Below are positions 1 to 64,000 of a stretch of DNA of 64,000 bases, in pieces. Location: NCBI RefSeq assembly GCF_964204865.1, contig NC_135259.1, positions 19,788,974 to 19,852,973 on the forward strand, read 5' to 3'. The notes beneath the pieces are model-generated. The model had not been told where the DNA came from, ran no database searches, and saw nothing but the letters and a program-made list of their open reading frames with translations. The DNA is from Styela clava. Taxonomy: Eukaryota; Chordata; Ascidiacea; Stolidobranchia; Styelidae. Numbering within the stretch: position 1 is the first letter of the stretch; every line of letters begins with the position of its first letter. Both the position numbers and the translations under genes were made by a program.

Positions 1-744
1 TCTCGTGGCCTGTTGTCTTAACCGAAATGGTTTTCTCGCTAACTTTATTAATAGTTTTGCTTCCTACCATATCAAAATATATCAGATGTTGGGTATTCAC
101 GACGGCCTCATGAGAAATGTTTTCAAGATGCTTCCAAAATTACAAAGTAGAAAATTACAAGATTTTCAAATATACAGAATATGAATACAGATATTCCTTT
201 ACTTATAAATAGCACATTTTCATTCAAAATAACTGCAAAACATATATTATCAATCATTTAAAACGTGTAGGAGAGATTTCTTGCTATCAACTGAATAAAT
301 AAAAAATTCGCGTTATTGACAAGATCTTATTTTAGGGGGAGGGCTTATATCAAAATCATTTTCAAAATTCAGGCTAGGTCTTATTTTCGGGGAAACACGG
401 TATAGTGAAGATGCTCCGAAATGAATCAATTACGATTCATAATAAATATATACAACCAGTTACGAACAGTTCCTACTGGTGTTGTTCTCCCCCTAAAAAG
501 TCATTGACTTCAGCTAATGGGTTTAAAACGGGAGCGAGCTTCCACATGATCTCCCAATCACTGGTTTTGGGGCAATAGTTTGGCTGTACTCAGTCTCGCT
601 ATATTCTCGCCACTTAGTACCGCCATTACAGGCCGCTGTATTTCTGTCAGACGCAAAACAATGAAGAATGTGTATTCCACCTGGTACTGATGTCAGTTAC
701 CAGCTATTTGAATGGAAATTGCATGCTTTCGCATTTTTTTTTTA
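1..744. other. No gene seen; repeat debris
   Basis: No coding exon is recognisable here. Around 363-400 there is a fragment reading GTCTTATTTTCGGGGAAAC, which resembles the ends of dispersed non-autonomous DNA elements seen in many animal genomes. The rest is AT-rich unique-looking sequence. The 3' end of the hAT remnant at 745-1970 may extend into this stretch, but I could not place a matching terminal repeat. Confidence 0.4.
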
Positions 745-1970
745 GTGATCATGTAGCAAGTTCACACCGCTTAAAATGTTGAACTAAACTTCTTACAGCC
801 GGACGCAAGCGTTCGCTGAATGGCAGACAAATGAAAGCCTCGATTCAGGCATAAGTGCAAAGAGTGAGTGCAGAAACGTATCTCATAGCAGCCAATCTGT
901 TCGAAGCTTCCATGTCCGATCCATTGTCACTGACAGCTCCAACAACAATGGATGGATTCGGATATCTTGCGCAAAATTTTCTTCTCCACTCAACACGATA
1001 TTTTCACCAGTGTGCCTCTCATTCAGTGGTCTAACTCCGAGAACGCATGCACATAGTTGAAATGTGGAGTCTATATAATAACCAGTCACTTCGTAAAATG
1101 ACTCCATGTTTCGCTAGCCCTTGCGTCTTATGTCAATGATAAGTATCCTTCGATTAGCTGTTTTCGTAAAATATTTTACTCTGTTCAAATTTGGCCTGCT
1201 GAATGTGGATCGGGAATTGGGATGGCATTTCATAATGTGGTTCAAGATAGGTTACGAGGTTACAGAAATTCTCATCTTCAACGACAGAGATGGGCCTCAT
1301 GTCCCCCGCATTAACATTGGTTATAATTTCTCTGATTTTCTCCTGTCATTCGAGAAAAATCTAATTTTGTCTGATTTTGGCCTTGAACCACTAACGGCCG
1401 AGGAGCTCGGATACTCTCGGGTACCGGCGTCAGAATCTGCATTTTACAGTTGAATTTATTAATCGGTGTTTCACTTTGAGGTAGTTTAATAATTTCGAGG
1501 TGCTACCATGATAGGCGAAATTCCTCTTGCTTCATTTATAAGCAGTTTTTCGACCGCAACCACCAGGCCTGGGCCCGCTGAAATGCTTCAACACCTAAGA
1601 TTTTCTCCCCATCGTTGAACTGAATACCGTATCAAGATTACCCGCGCAATTCGCTTTAGCTCGGTAAGAGGCACTTCTCCAGCCCAAAGGGTGCTTTGCC
1701 GCGTTCAATTGGATGTCTAACTCTATTAGGGCGACTCTCTCTACTAATCGATAGCACAAATTCTCGAGCGTGCGTATGACATCGGCGAGTGCCGTGTGTA
1801 ATCTACGCATTCGATTCGGCGATGGACGAGTATCGTGTGCCAATCCACACATTTGATGTACCGGCGAAGTGACGCAGGTCACGTGTTACCAGATATTCGA
1901 ATAAAAAATGTCATTCGAATAATTAGTATTCGATTCTCTATTCGTCATTCGAATATTTTGCCCAGACCTA
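745..1970 (-). mobile_element. BED-type hAT transposon remnant
   Basis: The minus strand reads as a broken hAT transposase of the ZBED-like group. In order from the 5' side there is the end of a BED finger (SKLLNYLKVKH near 1500), then MRPISVVEDE and HYEMPSQ (about 1230-1340), then VTGYYIDSTFQL with GVRPLNERHTGENI (about 980-1100), then VSDNGSDMEAS (about 890-940) in another frame. This order is that of the family. Stops and frameshifts, for example just after HTGENI, make it inactive. The 5' terminus is probably at 1970, where the reverse complement reads TAGGTCTGGGCAAAATATTC. The 3' end was not found. Confidence 0.75.
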
Positions 1971-2187
1971 CTCTAAATCCCTACGTAAGTTAAGTGAGGT
2001 TTTTGATCTCCACCCTGAGTTTACGCAACTTCAATTTGAAAATTGTCTCTCCGTTTTGTGTAATAAATTAGCCGATTCCATTTTTGTCTGAGATGATTTT
2101 TCTTGTTTTGTTTGCTCATTCGTCATTTTGGAAAGATTTCAATAACCGATATGACAACAATATCAAACAATGACTCTAAATACAAGA

Positions 2188-3490
2188 GAGCTATGCTCAA
2201 ATATATGGACACGTAGAGTCACATAATTTTGATGACGTCATAGCGAAAAAAAAGTAATAGCCTTCTGGAGAAAATTTTTATCTTTAACCACTAAAAATTT
2301 CAAAGCAATTGGTCCAGTATTCGAAGAGAAAAGCGACTTTTTAAAAACGTGACTTTTTAAAAGCGGTACTGAGTTAGCAGTCAGGCAGCATCTTACCTGT
2401 TCACTGTAGGCCATATACGGTAATTGATCACAGAACAGTTGTTCCCTTGCAAATTTTATGTTGTTTACACTTTAGGACAGATAATTGATCACAGAACAAT
2501 TCTTCCCTTTCAAATTTTATGTTGTTTCCAGTAGACTCTCATCAAAATAAACAAATATAGTAGGCTACAAGTGCTACAACGCTTGCATTACTGCACTGGT
2601 AGGACCGTGAAAGAATAAGTTACGGTAATTTCATTGTGGTAAGACACCGGTACCGGCACCAGTACCGTACTTACGTACTGAGCTACCAGCACCGGTTAGC
2701 AGTCAGCCAGCATCTTACCTGTACACTGTAGGCCATATACGGTAATTGATCACAGAACAGTTGTTCCCTTGCAAATTTTATGTTGTTTACACTTTAGGAC
2801 AGATAATTGATCACAGAACAATTCTTCCCTTTCAAATTGTATGTTGTTTCCAGTAGACTCTCATCAAAATAAACAAATATAGTAGGCTACAAGTGCTACA
2901 ACGCTTGCATTACTGCACTGGTAGGACCGTGAAAGAATAAGTTACGGTAATTTCATTGTGGTAAGACACCGGCACCAGTACCAGTTTCGTACTTACGTAC
3001 TGAGCTACCAGTACCGAACCTGTAGGTCTGATATTCCGTTCCGCATACGATAGGCTATAAAACTTGCATTGCAGCATTAGTAATACCGCGGAAGGAATAA
3101 GTCAATTTCACTGCGTTACGGTACCTACCGGTATGGCAACTTACCAGTACCGACCTACAGTAGCTGTAGTACTGAGCAAGACAATCGATCGCGAAACCGC
3201 TTGAAATAAGTGTAAAACAGTGTTCCCATGAGTAAAAATAAATACCACGAAATTTTGTATGAAATATCATATCTCATAGGATTCATATAAAATTTAAGAA
3301 TAAACAAAAGTAATAGCCTTCTAGCGAAAAAATTAATCTTTAACCACTGAAAATTTCAAAGCAATTGGTCCAGTATTCGAAGAGAAAAGCGACTTTTTAA
3401 AAACGTGTCAAAGAACAAGAACAAGAACAACAACAACAACATAATATTGAAACGATCGTTATGTCCACTACGTGTCCAATAATAAGGATA
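2188..3490. repeat. Dispersed repeat with nested tandem duplication
   Basis: One copy of a dispersed repeat that opens with CTCAAATATATGGACACG, contains CAAAGCAATTGGTCCAGTAT and closes with CCACTACGTGTCCAATAATA. The middle motif appears twice (2301 and 3357) because a tandemly duplicated block (2373-3016) sits between them. Other copies lie near 36451-36845, 48503-48735 and 59628-59910, with fragments near 23860 and 56350. No coding potential is visible, so it behaves like a non-autonomous element. Confidence 0.6.
2373..3016. repeat. 322-bp tandem duplication
   Basis: Copy 1 (2373-2694) and copy 2 (2695-3016) both start with GTTAGCAGTCAGCCAGCATC or a one-base variant and are almost identical along their length. 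Each unit itself contains an internal repeat, TAATTGATCACAGAACA, twice. Copies end in a run of GGTACCGGCACCAGTACCG-type near-palindromes. The high similarity points to a recent duplication. Confidence 0.85.
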
Positions 3491-3645
3491 TATAATACGT
3501 GTATATCGTTCGAAGATGTACTTGTTGGCCTACATTGAAACCATTGACTACACCAGTGACCAGGGCGGACCATTTTTGTAACTTTTTAGTCAGTGATTAA
3601 ACCTGTTTATTACTGAATGAAGAATTTGTCGCGCCATATTATGAC

Positions 3646-4024
3646 TAGGGCTTGGCATTTTGAATAGAATATTCGAATCGAATAGTAAATTATTCGAATC
3701 GGTTCAGAGCAAAATTTCGAATCGCCGCAATCTTTTTTTTTCGCCAATGATCGAGGTGAATTCCTCATTTTTTTATTGACGCCATATTTTTTCAACGCAA
3801 CTCAGACATATAACTATTTTCGGTAATGTGTTATTGATAAAACGTGTTACTCATTGTGTGTGAACGCTCAGCGAACATTCTATGTTTCAGTAAATTATTT
3901 GTTGCACGAATCGATTACATTGAAAAAGTCGTATACAATTATATATCTCCCATGTATTCGAGATACCATTCGAAAAAAATATTCCATTCTGAAATCATCA
4001 GGTATTCGAAAATGCCCAGCCCTA
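3646..4024. mobile_element. hAT-type MITE with 8-bp target duplication
   Basis: The left end reads TAGGGCTTGGCATTTTGAAT. The right end, reverse complemented, reads TAGGGCTGGGCATTTTCGAA. The flanking octamers are ATTATGAC (3638-3645) and ATCATGAC (4025-4032), seven of eight matching, as expected for hAT insertion. The interior is AT-rich with several TTCGAA motifs and no transposase. It shares the TTCGAAT-rich terminus style with the remnant ending at 1970. Confidence 0.8.
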
Positions 4025-4537
4025 ATCATGACCAAGAGGCCTGGCTGTTCAAAAGCTTTATGTACTAGGCCAGAGTTCTCAAACCTTTTGTTTGTGTTTC
4101 ATTAGACTAAATTATCAGGGAAAATTTGCGGCGCACTCACGCGAAAAAGATTCTGCTTTTAAATAAAATTTTGTTAATATGTACTTCATGCCTTTTAACC
4201 ACCATATCACAGAGGAAATAAACAAGGACTAACTGCGTTCATTATTCTCAACGTTTTAATGAGTCGATTAGGAATCCAATTAAAACTGTGCATGTTGGAT
4301 ATATTTAAATTTAATGCATTTTAATCGATCATGCGGTGAGTGACCGATTCCAAACAACAACTAGAATTATTGATGACACAGCTCTCGTCGACACCCATAT
4401 GTCTCTCACTGACGGCTTAATAACCATATAGTCAGCAATAATATTATTTCAAGATCAGTAATGGTATGCACTCAGGTAATCACAGTGGGAAATGAGCAAT
4501 TGAATATATGAACGTTTGTGTTAATCGTCTAAGGAAC

Positions 4538-4724
4538 TGACGTCACTCATGACAAACTGTTTTTTATTCAAAGCCTGTTATTTATGATCATAAGATTGCA
4601 CCACGCAAATGTATCTGATCATAACAAAACTAAGTCATAATAAACCACCTATATGCCTTGCATAAGACTTTTATTGTCGAACACTTGGTAAGAGTCGTTT
4701 CGGAGAATCGATTGAGCTGCCAAC
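4538..4724 (+). promoter_or_regulatory. Candidate promoter of gene 1
   Basis: A perfect cAMP-response-type palindrome TGACGTCA lies at 4538-4545, about 180 bp before the start codon. Downstream come the block AAGTCATAATAAACCACCTA (about 4634) and GAACACTTGGTAAGAGTCG (about 4679). The same three blocks, in the same order and at similar distance, precede genes B and C. Shared order and spacing make this the likely regulatory and 5' leader region; factor identity is inference. Confidence 0.55.
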
Positions 4725-5310
4725 ATGTCTACTGTCGAGACAGAATTCTACTGTGACACTCCAGATAACCCAAATCCGGACAGAAACAACACTTTCCCAG
4801 CGAATGACAATGTTTATGGAATGACATGTGTACAAGTTCCACCACAGAAGAGCAAAGGTATTTAAGGAGTTATTTATAAGCTGTTATTTGTTCATTTTAT
4901 GAAAGCATAGCGTTGAATTTAAAAAACTTTCAAATTGCAATATAATTCGTGTGGATATTTCACCTCTTCCGACTCCCCGGGTTTTATTGTTTGGTTTATT
5001 TGACAATAATCCTAAAACTTTACTATTGAATTTCAAATCTTTGCAGACAACAAGAAAACAAATATCAAAAATGGGCTGGTGATTTCAGTAATATCCTTGG
5101 CAATGGTCGTAGCACTTGTGACTTTCAATATTGTCATGATAACACAGGTGAGCTGAAAGTAACTAATTTTTATTAACTTTGAGTGATATATTTTGCTATT
5201 TTAATAACTGGTCTGAACGGGTCAGTTTAGTAGCGTAGGCGCATTCATATGCATCGAAATCATCAAACTTCTCCATTACAAATCGATGCTAACTGAACAT
5301 ATGAGGTTCC

Positions 5311-5621
5311 AGGGTTGGGCAACATTTTTGGACCACGGGCCAAAAATTTGGCCTATCTATATTGTGGTGCTATGTATGTGTGACGTAAAAAGTAACATTT
5401 TATGAACAATATTTACAAGGTCACAAAAGCAATACTGTAGTGGAAAACAGTACGCCTTGTGGCAAAACTAAATTTAATCGCAATCTCAATAAAATCCTTA
5501 AGCCTTTCCTCTTTTTTTTTAGCTAAAACATCAAAGTTTGGTTGTGGCAGCATCAGGTGTGCAAGATTGAAGTAACAAACGGGCCGGTTTGTCCCGCGGA
5601 CTGTGCTTCGCCCATGTCAGG
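5311..5621. mobile_element. hAT-like non-autonomous element in intron 2 of gene 1
   Basis: The left end reads CAGGGTTGGGCAACATTTTT followed by an ACGGGCC motif. The right end in reverse complement reads CTGACATGGGCGAAG. The interior (for example TTTAATCGCAATCTCAAT) matches the element at about 51753-52053 in the opposite orientation. CAGGGxTGGGCAAC ends are typical of hAT-derived MITEs. Confidence 0.65.
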
Positions 5622-6406
5622 GTTGGAGCCCAACCCAGTATTGTATCCTCAATTTTCACATTGCAAGAAATTTACTTTTTGACGGGTAGAAAATTGATAA
5701 AATTGACTTGTTTTATACAGATGCAGGACGAAATAAAACTATTGAGAAGACAACAGACGCCGCAAAACAATTCTTCCGCCGATCAGTTTTCTGACAAGAG
5801 AATGAGAAGTAAATCATGCATAGAAAATTACCGAATTTTACTTCTCAGTGAAACTGCGATGTAAAAATAAACTAATATATACTGCAGATTTGGATTCCTT
5901 CTTGACGAAACTGACTGAACAGCAAGCTCAACTTAACTACACCGTTGAAACCATTTTGCACCTGAATCGTTCACAGGAGCAATTGTCACTTTCAATAATA
6001 CAAGGTAAAAGATTGTGTTTTAATAAGCTTGCTGTCGCACACAAGTCGAGCATGTCTAAAACGGGAACATTTCTGGATGGGAATGATCGCAGGGGCAAAT
6101 TACCGCGGATGAAAATGCCCATGGGTGTGAATATATATTGGTGCGGTCATTCATATATGCAACTTACTGCGGGTGCAAATTACTATGCATACAATCTGTA
6201 TTTTGAACGTGTGCAGTTTATAGGTGCAAATGGACGTGGGTGAAAAATAATATAGCGGAATTTTAGAAGACCTCACGAGTTAAGGTTTTTCTGGCACAAA
6301 CTTTTTAGAATTTTCTAACTCTCCAAATATATTGCAGATTTTGATTCTTTACACACAAAACTGACTGAACAGCAATCTCACATTAACTATACCTGGAAAA
6401 CATTTC

Positions 6407-8123
6407 ACATCCGCTACCAAAACAAGCTTGCATAAATTAGAGACTTTACAGAATAGGGCTGTTAGAATTCTCTCTAGCTAGGGCGCCTATTTGTTCTAAC
6501 TTAAGTATTCTATACCATAAGACCAGGATTCTTAAATTGTCTGATATTTATGAGCTAGAACTAACTTCTAAACTTATGCATCAATTACACAATTATCATT
6601 ATCAATTGCCCACAGCTTTTTCCGACTATTTCGTCTCGCTTAGTAACATGCATGAGCATAATACTCGCTTTTTGAGCAATTTCAATTTATTTCTACTTCG
6701 ATTTACATTAGACAAGTGCCAGAACTCCTTGAAAATATAAGGGTGTTGTAATTTGGAATAGCATTCCCCATAGCCTACGTCAGTCATCTTATGACACCTT
6801 CAGAGTAAATAAAAGAAATTCATGCTTTCCCTCTACCCTTCTGTTATCCTCACATCCGATTAATGTGGATTAGAAACTCTCTTCGCCATTGCCAGCTCGA
6901 ACGATGACTTGATCCAGAGTACCTGTTTAAATACTCTTTGAATTCCCTGTGTAATTTATAACATTTGTACTAATATTTTTACCTGTGCATGTTGCATGGC
7001 ATCAGCCATACAACAAGTATTCACAGAATTTTCAACCTTGACCAATATATCAGGGGATAAGCTAAAACTTAAGTATTAAGCTTGATTATTGACCTAAAAC
7101 AAATAACTTAGGTCATTTACTCCCATTCAGTGACAACTGTCTTGATATCTGCCAATACAAGCAGACAATATAATCAGACATTATATTGTCTCTACTCACC
7201 ATGACATTCTTTTACCTGTCAACTACTATGAATTGATTTTTATGTATTCCTCTTCAGAACAACCTTGGCCAGTAGCCTATAAGTTATGAATAGTGATAAT
7301 ATATAGTTGAACATATATATTTGAGGCTGCTAAGATCTGGGTCTCTGGTAACAACCATTACAGGCAGCCAGATTACTGATATCCAGTCATTATACCCCTA
7401 ATAATATTATTATAATGTTAACCATATTCTACAATTTCATAAATCTGCCTTTGTTTTTTTCCCCATGTTTTATATAAAGTGGCATCTCGTCACTTAATCA
7501 AGTATCACATGCTATTTAATCCTTCCTTCAATTTTTGAATACTGTAGTCCATGTTCATTCTGATTTTACATTTTCAGTGTGTTAAACCCCAGCACAGATT
7601 TAGGTACCGGTACCGTTTTCTTCCTTCCATGGAAGGTACCGGTACAGTTCGTTACTACTACCGCACTTCGTTATTACCTTACAACCGACAGGACTTGTGC
7701 TTATGGCATTCAGTTCACTGTAACCCCGTGCCATACTATATCGAAAGTACAATGTTCTATAAATCTATATTGTACCATAGTCGCCTCACAATGGTACCAT
7801 TGTGACTTTGGCTCAAAACGCTATTGTCATAGTTACCTAGAATCTTAGTGCACGGAGTCTTTTTTTATAGTTGTTAAACGCGCGAATCCTGGGAACACCA
7901 GGTTTGCTTAGACGTATTTATTGTTTTCTCCAAATAACATATATAGTTCGAATCTTTGTTATTATTAATATCTGTTAGACTATTTTAAGGCTGCCGCTGC
8001 TCGATAACCTATATTGGGTTTTCGCGGTTTCCCTCGCCGTGAAACGCATTTTTCCTATTTATTGTAATTTTTAGTATATCCAGTGTGTTTTCAGTATGGT
8101 GAAAAAATAAATTACTGATTACT
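6407..8123 (+). mobile_element. 5'-truncated LINE inserted in a coding exon
   Basis: The stretch 6420-6880 reads, across broken frames, as the end of a non-LTR reverse-transcriptase polyprotein of the Jockey/CR1 type. It includes LHKLETLQNRAVRIL, then KLSDIYELELTSKLMHQLH, and finally KGVVIWNSIPHSLRQS, which corresponds to the family signature GPKLWNSLP. A long 3' untranslated part follows, and the element ends in ATGGTGAAAAAATAAATTAC at about 8115. It separates two halves of a stalk exon (6338-6406 and 8124-8164). Frame breaks show it is dead. The centre (7590-7650) contains GGTACCGGTACCG palindromes and may hold a nested insertion. Confidence 0.8.
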
Positions 8124-8569
8124 AAATCGCTCTCAGGATCAGCTGGAGCTTTGGGTAACACAAGGTAACAGTATGTGCTTTATTATTCAAACAGTAGAAC
8201 TTGATGTAGATGTAATAAATAGGGGTAAATAATCTTGCTGCATAACATTTTTTGGATTTCATGTATGAATTCTAGCATATCTAACATAAAGATTCATGAG
8301 TGGCCAACCAGCAGCTTGCGAAGTCCCACTAAGTAGCCTGCATAACTATAAATGACTTGTAAATTTAACGGTAGCGGTTTTTGGTGGGGACATCTTACGA
8401 AAGATTCCTAGTTTCAACGCTGGTGCCACTGTTATTTATAGATATTTCATAAATATAGTATTGACGACGCTTCGAATACACGTGCTAAACATGCTAACAC
8501 GCGTTTAAACAGGATTCGTTCGTAAACATACAGTATGTGACATTGCTAACCAGTACCAACCCCAACCTA

Positions 8570-8646
8570 TTGGGTGAACCAAAAACGGAAACTATATATA
8601 CTATATGTTTCAATTGGCCTGGGCTCCGTTTTTTGGGTCACACTGT
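8570..8646. repeat. Short inverted repeat beside a stalk exon
   Basis: The left arm GGTGAACCAAAAACGGA is answered by TCCGTTTTTTGGGTCACACT on the right, giving a foldback of about 75 bp. The right end lies only about 20 bp before the acceptor of the stalk exon at 8666, so the branch-point region of that intron may be supplied by this element. Confidence 0.5.
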
Positions 8647-9171
8647 ATATCTATGTTTGTCATAGATTCTGATGCTTTTTCAGAACTGGCGGGGCAATTT
8701 AATAAATCTCTTGAGGACATGTGGAGTCTCAACCAGTCTCATGGAACTCCGGAAAAGTCACTTAATCATTTTATTCAGCAACTTGCAACATCGATAAAAC
8801 ATGTTAATTTTTATTTGTGTAATTAGTATTACTGCAGTACTTGCAATATGATAACACAAAAATTGTCTGTGGTAAACGCTATCAATTTTTCTAATTTTCT
8901 CGGTATACTTTTATTAGGAATCATTTTGAAAATAACGTAACGCTTCTGAACGACGTAATTTTACCAATCTTCTGCCGTAAATAATATTTTGTTGGTAAGC
9001 CAACGTCTCAATCTGCTCTGCACCAAAATGAAGGCCATATAGTCATAACTTGTATTTTTGCAGACTCAGAAGTGCTTAATCTCAAACTTATTGAAACGCA
9101 GATCCAAATGAATCAGTCAGTTGCAAGCCTGAATCATTCTCTCCATCAATTAGCGATATCAGTGATACAAG

Positions 9172-11303
9172 GTGGGTTTAAATGACAAGAGATGCTCACA
9201 GGGGGGCGCGAGAGGTCACAAGATGGAATCGTAAATTTACATGTATCGGCTCCTGAAACGGTCTCCTCGTTAGTTAAAAATATCGGCTTTTTCGTGTTAT
9301 AATAAATTTTTCTGTCTCGTAATAACTACAATAATTCAAAAAGTCTCTCTATTTTAATTCATTTGTGTTCGAGGTAACTCGCGGTTGCGGCGACTCACGA
9401 CAAAATATTACCTATCTAAAATACCACGCCAATCCGCGGACATAATAAAGTGTGATCAATTGCCCGATTGTATTTAGTTTTTATATATATTGCACTCATG
9501 TGATTTCGTTCTCGTCATTAGAAAGATCTGGTATAATATCCCAAAAAGTATAATTAATTTAGTACAACTAAAATACATGTAAAGTATATTAGTAAATGAA
9601 AAACACATATTCATCGAAACGAAATCCCCGCGGTACGGCTTCTGAGTCAGTCCTCGAGATTACGCCAATCATTAAAAGAGCCGACTTTTTCAACGGATAT
9701 GTAATGGTTTTTCTGTTGAATAAAATATTCAATCCATGATTGATATACTTATTCAAAATGGTTTCTTTATTCATTTAATCGTGATAAATTAAATCTGCGA
9801 TTGCGTCGATAAAATAAAAGCACCAGTACTCCAAAATAACACGGTAATCCGCAACCATAAAAATGTCGATTACATTTTGATTTGTATTCTTGTCAATTTC
9901 ACTAATATGAGCTGTCCCTGCATCTCTCACTCCGCTCTATCGCAATTCGGCCACTCGATTAATTTCAAGATATCACCGTTACAGATATTCCTAAGTCTGC
10001 GATCCCACGGAGTAAAATTTATATCAAGTCTGTAGTTTTAGAACACTACTGGTGTGGCGCACGCACAAGGAATTTATGAGATTTTCAATGTCTAAGAAAG
10101 TGTTTTTAATCTGACGCGGTCCACCCCAAAACAAAACTCTTGGCGTTTTCCGTTTTATTTTTAGTATTTTATAACGCCACTTTTACAATCCCAAATTTTT
10201 TAGTTACGGATTCACTTCTTTATTCTATCTTTAGCATCTCGTCGCTGATGATTATAATAAAATCTAACTTGTTTTCCTCAGAGGTGTCATGGTTCCATTC
10301 GAGAACAAAAAAGTAATTATAATCGTCTTCGCGGCACAAGAATATGTCGAGGGAAATTTAGGAAGAATAAACACCAAAATCAAGATCTTTAGGGCTTAAA
10401 TACCACGCCACGCTAACGTAAAAAATGGAGATTTGAACAAATCGCAAACGCCTTAGCGACAACAATTGATTGAAATTTTACGTGTCTTATGTAAACGTTT
10501 AAGCAGAAAATAAATTAAAGGATAGGTTTATTGCTTGTTTAGTTTTACTTAATAATTAGTTTGACTTTGCCAAGTATTGCAAATTGAGCGAAAAAACGAG
10601 AATTTATGATGACCAACCACTATTTGGCTTGATACATACGACAGTGAATGGCGAAGTTGTACTCCGAAGCGTTTTATGCCTAAGCAATCTGAGCAATGAC
10701 GCTATGAGACCAACACTCAGTTATAGCGCCATCTTAATATATAACAACTTGTCCATCACAAAAGCATTTTTTCAAAGCAAAAAGAGGGGGGGGGGGGAGG
10801 GCGCGAAGTTTGTAAAATTTTTCAAAGGGGGGCGCGGCTCAAAAAGTTCAAGAACTCTAGATCTAGACTCTAGAGCGCGTGTTCGTAGAAGGTGACATTA
10901 GTGTGATGTCATAAATGGAATAGTAATAAATGCCCCGTCATATTACTGAGGTCAAAATACAAATCAAGTTGATCATCACAATAATTAGTTTACTCATAAG
11001 CGCCGTTATTAAGCTTATTTTGGAACAGACCTGCGGGCGACTCATATGGCCTTCACGAGCGACACGGTGCCCGCGGGCAACGGGTTGGTGACCCCTGTTC
11101 TAGAGTAATGATCAAATTTATATCCCTTTTTCATTCATGCCTCATTCAATCGTAGTTGGTGACTATCTGTGGTCTTGTAGATTCTATATCTCCGAGTTTA
11201 GCCTTGGCTTGTTCGCCGTTTATATTTCCTACTCAACGAATGAAAAATAACAAAAATCGATATCACTGCTGCAATGTTATAAAATAGTGCAATCTTTTTG
11301 CAG
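9172..11303 (+). other. Long intron of gene 1, repeat-rich
   Basis: No exon of the family is seen in this 2.1-kb interval. It contains GGGGGGCGCGAGAGGTCAC at about 9200, a G-run with CGCGAAGTTTGTAAAATTTT near 10790-10860, and at 11050-11100 a hAT-like terminus which in reverse complement reads CAGGGGTCACCAACCCGTTG. These look like ends of degraded hAT elements. The rest is AT-rich without recognisable coding sequence. Confidence 0.45.
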
Positions 11304-11472
11304 AGTCAGAGGCATTTCACAACAAACTCAACGAACAGCAAATCCGATTAAATCAATATATTGAAATCACGTCAAGTCTGAATTGTTCTCACCAACAATT
11401 AAAGATACAGGAACGTAGGTTAAGTAGTGAATCGGAATATTTTTTAAATACCATAAGTGATGGGTCTATATC

Positions 11473-12050
11473 AGTGCTCTTCAACCTTTTTGTTATTGCG
11501 GAACCCCTGATATAATTTTTCGTTTTTTAGGGAACCACAAATAACAAAAATAAAACACGAAATACTCGTAACACGAAATATTTGTAATTCAAATAGTTCT
11601 AAATCAACAACGAAACAAAAAGAAGGTAACAAGCGTGAAATTAAATGACTAGGTTGGTCTTGCATTTCCTTTGCAATCTTCTTGACGGCGCTCAAAGCAA
11701 TTCTCATACTCATGTCTACACTCTTTTAAACAACTTCTTTTTTGTTACTTTATGTTAAGGGACATACTTACTGTAAGTATGTTGATATTTGTCTGTCTGT
11801 ATGTATGTATGTCTGTTAGATGCACGCGATATCTCACGAAAGCGAGATTGAATCTACTCCAGATTTTACATGTGCATTCATCATATCTCGGACCAGAACC
11901 CTATTGTTTCTGGGCAAATTATGTCGTATAATTAGCGAGTTTTTAACTAATTATTGACTTTACTGGCCCAGCAGTCAATTTTTCCTTTACGTGGAACCCC
12001 ATAAACTCACATGTGTTGCGGAACCCTAGGGTTCTAAAACCCCTGCACTC
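11473..12050. mobile_element. hAT-like element with nested MITE
   Basis: The left end reads CAGTGCTCTTCAACCTTTTT followed by GCGGAACCCCTG. The right side carries GCGGAACCCTAGGGTTCTA and CCCCTGCACTCTG, an imperfect inverted terminal structure. Inside, 11750-11955 holds a copy of the repeat with GATATCTCACGAAAGCGA, also found near 15275 and 35725. It sits between the last stalk exon and the first FReD exon of gene 1. Confidence 0.5.
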
Positions 12051-13375
12051 TGGAACTTTTATCCACCACTGGATGACGGCTATATTGGGAACAGAAGTGC
12101 TAAACGATATTTTGAACGCCTTTACAGTACTGAATACATTTTTTTACAGTTTTCCCAAAGGACTGCACAACTGTATTTCGTAAAAATGCAAAAACCCAAA
12201 ACAACAGCGGTGGAGTCTTTGATATTTATCCAGAATCAAGCGACAAACCTTTCGAAGTTTACTGCGATCTTGTAACTGATGGAGGCGGATGGACAGTATG
12301 TTACATGTATCCAACTACTTTCTAATATAATGACCTTAGAAAAAAGATAATATTTTTCTGCTAGCTCTGATAACATGTTGCATTATTAAACATCTTAGAA
12401 CTTTTTGGCAAAAACCCTATGCTTTCACTTGTACTGAGTAGCCCCATCATTTCTCAATCTGGAAGGAAAATGCCAGGAAATTTCAATTTACGAAATTAAA
12501 AGAAAAGTAAAACGATAAATCTTCTAAATTCATAAAATGATCTGGCATCAGTAACTGCCGTCAAAAGAATGAGAAAATCATGGTAATCATGACGTAATAT
12601 TGACGGTGTTTCGCGGTTGAAAATCCAGGCTTGACCCCCCTTGTTATATTTCCAAGGTCTTTCAAAGACGAATGGACGGAACAGAAGACTTCTACAGAGG
12701 ATGGGACGAATACGCCAATGGATTCGGAGAAAAAGATAAAGAAATGTGGTTAGGTGGGTGTAGTTCATTTGGGCATAAAATGTAAATCTCCGAACTTGAT
12801 CTATTGTGTCCAGAGGCCATCAAATTCTTTTGAGCTCCGATCATTAAGTAGCAAATTGTAATGAACTAATAACAGAACATATCTATGCAGCAGAATCCAC
12901 CAAATGTTTTGCAGTTTTGTCTATTTCGTTTAAAACAGTTGTTATTCTTGGAGCCAGGCCAGCTATCTATCATGTTTCTTAGCCATGCTTGCGAATATGC
13001 CCTTTCGGACATATGATTTCTAATGTGGTTCAGATAGTTGGGTTCCCAGTTTGTAGAGTTCTGGGTAGGTATTACTTAAAAACTATAGCCCACTTGACCT
13101 TGGGCATGCAATGCAGCCAGCAATTCATGTGTATTATATTTTCCACGTTCAGGCTTGGAAACCATCCATCAACTGACTAAAAACAGAAGTTACGAACTAA
13201 GAGTTGATTTGGGAGTGACTTGACTGCACTGTAATGAAGATTGTTGTCTCTATTTATTCATCGTAAGAGAGTTTCTTTATTATATTATATCTGATTACTA
13301 TATCTCGTAAACAATTAAATTGATTCACATTAAGGCGCGCTTCCATTTTCTCGGTCAGTTAGTTCCACCAATATT

Positions 13376-13527
13376 CAGTGGTGGGATTCAGCCGGTTCGC
13401 ACCGGTTTTATAGAACCGTCGTCTCACGGAATTTTATGAGATCAGCGAACCGGTTAGCATTACTGGTTACTGTCAATGTTCTGTTTGTAACAGAACCGGC
13501 TGACAAAAAATTTGAATACCACCACTG
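13376..13527. mobile_element. hAT-like MITE, 152 bp
   Basis: The left end is CAGTGGTGGGATTCAGCCGG and the right end, reverse complemented, is CAGTGGTGGTATTCAAATTT. The interior carries GAACCGGCTGACA against CAGCCGGTTCGCACC. The corresponding place in the 3' flank of gene B lacks it, so it was inserted or lost after the inverted duplication. Confidence 0.75.
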
Positions 13528-14814
13528 TTTCGAAATCTTTCTCCTGTCATCTTCAATTTTAAATGTTTGTAAGCTTCTTTTTCTTACTTTTACTTTATAG
13601 TTTTAACATAATCTCTTTCCTCGAAATAGTAAGTTTATTTATTAGCTTTCGTTATATCATAGTCTAACTAACTTCTCCAGATAAAACAAGATATGGCTAC
13701 AAATGATAAAGATCAATAGTCAGTTAAAAATAATATACTAAAAAATCTAAAATATCATAGATGGATGGGTTGAGTCCGTCTCTACTGTGCTGTCTAGAAG
13801 AATGATATTGAGTAGTTCCATGTTCGACCATTTCTAGATGTTCCGGTGTTTGTTTTTGAACTTTTTTGATTTTTTTGTTGTTGTTTGTTTTAGAATCTTT
13901 CTCTCTGAATTTCACTCTTCTACGTCGATTCCTCGTGCTGGCCGAGTTCTCAGTGTGTTGATCCAAACGTGTTCTTTGTTTTTCCTATAAAACTCAATAA
14001 TAGGGAGGAAATCGACAAATGAATAGTGTCGCGGATCATAGCGTCCGCGTTCATATTGTGTGTATATATATTTTTATGTTCAAAAACTGTTATGTTGACC
14101 CTTATTCAATGCTATTTTGTCGGATCTGTACTCCGACCACCCACTACACGTGAGAGAAAAACTATGACTTTTGCTCTCTTTCTCCGGTCGCTGCGCTGGC
14201 GGGCGGTCGTGTTTTTATTCTTGATGATGTTTTTGTGTATGTAATTACATCTGCTACTGTGACAATGACGAGCACGCCTGGATTACATCTTCTTCAGACT
14301 GTGACTATGGCGAACACGCCATGATCATCTTTCATAAACTGTGACAATAGTCGTTGTTCATGCGTTTGTTCTCTGATCAAAAACATCTTTAATTCAAAAC
14401 AATTGGATTAAGCTTAAAGAGTATTTTCATTTCAATATTTGGTTTTCTTATCTCAAATTGGAGATTTTAATTGAGTGCTGTTATTTCACTGATTAAATGA
14501 CCTGTCCAACAAAATAACGTTGTCAATTGAGTCAAATTTGAATAAGGGAAGAATAACGATGATAGATCTCAACTTCTTCATAAGGATCCCACTAATATGA
14601 ATAAGAGTAAACATAATTAAATACCTGACTCCCTACCAAAGAAACGCACTGTCGGATCTATCAATTTGCATAATATCCAATCTAAAATACGCCCCACATA
14701 TATATTATTTCCATATCATAAATTGTTGACTAAACTGACACTAATCAAAACGAACTAGTACCCCAATAACCTTAAATGCAAAACTTAGCGACCAAGCTTC
14801 ACATTTGTCTATAA
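13528..14814. other. No gene seen; duplicated flank
   Basis: The segments 13530-13620 and 14380-14640 match the 3' flank of gene B in reverse (about 30790-30660 and 30620-30340). Between them, about 13700-14350, lies sequence without counterpart there, including AC-poor runs and ATGACGAGCACGCC-type repeats near 14250-14330. I see no coding exon. Confidence 0.5.
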
Positions 14815-15175
14815 CAGGGCTTTTCAACGTGGGGTTCGCGAAACCCCAGGGGATCACGAGAAGATTTCCAGGGGCACTTGATTGGCAGTTGAGTTATCAT
14901 GTTTTGCTAATTTTGAATGTCTTTTGCTATCAGAAGAAAATGCGTGCCGGTTGAAACTCAGCGTGGATTTCCCTGATCTTGCGTTGTAGTGACCCAACAA
15001 TGTGAAATTCACAGCTTTGCAGCCAAACTGGGAAGTCTCAAAAGACAATGTGCTGTTTGCTCCTCGAATTGAGAAATTTATTCGCAACAAACAGGGACAG
15101 CCTTCACTGATGTATAAATGAAATGAATACTTTTGTTTAATATAATTTAAAATAGTGGTTCCCAACTATTCTGGC
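14815..15175. mobile_element. hAT-like terminal fragments
   Basis: At 14815 the sequence CAGGGCTTTTCAACGTGGGG with CGCGAAACCCCAGGGGATC is a typical hAT-derived terminus. At 15150-15180 AGTGGTTCCCAACTATTCTG with a GCGTACCGG motif is a second one. The open frame between them on the minus strand has no recognisable domain and is probably fortuitous. Confidence 0.5.
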
Positions 15176-15274
15176 GTACCGGTAAAATTAAATAAAATGT
15201 ACTCGCGGACCGGCAAAAATTGAAATGAGTGGAATAGGAAATAATACCATATCGTCGTTATTACTTATTGATCT

Positions 15275-15545
15275 TTAGATCGGTAAGTATGTTGATAGGT
15301 ATTTGTCTGTCTGTTAGATGCACGAGATATCTCACGAAGGCGTGGTTGAATCTGCTCCAAATTTTGCATGTGCATTTATCATATCTTGGACCAGAAGGAC
15401 CTATTGATGACCTTGACCCTATTGATTTTGGATGAATTATGTCGTATAATTAGTGAGTTATTAATTAATTAGTAATGGGACACGCGGTGTCACTATAGAG
15501 TCATGAATCGAAACCGCAGTTTCGATCGATAAGTCTTCGGTCTCC
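15275..15545 (+). mobile_element. MITE with CTTATCGAT-type ends, copy 2
   Basis: This shares with 35661-35928 (opposite strand) the sequence TAAGTATGTTGATAGGTATT, a TGTCTGTCTG run, CTCACGAAGGCG, TATGTCGTATAATTAG and the end TCGATCGATAAGTCTTCG. A partial copy lies at 11750-11955. No coding potential is seen. Confidence 0.65.
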
Positions 15546-16919
15546 GACCGATACTCTCGTTTCGAGTTCAGTAAAGCGAATGAGAACCTTTATTTGACAT
15601 AGGCTATCTAGTAGTTGCACGCACACTAGTTTTGGTTACTGATCTTGTGACATGTGTTGTTTGCACAAGCTAGTTGTTAAGGCATTGTAGCCATGGTTAA
15701 TAAATTGGACTCAGGTATAGGTTTTGCAACCAAACGGATTCGAATACTCGCACATACATCATTCAAAATTGGCACTTCTCCGCGTGCCGCTAGATTTTTT
15801 TTTGAATTTTTTCACTACACCTGGTGTAGTGCATCAGACGACCTATCTCACGGAACTCTTTACCAGTCCAGGAGTGAAGATGTCGCTTCCCCTTAAAACA
15901 TGCGACATATGAGAAAATTATGGATAATTTGCATGGGAGCGATAGCTTTTATTCATGCTTATTAGTCGTTAATATTCAACAGAATTTGACCCAGTCTGAC
16001 TCTAATTTACTAATCTCGCATCAATCTTGTATAAAGGACAGGTATATTAATTTGTATCAAATAATTCCTCATTTATATTACTTCCGGATCGGAAGTTGTT
16101 GGTTAACCTATCGGTAGAATTTGAAGTGCAAGATTTATGAAATTAACAAAAATGCAGTATTTTATTTTTTTATTATGTAAAATTGCCAAATTAAACTTGA
16201 CATGCTTCGGCTGAAAAGAAATGGAGAACTGATAGTAGATTCACACGCGACCAACGCTGTGCAAAGTGATGGTTTATCATTATGTCTGTATGTGGGGATT
16301 ACCATGAGAGCCTCACAATGGAAAGTTCTTGAAATTAATTATTAGGTCACGATGTTTGTTAAATCATAAAAATCAGGTAGATGTTTCATCAGAGTTCATT
16401 TTAAGTCGCACGGGTTGCATACAAATTTGTTTTGTTTCAGTTATCATCGTTCATTACTAGCGGTTGTGTAAGAATGCCCCCAACTATCTGATTTTAAAAA
16501 CTTATTCTGATTGTTTCGCGTTAGTTCACCTTCGGGACCTTAACCTCTACCGACAGAGTAGTTTTCCACCCATGATATGAAAGACAACAAAATAGTTAGA
16601 AAGTCCTATTCCATTCAACGCTTAGTGGGTGAATAGGCAATAGGGCGCTATACTGTACCTAGTATTCTTTTGTTGAAAAAAACTACTACAAAAGCGATAG
16701 CGCACTAGTGCGCCATCTCGATTAGTAAATTTTAAGTAACAAATGAACAGTAATCATAGCAAACAAGAATATTTATACAAAGTCTTTAAAATATGTAGGT
16801 TGCGTTGCCTACGCTCACGCTTGGAAATTTGTAAAGTATATCTTTCTGGGTACGCCAACTCGTACCAGGGTATTACCTCCTGATCAGATTGAAGTTTAAC
16901 ATTTTTGGTGTGTCTTTTT

Positions 16920-17340
16920 TGGAATCTGCATCTTCTTGGCTACCATCTAAGCAATCATCTTGTTCTTGTGGTTCCTCCTGGATAAAAGGTCGCAATTAGT
17001 CCACATGTACCACCTGTATCTCATCGCCAGGATTCTGTTGTATCTCATGACTGTGATTTGAGAAGCATCTTCTGACTGCGAAAGGACGCTGCCAAAAAGA
17101 ACCTAATCTTTTTTTTTATGGATAGTAATACCAGACAAGGTCCTCTTCAGAGTTTGCACATGAGCATCACAATGCAGCTTTAATTCAAGTGTTTTTTCAC
17201 AAAACGGTCCTCAGTGTGGTCTTTGATCCATTCCACATAGGCTACTTCGTATAGCAGAGATGCTGTCCGAGGCGACTATGTCTATACATAACATTGGTAG
17301 GGAGGTCAACAGGAACAATTTGTAACTGGTTGTAGATAGT
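16920..17340 (-). mobile_element. Ty3/gypsy integrase C-terminal remnant
   Basis: The minus strand reads IVPVDLPTNVMY, then VWYYYP followed by KKRLGSFWQRPFAVRR, then GDEIQVVHVD and LRPFIQEE. This is the order found at the end of gypsy-type integrases, where a P-VDL segment, VWLYxP, a GPY-like region and VVHVDRLKPY follow one another. Several stops and frame changes interrupt it. No long terminal repeat was identified nearby. Confidence 0.65.
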
Positions 17341-17778
17341 TATTACGATGTATCGTTATTTATTCGTTTCGAAGCATCCGTACTATAGCACCCTTCCTGT
17401 GATTGTAATCGTGCCGCCGGTGGTTGACTCAATTATTCCATGCGCTAATTTCGGTCTTGAGCTCTCGAAGGGACCGACCCAAATCCCCACTCCCCTTGGA
17501 AGCATCTTGAAAAACATTTTATTTGATGCCGTCGTGAATACCCAGCATTTACTTCGATAAGTCTTGCTCTTCTTCTTCCAGTCTTTTTTTGGAAACATCG
17601 ATATAATCTTCGGCATCGCTGTCGTCGTAAGTACTCAGTCAGTAGTTTATTTTATCACATACCAAAAGTACACAATGGACAAACATAATTACGAAGCAAA
17701 TATAAAAAAAAAATACGTTTCAGTGTGAACGGAGACGCGATAAACCAGTAAAGGTTATCGAGCAAAGTTACCCTGATG

Positions 17779-20700
17779 ACAGGGGCGGACACTTTCCATA
17801 ATTTTTGGGGGGCGAACTTGGATCGCCTTCCGAAAAACACCGCGCCGTGTATCGTCACGTAACAATAACCTGTCGATGTCATTCTCTAAGTATTAGCATG
17901 TCATTTTGCTACTCATATATCGATTACCTAGGCTGCTTTGCTCGGACACGGAACTTGCGCGTCACTAAACCAATTTCTTAAATTCCGCGAGAATTAGCCC
18001 ACGGCTCTTGCTAACAAACAGAAAATAACAAATTTGAGGTCGGAACTTCCCATTGCCGTCTGCAACAAGCACCGCGATTACGCGCTAGTTAAAAGAGCTG
18101 CCTATTTAAGCGTATAATGTTTTTTCTGTCGATCCATGACAGCCACGAGATTCCAAAATGTCCTTACATATTAATTTAATTGCGTGCAGCGACAATTTTT
18201 ACCGATAAGAAAGTGTCTTTAAAACCGGGCCAAGTCAAGGGATTAATAAATATAGACATAGTTTATTTTGAAACCTCTTTCAAAAGGAAAGGCAATATTT
18301 ACCCAGATAAATACAATGACATATTAACAGAAACTTCGGGAAACCAGACAAAACCTAAAATAAGGTTTAAAACGTTACTATGAAGAAAGGAAAGTTAATG
18401 CTAAGATAAGGACATGCGTCGCTCACTCATAGATATATATGCTGCTAGACTTCTACTGCTTGAACATATATGCAACACGCGCGGTTTCTTGGAAGCAAAA
18501 TGCTCAATAACGCGCTGATTAAAATCATGCATCCCAGAAATAACGTCTCTGTGAATGGATAAAACAGCCAAGGAATTTAATCTATCTTGCTTCATTGTGT
18601 TTCTGAGATGCGTTTTAATACGCTTCAGCGTGCTGAATGTTCGCTCTGCGTCGGCGGAAGAAATAGGCGTCGTCAAAATGATGTCCAGAAATTTTGCAGA
18701 CGCCGCAAAGGTAGTTACTAGAGTGTTATCTATGAGGAACCCATAGAGCGCGCAAGTTGATGCGATGTTCAAAAAAGTTTGATTGGTGTAAATACATCGC
18801 AATTCATTTTCCAATTTACCCACGTTTATCGTGGGGTAAAATTTGGAGACAGTAGCCAACAAATGGATGGGAAATTGACGTGCAAATTTTGAAAAAATTT
18901 TGGGGTTCATCAAAGAGAACGCGGCAAGGTGTTCAGTGCGCAGACGATCGCCTATTTGATTCACCAGAATGTCACAGCATTCCTTTGCAGACAAGATCAA
19001 ACGCTGCGTTGTTTGCCCGCGGCGTAAAGAAGCACTCCATGTGTCGTATTTTATTGTTTCCCGGATACGAGATACAGCATCGCAGAAGTCTGAAATACAC
19101 GACTGCACAGACGCTCCATCCATTAGCCTTGACTGCGCCGTATAATACATCCAGGTGATAGAATATTGTGGAGAAAAAATGAAAACTCACCATCTTCTAG
19201 CAGACGCTTTAGACCTGCCGCCTCCCTCACAGAGCGTTCGTCCCAAACCGGAGAGCTCTGAATGCCATTGAAACACTCAATGAGCTCAGACCTAATTTCG
19301 GACACGCCCTGCACCACGCGTGATTGGAAGTTCCAACGTGTTGGTGCACAAGCTGGGAGACGGCGGCTACATATCTGGCGAAGGAGGTCAGAGCGCTTCG
19401 GCGAAACGGAAAAAAAATGAAGAAAACCCCGAAACATTTGCAAAAAATATACGGACGAGAGGGGTATCAAGACACATATTTTTAATAACGAGGTTAAATA
19501 GGTGTGCATAACAATGTAAAAAATGCGCATGAGGAAAATCTTCTTTTATATAAACTTGAACACCATGTTTCGACCCACTCATGACTGCCGCGCCGTCATA
19601 AGTTTGAGCTATCAATTTTGACTTCGCGTTGTAAGGCTGTAACACTTCTTTCAGTACAGCCGATATTCCGCAAGCCGTGCGATCAACGATTGGTACAAAG
19701 CTGTGAAATCTCTCGGTAGGTTTACCATCTTTCACAAACCGAAAAATCACAGCCAGTTGGGAAACGCACGTGATGTCAGTTGTCTCGTCAGACTGAATCG
19801 AAAGGAACTGGCAATTCTCAATTTCCAGAGCCAAATGTTGAAAATAAATTTTATACATTGAGTCGAGCAAATCATTTTGGATATCCTTAGATGTCCCTTT
19901 CGAAACAGTTGCGGCATCAAGATGATCTCTCAATACTGTATCTAGGGATGCGGTGTATTCCACCATATCCAAAAATACCCCTCTATTAGAAGAGCCAGCC
20001 CGTTCATCGTGCCCACGGAGGGACAGCTCGTGACAACCAATGAACTTCAAAACATCTATCAATCGACCGAGAACATGGCGGTTTTTCTCGACGTTTTGGT
20101 TGTGCCGACGAAAAGAAACCGCGCGTCCTTCATCCAACTGTGCTGCAATATTAACATTTCCGAATGTTCGGTATATTACTGCATTGTCTAGATGCTCCAT
20201 AGAAGATTGATGATCCCTGGCACGCTCGGAAAGATGTTTAAGATCTCTAAAACCAAATTTACACCAACGTGAGTCACGGGCGGTAGCAAAAAGTAGGCAA
20301 TAAAAACAAAAAAGTGCATTTTTGTCCTCGCTGTAACACAACCATTCGTGTTTTTTATACCAAGTTTCTGCGCAGAATGTACACCGACGCTTTCCTCCGT
20401 CATGGGATTGTTCCAGTGAACAATTTTTTGGTTGATAAGGCCCAAGACGTTGTACCTCTAATTTTTGTTCCAGCGGCAGCTGCGAAAACGGAGTGCGAAG
20501 TAGTGCATCAACCTTATTCATTATGAGGTCTAAGGCTAAGAAATGCGAAGCCGGAAAGAAGTGAGGAGCTCAAAAGGAATGTGGAAAATCGAAAGCAAAT
20601 GACCTAAAGGTCTCTAACTGATTCAAATAGCGAAACAAGCGACAAAAACGAAGGCGAGGAAACTATCAACTCTTCAAGCAACCAACGAACGAGAAGGAAT

Positions 20701-21060
20701 GCGTGAATATGTCAACACGTTGTTGTAAGAAACGTCGGCATTGTGTCGTCATAATTTCGGGGCTAGCCCCGATCGGCCCCGATGATTTAGTAAAAGAAAC
20801 AGAAAACAAACGAGACAAACGCGGCGAGTGGAAGATAAAAGAGAGAATACGATATACAATGAGCAACCGGGGCAAAATCGGCGTCGCCCCGTCGACGTTC
20901 GGCGAAGGCTTTGCGAGCGAAAATTGAACCATGTCGGGAGAATATGGCAAGTGTAGACAGTCTGTGCAACCGATATTGAGGTATTTTTCGAATATTTTTT
21001 ATTATACCGAAAAAACAACCGGGGCATTGCCCCGGTTGGCCCTATTGACGCGCGGCCACT
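17779..21060 (-). mobile_element. ZMYM1-like hAT transposon
   Basis: The element surrounds the transposase remnant at 18401-20521. The proposed 5' end (high coordinate) in reverse complement reads CAGTGGCCGCGCGTCAATAG; the proposed 3' end reads CAGGGGCGGACACTTTCC. Only the first ten or so bases agree, and flanking octamers do not match, so the borders are provisional. GGGGC-rich segments at 20753-20780 and 21018-21035 are usual near the ends of this group. Fragments of the same 3' end (GACGGACACTTTCC) occur at about 50933. Confidence 0.6.
18401..20521 (-). pseudogene. ZMYM1-like hAT transposase, frameshifted
   Basis: The first frame (20521 down to about 19400) gives a TTF-type zinc finger with CTFC, a later C and CFYC (residues 48-75), followed by the DUF4371-like core with SIQSDETTDITCVSQLAVIF, whose aspartate matches the first catalytic residue, then TYDGAAVMSG and CYAHLFNLVIK with the CxxH motif. 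The chain continues in a second frame (VSPKRSDLLRQICSRRLP, TRWNFQSRV), in a third short piece (FSTIFYHLDVLY, about 19150-19190) and in the last frame (19150-18401), ending in the hAT dimerisation region SSADAERTFSTLKRIKTHLR. At least two, probably three, frameshifts near 19400, 19190 and 19150 break it. Coding sequence is otherwise well kept, so it is a fairly young dead copy. Nuclear DNA-cutting enzyme by family. Confidence 0.85.
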
Positions 21061-21542
21061 GATTTTCTAAACCAAATTAATTTTATTCTGAGTTTTATTC
21101 CCTGTCTTGGATTTGATCTTCCTTATCAACGCTTGTAAATTAACCGTGCCTGTTTAAAGTGAACGATAACCGAGATGCAGATATTTATTAAAACGATACT
21201 TGAGTTTCTCGTGCTCTCCTATGGTGTTCGTGTTATTTTAGTATTAGATAGATAAACCTAGCAAATTTACGATTGCGTGAATCCTGACTGTTGATTTAAA
21301 AAAAGCGATTAAATAAATTGGCAATAAAGGCATTCCTAGGCCTTTGTGCCTAATCGAGGGTCAGACGCTAATTATACCTAATTCTCTAAAGTTTTAAGTT
21401 TTTTTTTTTTTTCAACAAAACAACACCCCGATGGTTATTATAGCTAAAATACTTACTGAGTAATGCTCAATTTTCTTTACGGAATTCGCAAATTCACCAC
21501 TTCACTTAATGATTTTGATTATGTCATGCTATAAGACTTAAT
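21061..21542. other. No gene seen
   Basis: AT-rich sequence with a poly-T run at about 21400. The open frames are short and without recognisable domains. Confidence 0.5.
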
Positions 21543-22353
21543 TAGTGCTGCCCAATTGCTACGAAATTTACCAATTGTAATCATTTTCGATGATAATAGA
21601 CGCAACAATTCGTGAACGAGTCAGTGTGCATTGTCACAACGAAATTCACGATTAATTTTACGTTTTACTCTTGGCTCAACGGCCATGTATGGCCGAGTAC
21701 AATGTTACATATTCGAAACATCACTTGGCCAAGGATGGAAAGGATCACTAAAGAGCTAATGCAAAGTGCTTTAAAGGGAGTAGGCCATGACATTTCTTAT
21801 CTGGTTACAATTTAATGAGTGTTTTTCATATAAGTAACTCATACCAGCTTTTGGAAAAACTTCTGGTCATTTTTAAATCCATGCTATTTACATAACTAGA
21901 GTTTTCTAACGATCTAAAATTGCCTTTTTCACAATGAAACACCGAAAAGTCATTTTAACATTTAATTTCAATCAAATTTATGTTCGGTAATGCAAGAAAT
22001 GGCTAATGATATGTCACCAAGCATGCGGTGTTTAAAATCTGAGAAATTTATTTTAAATACCTAATCTGATTTGACGTTTCTAAATTTACGGAACGGTCGA
22101 TACGTTTTTTTGCAAAATAATGTATTAAAACGATACGTTAAGTGCGAAGATAAGCATATAACACCATAACGCAAAAACAACGACTTTTCAAATTTGTCTT
22201 TTTTTTCTGATAGCGAGCGGCGTAGGGAAATCTCGCACAATTCACGATTGAGTTGGAGACGCGCGAGTTCGGTGTCCAAGCAGAGCGGCGCAGGTCACGT
22301 GGTACCGGATATTCGAATAATAAAATGGCATTCGAATATTTTGCCCAGCTCTA
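21543..22353. mobile_element. hAT-like element sharing termini with the BED-type hAT
   Basis: The right end, reverse complemented, reads TAGAGCTGGGCAAAATATTC and subterminally GTCACGTGGTACCGGATATT is close to sequence at 1875-1895. The left end TAGTGCTGCCCAATTGC agrees only partly, and no clear target duplication is seen. The 811-bp interior has no transposase, so it would be a non-autonomous relative of the element ending at 1970. Confidence 0.5.
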
Positions 22354-22756
22354 GTTGTTAGGTGTGTTATTGTTACGAGGACTTGGTATTTTAAATACGC
22401 GCTTAAGGTTTGTTGTTATTTTACCTTGCGTTGCTTGTGTGCGGCTCTTCACAGCTTTGAGGTTTGAAATGCGGCTCTGAGACTAAAAAAGTTTGAGAAC
22501 CACTGGTCTAGAGAGAGCAATGATTTTCAACCCACTTGCAAGAGCCCAACGAAACATATAAGAGAATAGAACTATATAAATCCCTGTGCAATAGTTGGGT
22601 ATAATAATCAAATGGAAAAAGTTTAAAATTTGGTCACAAACTGTACTGGCAAAGTACAGTATTCAGTATACAATTAGCCGAGATAAGCTTCGAAACGTTG
22701 AACTTCTGTTTCAACTTTGTACCCTCGGTTAAAATATATGTTTGGTAATAAAATAC

Positions 22757-22852
22757 CTTTGCTCTTCATTGGCTGCGTCTCTACGTTTTCGTAGAAGTTT
22801 TCGATTGTATTCGGCGTCGTCCCCATTTGCGAAAAATTTCTGCAGCTGACAT
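22757..22852 (-). pseudogene. Orphan first exon of the fibrinogen-domain family
   Basis: On the minus strand ATG TCA GCT GCA GAA starts as in gene D, and the end reads ENFYENVETQPMKSK followed by a GTATTT donor as in genes 1 and E. The two ends are in different frames, so a one-base indel lies in the middle and the frame from the ATG hits a stop (STKT then TAG). No transmembrane or FReD exon follows at lower coordinates before the hAT element. The upstream 700 bp align with the upstream region of gene D. It is a leftover of a duplicated gene start. Confidence 0.65.
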
Positions 22853-23620
22853 CTTGATAACTAACTATCTGATTACAGAATAGAAATATATGGCATCATT
22901 TATAGAAATACGTAGAAGGCATGTGACGGATATCAAAAGATGCTTGATATTATTTTCTAGGTTTATTAAAGCATTGTCTGAAGGCATATCCATTGCACTG
23001 TGTGTTTTGGTGGGGGTGTTACGTCATCAAGAGGTTAATATGAATACATCGTTCAGATCGTTTTATAGTATTTCATTAGATTAAACCGCGTGATGCGTAT
23101 ATCAATATTATTATTTCTGGAATCAACCCTGACTAAGCGAAAACGATTATTCATTCAACAAGGAATTGCGCTAAAAATTTCAAATATGACGTTAATGCAC
23201 AGCTAACCAGTCATTCATGACCTTTGCTGAACCATCGAACCCCGTGGTATAGCATAAGATCACATTGAACGCGATTTTTTTCCGTCATTCAAATAAAAAA
23301 TCAACCGCATTTCTTTCAATTAATATAGTTATATCAATGTACAGTATTTAGGTATTTTTTCGAGAATATTGATGCATTTTTTCGGGAAGAAATACCAATA
23401 CCACGTGTAGATATTTGTGTTGTCCAAACCTTCCTTAAGCAAAAAATTAAGCTGTGCAATGAGTTATTCAAATATCTTATTGGGGCACAGCTCCGTAGCC
23501 CTCTATTCGAAGGCCATACAAAGGTTGACTTCGACGACACGTCATTCACTTTCAGCTATTCTTACATTTACTCAATAATCTTCCCGTATTTGAGACGTCA
23601 AATATTTGAGATTGACAAAC
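22853..23620. repeat. Copy of the gene D upstream region
   Basis: Shared pieces include GAAATACGTAGAAGG (22905, compare 54142), TTCAGATCGTTTTATAGTAT (23052, compare 54295), AAACCGCGT (23084, compare 54331) and CCTTAAGCA-type sequence (23430, compare 54585). It accompanies the orphan first exon, so promoter and exon were duplicated together. Confidence 0.65.
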
Positions 23621-24502
23621 ATCCTATCAAGGTGAGCGGTCGCGGAGGTATTGTGAATGTTGAAGTTTCAATAATTGTGTATACATGGGGCTAAACTAAG
23701 GAATGATTTCATATCATAAAATTGATTTTATTCAGAAACAAAACATTTTGGTAATATTTTAAGTAGGCTGAAAGATTAAAAATTGAAACAAAGAAAAGAT
23801 AAAATGCGATTTTTCCATAAAAATACGAAAAAAGAATACCAAGAAGAACAACAACAAAACGTTCCATATAGGTCACTTCGTGTTCAATAATGAAGAGGAA
23901 AAATGCTATATTGCACAAATAATGAAATTATACTTTTAACTGTTTAATCTTAGATCTATTATCAATAGTTGTTTGTCTCAACGGAGAATTTTATAATCAA
24001 AACAGTGATACGAATTGTTACACTTACAACAAGTGTGATTTTATTGAACAATAACTTACCGCACATAACGTGTTTTGAATCTAACAATAAATAAAATGAT
24101 ACATGGTCAACAGACTGCTCTGAATAAAGAATTTTCGCTTTTTTCTCCACAAATTACCCGTTTTTTCTACTACTTCCAGGTTTTGAGTGACTTATTAGCT
24201 ATAATTTCAAACAGTACATTCTACAATTTTTTAAAAAAATTTTTAGTATATTTATTATTTAGCAGCTTTATTTCAGTATATTAATTGATGCTATCCAAAA
24301 TGTCTTAACAGTAAAAATTAGACATAGCTTATATTGAACGAGATGCCATCCATATAAAGCTTTTGAGAATAAATAAATAAGTCTCTCTTAAACGATGTCG
24401 ATTCTACGTATGATAACACAAGAGGCTGAAAGTAAGATATTGCAGTGACATGGTCAATTGAAATCTTTGTATGCAGTCTTTGTATTTCAGTTCATTTGGA
24501 AA
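23621..24502. other. AT-rich 3' flank of gene A, no gene seen
   Basis: A stretch of very AT-rich sequence. Near 23860-23895 the motif AACGTTCCATATAGGTCACT resembles the end of the dispersed CAAATATATGGACACG repeat. No coding exon is recognisable. Confidence 0.45.
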
Positions 24503-27500
24503 TTATGTTTTCTTCCGAAACTTCATCTCACTAAACTTCAGAGACTGATGATTAGATTTCCAGTGATACCAATTAACGGATCGTACAGTATTTAGCCCGT
24601 ACTGGTAATACATCCCATTCAGATTTGAGTGATAACACTGATTGTACCACCAAGCCCCTCTCCGAGCAATTGCGCAATTGCCGGGCAACTCTCGGTCATT
24701 GTCAGAATCTTTCGTACTAAACTGCATATTGGTATGATATGTCAATGAGTCACCGGCTGTTCCAGAGTATTCTCCAACTAACAATGCATAGTTTTCGCTT
24801 GCAGATGAGATTGAGAAAATCCTGAAAAAACAAATAAAGCTTGATTCAATGATATTTGCGGCATGTTAAGTGATCATTTAACAAAATATCTCGTGCAACG
24901 TTAATATAAGGATATTGAATTGAACAAATGTATTCTTGTAGTTAGGGACATCACACAAAATATCCGTAAAATCAGATCCTGATTCAACTTACTTCGCACT
25001 AATACCAACTGCTGTATGGCAAGTGACTCAAATTTTTGTGACGATTGAGAGAATTGGTTTCCGGTCAGTGAATATTATTGCAGTATGTATGCGGGAAATT
25101 TCCATCATGATCGACTAATTAATTCTAATCGATGCGGGTTCATTATTCAAGAATTTATTGTTTAGTCTCAAAATTTATAATGATAAACTGTATTCAATAC
25201 TTACCCATACTTGGCATAAACAGTAGTTCCATTAAAATCTTCCAAATCAACTCGTAGTTCGAAACTTCCGTCTTTAGTCAGTTGATAGATTGTTTCTAGC
25301 CCTGAATGTGTGGAATGTGAAACATATGATCACTTTGAATATTTGAAAAAGTTTAATTTTGCGATGTATTTTACTATGTTTTATCTAGCATTTGGTACAT
25401 TTAATCGTCAACATGCTCTTCACCCACCTAACCATATTTCTTTATCTTTTTCGCCAAATCCACTGACATAGTCGTTCCATCCTCTGTAAAAATCTTCTGT
25501 TCCGTCCATTCGTCTTTGAAACACCTTAAATACCGTATTTCTCCGTGTATAATACGCACTTTTATGGTCAAATTTAGTCTCACAAATATGGGGGTGCGTA
25601 TTATCAATAGCTGTTGTCACGGACCATATTGTCCGTTTTTATGTTATATAAATATTTTATGGTTACCTGTTAAATCTCCATTTTTTTTCTGTTTTTGTTA
25701 GGTAACTATTGTGCGGATACACAATTTTTGCTACTCCCAAAGTATGTAAACGAAAACGGCCGACACCGGAAAGTAGTATGTGTACCAGTTACGGTTCGGC
25801 CATAATTTCATTCCAATTTTCCTTATTTTAGTTCTATTACGAGGTCGGGGACTAGCCAAGTGACTCCCGTAGTATTTTACCTGAAATTATGACCCAACTC
25901 TAACCTGGTACACATACTACGTTCCAATGTCCGCCATCTTGGTTCACATACTTCGAGAGTGCCCAATTTGCAATATAAAACTACAATCACGAGGCGCTAG
26001 TGAAATATATATTGTCTTCCTCGTCCACTATGCAGCTTTTTGTCGGGTTGCCGTTTTCAATAAAAAAACAAAATATTGAATCTTTTTAATTAAAAACTAC
26101 ACTAGGTAACTTGTTTTGAAATTATAATAAAAAAAATGAGTACAGCCCTTTCGGTTACATAAAATAAATGAAAGTCATTATATTAAGAAGTAGTTAGACG
26201 ATTATGACATACAATCCATCCGCCTCCATCCGTTACAATATCGCAGTAAACTTCAACAGGTTTGGCTCTTGATTCCGGATAAATATCAAAGACTCCACCG
26301 GTGATGTTCTGAATGTTTGCGTATTTATGCTTTACACTTGTGCAATCTCTCGGGAAAACTGTAAAATAACTATATTACCTATTTGTAAATATATTAATTA
26401 GGATTCATATTCTCTTTTTAACTTATACAGAGGCTATTTTCCAAATGCTTTTTGGCAAAAAGGGGAAGGCACCTCTTAATCTTCGTGTTCGATAAGTCGA
26501 ACCATTTCTACAACAGTAAAATTACCATTTTCCTCTAGCCATTTCAACCTAGCAAATGACTGGTCTCCTTGATGTGTCAGTTGATCTTCCAAAATTTTCA
26601 TCTCACTTTGGAGCTGTTGATATAATTAAATAAATCGTTTTTAATGTTCACACATAAGGTAGACACCTGAACATAATATGTGTACCAGGTTACGGTACAT
26701 AATGTTTTTCCAATTTTTCTTATTTTGGTTCTATCACGAGTTCAGGGACTAGCCAAGTGACTCCCGTAGAATTTGTACCAGAAATTATGGCCTAACCCTA
26801 ACCTGATACACCTACTACGTTCCGGTGTCCGCCATTTTGGTTCACATACTACGGGAGTACCACCGTTTCAAGGGTTTGCTGTCAATTCGTTATGCATTGT
26901 GTATTCTTAATTTTTTGGCAAAACTCGCTATAATATCGATAGAATGACATCTGGTACATTTTTCTAACCTGTGTGATGATCACAAGACCGAAAACAACAA
27001 GCCCAACATTCATTGATAAAAATATTGCCAGAGCAATCAGTCCTCTTTTTACTGTTGTGTCTTCAGTATCTGGAATGATATCAGATTTCAAACATTAACC
27101 GAATGTTCACAGGATTTTGTAATAAAGTCAAATATGTCCAGGTTTCTAGAAAATTCCATGTTTCGTGATAAATATTTCACAAGGCAAGTTACGCTATGCG
27201 GCTTATAGAAGTGTGACATGGAATAATAGTATGTTTCCATTAGTTGAAAAAGCAACCTATGTCGGAAACGAATGATACCACGTATTGACAGGGCTGTCGT
27301 CGATATGAACCCAAAAATGAGGATATCAGAGAAACGTAATAATAAGATTACAAAGAACGAAATGTAACAGACAAAATGTATTCATGACAGTGCGACCCGT
27401 GTCTATTCATACTTTGCATTAGAAAAGATTTGTACCAGCAGTTCTCCATTCTTAGAAACTATCTGTTCCAACCCACTTCCCAGTTCACTTACGCCATGAA

Positions 27501-27856
27501 TGCGCGTAGCAATCAATGATGTTCCAATATCATTTCTAGCAAATCAATCATTCGAATTGACAAATCTAAGTGCCTGGTATCAGAACCTCTACTTGTAAAA
27601 TGAAACATGTCAAAATAAAGACGTTTTTAATAAATAAGGGAAGGAAATTCTAAGAAAAAGACCTTAAAAATAAGCACAAATCTTAGAAATAAGGACGTTA
27701 TGGCAGCCCTGCGTATAGACTACAATTCAAAATACCTTTGTGCTTTTGCTGCCGAACGCATGGCGTTTCATAAATATTGACATTAGCTGGCAAAGCGTTA
27801 CTTCTATTTGGATTATCTGGAATTTCATTGTAAAATCTCGTCTCGGCTGTAGACAT
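24503..27856 (-). CDS. Gene A: type II membrane fibrinogen-domain protein, short stalk
   Basis: Seven exons join into one frame of 322 residues: 27736-27856, 26969-27069, 26526-26613, 26213-26358, 25428-25524, 25205-25301 and 24503-24821 (969 nt with stop). Residues 1-40 are a tail with RFYNEIPDN and NIYETP; residues 51-72 are a hydrophobic helix ([20 protein letters not shown]) preceded by KR; 75-103 form a short stalk ([12 protein letters not shown]); 104-322 are the FReD. It has [36 protein letters not shown], calcium-site motif [19 protein letters not shown] and LNGMYYQ. No signal peptide and an N-terminal helix imply type II topology, like the vertebrate receptor FIBCD1. An in-frame ATG at 27895 could add 13 residues; I chose MSTAETRF because paralogues start there. 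It lacks the second stalk exon present in gene C, but the intron sequence otherwise resembles gene C. Confidence 0.82.
25540..25625. repeat. Fragment of a dispersed DNA element in gene A
   Basis: TACCGTATTTCTCCGTGTAT followed by AATACGCAC and GGGGGTGCGTATTA resembles the ends of a non-autonomous element widespread in animal genomes. It lies 8 bp upstream (in gene direction) of the VFQRRMDG exon of gene A, so it supplies part of that acceptor region. The adjacent GTCACGGACCATATTGTCC is shared with gene C (about 42507). Confidence 0.5.
25731..25964. mobile_element. MITE of the ACTCCCGTAGTATGTGTACC family, copy in gene A
   Basis: The ends are inverted: TACTCCCAAAGTATGTAAAC at left and, reverse complemented, CACTCTCGAAGTATGTGAAC at right. 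The interior contains GTAGTATGTGTACCAG, GGCCATAATTTC, ACTAGCCAAGTGACTCCCGT and ATGTCCGCCATCTTGGTTC, shared by the other copies. It lies in the intron between the first two FReD exons of gene A. Confidence 0.8.
26661..26862. mobile_element. MITE of the ACTCCCGTAGTATGTGTACC family, second copy in gene A
   Basis: It contains ATATGTGTACCAGGTTACGG, GACTAGCCAAGTGACTCCCG, CTAACCCTAACCTGATACAC and GTGTCCGCCATTTTGGTTCA, and ends in CATACTACGGGAGTACC. It sits in the intron between the transmembrane exon and the stalk exon. Confidence 0.8.
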
Positions 27857-27899
27857 CTTGGCAGGTCGATCGGTCCTCCTCAATGAATCTTCCAAAGTT

Positions 27900-28850
27900 T
27901 AATAAGCATCTAATAGACAACATGTTTGGCTTGTCGCGAGTGATGTTTGTTACTCATATGATTGGAACAGAGCTCATTTTGCAAAATACTAATTAATCAT
28001 CCCAAACATGAGTTGACATCTTTGATTAGTATGACTGTTGCCAACATTTATCGCTATGTGAATAATAAGTAGCTGAAGATGTGTGTGTTTACGTCAATAT
28101 TGTTGGGTCATCTATGTCTCTAGTTTCGTTTTGGAATCATTTATTCACTTTACAGCCAAATATAACTACGGTGAATATGGCGTATTCTCATAAACGATTC
28201 AATGGTGATTCTTCAGTTGGATGATGAATTCATACATTTGTACGTAATAGAGAGTGATTTATACCAGGATAATTCATATTAAGAACACGCTCATCAGGTA
28301 TGAAGCAATCAGTATAAGTTTTGTGAACTTTTCTTATATCTGAGTCATGCATTTATCCATAGAAAGGTGAGACATAAGTTATTCTTCTTGTTTAGATATA
28401 TCAATTAGTAATAAGTAATTCAAGAGTCTTGCTGCACGCCGACACAAAAATATTTCTGTACCGTTTCATCTGACCAAGGTCGGGCTTCCTCAGACATACA
28501 TGGTTCTAGTACATACATTATTTATTTTTACTTCTTTCAAATTAGAATAAACAATAAAATTGAAACGCAAAAGCTATTGATTTGAGACAGAACTATGGTA
28601 AAAAAATTGTGAATGATACCATATGCGACATAATAAATTGTACACAGCAGTTCGCCCGGAAGGTCGATAAATTGTCAAATTTAATCCTAATATTTTCCCA
28701 CGATTAAATTCTCGAGCAGTCACGTACCGTTTTTAATGAATAAGTCACACACTCCTGCTCCATTTAGAGAAAATGGAATTCTTGATACGTGAATAAATTG
28801 AACAATTGATCAATTTTCATTACTCTTGGTAATCCACGCATACAGACATT
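27900..28850. other. No gene seen; upstream of gene A
   Basis: Upstream sequence of gene A. The family's TGACGTCA and AAGTCATAATAAACC blocks are not visible here, unlike genes 1, B and C. AATAATAAG-type AT-rich sequence fills the remainder. Confidence 0.45.
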
Positions 28851-29425
28851 GATAAACCTTTTTTATAGCTCTTTGTGCGGCAGTGATCGCTTGTGAATCT
28901 ACTGTCAGTTCTTTATTTCTGTTCAGCTGAAGAATGTCAAACTTTTTTTAGCAATTTACTTAAAAAATAAAATACTGCATTTTTATTAAGTTCATAAACA
29001 CTGCAGTTTAAATGCTACCGTTAGATTAATCAACAATTTCCAATCCGGAAGTAATATAAATGAGGAATTATATCCTTCATCAGTTTTATACAATAGCCAT
29101 GATGATGTATTAAGAATTCAAATGCCATGATGTCGATCGATGTGGCGTCTTGCATACAAGATTGATGCGAGATTAGTAAATGGCAGATAGGCTGGGCCGA
29201 ATCTTGTTAAATATTAATGACTGATAAGTGAAGGAAAAAGATATCGTTCCCATGCAATTGATTCATAATTTTCATATATGTCGCATGTTCTAGTTATAGT
29301 GGGAAACGACATTTTCACTCACGGACCGGTAACAAAAGTTCCGTAAGATATGGTCCTCAAGAAAGCGGCCCTCAAAGAAAAATTGTGCGGCCCGCGCTGA
29401 CGTGCCTATTTTAAATGATGTATGT

Positions 29426-29888
29426 CAGGGGTCGGCAACCTACGGCCCGCGGAGCAATATAATCCGGCCCGCGGAGCAATATAATCCGGCCCGCGACGCT
29501 TCACTGAATTATAGTAACAAATTATAGCTGTTTTGTCGATTATATTCTTTACGCAAAAGAATTTACTTGTATACTAAATTATATTATAACCTAACAAGTA
29601 TATAATTCACAATTACTCGTTTAATGAGCCTATAATTCAACTATAAATAGACAAATGGCAACTAAACGCAGAAAAGTTGATGCTAAGTGCAAATGGTTTA
29701 ATGGCGCAAAAAATATTCAAATGGTCAGTCTTCGCGCGCTGCTTAGAATTTAACTTCTGATCTGTGTGATAAAATGTGATTCATCGGTCATCCATTCGAT
29801 TTTTCACTTTCTAAAAATATGTGTGGCCCACCAATGACTTGCAACCTTTAATTTTGGCCCGCGAGCGACAAAAGGTTGCCGACCCCTG
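29426..29888. mobile_element. hAT MITE with paralogous empty site
   Basis: Left end CAGGGGTCGGCAACCTACGG; right end in reverse complement CAGGGGTCGGCAACCTTTTG. The octamer ATGTATGT before the left end recurs as TTGTATGT two bases beyond the right end. The inverted paralogous segment at about 15750-15775 reads straight through (CGCACATACATCATTC), so it is the unfilled site. No transposase is present in the 463 bp. Confidence 0.85.
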
Positions 29889-30129
29889 AATTGTATGTGC
29901 TTGTAATTCGAATCCGTTTGGTTGCGACGCCTATACCTCAGCCCAATTTATTATATATGGCTACAATGCCTTAACAACTAGCTTGTACAAACAACACATG
30001 TCACAAGATCAATAACCAAAATTTTTGTGCTTGCAGCTACTAGAAAGACTATGTCAAATCAGGGTGCGGCCCGCGGTACCACCCAGGTATTTATATCTGT
30101 CTCTCCTGTAATAAAGGTTGCACACCCCT

Positions 30130-31246
30130 GAACAAAACAATATGCAATTAATTCATTATTTATTGATAAACTGTTGGAAAAATCATTCATTTTTTTTACT
30201 ACACTACTTTGTCATAGACAAATGTAAAGCTTGGCCGCTACGCCAATCTGGATCTGGAAATAACAAATATGTTGAGACTATTTTGTTGCGTTAATTGTTC
30301 AAATTGATGAACCTTAAATTTAATCTACGATTCCTTGGTTGGGAGTCAAGTATTAAATTATGTTTACTCTTAATTATATTAGTGGTATTCTTATGAAGGA
30401 GTTGAGATCTATCATGGTTATAAATCCCTTCTCCAACTTTGACACAATTGGCAACGTTATTTTACTGGGCAGGTAATTTATTCAGCGGAATAACAGTATT
30501 CAAAACCTGCAGTTTAAGATAAGAAAACCGGATATGGAAATTAAAATATCCTTCAAACTTAGAAAATTACTCCATTTGTTGTGAAGTAAAGATTTTTTTG
30601 ATTAAAGAACAAACGCATTAACAACAACTATATTTAACAAAAGACTCATTTGTCGATGACCTCCCTAATAATACGTGTTGTTCATTAATAAATAATAATA
30701 TAAAATTGAAATCAACTAAAAACGTGCAAGTAAGTAGGAAAAAGATGCTTATAAACATTTTAAATTAAATGATGACAGGAGAAAGATTTCGAAACAAGAA
30801 ATGAATCTTAAAACAATAAATACATTGTATGGGTGTAACTAACTGACCGAGAAAGGGAAGCCCTTTAATGTGAATCAAGCTTTAATTGTTTACGAGCTAT
30901 AGTAACCAGATATGATATAGCAAAGAAACTTTCTTATGATAAGACATACGATGAAGAAAATGGAGACAACAATTAAAACATTACAGCGTAGTCAAACCAA
31001 CTCCAGTATACGTTTGGAAAATAATCAAATAATTAGTCAATGAAAATTTGTGCTGAATGTTATTACTTGATATTCAAAGAAAAATAAATATAACTTTCAA
31101 ATTTAAATCATGAATCTTCCTGCGTTCCAGTCACAGAAGTGTTCAATAAAAATGATCTTGTATCAATAAATGTTTGGTATTAAAATATTGCAATGAAATA
31201 GCAAATTGAAATCTTCGTATGCTTCAATGGTTATTTTAGTTTATTT
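30130..31246. other. 3' flank of gene B, no gene seen
   Basis: AT-rich flank; most of it aligns in reverse with 13227-14640. At 30095-30128 the sequence AAGGTTGCACACCCCTG is a hAT-type terminus. No exon is recognisable. Confidence 0.5.
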
Positions 31247-34200
31247 TTATTTTTTTCTGAACTTCATCTCTGTGAACTTAAGGGCTTGCAATTTTTTGAA
31301 GCTAAACCAAATAACCGATCTAGCATCAGATTGCCCATGCTGGCGAAAGACGCCGTTCAGACTTGATTGATAGCAATTGTTGTGCCACCAGGCTCCTTTG
31401 TAGAACTCCGCACAGCTGCTCGACAACCTCCTATCATTATCAGAATCTTTTGTAGAAAACTGCATATTGGTATGACGCGTTAATGAATCACCAGCTGTTC
31501 CAGAGTATTCTCCAACTAGCAATGTATAATTTTCGCTCGTAGATGAGATTGAGAACGTCTTGAAAAGAAATAAAGCCTGATTCAATGATATTTCTGGAAA
31601 GCTAAATGAACATTTATCAAACAACTTGTGCGACGTTCATATTGGTAATATAAGATGGAAATTGAACTAATGTATTCTTGTAGGGACATCACACACAATA
31701 TCCGTAAAATTAGATTCTTTTTCGAATTACTTTCATAATAATCCCACTACTGATGACATGTGACTCAAAATTGTGGCGGTGGAGGAAACTTGGTTTCCGG
31801 TCAGTGAATATTATTGCAGTTTATATGCGAGAGGATTACCATAATGATCGATCAATTAATACTAATTGATGAAGGAGATTTTATTCAAGGATTTATTATT
31901 TACTCTCAACATTTATAATTATAAACTGTATTTTAATACCCATATTTAGCATACACATTGTTTCCATTAAAATCTTCCAAATCAACTCTTAGTTCGTAAC
32001 TTCCGTTTTTAGTCAGTTGATAGATTGTTTTCAAGCCCGAATATGAAGAATGTAAAAATATGATATATGAATGAAATTTGAAGAAAAACAAAAGAATTGC
32101 TGGCTGCATTGCATGCACAAGGTCAAGTGGGCTATAGTTTTTAAGTAATAATCTCAAACTTCCATAAAATAAGATATCCGCAAGCTTTACAGTGTATTTT
32201 AGTTTTTCAGTTAATATTGATTTATAGGCATCCCGGCGTTTTTTTCTACATAGTACTTTATAAAAACTATAATCGATTTAAAATGGGGATGAAATGCGCA
32301 AGCAAACAAAATCAGTCACTGCCCAGAAATCTTCAAACTGGGAACCCAACTTCTGAATCACATTAGAAATCATCTGCACTAACGAGCATTTTCGCAGACA
32401 TGACTGAGAAACATGATACATAACCGGCCTGGCACCAAGAATAATAACTAATATAAACGAAATAGACAAAACTGCAAAGCATTTGGTGGATTCTTCTGCA
32501 TAGATATGTTCCATTATTTGTTCAATAAAATTTGCTACTTAAGGATCGGAGCTCAAAAGAATTTGTTGGCATCTGGACACAAATCCAGTATTAAGATAGC
32601 CTATACATTTTATGTCGAAACGCACAATTTTATTGTTTTTATTTACTCTGTCGACATGATTTACACCCACCTAACCACATTTCTTTATCTTTTTCACCAA
32701 ATCCATTAACATAATCGTTCCATCCTCTGTAGAAGTTTTCTGTTCCATCCATTCGTCTTTGAAATACCTTGGAAATATAACAAATGCAACGTTTATTCTG
32801 ATCAAGCAATGATTTTATATTTATTGACAGAAACGCACACTTTCCATACGTTTTATTCGGGCGGGAGCATACGTTTAATTTGGGCGCAGGCCGCAGGTTC
32901 AAACTTGGATTATCAAACGCAAAAAACGTCATTATTGCCTTTCGATTTTCTCATTCTTTTGGCGGCAGTTACTGCTGCCAGGTCATTTTATGAATTTAGG
33001 AGATTTATCGTTTTACTTTACTTTTAATTCGTAAATTGAAACTTCCTGTCATTTTTCTCCAATTTTGAGAAATGATGGCGACATATCAGTACAAGCAACA
33101 GCATTGGGTTTTTGCCGAAAAAACTATCAAGATGTTTAATAATGCAACATATCTTTGGGGCTAAACGGAAACTATTATCCTTTTTCGCTCGAATCGAATG
33201 TACGAAAAATAATTTCATGATTCAACAAAGTCCCGGCACAATAATGTCTCCGCAATGAAGATAATCTGGTTGAACAGATGATCGCCTTAACTTCGCGTAA
33301 CCGCTGTAGTCATGTCGATTATATGAAAGCAACCACAAAAGCCATTATATTAGGAAGTAGTTGAATACATGTGACATACTGTCCATCCGCCTCCATCCGT
33401 TACGATATCGCAGTAAACTTCGACAGGTCTGGCTCTTGAGTCCGGGTAAATATCAAAGACTCCACCGGCGGTGCTTTGGATTTTTGCAAATTTACGATTT
33501 ACACTTGTGCAATCTCTCGGGAAAACTGTAAAATAAAATGTATGCAGTACTGTAAAGACGTTCAAAATATCGTTTAGAAATTCGTCTACCAAAATGCCAA
33601 AGCGAATATCACCGTGACAACCTGTAGCTTATTCTTATTCTATACAATATTGCTCCATATCTTGTGATTGGTATAAAAAAAAATACTCAACCTACGTTAT
33701 TGTATAATCGATTTCATGAATTGTTGATGAAAATGATCCAAAGTTGAAATATCTTCAATCGATTGATTTATCCGAATCTGTTGTTCATTAAGTTTGGAGT
33801 AAATTACGTCTGAGGCTGTAAAAAGTACGAGTATGTCGTTCATTCCCTGCAATGCATGCAGATTGACGCTTTCGTTGACCAAGTGAGATGACATACGACT
33901 CCAATACGAAACTACTGACTGGGCAACGTATCAAATTATGTATATCTTCGGATGTAGAATAAAATATATTGCTAACACACACACGCATCTGTAACTATAA
34001 TAGAATTTCCATGAAATAATAGAATATAAGGAAACGCGCTGAGATAACAATTGCTATAAAAAACGATTCAAGCATGAAAATCATGTTTAAAAAGTGTGGG
34101 AAAGCTGCATCCACTGCGTCCATTTTTTAACATACATATAATCTTTTTCATTTATTCAGAGACTATTTTCCTAATGGTTTTTTGGCAAAAAGGGCAAGGC

Positions 34201-35351
34201 GGTTCTAAATCTTCGTGTTAACAAGTCGAACCATTTTCAAAACAGTAAAATTACCATTTTCTTCTCTCCATTTCAATCTAGCAAATGACTGGTCTCCTTG
34301 GTGTGCCAATTGCTCTTTCATGATTTTCATCTCACTCAAGAGCTGTTGATATAATTAAAGTGTTTTTTGTGTTCACACGTAGTTTCAGGAATTAGAGAAA
34401 CAGGATGGTTTCGATTCTCAAGCCAACGAAAGTCAGTTTATTGTGAGAATATTTTTAAGATCATGGAAACAATTAACTCGTTACCGAAAATATGCTTGCG
34501 CCCATTGAATTTGAGACTAGTATTTGCGGTTCACGCCATGCAGAACAGCATACCCTTCTATCCTATTTTATGACATTTAAATCAGGTCCAGTCAGTTCAA
34601 ACGAACCATTTTTAGGTTTCTTTTTCTCAATAACCTTATTAAAAGGTTCTCAAAAGTTCGCATCAATTACTGCTTTATTTTCATGTATATACAATTTCCA
34701 CGACATCCAGAAATAGGGAAAATTTGATTTGAAGTTTCATTAATTGAATGGGGGCGTATGGATGTTTTTGACAAAATTCGCTTGCCCACTCTGTTAAGGA
34801 AATTGACTGTAATGACTGTTCATTATGCAAACGCATTCGCACTTTCCGGTATATTATTGATAGCATATATAATAACCGCATATACATTTTACCTGTGTGA
34901 TGATCACAAGACCAAAAACAACAAGCTCAACAACCAATGATAAAAATATTGCCAGAGCAAGCAGCCCTCTTTTTACTGTTGTGTCTTCAATATCTGAAAT
35001 GATATTAGAATTTACTCGTTATCCAAACATACCGTAAACCGAAAGTTCAGCGATTCTGTAACCAACAAGGGTTTCAGCAAATTGAAGAATTCTTGATAAC
35101 TTTTTCACAAGGTGACGTCACGCCACGCCAGACATGAAATAATATATTTCCACGATGTAAAATAGCAATGGTAAAATTATCGAAAACGAATAAACCACTT
35201 TACTAACGTGTAAAATTGAAGTCAAAATACCTTTGCGCTTTTGTGGTTGAACGTGCGTCGTTTCATAAATATTGTCATTCGCTGGCAAAACGTTACTTTT
35301 ATTTGGATTGTCTGGAATTTCAGAATAGAATCTCGTCTCGGCTACAGACAT
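31247..35351 (-). pseudogene. Gene B: type II membrane fibrinogen-domain protein with disabling changes
   Basis: Exon blocks: 35231-35351 ([15 protein letters not shown]), 34893-34993 (helix LLALAIFLSLVVELVVFGLV), 34255-34342, 33696-33815 ([17 protein letters not shown]), 33380-33525 (FPRDC to DGGGWT), 32671-32767 ([16 protein letters not shown]), 31940-32036 (GLKTIYQLTKNGSYELR) and 31247-31559 (DSDND, WWHNNC, ends KFRKK). Three lesions are seen. The stalk exon ends IIQ-TAA where gene C reads IQE. The acceptor before GLKTIYQL is CGG instead of CAG. The acceptor before the last exon is CAA followed by G, so the only AG is shifted by one base and would break the frame. Exon frames are otherwise open, so inactivation is recent, or this is a null allele. 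An upstream in-frame ATG exists at 35402. Confidence 0.8.
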
Positions 35352-35538
35352 CTTGACAGGTCTATCCGTTCTCGCAAACGACTCTTCCCAAGTGTTCAAC
35401 ATTAATTTGTATGCGAATTATATAGATGGTTATTATGACTTAGTCTTGTAATGATTAGATACATTTGCGTGGTGTAATCTGATGATCAAATATAACATTT
35501 GAAGCTTTGAAATAAAAAGTTTGTCATGAGTGACGTCA
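35352..35538 (-). promoter_or_regulatory. Candidate promoter of gene B
   Basis: On the minus strand a TGACGTCA palindrome (35531-35538) lies about 180 bp before the ATG, followed by AAGTCATAATAACCATCTAT and GAACACTTGGGAAGAGTCG. Order and distances match the gene 1 region. The gene body is damaged although this region is well preserved. Confidence 0.55.
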
Positions 35539-35660
35539 ATTCCTTGGGCGATTAACACACACGTTTATATATTCAATTGCTTATTACCACTATACTGTAC
35601 TTGTATGTACGTCAATGCATAACATTACTTATTTTGAAACGATAATGTCAGAGAACGAAG

Positions 35661-35928
35661 ACTTATCGATCGAAAGTTAGGGGATCCCCCAAAACAGCGC
35701 TCTTACTCCATAATGACACCTTGTGTCCCATCACTAATTAATTAATAACTTGCTAATTATACGACATAATTCATCCAAAATCATGGGGCTTCTGGTCCGA
35801 CATATGATGAATGCACATGCAAAATCTGGAGCAGATTCAATCTCGCTTTCGGGAGATATCGCGTGCATCTAACAAACAGACAGACAAATACCTATCAACA
35901 TACTTACCGATTAAAATCGATAAGTAAT
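35661..35928 (-). mobile_element. MITE with CTTATCGAT ends, copy 3
   Basis: Ends CTTATCGATCG and, reverse complemented, ACTTATCGATTTTAATCGG. The interior shared with 15275-15545 and 11750-11955 includes ACATAATTCATCCAAAATCA, GAGATATCGCGTGCATCTAA and a CAGACAGACAAATACCTATC run. Confidence 0.7.
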
Positions 35929-36049
35929 AATATTATACGATGCGTCAGTAGAATATAAGATAATAAACTCACGAAGCTGGACTTGCTCATTTTCAAATAG
36001 ATCAAGGTTAGACTTCTTCATACATACATAGGTCAACTATGAACACTAT

Positions 36050-36435
36050 TTGATTATCGTATTGTGCTGCGGTGGATTTGACAATAAAGACATTGCCTCG
36101 TTAATGTGTATGACAGGATTGTGGGATTGTTGGAGTTTAGGCTGTTACCGTTGCGGTTCGTCGTTTAACGACAGGCAATATAACCTATGTAACCAACCAA
36201 CAAGACTAAATATACTTTGGTACCTATACGCTTTCTGAAATCTGAGACATGAAATCTCCTTTGGAAAGATTAAAATATTACCAATTCAGAGATGTTTTGT
36301 GATTAAACCCTATCTAAGATACTCATACAGTGTGTGGAATGTAATTTACTTCGAGCACGAATTAAATTTGTTTAACGAGCATTGCCTTACTAATGGATAG
36401 CAGCGCCAATTTATGGATATTGAAAATATCAAGCG
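36050..36435. repeat. Intergenic block duplicated at 46690-47095
   Basis: Shared pieces are TGATTATCGTATTGT, CTTTCTGAAATCTGAGACAT, TTTTGTGATTAAACCCTATC and GATACTCATACAG, in the same order. It belongs to the tandem unit that carries genes B and C. Confidence 0.8.
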
Positions 36436-36450
36436 GCTAAATGAAATATA

Positions 36451-36845
36451 ACAAGAGAGCTACGCCCAAATATATGGACACGTCTGTTCGCAGTACAGTA
36501 CGGTTTACCGTACCGTCAGATCACAGTCTACAAATATATTCACACCAAGCGAAGCAGTACAGTAGGACACAAAATGGCGTCCAATGGCCGCAGAACGTTT
36601 AATGACGTCATAGCAAACAAAAACAAATCTCACAGAGCTAACAGAAATATTTAAAATGAATAAAATAGCCTTCTGGGGAAAAATGTTATCTTCAACCACT
36701 GAAAATTTCAAAGCAATTGGTCCAGTATTCGAAGAGAAAAGTGAGTTTTTAATATTTCCACTAGGTGTGTTATTCTGTGTCAAACAACAAGAACAACATA
36801 ATATTGAAACGATCGTTATGTCCACTACGTGTCCAATTATCCAAA
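36451..36845. repeat. CAAATATATGGACACG dispersed repeat, copy
   Basis: It opens with CCAAATATATGGACACG, carries CAAAGCAATTGGTCCAGTAT at 36711 and ends with CCACTACGTGTCCAAT. Between 36490 and 36560 it has a CAGTACAGTACGG / CCGTACCGTC near-palindrome. Confidence 0.7.
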
Positions 36846-36849
36846 ATAT

Positions 36850-39640
36850 TAGTTATCAGTTTACTTTCAAACATAGATGTGATATGGTCTTATAAAAGCA
36901 TGTGCATATTTTAGATGAGTAAGAATAGCATAATATCATTTCACGAAAAAACAAGCATATCTGTAAGTTTTCGTTAGATCATAGTCTTCAGACAGAAAAA
37001 TATATTTTTTGGCACAGCGCTGTTTGATTAAGTTATATCTTATTTTGTATGAAGAAGTCTATTTCGTTAAACTATGATCTAACGAAAGCTTACAGATATA
37101 TTTGTCATTTCGTGAAAAGAGATTATGCTATTCTTATTTATCTTCGTAATGCTATTTCGTTCAAGCTTCCTTGTGGGAACTGACACATATGAACCGGAAG
37201 TGGGAAGTAAACAAGAAAAAAGGACATGTAGTTCAGTACACAATATCGTGATATCCTCAATTTTACCCACTTCAAAGAATATTCGAAATATTTACCAGGT
37301 TGTATTGAGACGACCACGTCTATAACAATGTTCGATGAATGTTTTCTCGAGCATCGTTCTTTCCGTGACAATGGGCAATAAGTCGACAATGACGCAATAC
37401 TTAAAATTTAAAGCGGACACTCTGTCACTTTTTTGCGCAGACAAATAATCAGACATGGGTGAAAAGTGAACAATACCTCATTTTCGTGGTTTTGCGTTTT
37501 ATTTGTCAGTTTTAGCTGTTTTTCCAAACATTAGTTGTAATTAAGTGCCATTGTGTTCTTCAAGAAGCTATAGGCGCAATAATCAAATACTAATCCCGAA
37601 AAAGCTTCGATATAGAGTATAGACTATTAGGCTAAAACTAGCTACCAGCACCACACGCGATTAAAGGTTTTTATAAGTGCCAACTCGGTAAAGATATTTG
37701 TATTGAAGATAGAAAATCCATTAATTTGGGAACCATATTATTATTCATCCAATGCCCCTAAAAGTGCTTTCAAGCAAGTTCCTTTCTCGGTAATTTACCA
37801 GACTGTCGGCGGTGCAGAGATGTGTCGAGCAGTAATCGATGATGTCACCAAATGGGATTTACAACGGATACTGTTTAATATTAAATATGGTACGTGAGGT
37901 TTTATATTATTATTTTACTTATAATCAGAAGAAAAGTAACGAATTTCCATTGAAATGCTTTATCGCTGCGAACTCAGAACTGATTTCTAGTTTGACATTG
38001 CATATTGTTATGACATATTATAAATATTTACCCTGTTATGGAGAATTTTGCAATAAGTCTACACCTGCATTTATTGTATGATTTTTGTGTATTTTTATGG
38101 AAAATAAGTAATTTGCAGACTGGATTCGATTTATACTGCATTTTGAGTCTTTAACCGGTTATTTTTAAACAATTCCAGGGCAAGTATGTTTTACCGGGTT
38201 TTCAGATCAGTCGTTATTTTTTCACCGTTACCGTATCTCCGAGATCAATCCATAACTCGTGTTTCGTGACATTTGGGTGTTGGGTTCACTGTATTTGGTT
38301 TAAGTGCTTTAAGAGTGATTATGCATTTTATTTTTATACCTCCTCAAACTTGGTTGGTTGTATCAAGCTTTACGGATGTATAATTACAAATACAGTACAG
38401 CTTGTTTTTCTGCTACAGTTTGGAAACGCAAGAAGATGGTTTAGTTAAGTACACGGCAACGGTGTTTTTGAAGCCGATTGGAAGAACTTACGTGGCGATA
38501 CTTATTTCCGCATATGAGAGAGGTACGTCAAAATATTTCCTATGTATTACAGTATTTGGTTTCTAATATCCTGCCCTTAAGTGACCTACCTGCTCACAAG
38601 AAGCAGATTTATCATATAAAACAAACACGGTACCATTACAAATTTCACACACACGCTTCAACCTATATCATAGTTATTTACAACTATCAAACTAATGTAG
38701 TCTATCAGTTTGATGGCCGTAGTTTTTCCACAGAAGTGACGCTTAAATGAAATTTGAACTTAAATGGAATTGGTTTGCACTCGATGACGTTTCTTTATTA
38801 ACAATTTCCTATATTAAAGTGATAAGAATGTGGAACGTAATATTTGATGGTTTTATGATTTTTATTATATTTCGCGATAAGTGTGATGCCCTATGTACGT
38901 GATTCCAGGGCCGGAATTGTTATGAACAAACCTACAACTTGTAGTTATAAGTTTGAAAATTTATTCAAGATGAGCTTACATGATTCGCACCTCAAAATGG
39001 CAACTCGACTTGGAAGCAATGTTTGCCCTTACAGAATCGTCTGCATCTTTGAAATAACCGATAAATGACCGCAAGCGTGAGTGCTTTAGGACAGGAGTGT
39101 CCCAATAAATTTACTGACATAATAAATTGGGTACTCCCGTAGTATATATGTGTACCAGGTATTTTTCTGCAATTCACCAGTGATACGTTGCGTTTCTATT
39201 AATAAATCAAATATCTCAATGGTCACTACGTCTTCCGAGGAGCTGTAGTTTAGTTGCAATTATTAAAAATTATTCTTGAAAAATCTGTCACATAATAGGC
39301 TGTGATCATCTATCAGTATTTTGAATGGCATTTGGATAATATTGCAAATAGGAATGCATATTTAACACTCCTTTCTTAAAAATAAAATATCCTGAAAAAG
39401 TTTTATAAATATATTTGTTAACCAGACAAGTGAGAATAGAAAAAAAAAATTGAAAGATCGCAAGGCATATTCGAAAGTGCAAACTAAATCATCGGCTATT
39501 GAAAATGAGTTAAAAACCGGAACTTGGTTATTCTAACTAGGAAAGAAATTTAAGACAATTTGAATGAACACAAACCAGATATTAATATATACTTGTCTAC
39601 AATTCGAATAAGAAGTTGTTTTTGACTCTCTATATGAACA
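36850..39640. other. B-C specific segment, no firm gene
   Basis: This segment has no counterpart in the shorter C-D interval. The plus-strand open frame 37703-37897 reads IWEPYYYSSN, IYQTVGGAEMCRAVIDDV and runs to a possible donor (ATATGGTACGTGAG); I do not recognise it. At 36935-37130 an imperfect inverted repeat (TAAGTTTTCGTTAGATCATAG against ATGATCTAACGAAAGCTTA) spans about 190 bp, likely a MITE. Otherwise AT-rich with short frames only. Confidence 0.35.
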
Positions 39641-39646
39641 GTTTGG

Positions 39647-39720
39647 ATACTCCCGTAGTGTGTGTACCAGGTTAGGGTTGAGCCATAATTTTTTTTTCAA
39701 TTTTTCCCTATTTCAGTTGT
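39647..39720. repeat. Partial MITE, ACTCCCGTAGTATGTGTACC family
   Basis: ATACTCCCGTAGTGTGTGTA followed by CCAGGTTAGGGTTG and GCCATAAT is one end of the family. A further end fragment is at 39125-39166 (TACTCCCGTAGTATATATGT). These frame the start of the region that resumes similarity with the C-D interval. Confidence 0.6.
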
Positions 39721-39949
39721 CGCTTGTGGAGTCGATAGAAAACGTGCTGCAAAAACAAATTAACCATTCTTTAACCCAGTTGTTCTTAAACTTTACGAGA
39801 CAGCCGAACTCTTACGTAACTCTGGGGGCTTACGTCGAACCCCAATGTTCTGAACTGTCAAAACCATGGGATCCACTAGAACTGTATACGGGTGAAGTCA
39901 TTAGTGCGCAAAGTATAGAAAATGCAACTGCCGCCAATTGACAGAGCAT

Positions 39950-41300
39950 GAATTTGTTACATATAGGTATAGGTTTTTGGAACATGTCATATTGAAGGGG
40001 TATCAACATGGGCCTGTTTTCCTGCCACCCAGGACGAGTTTCTGATAATGGAGTTTTTTATACCTAACCTCAAAATAATTCGGGAAATAAACAAATTATA
40101 GATGTGCCATACATGAAAATTGATAAATTGATGGTCAAGTAAAAGTGAGATGTTTGCTTATTAATAATTAAATCATCAAACTAAGCAATAAACACACATG
40201 TATCTACTGCCCAAGCAGCTGCCGCTATGGCCTTTCCCTACGTATCAACCACCAAACTCCATAAGTGCGCAACTAGTTATAACAACGTAAATTGCAACAA
40301 GAGAACATTTATCCAAACATGTCCCGTTTTTGGTTGACATCGTAGTTCATTCAAGGGTACTCCTGAAGTATGTGTACCAGGTTAGGGTTAGTTAGGCCAT
40401 AATTTCAGGTACAAATACTACGGGAGTCACTTGGCTAATCCCCAAACTCGTATTAGAACTAAAATAAGGAAAATTGGAATAAAATTGTTGCCTAACCATA
40501 ACCTGGAACACATACTACATTCCTGTGTCCGCCATCTTGGTACGCATACTTCAGGAGCACCCATGAAAGACGGAAGAGTTTTTCGGACAAACTTGGAACC
40601 ACCACGATCATTGTGGTGTAACCTGATACACCATGTCGAAATAACCTTTGTTGTGCCACAATAACGTCAGCAGCAGGGTCCTTGTTTGCAGAAAAATAGC
40701 TATAATTTGTGCGGCTGGAAAAGGGGAAACTATACTTTAAATATCAATCAGTTGCGCTAAAGGATTTTAAAGCAGTAGCAAATTTTATGTACTACTGAGT
40801 AATATAAATATGTTATTATAACAACAAAGGTTTATACGAAATGATAGACATGGCAATACAGACTCAATAGCGAGTATTTAAATTATCAGATGGTATAATA
40901 TTTGAATATTGTTCATAAAAACTTTGTGACGGCGATAATATCATATTGTTATATCATAGAATGTAAGATATAATAAGCTTCCGTTGGTCAATGCATAACT
41001 TTATACAAAGAAAACAACAATGATCAATGCAATATTTTGAGTATATAAGTCATAGGGATATGTCTCAATAGGGAATTCATCTAATAATAAAATAGATAGT
41101 GAGAAATATAACAGAAAGTGTGATCCAATGCAACAATGACCTACATTATTTTGCAGAGTTTTAAATATAGCAGTAAATGCAAATACGAATGGTTAAAAAT
41201 AGAATGCGCTAAATAAGAAAGTTTTTTAGCACAGGTATCGAGCGAAGTGATGTCACCCTATATCTCGAACAGAGCTTTCTGTATATTTTCAGCAGATCTT
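39950..41300. repeat. Intergenic block duplicated at 47160-49290
   Basis: Shared sequence includes GACGAGTTTCTGATAATGGA, ACACACATGTATCTACTGCC (or C/T variants), GAACCACCACGATCATTGTG, ACCTTTGTTGTGCCACAATA and GTGACGGCGATAATATCATA. It lies downstream of gene C here and downstream of gene D in the other copy, so it travels as 3' flank of the tandem unit. Confidence 0.8.
40355..40562. mobile_element. Complete MITE, ACTCCCGTAGTATGTGTACC family
   Basis: This is the clearest copy. The left end GGGTACTCCTGAAGTATGTG and the right end, reverse complemented, GGGTGCTCCTGAAGTATGCG agree at all but two positions. The interior shows a second inverted pair, CCAGGTTAGGGTTAG and CTAACCATAACCTGG. Length 208 bp with no coding potential. 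The copy at 47506-47685 is in the equivalent place of the duplicated block. Confidence 0.85.
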
Positions 41301-41416
41301 CATTTTTGGTGTGGTTATAAAACTAAAAGATTAGACATTGGCGAAATAATACAACAGACTTTTGTTGTATGAAATAATTAAAATGTTACTTTACATGCAG
41401 CAATGTTATTGGGTAA

Positions 41417-44400
41417 TTATGCTCTTCTCCGAAATTTCATTTCACCAAACTTCAGAGATTGGAGTTTAAATTTCCACTGATTCCATCTAATGGAATACCA
41501 AGTAACTCGCCCGTCCTGGTAATACATCCCATTCAGATTAGAAACATAACAATCTTTGTACCACCAAGCCCCACTGGAATCGATTGCGCAGCTACGGGAA
41601 TAAGAATCGTCATTATCAGAATCTTTTGTAGAAAACTGCATATTGTTATGATATGTCAATGAATCTCCAGCTGTTCCATTATACTCTCCAACTAGCAATC
41701 TATATTTATCGCTTGCAGATGTGATAGAGAACGTCCTGAAAATATATGAATCTCAATTCTAATGATATTCCGGGCAGGTTAAGTGAACATTTATTAAAAT
41801 ATATCGTGCGACGTTCATATTGGTAATCTAGAATAGAAATTTAAACAAATGTATACTTGTAGAGACATCACACACAATATCCGTAAAATTAGATCCGATT
41901 CCACTTACTTTGCCCAACTTACTAAACTGCTGTATGGCATGATGTGACTGAAATTTTGTGACGGTTGAGAAAACTTGGTTTCCGGTCAGTGGATATTACT
42001 GCAGCATATATGCGGGAGAATTAGCAGAATGATCGGATTATTAACACTAGTCGATGCGGGTTCATTATCCAAGATTTATTATGATGGTAAACTGTATTTC
42101 AATACTCACCCATATTTAGCATAAGCAGCGTTTCCATTAAAATCTTCCAAATCAACTCTTAGTTCGAAATTTCCATTTTTAGTCAGTTGATGGATTGTTT
42201 CCAAGCCTGAAATGGAAGAATGTAAAACATATTAACATATAATAACTTTGATTATTTGAAAACGTTTGCGTTTGTGATAAATTTAATGATTATCTAGCAG
42301 TTGGGATATTTAATCTTTGAAATGAACTACACCGACCTAACCACATTTCTCTGTCTTTTTCTCCAAAACCATTGACGTAGTCGTTCCATCCTCTGTAAAA
42401 ATCTTCTGTTCCGTCCATTCGTCTTTGAAACACCTTAGGAATATTACAAATGCAGTTAAAATGTAGGGATAATCGATCATAAAATGATTTTATCTTTAAT
42501 AGCAGTTGCCACGGACCGTAAAGTTCATTTTTAAGTTGTATAAATATTTTTAAGGGTTCATGTAAAGCAGGATCGTTCAACCCGTGGCCTGCGGAACATT
42601 TCGAGATGCCCGCGCTGTATTTTTTAGAATTGAATAAAAAAATTGAGTGAAACTATTTTTCGAGCGATGTAGTATACAAAGATATGATACACACGATTTG
42701 TTTATTTTCCTGAAATGCGCTCTGCCAGACCTTTCAAACGAGTCATGAGTGCCATTTTGATTCGAAACCAACTGGGAGGAGATATCGATAAATAAAATCT
42801 AAGCCATTCTCAAATTAAGAATGCTTTAGGGAATGTATATTATGTATCGTTCGGGTTGCCATTCATTCTCAAACATTTCATTCAATGTTTTACGTCCGTA
42901 AAAAAAAGGTGTTTTCAAAAATAGCCTGTCAAGACAGACCATATCCTATCATGTGGAAGAACTTGACAACTCTATAGCGAAACTTTAATTGCAAAAGCAG
43001 GAAAATTCTCCTCATATTCCTTGGCGCTTAACGAAAGCACTGACATCAAGGTTACAGCGCAGTTTGCAATCTTTTTACGGTGAGTTAATGATGATTTTGA
43101 AATTACCGAAGAGTTCTCAGCTATTGTCCCTATTAAGGGTACTACTAGAACTAGAGGCATTGATTTGTTGGAAGCTGTGATGAAAATTATCAAGCGGTTG
43201 GCTTGTCTTTGTGTAATAACTAACTATGGCGCCCCAACAAATGGTTGGGAAACAACAGTTTTATTGGTAGAATAATTGTGTAAGTTTGGTGTGTGGGTAT
43301 TAATTGTTTTTTCATTAACCGGTAGTCAGTGTACCAAAACATGAACATAAGTGGCCCGCGCAATTATTAGTAAACTATATGTGGCCCTTTGGTCAAAACG
43401 GTTGGACGACCTTGATGTTGAGTCTACATTGTAGACTTTCATGTAGAATCTACATTGTAATCTCGTCATTTTTTCTTCTTCTGTTTTTGCTAGGCCTAAC
43501 GATTTTGCGGATATGCAATTTTCAATTTGCATTATAAGATTACAATCACGAAACACTAGCGAAATTTTTTTGTCAGGTTGCCGTTTTCAATAAATAACTA
43601 ATCCGGAATATTGAACCTTTTTATTTAAAAACTACACTACCAGGTAACGCGCTTTGAAATTATATTCAAAAAGAGTATTGCCATATAGGTTACGTAAAAT
43701 CCATTATCAATGAAGGCCATTATATTAAGAAGTAGTTGGAAGTTATAACATACAATCCATCCGCCTCCATCTGTTACAATATTGCAGTAAACTTCGACAG
43801 GTTGGTTCCTTGAGACCGGATAAATATCAAAGACTCCTCCGGTGGTGTTCTGAATTTTTGCATATTTTCGATTTACACTTGTGCAATCTCTCGGGAAAAC
43901 TGTAAAATAGTATGTATGCAGTATGTAAAGACGTTCAGAATATCGTTTAGAAATTTTGACAAAGCGTTTGTCACCGTAACAAACCTGCGGCCCATATTAT
44001 GCAATATAGCCCCGTATCTTATGATTGAAATTGAAAAAAATACTCAACCTACGTTCTTGTATAACCGATTTCATGAATTGCTGGTGAGAACTTGAAATAT
44101 CTTCAACTGATTGATTTATTCGAATCTGCTGTTCATTAAGTTTGAAATAAATCAAGTCTGAGGCTGCAAAAATCACATGTTATGATTATATGTCATTCAT
44201 TACCCTGCAATGCATGCAGATTGGCGCAGAACGTCAATCTAATTGTGATATCTTCAGATGTAGAATGGAACATATATACGATTGATAACATATACATGTA
44301 TTTGGACTATATATATTAGGATTTTCATGAAATCATAGAAAATTAGAAAATAAGGCAACGTGCTGTTGTTACTAAGATAGCAATCGCTACAACAAAACGA

Positions 44401-45805
44401 TTTAAACATACACATGAAACACATGTTTAAAAAAGTGTGGGAAAGCTGCGTCCGCGTGAAAATTGAAACCCATCCAGTACATTCACGATTACATCCTTGA
44501 TAACATCGCAATGAGATTTATTTTTGGGCCCACATCTATAATTTTTACATCTTTCATATAATCTTTTTCACTTATACAGAGACCATTTTTCAAATGCGTT
44601 TCTTAATCTTCGTGTTCGATAAGTCAACCATTTATAGAACAGTAAAATTACCATTTTCCTCTAGCCATTTTAACCTAGCAAATGACTGGTCTCCTTGGTG
44701 TGCCAATTGCTCTTTCATAATTTTCATCTCACTCTGGAGCTGTTGATATAATGGAATTATTTTAGTGTTCACGTGTACTTCCAAGAATCAGAGACATTGG
44801 TAGTTTTGGCTTTTAAACCACCGAAAGTCAGTTCATTGTAATAATATACGAGCATTGAAACAATAAACTCGCTACCTAAAATAGGATTGCGCCCATTGAC
44901 TTTGAGACCATTATTTGCGGTTCACGCCGTGCAGAACAGCATACCCTTCTATGCTATTTTAGACATTAAATCTGGTTTAGTCAGTTCAAACGAACCATTT
45001 TTAGGTTACTTTTTTTTTCAAAAATGTATTTGAAAAGCTCCTCAAAAGTTCGCATCAATTGGTGCTTAAAATTCTTCATGTATAGACAATCTTCAACCAC
45101 ATTCGGACAGAAGGGAATTTGATTTGAAGTTTCATTAATTGAGTTGGGCGTATGGGTGTTTGACTAAATAGCTTTGTCGTTTATGAGGTTTTGCTATCAC
45201 ATTTTGTACTTCATTTTGCATTGTGAATTCTTATTGTTTTGACAAAATTCGCTTGTTTATTATGCATATACATTCGCACTTTCCGGTATAATATTGATAG
45301 AACATAAAATAACTTCAGAAGAATTTCACTAACCTGTGTGATGATCACAAGACAGAAAACAACAAGCCCAACAACCATTGATAAAAATATTGACAGAGCA
45401 ACTAGTCCTCTTCTTACTGTTGTGCCTTTAGTATCTGGAATGATAACAGAATTTACTTGTTAATAAAAACATCAACCGAAAACTGAAAGTTCAGCGATTC
45501 TGTAATCAATAAGGGTTCAGCAAATTGAATGATTCATGATAATTGTGAATCATGAATCATGATAATAAAGGTAAGTCACGTCATGCGAAACTTGAAATAA
45601 TATATTTCGTCGAAGTAAAATAGTAACGGATGGCGAAAATGAATGGCACTTCATAGCTAACGTATAAACTAAAGATCGAAATACCTTTGTGCTTTTGTGG
45701 TTGAATGCGCGTCGTTTCATAAATATTGTCATTGGCTGGCAAAGCGTTACTTTTATTTGGATTATTTGGAATTTCACAGTAAAATCTCGTCTCGGCTACA
45801 GACAT
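41417..45805 (-). CDS. Gene C: type II membrane fibrinogen-domain protein
   Basis: Eight exons give 359 residues: 45685-45805, 45334-45434, 44652-44739, 44053-44163, 43754-43899, 42337-42433, 42110-42206 and 41417-41735 (1080 nt with stop). Residues 1-40 are the tail (RFYCEIPNN and NIYETT); 51-72 the helix ([20 protein letters not shown]) after RR; 75-140 the stalk on two exons ([30 protein letters not shown]); 141-359 the FReD with [33 protein letters not shown], calcium-site motif DSDND, AWWYKDC and LNGMYYQDG. An in-frame stop lies just upstream of MSVAETRF, which fixes this start. The 219-residue FReD is of usual length. The intron between the first two FReD exons carries a hAT remnant (42568-43414). 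No lesion is seen, so this is the best reference model for the short-stalk subfamily. Confidence 0.87.
42568..43414 (+). mobile_element. hAT remnant (GTF2IRD2/ZBED5-like) in gene C intron
   Basis: The left end CAGGATCGTTCAACCCGTGG and the right end, reverse complemented, CAAGGTCGTCCAACCGTTTT form terminal repeats, and flanking octamers ATGTAAAG and ATGTTGAG agree at six of eight bases. The plus strand at 42960-43195 reads [25 protein letters not shown], a stop, then [20 protein letters not shown] and LLEAV, matching the transposase core with the DESTD-like motif. Only this piece of the enzyme remains. Confidence 0.8.
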
Positions 45806-45999
45806 CTTGACAAATCAATCCGTTCTATCAAACGACTCTTCCCAAGTGTTCAACAGCGATTTTTATGCAAGGCATAGGTGGTTTATTATGACTTAGTCCT
45901 GTAATGATTAGATGATGCATTCGCGTAGTGTAACCTTATGATCAAATATAACAAGATTTACAACCTTTGAATACAAAACGAGTGACGGCAATGACGTCT
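45806..45999 (-). promoter_or_regulatory. Candidate promoter of gene C
   Basis: On the minus strand AGACGTCA, a one-base variant of the TGACGTCA palindrome, lies at 45992-45999, about 187 bp before the ATG. Then follow AAGTCATAATAAACCACCTA, TGCCTTGCATAAAAA (TATA-like) and GAACACTTGGGAAGAGTCG. Same architecture as genes 1 and B. Confidence 0.55.
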
Positions 46000-46689
46000 T
46001 TAGACGATCAACACAGACGTTTATATATTCAATTGCCTATTATCCACTATATGTACGTGAATGCATAACATTACTGATTTTAGAATATTATTAATGCCTT
46101 CAGCACTTATGACTACATTGTTATCGAGTCGTCGTCTACAGATTTGTTCGTGTCGACAAAGGCTGTGTCATGAAGGGTTTAAGTTTTTCTTTGGAATAAG
46201 TCGCGCAACGTGTGGTTTATTAAACGTTAACATTAAGTATTATCAGTATGCGTAGTTTTGATGGGGTTTCTAATCAACAAGGAGATCATCATATATGATG
46301 CGTCGGTAGAATATACGATGATAAACTCACGAAGCTGCACAATCTCATTTTCAGCCAGTCATTTCTGTAAACATGAATTGTTTGAATAGTCAATTCTGTT
46401 GGCCACGATTGCTATTGTTACCAGGCTTATTTTTAATACGTACATGGCCAATTTAAAGCGAACAATACCGATTTTGCCCGCTTTTAGGGATAATCTTATA
46501 TTTTATCAATAATTTACTGTTTTTAAAATTGAACGGAGTCGTAACTTGTTTTTTACTGGACATATATAATTAAATTAAATAGCGTCAAACCATATCACAA
46601 TGACGAATCAATTTTCATATAATTTATCTCAGTTGAACACTTGATTAGGAAATTTTCGTGCACGCTAATTTACTATATAAGCTACTCAT

Positions 46690-47095
46690 TATTCACTGTT
46701 TGATTATCGTATTGTACTATTATTGTACTGCGATGGTACGTTGGATTTGTCTCGTTAAAGTGAATGACAAGCTTGTGGGATTGGTCAGGTTTAAGCTGTT
46801 ACTATTACGGCTCATCTTTTAACGACCGGCAATATAACCCTCTGTATCCAACCAACTAACAACAAGTCAAAATGTACTTTGGTACCCATACGCTTTCTGA
46901 AATCTGAGACATGAAATCTCATTTTGAAATATCAAAATATTACCAATTCATTGATATTTTGTGATTAAACCCTATCTAGGATACTCATACAGCGTGTGGA
47001 ATGTAAGTTAATCCGAGCTCGGATTGAATTTGTTCAACGAGCATTACCTTACTAGCGGATAGCAACGCCAATTTATTGATATTGAAAATGCCTAC
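46690..47095. repeat. Intergenic block, copy of 36050-36435
   Basis: Upstream region of gene C matching that of gene B, with ATTGTACTATTATTGTACTG as a small local expansion. The copy is followed almost directly by 47160 onwards, whereas at the gene B copy about 3.2 kb of other sequence intervenes. Confidence 0.8.
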
Positions 47096-47505
47096 AAGGC
47101 GTATTAATTTACTCACTTTACAGTGTACACTGTACAGTATAAAATAATTTGGACACTCCCGTAGTGTGCCTGCTGCCCAGGGCGAGTTTCTGATAATGGA
47201 GTTTTTACACATAACTTCAAATTAATTCGGGAAATAAACAAATTATAGATGTGCTATGCATGACAATGGATAAATTAATAGCCAAGTAAAAGTAAAATGT
47301 TTGTATTATTGAATCATCAAACTAAGCAACAAACACACATGTATCCACTGCCCGGGCAGCTGCCGCTATGGCTTTTCCCTAGGTATCAACCACCAACCCC
47401 CATAGATGCGCAACTGGTTATAACAACGTAAATTGCCACAAGAGAACAACTACTCATAGTTATCCAAACGTGTCTCGTTTTTGATTGACATCATAGTTTA
47501 TAAAA

Positions 47506-47685
47506 GGATACTCCTGAAGTATGTGTACCAGGTTAGGGTTAGTCAGGCCGTAATTTTAGGTACAAATGCTTCGGGAGTCATTTGGATAGTCTCCGAAATC
47601 GTAATAGAACTAGAATACGGAAAATCGACATAAAATTCCACGTTCCGGTGTCCGCCATTTTGGTACGCATACTTCAGGAGCATCC
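47506..47685. mobile_element. MITE of the ACTCCCGTAGTATGTGTACC family, duplicated copy
   Basis: Ends GGATACTCCTGAAGTATGTG and CATACTTCAGGAGCATCC. It occupies the same place in the duplicated intergenic block as 40355-40562, so the insertion is older than the duplication. An internal stretch present in that copy (CTAACCATAACCTGG) is deleted here. Confidence 0.8.
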
Positions 47686-48502
47686 ATAAAGGACTCCTCA
47701 GATGAGTTTCCAAACAAACTTGGAACCACCACGATCATTGTGATGTAGCCTTAAATACTGATACACCATGTCGAAATAACCTTTGTTGTGTCACAATAAC
47801 GTTAGCAACAGGGGCCTTGTTGGGAGAAAAATAGAGAAAAAATGTGCGGCTGGGAATGGGAAACTTTGACGAGGCAAAAATCACAACTTTGGACATCTGA
47901 AAGCTAATACATCTTATATTGAGAGTGTTGATATCACAAGTCATTCACATGTCAGACTTTAAATACCAATCAGTTGCGCTATAGGATTTTAAAGCAGTGG
48001 CAAATTTTATGTACTACTGACTCTGTCAAATATAAATATTTCCTGTAGCGTGCGGGCCACATTAATTTTCGCCAATGAACAATCGTCACCTTAAGCAAAA
48101 TGATGTCAACTTTGTATTGAGTTAGTTATTCAAATAGATATTTGAATTACGTGTATCCATAGCGGGAGGCATGCACTCTCTTAACCTCCAGCTATTCTTA
48201 CATTTACTCAACAATTGCGTTGCTCGCCATAGACTTGTTAGATGCTTTATATTACAATATTGTATCTAAACTACCACGAAACACAGTAAACAGTAACATA
48301 AGGTGTGACAGAGTTCACCACCTTCAAACAATGAACAATACAATTCTCGATCAATTTCATTCAAACTGAAGTGAAAATTGTGATGGAGATTTAGTCACAA
48401 AGAATAAAAATATTAATAAATTTAAGAGAAAGAAAAATGTAAATTCATAACAATTTGAGAAATCTTCGCATCGCCGCCTGTCATTCATAAAAACATTTCA
48501 TT

Positions 48503-48735
48503 ATGAGAACAAGAGGGCTTTGCTCAAATATATGGGCATGGAAAGTAATAGACTTCTAGCAAATAATACAATCTTTATACACTAAAAATATCAAAGCAAT
48601 TGATCCAGTAGAATATGAGAAAGGATATTTGTGCATAAGGATAAAAAAAAATGCCAACAAGAACAAAAACATATAGCAAATAAGCAACAATAGAAAAACG
48701 ATCCATAGTTTCATTTCGTGTCCAGTAAAAATAGA
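48503..48735. repeat. CAAATATATGGACACG dispersed repeat, diverged copy
   Basis: It contains TTTGCTCAAATATATGGGCA, CAAAGCAATTGATCCAGTAG and at the end GTTTCATTTCGTGTCCAGTA. It interrupts the duplicated intergenic block. Confidence 0.6.
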
Positions 48736-49479
48736 AAATATGCTATATCACGTAAATAGTAATATTATACATTGAACTCTTAACTCAGTCAACAACTTCC
48801 GATCTGGAAATAATATAAATGTGTGGGTATAACAGCAAAGGTTTATACAAAATGGCAGGCAGGATATTACACACTCAATAGCGAGTATTTAAATTTATCA
48901 GATGGTCAAATATTTGAATATTGTTCATCCAAACTATGTGACGGCGATAATATCATATTGTTATATCACAGAATGATTTATTGTAAGTTTTCGTTGGCCA
49001 ATGCATAACTTGATACAAAGAAAACAATCATCAATTTAAGTATATTATTCGTGACTGTTTGTCTCAATGTGGAATTTATTTTATAATAAAAAAGGTAGCA
49101 GAAAAAAAAATGGAAAGTGTGATCCAATGCAACGGTGTAAAACGGAATTTCAATGTAAAACGGAATAAAGGTAGTCTTCGCTAAGTGAAGAAGTTTGTGT
49201 TGCTCAGGTATCGAGCGAAGGCATGTCAGCAAATATCTCAGACAGTGCATTTTATATATTTTCAGCAAAGCTTCACTTTTAGCGTACAGTAGTTAGAAAT
49301 ATTATAAAACTAAAAAATTAGATTATTAAATTATCATTATAATGCTTTTGGATGAAAAAAGGTCGAAGTTTTTGAAAAACGCAAATAACACAATGGATTT
49401 TTGTTATATAAAATATTGCAATGACGTTACAAAAATAAAATGTGGTTTGTATACACTATACAGCAATGGTATTGAGAAA

Positions 49480-52400
49480 TTATGCTCTTTTCCAAAACTT
49501 CATCTCACTGAACTTCAGAGACAGGTAATTAAATTTCCAGGAATGCCAATTAACGAATTGTGCACCATCTCGCCCGTTTTGATAATATATTCCATTCAAA
49601 TTCGATTGATGACAATGCTTGTACCACCAAGCCCCACTCCAAGTGATCGCGCAACTGCCGGACGCTTGATCATTGTCAGAATCTTTTGTACTAAACTGCA
49701 TATTGTTATGATATGCCAATGAATCACCGGCCCTTCCAGAATATTCTCCAAGTATTAACCGATATCGATCGCTTGCATATGAGATTGAGAACGTCCTGAA
49801 AACAAAAGAAGCTTGATTCAATGATATTTCTGGCAGGTTAAGTGAACCAACATATCTCGCGCGTCGTTCAAATTGATAATCTAAATCTTAGATTCTAAGA
49901 TATTTGAACAAATGTATCTTTTAGGTAGGAACATCACACACAATATCCGTAAAATTATATACTGATTCAACTTACTTTGCCCAACTTACTAAACTGCTGT
50001 ATTGTATGGCATGTGACGGTTGAGAAAACTTGGTTTCCGGTCAGTGGATATTACTGCAGCATATATGCGGGAGAATTAGCAGAATGATCGAATTATTAAT
50101 ACTAGTCGATGCGGGTTCATTAACCAAGAATTTATTCTTTAGTATTAAAGTTAATAATGGTAAACTGTATTTTAATAATTACCCATATTTAGCATAAGAA
50201 GTGTTCCCATTAAAATCTTCCAAATCAACTCTTAGTTCGTAACTTCTGTTTTTAGTCAGTTGACGGATTGTTTCCAAGCCTGAATATGAAGATGTAAAAC
50301 ATGTGATATATGAATTCCCGGTTGCATTGTATACACGCAGTCAAGCAAGTCGTAAATATAAATCGAGAATTGTTGTGATGCTCGAAAAATAAAAAACATT
50401 TACGATGAATTTGAGGTGTTAACTTAATATTAACTTATAGGCATTTGGACCCTGATTTATAGTGTAGTAGCACAGTGAAGTTTGCAAACAGAGCACCAAG
50501 TTAAAATTTCAAGATATTATGTTCCACTTTTATTGTGATACCAAGTGCCAAGTGACTCCCGTAGTATTTGCACCCAAAATTATGGCCTAACCTGGTACAC
50601 ATACTACGTTCTAGTCATGCCCACCATCTCGGTTCGCATACTGCAGGAATACCGTTATTGTAATACAATGAGTAACTTGTCGCCGCGCTAAAGGATTTAT
50701 TAGCCACCAGTTGCATATATCTAATTTGAACATTTGATTTTTTTTTATGTCGAATGCACTACACCCACCTAACCACATTTCTTTATCCATTTCGCCGAAT
50801 CCATTGACATAGTCGTTCCATCCTCTGTAAAAGTCTTTTTTCCCATCCATTCTTCTTTGAAAGACCTTAGGAATATAATAAATACAAAGTTGACTCTCAT
50901 TAATCAAGCAAATATATTACTATTTATAGTCAGGGACGGACACTTTCCAAATATCATATTTTTTTGAAGATGGACTTGGATTATCTACCGCGAAATACCA
51001 TACCCTTTTATTACCTTTCTTTCAATTCATTCATCATTTTGGACGCAGTTTCCGGGCATTAATTTCAAAAATTTCATGGTTCTGGTGACCTTTATTTTGC
51101 ATAACCATGTATGAATACTAGCAAAAAATGTAACGACGCACGCAAGGACGCGGTTTGATTTAATTAATAACTATTAAACAATATGAACCATGAATTTCAA
51201 TTACCCTTTCGATGTCGCAACACCCACCATCAAAGAACACAGTGTGATCAATATGTCATCATATAATGTTTTCATGACCCAAGAAGATAACATGTTATTA
51301 TCTCCGCCACATTCGATTTTTAATTTAAAAACTAGAATTACGTGACATTCTTAGTCAATATTGAGAATTAAAAGCATCGGGTTTGCCAAAAAAGTTCCAA
51401 GATGTATAATATAGTATAAATATAACTTTATATATGTATTCCTGCATAGCGATGAATTTGTGAACAACGGTGCTCAGGGATAGTGCATGATTGCCACCAG
51501 GTAAAGTCATGTTGATAATAAATGAAGCACAACCGGTGTTAGCAAAACGAATTAATTTGCCGACGTTTTCTGTATAGAAATTCGAAACGTCGGCAAATTA
51601 CATCGTTTTGCTAACACCGGTTGTGCTTCATTTATTATTAAGGTGATCAGGAATAGTAGTTTCATTTATAGACCTTGTCTTATACAATAGAATACGCGTT
51701 GGTTGTTTCAAAATTAAACCATCTTTTTACAACGGGAGAGACACTCTAGAGCTGACATGAGCAAACTACGGCCCGCCGAAAGTTACGGGCCTAATCCGAC
51801 CTGCTGAGTAATTCAATCTGAACCGTCTGATGCTGCCACAACCAAACTGAAACCAAATTTTGATGTTTCAGTCAGAATTAGCTAAAGGAATTTGTTGAGA
51901 TTGCGATTAAATTCAGTTTTGGCACGATATTTATTGTTTTCCCTTTTGCTTTTGTGACAATGAAAATATTGCTTATAAAATGTACCCTTTTGCGTCACAC
52001 TTACATGGCCCGCCAGTCTGAGTGGGCAACATTTTTATGCCCAGGCCCAACAAGATTTACTCACCTAACCTAATTACTCATTCCCTATTGTTGAGGAAAT
52101 TTCCTCGCGACTGCTCGTCCCGAAAAATCATATTTACTGAAAAATTTCGATACGCTTGTCCAGCTAGTGCACTTTCTTAATATTTATTTATCTTAAAAAG
52201 AAGCAGTCGGAAAATGCTACTCACAACCCATCCACCTCCATCAGTTACAAGATCGCAGTAAACTTCGACAGATTTGTCTTCGGATTCGGGATATATATAA
52301 AATACTCCACCGGCGGTGTTTTGACTTTTCGCAAAGTGGCGGTTTACAGATGTGCAATCCTTCGGGAAAGCTATAAAACATTGCAAGTTCATACTGTTAT

Positions 52401-54094
52401 AGTAGAATATTCAGTCAAGAATTACACCCAGATTATCGGCGTGAAATGAGATTTGGACACTACTTTACATCCTATATAGTACCAGAGTGGTCAAAGGTTG
52501 AGAAATTGGCGGTCCGCAAAAACTTTTGAGGATGTCTCGAGGGCCGCAGTCGGAGAAAACCGAAAAGTGATCAAAACATCGCGACTTTACTCACATTACA
52601 TATATTTAAGAATGAGAGTTTACCGTTCTAATCTGTTTTTTAAGAAAGATATATAAAGCTATTAGTTATTTTGAAATTGCTTCCCAGAAATACTGTGGTA
52701 TTTTCGGTATCTTGTTTCGTGTTTGGTTTTATAATGTCGCTTCGAATTATATTCTTTCGTGACATATATTACTTGAAAACACCCAAGACACTGTGGTTTA
52801 ACGTTGTTGTGGGTTAGGAAATACGTTTACCTCGGTCACCTTTTTTACTCATTGAATGATGAATTGTTAAATTTGATAAATTTTATTACTTGTAGCGTGA
52901 GCAGACCTGGTGCTATCGTCAAAGAACAACCAAGTCCGCCTAAGTTGGTACTCCGGACCCAGCTGAAAAAAAATGGATCGCACGGTGCTAAGTCAGCTCT
53001 GCGGTTCGTCACTGCTGTCTCGTGGCCAACGCTTGGAAAAGAGGAGTGTTTTTACTAAAATAAAGGCACATAACGTCGCCGCAAATGAGGTTTTACTTGA
53101 CGCGAGCTCAATGCACAAAGTTTAAATAAAAATTAGAGCTGTAATTAACATATCGAAATGCATTATTAAAGATGTCATTTAAAAGCGGTTGTAAATTTTG
53201 TGACTCAATTCCATTGTTCAAATCATGTTCAATCTGTTATTCAAAATCTAGGCAAATACGTACAAAACATGGTCTATTGATACTTTTCGCATTACCTCGC
53301 ACGGTAGACAACAGAAGTTCTACGGAATGATTCAAACGTGACATTTTGTCAAGAGATTCCATTTGTCTCAACGACTGGTTTCTTTGATGTTCGAATTGCC
53401 CTTTCAAACTTCTCATCTCACTCTGAAGCTGTTAATATAAATTATTCGTTTTCAGTGTTTACATGTAGATTGGAGAAATCGGATAATTTTGGTTCTCAAC
53501 GACAAAAATCCGAATGATTCTGAGAACAGTGAAACGTTAAATATATTAATGGAATATTTGGGTTAGATATGGGAGTTCGGGTAAATATTAGTATATTCGA
53601 AATAAAAAGATAAACAGCATTTCCTTCTCACCCTTTTCAAATGGTATGAATGTTTTGCTGTTACTATTTGTGATTTATTCTGCATTGGGAATATGTATAG
53701 TTTCAACAAAATTGTAACCATATTAATAAAACAGACGGTATTGTTGATTATGCAAATACATTTGCACTTTCCGGTATATAGAATGACCACGGATACATTT
53801 TTCTGACCTGTATGATGATCACAAGGCCGAAAACAACAAGCCCAACAACTATTGATGAAAATATTGCCAGAGCAATGAGTCCTCTTCTTGCTGTTGTGTC
53901 TTTATTACCTGAAATAATAACAGAATTTACTCGTTGTGCGCAATATAGATCGTGGTCAAACTATATATTTAGTAAAACATACCTTCACTCTTTACTGACT
54001 GCGGCGAGATGGGGATTTCATAGAGATTCGTATCCGATACCACTGTCCTTACTTGCGGGAGATTTCTACGAAATTCTGTCTGTGCGACTGACAT
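49480..54094 (-). CDS. Gene D: type II membrane fibrinogen-domain protein, divergent tail
   Basis: Seven exons give 333 residues: 53983-54094, 53808-53908, 53296-53428, 52225-52370, 50769-50865, 50183-50279 and 49480-49795 (1002 nt with stop). The tail (MSVAQTEFRRNLPQ) has lost the first tyrosine motif but keeps NLYEIPI. The helix is at about 48-70 ([20 protein letters not shown]). A single longer stalk exon (72-115) fuses LQSEMRSLKGQF with NQSLRQMESLDKMSRLNHS. The FReD (116-333) has [33 protein letters not shown], calcium-site motif DSDND, CAITWSGAWWYKHC and LNGIYYQNG. The 1.36-kb intron between the first two FReD exons holds a long perfect-looking hairpin and two hAT-type fragments. No disabling change is seen. 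Confidence 0.83.
50541..50656. repeat. Half MITE, ACTCCCGTAGTATGTGTACC family
   Basis: CCAAGTGACTCCCGTAGTAT, GGCCTAACCTGGTACACATA and CACCATCTCGGTTCGCATAC form the right half of the family unit. It lies in the gene D intron between the second and third FReD exons. Confidence 0.65.
50931..51065. repeat. hAT 3'-end fragment shared by paralogous introns
   Basis: CAGGGACGGACACTTTCC followed by GACTTGGATTATCTACCGCG resembles the 3' end of the ZMYM1-like hAT at 17779. Related sequence lies at the same intron position in gene B (about 32880-33020) and gene 1 (about 12500-12635), so the insertion predates those duplications. Confidence 0.6.
51513..51642. repeat. Long near-perfect hairpin in gene D intron
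   Basis: The left arm starts TTGATAATAAATGAAGCACA and the right arm, reverse complemented, TTAATAATAAATGAAGCACA. The arms are about 58 bp, include ACCGGTGTTAGCAAAACGA and TTTGCCGACGTTT, differ at very few places, and enclose a loop of about 13 bases. It could be a foldback element or a small-RNA precursor; no coding potential. Confidence 0.85.
51753..52053. mobile_element. hAT-like element, inverted relative of 5311-5621
   Basis: CTGACATGAGCAAACTACGG at left; GTGGGCAACATTTTTATGCC near the right end. The interior GAGATTGCGATTAAATTCAG matches the gene 1 intron copy in reverse. No transposase. Confidence 0.65.
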
Positions 54095-54760
54095 CTTGGT
54101 AACTTACTGATTGCAAAATGTGATTGCGTGGCATACTTTATGGAAATACGTATAGAAGGTCCACTTGACGAATATCAAAACATGATTAATATTATTTTTT
54201 GGGGGGTCATGAAAACAACATGCGATGAGATATCTAGCACATTGTATACTTTGATCGTGGGTGCCACGACATCGAAAGGCTACTTGGAATCCATGGTTCA
54301 GATCGTTTTATAGTATTTCACCATAGTATTTCAAACCGCGTCATTCCGTACCTAAATATTTTTTTTTGTAATTGAACCCTGACTATGTGGAAACATTCGA
54401 ATATCAGTACACAACTAACCAGTGGTTCATGATCTTTTCTGAACCAACCAAATAAAATAGTTATATCAATGTTTTCAGATTTTTTTCGGGAATCGTCTAA
54501 AATTTTGATGCGTTTCTTTAGGAAGAGCCATTCAAATGCTAATTTCACGTGCTCAAATTTGAAAGTTTTAATATTCTAAACATTCCTTAAGCACAGAAAT
54601 CAGCTAATCAATGAAGTATTCGAATGGGGATTTAGGATCCGTATCCACATCTATTCCTTAATGTTAAGCAGCCCTGTAGCCCACAATCCTCGGGCCATCC
54701 AAAGCTATTTATTCTTATTCTCAATAATTGTTCGCTCCCAAATTCTATTACGTGATGAAA
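54095..54760. other. Upstream region of gene D
   Basis: It aligns with 22853-23620 beside the orphan first exon. The TGACGTCA and AAGTCATAATAAACC blocks of genes 1, B and C are not visible, so gene D and the orphan exon appear to share a different promoter type. Confidence 0.5.
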
Positions 54761-55010
54761 AGATTACTTGGAGTCTCTTCAACAATACATCTAGCGCCAA
54801 TAATCTGTGATCTCGTTACAAATATGTACGAATTTACAGTCGTGATACGTCACCAACGATCACAGGAATACATAAAAACGACACGGTAGTGCATACGACA
54901 GGTCTGGCGGGTGAGGGAAGAAGGTGGTTATCAGTAGTTTATTTTTATCCCAAACTAAAACACACTTTATAAATAAACAATGCAAAAAAATAAATAAAAT
55001 GGGTTTTCAG

Positions 55011-55193
55011 GATGAAGGGAGGCGCGAGACACCATTACTGGTTACGAGCAGCGACACCTGTGATCCCAGTCTAACAGTAAAAGATAAATCAAACAGTAAC
55101 AGATGGCGACGACTTAGATATACCCAGAAGGCGCCCTATCCAAAGAGAAATGGATTACGACTCCGGAACATTACAACAATGGAACATTATTTG
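55011..55193 (+). CDS. Candidate isolated exon, unknown product
   Basis: A 183-bp stretch is bounded by a good acceptor (GGGTTTTCAG) and a consensus donor (TTTGGTAAGTAA) and is open in only one frame, exactly 61 codons. It encodes a basic peptide with DEGRRETPLL, SNRWRRLRYTQKAPYPKRNG and ITTMEHYL. No neighbouring exon or known domain is recognised. It may be chance or part of a gene whose other exons are divergent. Confidence 0.3.
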
Positions 55194-55310
55194 GTAAGTA
55201 ACAATATGGATATATTTTTATAAATTTATTCGGGAGCTCCGTAAATAATAGTCAACTTCTTCACAGTCTCTATAACACCAAAAGTTTGATAACGAATGTT
55301 TTAAATGAAG

Positions 55311-55615
55311 CAGGGGTGGGCAAGTTCTCTAATAGGCGGGCCAGATGTGGGAAAATGAAGTCCTCGGCGGGCCGGAATATAACATGAATAGTATTCAATA
55401 TCTTGATCAGATATTTATTTGCAAATGCAAGAAAAGAATATTATGAATCGCGTTTAAAGTAAAGTTTAAACTTTACAAAAAATAAAGACCTAAAAATACA
55501 TAATGAATTTATCATAATGTACTAAAAGTGTGATAATGTAATATCATAATGTACTGATGTACAGTCAGCGGGCCGGTCAAAATCTCGTTGCGGGCCGTAT
55601 GTTGCCCACCCTTGT
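55311..55615. mobile_element. hAT MITE with CAGGGGTGGGCAA ends
   Basis: The left end CAGGGGTGGGCAAGTTCTCT and the right end, reverse complemented, CAAGGGTGGGCAACATACGG are inverted. GGCGGGCCAG and GCGGGCCGG motifs flank an AT-rich core. About 305 bp, no coding potential. Flanking bases contain TTTTAAA on both sides but no clean octamer repeat. Confidence 0.75.
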
Positions 55616-56687
55616 TTTAAAGTGTCCGTAGTCTGACCACCAAATCACCGAGATATGATCACGGCACCGTGCGCTATTTTTAATTTTATTGATGCCAAAC
55701 AAAACTTCGAAATGAAAAACGAATCCTATAGAGCCGACAGAATTATTTGAAATAAATAAAAGTATTAGCCTGACAAAAATCTTTAGCCACTGAAAATTCA
55801 AAAGCAATTCATCGAGTAGTCAAAGAGATAACCTTTCTTTCAAAACAACAACATAATGGACCTTTCCCCGAGCATCGACTTCCTCGTTTACTTCATGACA
55901 TTGACCAATCAGCAAGACGCAAATACCAATACTCCCTTTTCCAATCCGCCCAGACACTTTTCTCACTCAGACAGATTTTCAAGCTTGGTTGTAAACATTA
56001 CCTCGTTTTTGGACTCCATTCTATTCGTTAGTTTTCAGTTTTGTTTCGGAAATTTGAATATAAACAGATAATTCAATGATCACTCAGTCTTCTTAGGATT
56101 TTTAATTTAATTGCAGTCATAAAAAATTAGTGTAGAAATAGCTGTGATAGACAGGGCTAAAACTCTTTACCGGTACTTTTAAAAAACAGATTGTTGTATG
56201 CGATAAATCACAATGATGGTTTGAAACACATACCCCATTTTACAGGCGCCAACTCGCAAAACTACTCTTAAAATAAACCCCGAAAATTTTGCAGTGGTAA
56301 AGTATAGGCAGAATTTTTCGGGAGTCAAAGGTCGGGAAAAGGTCCATAGTAAAACAATCCATAGGTCCATTTCGTGTCCAATAGAACTGCAATTGTGGCA
56401 ATAGACTGCGTTTAATCAGAAGTTCCGTTTGTTTGAACAAAGTAAAGGTCAGGCAATACGATCGTTACAGAGCATTTTTCATTGGAACTCTTATGGACGT
56501 TCTTCAGCAAGTATGGGAACAACAAACCCTAAGATGCCAATGAAAGATTAGTTCCTTTTTCAAGATTTCAAGGTTCTTCGTAAGATAACACAACAGAATA
56601 AATGTCAGGTATTCCATAAAAATATTGCAATGACATAGCAAATTGCAATCTTTCAATGAAGCCTTTGTATTTCAGTTAATCGGGAAA
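55616..56687. other. 3' flank of gene E, no gene seen
   Basis: Short open frames only. Fragments of the CAAATATATGGACACG repeat appear at 55795-55830 (AAAAGCAATTCATCGAGTAG) and 56350-56395 (CCATTTCGTGTCCAATAG). Confidence 0.4.
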
Positions 56688-59600
56688 CTACGTTTTTTTT
56701 CGAAACTTCATCTCTGTGAACTTTAGCGAATGATAGCTCCTCCATTTAATCCAAGTAACGGATGTCTCATTATACCGCCCGTCCTGGTAATATACCCCAT
56801 TCAGATTGGAGAGAAAACACTTATTGTACCACCAAGCACCACTCCAACCGATTGCACAGCTACGGGAATATTTGTCATTGTCAGAATCTTTCGTACTAAA
56901 CTGCATATTGTTATGATACGTCAATGAATCTCCGGCTGTTCCAGAGTATTCTCCAACTAGTAATGTATAGTTTTCGCTTGCAGATGCGATAGAGAAATAC
57001 CTGAATCATAATGATAAATCTTAAACAAAATGACATTGCTGACAAGTTACACGACCATATTGATGATAGGATAGGATTTAGAATTTGGATATTTATCCCT
57101 ATGAAAAAGGAAAGCCGATAATACGGCTCAACCATATGCGAACCACGGCCTTCCGTCCGGGTACCAATCCATGTTGGTGATGGGATTAATTAGCCAGTTA
57201 TTTGTCTTCGGAAGCATGGAATTGATGGTGGAGGAAATCGACCAGCGGTTAAGTGAACCACCCTACCGGTCAGTAAATATTGTCACAGCATAAATAAACT
57301 ACAAATACCATAGTCATTGATTAATGACATATGTATATACTCATCAATGAGAATAATCTTCGTATATTAAAAATGGTTAATTATATCTTGCTACTTACCC
57401 ATATTTTGCATAAGCAGTGGTTCCATTGAAATCTTCCAAATCAACTCTCAGCTCGTAACTTCCATTTTTAGTCAGTTGATAGATTGTTTCTAGGCCTGAA
57501 TATGGAGATGTAGACAGTGGCGTATCTAGGGTGTGGCAGCCATGGCTCGTGTCATGGGCGCCGCATGCACAGGGGCGCAAAAAAGGCGAAAAGTTTTAAT
57601 CGTAAAATATAATAAAATAATTTTAAATCGGAAATAACTGGAACTCGTATTTTGACCAACATAATAACGTACAAGTATCTCAATTCAACAACAGCCGTTG
57701 AAAATTTCCAGTCATCGATCAAGGGGGCGCTTTATTTTCAAACTTTGCCATGGGCGTCATTTTACGTAGATACGCCACTGAGTGCAGAGCATATGAATTT
57801 CTCTTGCATTGCATTGCTTGCATACACGAACTCAAGCGGTTGTAATTTTTCTGTTATTTACCCACAGAAATCGCAAACTATTATAAAGCATGAAAGTTTA
57901 TGATGAAATTCAGGTGTTTAATTATTACCATTTATACGCATTCGGACCCTAATATCTCTGAACTCTCTGCCTTAAAGTTTCATTTATATAACAAGCAAAA
58001 GAGCAGCCAGTACAGACTGCAAACGGGGCACCAGGGGGCCCATTTGCCAAACTTCATTTTTATCATTTAACGTGTTAGTAAATCGAGAAGTTGGAATTCA
58101 CTGAAATCGTAAATATTTGAGAGTTTTTTTCGCGCTTAGTAAAACGTCTTGTACCTTCTCATATTTTGTCATGAAAATGACATTTTCCAAATTTAATTTA
58201 TTGTCCTTTCCCTTTAGGAAGATGAGAGAAGGACCCCTATCCCCCCACCCGGTTATTTGAACTTTTGTGTGAACCTCGAGCATTTTCGTGGGCAAGATAA
58301 GAAATCTCAATAAAGCATTCTACACAGCTGATGACAAGAATAACAACTGGATTGCATGGAAATGAACGAAACATCCATCGAATTTTGCTGCATACCCACA
58401 CCATTATATTAATGAATTATTACAATTTGAGGATCCTAACCCTCACGCGGCTACGTCATCTGAAAATTACGTCACAGTGACGTAATAAGGCCCTTCAAAG
58501 TTTACGGATGGTCGTCTGACTAAAACGCACAGACGTTGATCCAAAATCGAGCGAGCTATTTCTCTCGTTTTCTCGTCATAACGATACGGATAGTAGAGAG
58601 ATCGCTGGCGTTAGTGAGTTAATTATAGTACAGCACAGATGCTAATTCGGACGATCGTATCTATACTTTGGCAAGCTCTGTGACGTCGAAGTGACGTAAT
58701 TTTCGGACGACGTAGTCAGGTGGTTAAGAATATTGAGTGCAAAAATCAATATGCTACACGCACTAGAAGTACTTGCGGGCGCGTACTTCGGGAAACCTAA
58801 ATTTGTTCCTCAATGGTCGAAGCTCCAAAAAATAGTTAAATTTGGAAAATTCTAGTCTTTTCTCGAAGCGAAAAGCGCTTTACCCACCCAACCACATTTC
58901 TTTATTATTTTTTCCGAATCCATTGGCATAGTCGTTCCATTCTCTGTAAAAGTCTTCTGTTCCGTCCATTCGTCTTTGGAATATCTTAGAAATATTGATC
59001 ATAGAGGCTTATCCAAAAAATAGAATCCATAAATTACCTAGTTACTTTTATTAAATTGTTTGATTTTGAACTTTTCTTAAGTATGATTCTAAGTACTTGG
59101 ATAAATGTGACATACTGTCCATCCGCCTCCATCCGTTAAAAGATCGCAGTAAACTTTAACCGGTTTGTTTCTTGATTCCGGATATATATCAAAGACTCCA
59201 CCGCTGGTGTTTTGACTTTTTGCATAATTACGATTTACAGTTGTGCAATCCTCCGGAAAACCTGCCAGAATTTATATACAGTACTGTAAAGACGCTCAAA
59301 TAACGTACAGCTCAAATTGATATTACAAAAATATTGAGGATCAATCCTTAACGTACCTAGTAGCGTTGGTATCTTCAATTGTTGATGGGAACGATTCAGA
59401 CTTGACACATCTATAATAGATTGATTTAATCGTATTTGCTGTTCGTTGAGCTGTGAGCGAACTGCCTCTAAGTCTGCAAAATGATTGCAATATTTCATCA
59501 TATTGCTGATTGAATTTGGTTTTTGTTATTTCTAATTCGTTGGAATACGAGCAATTCATATGAATAAGAACAATTTGAAATAATTTCACCAGTTAATTTT

Positions 59601-62600
59601 TTTACTATAATCTTTCTGCATTGCGGTACAACTGCGAGAGCGAAGCTCAAATATATGGACACGAAGTCCAAAACGCCATACGGTATGTAATCTGTCAGAG
59701 CAGACTACCGGTACCATCAGTCAACGCGGAAGACAGCCATCATGAAAGCGTATTCCCACGAAAAATACAATCTTGAACCACTGAAAATTCCAAAGCAATT
59801 TGTCCTGTTGTTGAGGAGAAAAGCAATTTTTTCATAACGATAAGAAGAAAAATACCAACAACATAATAACAAAACTATCCATATGTCTACTTTGCGTCCA
59901 ATAATAACAATAAAATATTAGCAAAACGATCCCAAGATCCAATAATACCAGGAATGAAAATTACCGTGTTTCACCAACGTTGCAATTTGCTGAACAGAAT
60001 GATTCATGGAATTTCCAAGTGTTCGTGAAACATCTTCAAGAGATTTATTGAATTGCCCCGCCAGTTTTGAATACATGTCAGACCCTGTAAAAAACGCAAA
60101 TATACGTCAATACGTTGTATTAGATAGCAGTAATTTCATTACAGTATTTATATGTATTTCATAGGATGGTCTGTCAAATACATAACTCATTTTATATGTG
60201 TTACAGATAGTGTTATCGCTAATAGCAAAATATTAACCACCCACTAAATTTTGGAACCTCCCTCCCAAATAGCCATATTTCAGAATTCCCACGCGATTTA
60301 ATACAATAAATAAAATATCAACAGTATTTACTCTACTTATTATATCTGATTCAAATCTTGCAAGATTTTGGTGTTTAAATATTGAAATATAATATATTCC
60401 GTTACCTTGCATTACTGAACGTGAAAGTTGCTTCTGGGAAAGATTCAGATACAAAATGCTTTCGATGGTGTTGTTGATTTGGGATTTATGTTCAGTCAGT
60501 TGTGTGTACAAGAAATCGAAATCTGTTAGATTATTCGAAATTATGAATTTCTAAACAATTCGTGTCAAAGACATGCAAAAACTTTACTCATGAGATTGCA
60601 TGAATGTACCGCCAAACAGATGTACCGATGTATTGGAATCGGCTCAAGGTAGACCGATATTTCGGATATGTTTAGCTTTTCAATCTGATTCAGAATGTTT
60701 CAAAAAATAGGTTAGAATACGGATGTTGCAATTAGTTTTTGCGCGGAGGGATCATGTTCGCGGTATTTGCCTCCATCAATTTCCTATTATCTGATATATC
60801 TCTTTTTCCATCTGAAACAATGTGCACTATGAATATTGCTCACAGTCTATTGTTTTAATCCGTCTGTCCTGCACACTTAAGATAATAATTACATAGTATC
60901 ACAAATATCGGCTTTTTTTAAATATTGGTCTCGGCGATAAAAGCGGTTCGGTACATTTCTAGTATGAACCAAACGGGGGCGACCTGTGTGTCTATACTAA
61001 TATAACACGGTTCGGTTGTATTTATGGATGACTCGCTACTGTTGTACTTGTAGATGTAACTGACTCCATGTATATCTGCCAAAGTTTAATTTAAACAGTA
61101 GGCCTACATACAAGCAAGTTTACATGAAATTTTGGAGATGTATTCCAAGGTAACATTATGCTGCGAATTTTCCTGAAGATAGCTGTATGATCATCCAAAT
61201 TTAGTTGTTATATACCTCAAGACAAATCTATTAGGTATTCAAAATAATGTTTTTTCAAGATTTATGAACCATCGCAAAGTAAAATTGATAGACAAAGTGA
61301 TAGACTTGGTTTACCTCTTGTTTTCTGGTCATAAAATTGCTCAATGGAAAAATTATCCTGAGGAGTCTGCTTCATTCCCTTTATTTCGTTCTGCATCTGT
61401 TCAAAATGGGACTGTTTTTGTGAGTTTATTAAGTTTTTCACTTTTCAAAAATATTTCTTTTTGTGCCGAAGGTACCCCCCCCCCCCACAATACAGTGTGG
61501 TCTAGTCCGATATATTCGGCTAAGTGGGACCGTTGGGCATTCGCTAAACTTCATAGAAAGTAAGGTATACGAGCACGTAACAGTGTCTCTAAAAAGGCAA
61601 TAGCGACTCATTCATTGTATGTGCGATTCATGAAATATCTCGTAAACGCTTGAAGCACGGTTACGTACATCTCTCAAAATCTAACGCCTGGGCACGTAAG
61701 TTCTCTCGAAATCTTACGCACGGTCACGTACATTCTCCCGAAATCATACGCACGGTCACGTACATTCTCTCGAAATCATACGCACGATCACGTACATTCT
61801 CTCGAAATCGTACGCACGATCACCGTTGAACAAAATCCCTTCTTGGTCACTCAGTCATATCACTTGCCTCGCGGAGCTGGTGAGCAGGTTTTGAAAGGAT
61901 CGGTCGGCCTTCTCTGCCTTAATTTCAGGGATTGGTAGATTATCTGTATTTTTGAATTTAGTTCTTGTAACAGATAATCTACCAATCCCTGAAATGCTCA
62001 TACCAAGTCACGTATTGTGAATCACCCGTGTATCACACAATGCAATAAGCGAATTGTCTTACGGCACCGATCAAAAATATCACCTTAACGAGTCTATTCA
62101 GACGAGTTTCCATCCCATTGTGGTCACGTGACCAAACGTCGATGATGTTAAAAAATAAGAAAAAGCATTAGGAAATAATGGGATACAAAGCCTCTTTCGG
62201 GCCATGGAAACAGGTTTCGCGGGCCGGACAGTGTCCCGCGAACCGTTTATTGCACCCCTCTGTTGAAGATGGAACAATTAAAATGCAAAACTTATTACTG
62301 TTTCATTAAATATTAGCTGTATTCCACTTACCTGTCTGATCATAAAAATATTAAAAGTGGCGAGTGCGACAATCATTGCCAAAAGTATTATTAAAGTCAC
62401 CACTTCATTTCTGATCTTTGTGTTTTTGTTCTCTGAAAAGATATGAAATGCATAGGATATTGTAAGTATAATATCAAATATTCCTACAAATTTCACTGAA
62501 AGTTTTCATTTTTCACAAAGTAACGGTACGTAATGTTCATCTCATCGAGAATTTTGTAAAAAAATGATGCAAGGCAGCTGTATGCATTTATTGAAGCATT

Positions 62601-62941
62601 GAAAGATGTCGTAATCGCGACTACGTAAAACCTAAAATAAAAGTAAATATACCCTTACTCTATATGGCGTCTTTGCCTAGTGAAGGAATAAAACCTGACA
62701 GACGCAGGAAGTCAAATACCCATACAAATTATAATGGAAATTTCAAATATTAGCGCTATGCTTTCATAATGTGAACGAATGACAGCTTATACCTAACTCC
62801 TGAAATACCTTTGCGTTTCTTTGGTTGAACTTGAACACATGTCATTTCATAAACATTGTCATATGCTGGTAAAGTGTTGTTTTTATCCGGATTTGAATCA
62901 TCCGGAATGTCACAGTAGAATTCTGTTTCAGCAGTAGACAT
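56688..62941 (-). CDS. Gene E: type II membrane fibrinogen-domain protein, long stalk
   Basis: Ten exons give 440 residues: 62809-62941, 62332-62432, 61315-61396, 60406-60522, 59965-60084, 59357-59473, 59116-59261, 58888-58984, 57399-57495 and 56688-57000 (1323 nt with stop). Residues 1-44 are the tail (EFYCDIPDD, DNVYEM); 55-76 the helix (VVTLIILLAMIVALATFNIF); 79-223 the stalk on four exons with recurring sequons NNT, NLS, NKS, NHS, NQS and NRS; 224-440 the FReD with [33 protein letters not shown], calcium-site motif DSDND, CAIGWSGAWWYNKC and LNGVYYQDG. Tail, helix and stalk order match gene 1, including related intron 1 sequence. A MITE sits 18 bp from the acceptor of the GLETIYQL exon. 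No disabling change is seen. Confidence 0.85.
57515..57780. mobile_element. hAT-like MITE next to a splice acceptor of gene E
   Basis: Ends CAGTGGCGTATCTAGGG and, reverse complemented, CAGTGGCGTATCTACG. Flanking octamers GATGTAGA and AGTGCAGA agree at five of eight bases. GGGGCGC motifs occur near both ends. No coding potential. Confidence 0.8.
58435..58730. mobile_element. MITE with about 50-bp CRE-rich inverted ends in gene E
   Basis: The left end contains GGCTACGTCATCTGAAAATT and ACGTCACAGTGACGTAA. The right end, reverse complemented, contains GACTACGTCGTCCGAAAATT and ACGTCACTTCGACGTCAC. The element thus brings several TGACGTCA-like half sites into the intron between the second and third FReD exons. 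Confidence 0.75.
59628..59910. repeat. CAAATATATGGACACG dispersed repeat, copy in gene E
   Basis: It starts AAGCTCAAATATATGGACAC, includes CCAAAGCAATTTGTCCTGTT and ends CTACTTTGCGTCCAATAATA. It lies in the intron between two stalk exons. Confidence 0.65.
61656..61823. repeat. 32-bp tandem repeat in gene E intron
   Basis: About five units of CACGTACATTCTCTCGAAAT followed by CATACGCACGGT. Units differ by single bases, the first being most diverged. It lies in the intron between the transmembrane and first stalk exon. Confidence 0.85.
61922..61995. repeat. Perfect 26-bp hairpin in gene E intron
   Basis: The arm ATTTCAGGGATTGGTAGATT continuing ATCTGT (61922-61947) is repeated exactly as its reverse complement at 61970-61995, with a 22-base AT-rich loop. 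It directly follows the 32-bp tandem repeat. Confidence 0.85.
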
Positions 62942-62991
62942 CTTGACAGGTCGGTCGGTTTTTCCAAACGACTCGTTCCAAATGTTCGATA

Positions 62992-63004
62992 TCTTTTTTT
63001 ATAC
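62992..63004 (-). promoter_or_regulatory. TATA-like element upstream of gene E
   Basis: On the minus strand TATAAAAAAAGATATC lies about 55 bp before the ATG, followed by GAACATTTGGAACGAGTCG, the family's 5' leader block. The TGACGTCA palindrome of genes 1 and B was not found upstream. Confidence 0.45.
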
Positions 63005-63009
63005 AGGTA

Positions 63010-64000
63010 TAACTGCGGTTTGATATTCTTTAGTCATGAGTAAATGCATTAGAGTGGTGTAATCACCTTATAGAACATAAAATGTCTTATAAGCATTTAA
63101 TAAACAAATAAGTTAGCATGTTGTGGGTGATATCTGTTACTCGTCTGTTTGGGACCATAATGTATTCCTGCATCTCAAATACTAACGAACAAGCACAAGA
63201 GTTGTCGATATCATTGTTGCCAAAATATATGACTACATGATTATTAGGTTATTAATGAGGGATTTGTGGGTGTCACAGAATCTGCGTCATCAATATTTTA
63301 TATGTTTTTTGGAATTACTCACTGTGTGGTCAATTAAATAGAATGAACATAGAATAAATTAAGTATGCATGTTTTGATAGGATTCCTAATATATGCACAA
63401 TCATCCAAAATGTTGAATCATTAGAATGTGGGATAATGGGCTTGTCTATTTCTACGCATATATTTATCGCATGATACATAAAACAGGTCTTATCGACTGG
63501 CGGTCCGACTCCGGACTTTTCGAGTATTCGATTCGGACTCTACCTAATTCTTTATTTTGGATCATTGGCCCCACTTTGGATATGTGGAGGTTTTCTTTAA
63601 TTAACTGACTTATATATTTTTAAAGATTATTTTATAGTTTCTTCATATTTGCACCTGAATATATATGGAACGAACGGTACGCCATAATTTGGGTTACCAT
63701 ACGTCCCGATTTAAGCGGGGCAGTCCCACTTTTCGACGTCTTGTCCCGGCTTCCTGACCGGTCAGCCAGAAGTCCCGCTTTGGCGCTCAGCCAGTCAAAA
63801 TAATACACGAACATTACCAATTAGCAATTTTTCGAAACTGTTGTTGCTGTTTAACGTACCGGCAGCCTACTTACTGAAGGTGGATGCATGGTTTGATTGT
63901 TTCGTTGTTTTGATTGCTACAATTTTTTACGTGTAAGCCCCGTACGTCAAAGGGGTGCTTAACGTTAACGTAAGTTCCTTTATAATTTTCGAACTGAAAC
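63010..64000. other. No gene seen; right edge
   Basis: Upstream flank of gene E. At 63700-63780 the sequence CATACGTCCCGATTTAAGCG with TCCCGGCTTCC and AAGTCCCGCTTTGGC looks like a repeat fragment. Open frames are short and without recognisable domains. Confidence 0.4.

Follow-up and report, generated by a model that had tools for sequence, protein, structure and literature searches.

One gene is present six times in the 64,000-nt stretch of Styela clava DNA analysed here (the window); four of the copies are intact and two are broken. The locus probably encodes a FIBCD1-like family of type II membrane proteins with a fibrinogen-like head (FReD), diversified at a candidate ligand site. New in this family are a stalk length driven by cassettes and pocket residues that vary over an invariant Ca2+/disulfide scaffold. 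Invertebrates use FReDs as one of their main recognition modules; of the tethered form, FIBCD1 is, to our knowledge, the one well-studied example. A clustered family in which the scaffold is held and the pocket rewritten would make germline receptor diversification in invertebrates directly testable, with ligand screens and pocket swaps being straightforward because each head is a compact domain whose pocket is known.

The copies are numbered G1 to G6, with G1 on the plus strand and G2, G3, G4, G5 and G6 on the minus strand. The outer limits of the cluster, 4725 and 62941, coincide precisely with the ATG codons of G1 and G6. By tblastn within the window, tail, helix and FReD exons occur in identical order in 6 of 6 copies, which bears out the shared architecture of six genes or remnants proposed in the first-pass annotation of this DNA. 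The first stalk exon of G2–G4 was added beyond the initial tblastn survey. The common elements listed in that annotation hold in part: a four-exon FReD is found in G2–G6 and not in G1, which retains only two exons and part of a third; a stalk is present in every copy with a varying number of exons; and the tail carries tyrosine in every copy, down to a single one in G5. The features are as follows.

4725..13211, plus strand: G1, degenerate (homology search and splice-chain modelling)
4725-4857, 5047-5147, plus: G1 E1, TM
5721-5808, 5888-6004, plus: G1 S1, S2
6337-6393 and from 8119, plus: G1 S2b, split
8666-8818, 9064-9171, 11304-11414, plus: G1 S3, S3b, S4
12150-12295, 12657-12753, plus: G1 F1, F2
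from 13153, homology stopping near 13211, plus: G1 F3
24503..27856, minus strand: G2, intact model, 322 aa (Pfam Fibrinogen_C, 239 bits)
27856-27736, 27069-26969, 26613-26526, minus: G2 E1, TM, S1
26358-26213, 25524-25428, 25301-25205, 24821-24503, minus: G2 F1, F2, F3, F4
28823..30995, no strand assigned: G3 downstream flank, four blocks matching 13220-16308, inverted, at 72-87% identity
31247..35351, minus strand: G3, pseudogene-like (splice modelling and lesions)
35351-35231, 34993-34893, 34342-34255, minus: G3 E1, TM, S1
about 33815-33697, minus: G3 S5 with TAA stop
33525-33380, 32767-32671, minus: G3 F1, F2
32036-31940, 31559-31247, minus: G3 F3 (acceptor GG), F4 (acceptor AA)
41417..45805, minus strand: G4, intact model, 359 aa (Pfam, 238 bits)
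45805-45685, 45434-45334, 44739-44652, 44163-44053, minus: G4 E1, TM, S1, S5
43899-43754, 42433-42337, 42206-42110, 41735-41417, minus: G4 F1, F2, F3, F4
49480..54094, minus strand: G5, intact model, 333 aa (Pfam, 236 bits)
54094-53983, 53908-53808, 53428-53296, minus: G5 E1, TM, S1 (lengthened)
52370-52225, 50865-50769, 50279-50183, 49795-49480, minus: G5 F1, F2, F3, F4
56688..62941, minus strand: G6, intact model, 440 aa (Pfam, 240 bits; best PDB match FIBCD1)
62941-62809, 62432-62332, 61396-61315, minus: G6 E1, TM, S1
60522-60406, 60084-59965, 59473-59357, minus: G6 S2, S3, S4
59261-59116, 58984-58888, 57495-57399, 57000-56688, minus: G6 F1, F2, F3, F4

Spliced in silico, the models of G2, G4, G5 and G6 have lengths of 969, 1080, 1002 and 1323 nt, all divisible by three as previously claimed, and contain no internal stop. 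Intron phases are common to the four. Because the chain search admitted GT donors and AG acceptors only, GT-AG borders are uninformative by construction; the informative splicing evidence is the occurrence of in-frame chains at corresponding positions in four copies. All four spliced models belong to Pfam Fibrinogen_C (PF00147), with essentially full-length matches of 236-240 bits (profile positions 1-3 to 218-219 of 221) against a gathering cut-off of 22 bits. The unspliced single-exon ORFs score 86-103 bits for five F4 exons and 34 and 37 bits for two F1 exons. This gain after joining exons supports FReD splicing independently and is silent on the tail-helix junctions. In-frame stops lie shortly 5' of the ATG in G1, G4 and G5.

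G3 is ruled out as a fifth intact gene by three lesions, a TAA in the second stalk exon and the acceptors GG at F3 and AA at F4, each instead of AG. Leaving out the stop-bearing exon preserves the frame, yet both acceptors are still lost. G1 is interrupted in stalk exon S2b between 6393 and 8119, its homology breaks off within F3, and tblastn in the window finds no F4. Four intact and two broken copies agree with the birth-and-death evolution suggested in the first-pass annotation. Active duplication, as had also been proposed, is not supported: the duplications are not recent, since synonymous sites differ between intact copies in about 37% of cases (FReD outside the pocket; pS about 0.37), and module identities between copy pairs of 53 to 90% likewise reject recent duplication. 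The four blocks of the G3 flank match 13220-16308 in inverted orientation, so that G1 and the DNA beside it resemble a G3-type unit copied in reverse. In module trees, tail plus TM separates cleanly into G1+G6 versus G2–G5 (bootstrap 100, branch 0.28), and F1–F3 are without that split. This gives a hint of exon exchange or gene conversion among copies, with FReD node supports of just 40-89.

The N-terminal tail comprises 37-44 residues and contains tyrosine in all copies. F-Y-x-[DE]-I-P occurs in 4 of 6 tails and N-[IVL]-Y-E in 5 of 6; these tyrosine motifs may be of SH2 or endocytic type. Tail codons are constrained, with a pN/pS of 0.44 (35 codons, four intact copies). Each of the six copies has one hydrophobic peak, starting at residue 52-58 (KD19 2.57-3.04; runner-up elsewhere at most 0.63). 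Such a start is deep for the usual cleaved signal peptide and favours a type II anchor. The 15 residues preceding the helix have a net charge of 0 to +4. Flank charge is weak evidence on topology, with 0 before and -2 after the helix in G2 and +3 before and +2 after it in G6.

FReD families are mostly secreted, and the hydrophobic exon could instead serve as a lengthy signal sequence, cleaved or alternative, in secreted or matrix proteins resembling ficolins or v-Themis, or alternative transcripts could carry a signal-peptide exon. The stretches that follow the helix, such as IITQLQSEM and MIRQMQNEI, lack the small residues that a signal-peptidase site requires. The helix starts 51-57 residues past the Met, behind a constrained coding exon, and in the TM-to-F1 alignment of G2–G5 the only common blocks seen by eye are TM, S1 and F1. 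We therefore regard secretion as unlikely, even with the precedent of the fibrinogen-like v-Themis proteins of Ciona, which are located in the egg coat (excerpts of PMC7018956 and PMC9265791). The predicted helix and its position lend support to a putative type II-like layout of the family.

Between helix and head, stalk length ranges from 30 to 146 aa across the intact copies. The exons following S1 in the stalk models are of phase 1/1 with lengths that are multiples of 3, and gain or loss of these symmetric cassettes therefore accounts for the spread. Helical periodicity (3.4-3.67 residues) is found with p = 0.002 in G1, 0.005 in G4 and 0.0025 in G6, whereas the values in G2 (0.063), G5 (0.074) and G3 (0.19) are not significant; the stalk may be at least partly helical. 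The description of the stalk as sequon-rich was overstated: it fits only G6 with 7 sequons and G1 with 9 (split exon excluded), that is 2 of 6 copies, while G4 and G5 have 2 each and G2 and G3 none (G3 counted without its stop-bearing exon).

The head combines a constant scaffold with a variable pocket. The Ca2+-site residues Asp393/Asp395 and the pair Cys401-Cys414 (FIBCD1 numbering) are invariant in 5 of 5 FReDs. The N-acetyl pocket residues Tyr405, His415, Tyr431, Ala432 and Trp443 were taken from an excerpt of PMC3908420, according to which they are conserved in FIBCD1, TL5A, L- and M-ficolin, except that Trp443 is Tyr in the others. Here, Tyr405 is kept once (G3), His415 once (G5), Ala432 twice (G3, G5) and Tyr431 never; as aligned, position 443 holds neither Trp nor any other aromatic in the five FReDs, and gaps in the loop alignment near FIBCD1 428-432 and 442-445 mean that the residues matched to 431, 432 and 443 could be shifted by one position. 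The whole canonical acetyl pocket is retained by none of the five, and each of the five positions shows 3-4 different residues among them. Mean entropy is 1.73 in the pocket versus 0.50 over 216 columns (permutation p = 1.2e-4; p = 1.4e-3 when compared with the columns beginning at position 352, roughly F4), in a test that was not blind because the alignment had been inspected before the published list was obtained. Positions 382, 396, 412 and 413 of the extended site give a less clear picture (p = 0.015), with His382 invariant. The scaffold thus appears constant and the putative sugar-contact spot different from copy to copy, which is what a small repertoire of receptors would show, and we infer that the ligand may have changed.

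By Nei-Gojobori counts, the 12 codons at or next to a pocket residue (±1) have a pN/pS of 1.12 (bootstrap 0.64-2.7) and the other 204 one of 0.32, at comparable pS (0.42 near the pocket, 0.37 in the remainder). Under a ±2 rule the pocket ratio drops to 0.76 (0.45-1.37), none of the sampled 24-codon FReD windows (step 8) exceeds 0.69, and the top window overall, 0.85, lies at the tail-helix border. Positive selection is therefore unproven, and relaxed constraint at the pocket would fit as well. A hand-drawn rim of 24 codons gives a pN/pS of 1.01 versus 0.28 and IQ-TREE codon tree lengths of 6.4 versus 1.6 for the other 191 codons (five copies); as the rim was picked after the alignment had been seen, we weight it below the fixed ±1 and ±2 rules. 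A ratio of about 1 is the expectation under lost constraint, and the copies could be ordinary FIBCD1-type acetyl/GAG endocytic receptors, merely multiplied, whose pocket differences are loop drift without functional meaning. FIBCD1 is indeed the closest solved FReD to G6, with identical layout. This reading is unlikely, given the pocket losses listed above and a scaffold under purifying constraint in the four intact genes (0.32), which are therefore not simply decaying.

We favour a small, not recent, tandem family with one inverted copy, diversified at the pocket and encoding single-pass type II membrane proteins. The short N-terminal tail would sit in the cytosol, with the one uncleaved hydrophobic helix as anchor, and the cassette-encoded stalk would hold the C-terminal FReD at variable distance off the cell surface. 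With its calcium site and the disulfide between Cys401 and Cys414, the head would keep its ligand site in shape. Ligand binding may then cluster the heads, possibly as oligomers, and trigger either uptake or signalling by phosphotyrosine via the tail tyrosines. More tentatively, the locus may be a germline-diversified membrane FReD repertoire, with a calcium-locked scaffold, a pocket rebuilt per copy, stalks set by cassettes and tyrosines that signal from the tail. If so, an animal receptor family would have converted the ancient site at which FReDs bind acetyl groups into a variable one that could serve to recognise microbes or in allorecognition. Pocket variability lends some support to a recognition role, which might concern microbes or other individuals.

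The same variability would fit ligands for self-incompatibility or allorecognition, related to the v-Themis proteins of tunicates, in place of receptors of the immune system. Similar to the egg-coat self-sterility proteins v-Themis-A/B/B2 of Ciona, which are fibrinogen-like and polymorphic, with B and B2 gene pairs resembling duplicates (excerpt of PMC7018956), the family is multi-copy and variable with a fibrinogen-like domain. The v-Themis genes, however, lie inside the first intron of the PKD1-like s-Themis in opposite orientation (same excerpt), and no s-Themis partner is present among 10 scanned non-FReD ORFs, a minority of the window's, in which only hAT transposase pieces exceed Pfam cut-offs. 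We consider this reading very unlikely.

Among the matches listed from open-licence literature, the available text describes no tandem membrane-FReD family in a tunicate. Pfam reports no domain other than Fibrinogen_C above cut-off in the four spliced proteins, nor any collagen-like or IgSF match at E up to 0.05. Membership in the ficolins is rejected for want of a collagen match and membership in the FREPs for want of an IgSF match in these four proteins. Like the snail FREPs, the FReD family is expanded; unlike them, with one or two IgSF domains in molluscs (excerpt of PMC7588048), no IgSF is found in the four proteins. It resembles ficolins and tachylectin-5A in having a FReD whose calcium site and pocket disulfide are conserved, and differs in not keeping the acetyl pocket and in its anchor-like N-terminal helix. 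Against 68 PDB sequences, G6 matches human FIBCD1 best (E = 2.2e-59, 204.9 bits), in a narrow lead over MFAP4 (198.5) that concerns G6 and solved structures only; FIBCD1 stands as the nearest analogue on these terms, as first suggested. In contrast to FIBCD1, there are six clustered copies with stalks built from variable cassette exons, most with F-Y-x-[DE]-I-P and N-x-Y-E tails, and the acetyl pocket is incomplete in all five FReDs. Similar to FIBCD1, a vertebrate FReD receptor of type II laid out as tail, helix, coil and FReD (excerpts of PMC3908420 and PMC9449597), the family combines a short tail, a single predicted helix and a C-terminal FReD in which aspartates 393/395 and Cys401/Cys414 are kept in five of five heads.

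A splice-aware reading places six copies of one gene in the window, which bears out the first-pass annotation of six genes or remnants sharing one architecture:

G1, start 4725, plus strand, broken
G2, start 27856, minus strand, intact
G3, start 35351, minus strand, broken
G4, start 45805, minus strand, intact
G5, start 54094, minus strand, intact
G6, start 62941, minus strand, intact

Each copy opens with a tail exon ending in phase 1, a 101-nt helix exon (TM) ending in phase 0 and a first stalk exon (S1, phase 0 to 1), followed by zero to several additional stalk exons (phase 1 to 1). The fibrinogen-related domain (FReD) is encoded by F1 (146 nt, ending in phase 0), F2 (97 nt, phase 1), F3 (97 nt, phase 2) and F4, which carries the stop codon. 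The four-exon FReD claimed earlier stands for G2 to G6; in G1 the last part of F3 is missing, and an F4 was looked for in the window and not found. The intact models are indeed multiples of three (G2 969, G4 1080, G5 1002, G6 1323 nt) with no internal stop; their GT-AG borders are by construction, because the chain search admitted GT and AG alone. S1 of G2 to G4 was missed with the G6 query and recovered by a phase-constrained search, and alignment across G2 to G5 backs it. The FReDs are real: scanned singly against PF00147, five F4 ORFs score 86-103 bits and two F1 ORFs 34 and 37 bits, and the four intact spliced proteins reach 236-240 bits over nearly the entire profile.

Using FIBCD1 numbering, calcium-site residues Asp393 and Asp395, also Asp391, and the Cys401/Cys414 pair are identical in all five FReDs. 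The acetyl group in FIBCD1 is described as enclosed by five side chains, 405, 415, 431, 432 and 443 (in the relevant part of PMC3908420), and these vary among the copies.

Residues at the five pocket positions in the FIBCD1-numbered alignment
405: G2 R, G3 Y, G4 S, G5 W, G6 W
415: G2 Y, G3 Y, G4 Y, G5 H, G6 F
431: G2 T, G3 D, G4 T, G5 G, G6 N
432: G2 V, G3 A, G4 W, G5 A, G6 E
443: G2 N, G3 K, G4 K, G5 N, G6 S

Mean entropy over the five FReDs is 1.73 in the pocket versus 0.50 across 216 columns (p = 1.2e-4) and versus 0.66 over the columns starting at position 352, roughly F4 (p = 1.4e-3). Excluding pseudogene G3 leaves 1.60 (p = 1.3e-4 and 1.2e-3, respectively). Four further S1(2)/S1(3) positions of the site, 382, 396, 412 and 413 (as listed in part of PMC10825690), are less clear-cut (p = 0.015), His382 being identical throughout. 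Provided that the alignment is correct, with loop gaps leaving a one-residue uncertainty on pocket positions, the canonical acetyl pocket is lost.

Among the four intact copies, pN/pS is 1.12 for codons at most one residue away from any of the five pocket positions (12 codons, bootstrap 0.64-2.7) and 0.32 for the remaining 204, with pS of 0.42 and 0.37, respectively. Widening the margin to two residues gives 0.76 (19 codons, 0.45-1.37) versus 0.31 (197 codons). FReD columns with at least three residues number 32; the 48 columns from 396 to 445 hold 19 of them and the other 167 hold 13 (Fisher p = 7e-7). Diversifying selection at the ligand pocket is thus suggested and not shown, because none of the sampled 24-codon FReD windows exceeds 0.69 (tail-helix border 0.85), the alignment was inspected ahead of the published residue list so that the test was not blind, the loops contain gaps, and four sequences are few.

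All six copies carry a single strong hydrophobic segment, starting at residue 52-58 (19-residue mean KD 2.57-3.04; next best elsewhere at most 0.63). Net charge for G1 to G6 is +4, 0, +1, +3, +1 and +3 in the 15 residues before it and +1, -2, 0, 0, 0 and +2 after it, and upstream in-frame stops fix the start codon in G1, G4 and G5. This would fit a signal anchor whose N-terminus stays inside the cell. The tail exon is coding sequence (pN/pS 0.44, 35 codons, four intact copies) and tyrosine-bearing as annotated, with an N-[IVL]-Y tyrosine in 6/6 copies and a Tyr near position 9 in 5/6; these might dock SH2 or AP2.

Between helix and FReD, the stalk spans 30 (G2), 67 (G4), 45 (G5) and 146 (G6) residues, and 193 in G1 and 30 in G3 when the split exon of G1 and the stop-bearing exon of G3 are omitted. 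On the same basis sequons number 0, 2, 2, 7, 9 and 0 (G2, G4, G5, G6, G1, G3), so the description as sequon-rich holds for G6 and G1 only. Each added exon encodes 36-51 residues. S2, S3b, S4 and S5 are repeats of a single unit (G4 S5 vs G6 S4, E 9e-7; G6 S4 vs G1 S3b, 7e-4; G6 S2 vs G6 S4, 0.004); S3 matched its counterpart in another copy and gave no significant match to these four. Only G1, G4 and G6 show significant helical periodicity.

The tail-plus-TM tree sets G1 and G6 apart from G2 to G5 (bootstrap 100, branch 0.28 substitutions per site), a split absent from the F1-F3 tree, where internal branches are at most 0.03. Two deep classes lacking a FReD counterpart hint at module exchange or gene conversion. 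The pattern could reflect a swap of the N-terminal module, homogenisation of the FReD exons, or faster evolution of the N-terminal exons.

In G3 the second stalk exon contains a stop, and neither the F3 nor the F4 acceptor has its AG. G1 homology stops within F3, and one of its stalk exons is interrupted between 6393 and 8119, after which the repeat continues with its second half. The inserted stretch, 6394-8118, contains an ORF (6441-6870) that we take to resemble the terminal part of a non-LTR retrotransposon polymerase; a Pfam scan of this ORF gave nothing above cut-off. Four blocks of the G1 flank (13220-16308) match the G3 flank (28823-30995) inverted at 72-87% identity, so G1 together with its flank resembles a G3-type unit copied in inverted orientation, despite a tail and helix nearest to G6. 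A family of four intact and two broken members agrees with the proposed birth-and-death evolution. The copies had also been called actively duplicating, which is not supported: at a pooled FReD pS of 0.37 outside the pocket, the duplications are not young. Other repeats and mobile elements in the window are:

2373-3016, near-perfect (97%) tandem duplication of 322 bases
18404-20569, minus strand, between G1 and G2, hAT-type transposase remnant (DUF4371, 4.3e-18; hAT dimerisation region, 9.3e-10)
25733-25963, 26662-26861, 40367-40557, 47518-47637 and near 50504-50688, dispersed, partly self-complementary repeat of about 200 bases, one copy lying in the TM-S1 intron of G2
61655-61823, TM-S1 intron of G6, 32-base unit array, 5.3 copies

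Building on this anatomy, a type II receptor would probably display a calcium-stabilised FReD on its stalk, with a ligand pocket different in each copy, and ligand-driven clustering could lead to uptake or tyrosine signalling.

Human FIBCD1 is the top PDB match of G6, the one copy of six compared (204.9 bits, best of 68 sequences with E up to 0.001). Its lead over MFAP4 (198.5 bits) and tenascin-R (198.1 bits) is narrow and does not prove orthology. The layout matches that of FIBCD1 as described in parts of PMC3908420 and PMC9449597, but the acetyl pocket, tested in five FReDs, was not found whole in any of them, and we therefore do not file them as FIBCD1. The literature describes other FReD expansions: placozoans have secreted FReDs of the intelectin type (PMC6321704), Drosophila has FBG domains whose P-domain sites are diverse (PMC2429915), and snails have FREPs (PMC7588048). 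Among tunicates, an anti-fibrinogen antibody stained membrane in Botryllus, and the authors call the protein possibly membrane-bound in the part concerned (PMC2527998); a review of tunicate immunity names ficolins, a membrane FReD being absent from its passages on the topic (PMC5465252). The FIBCD1 layout and FReD expansions elsewhere are thus already known, and the family described here appears to depart from FIBCD1 in its acetyl pocket.
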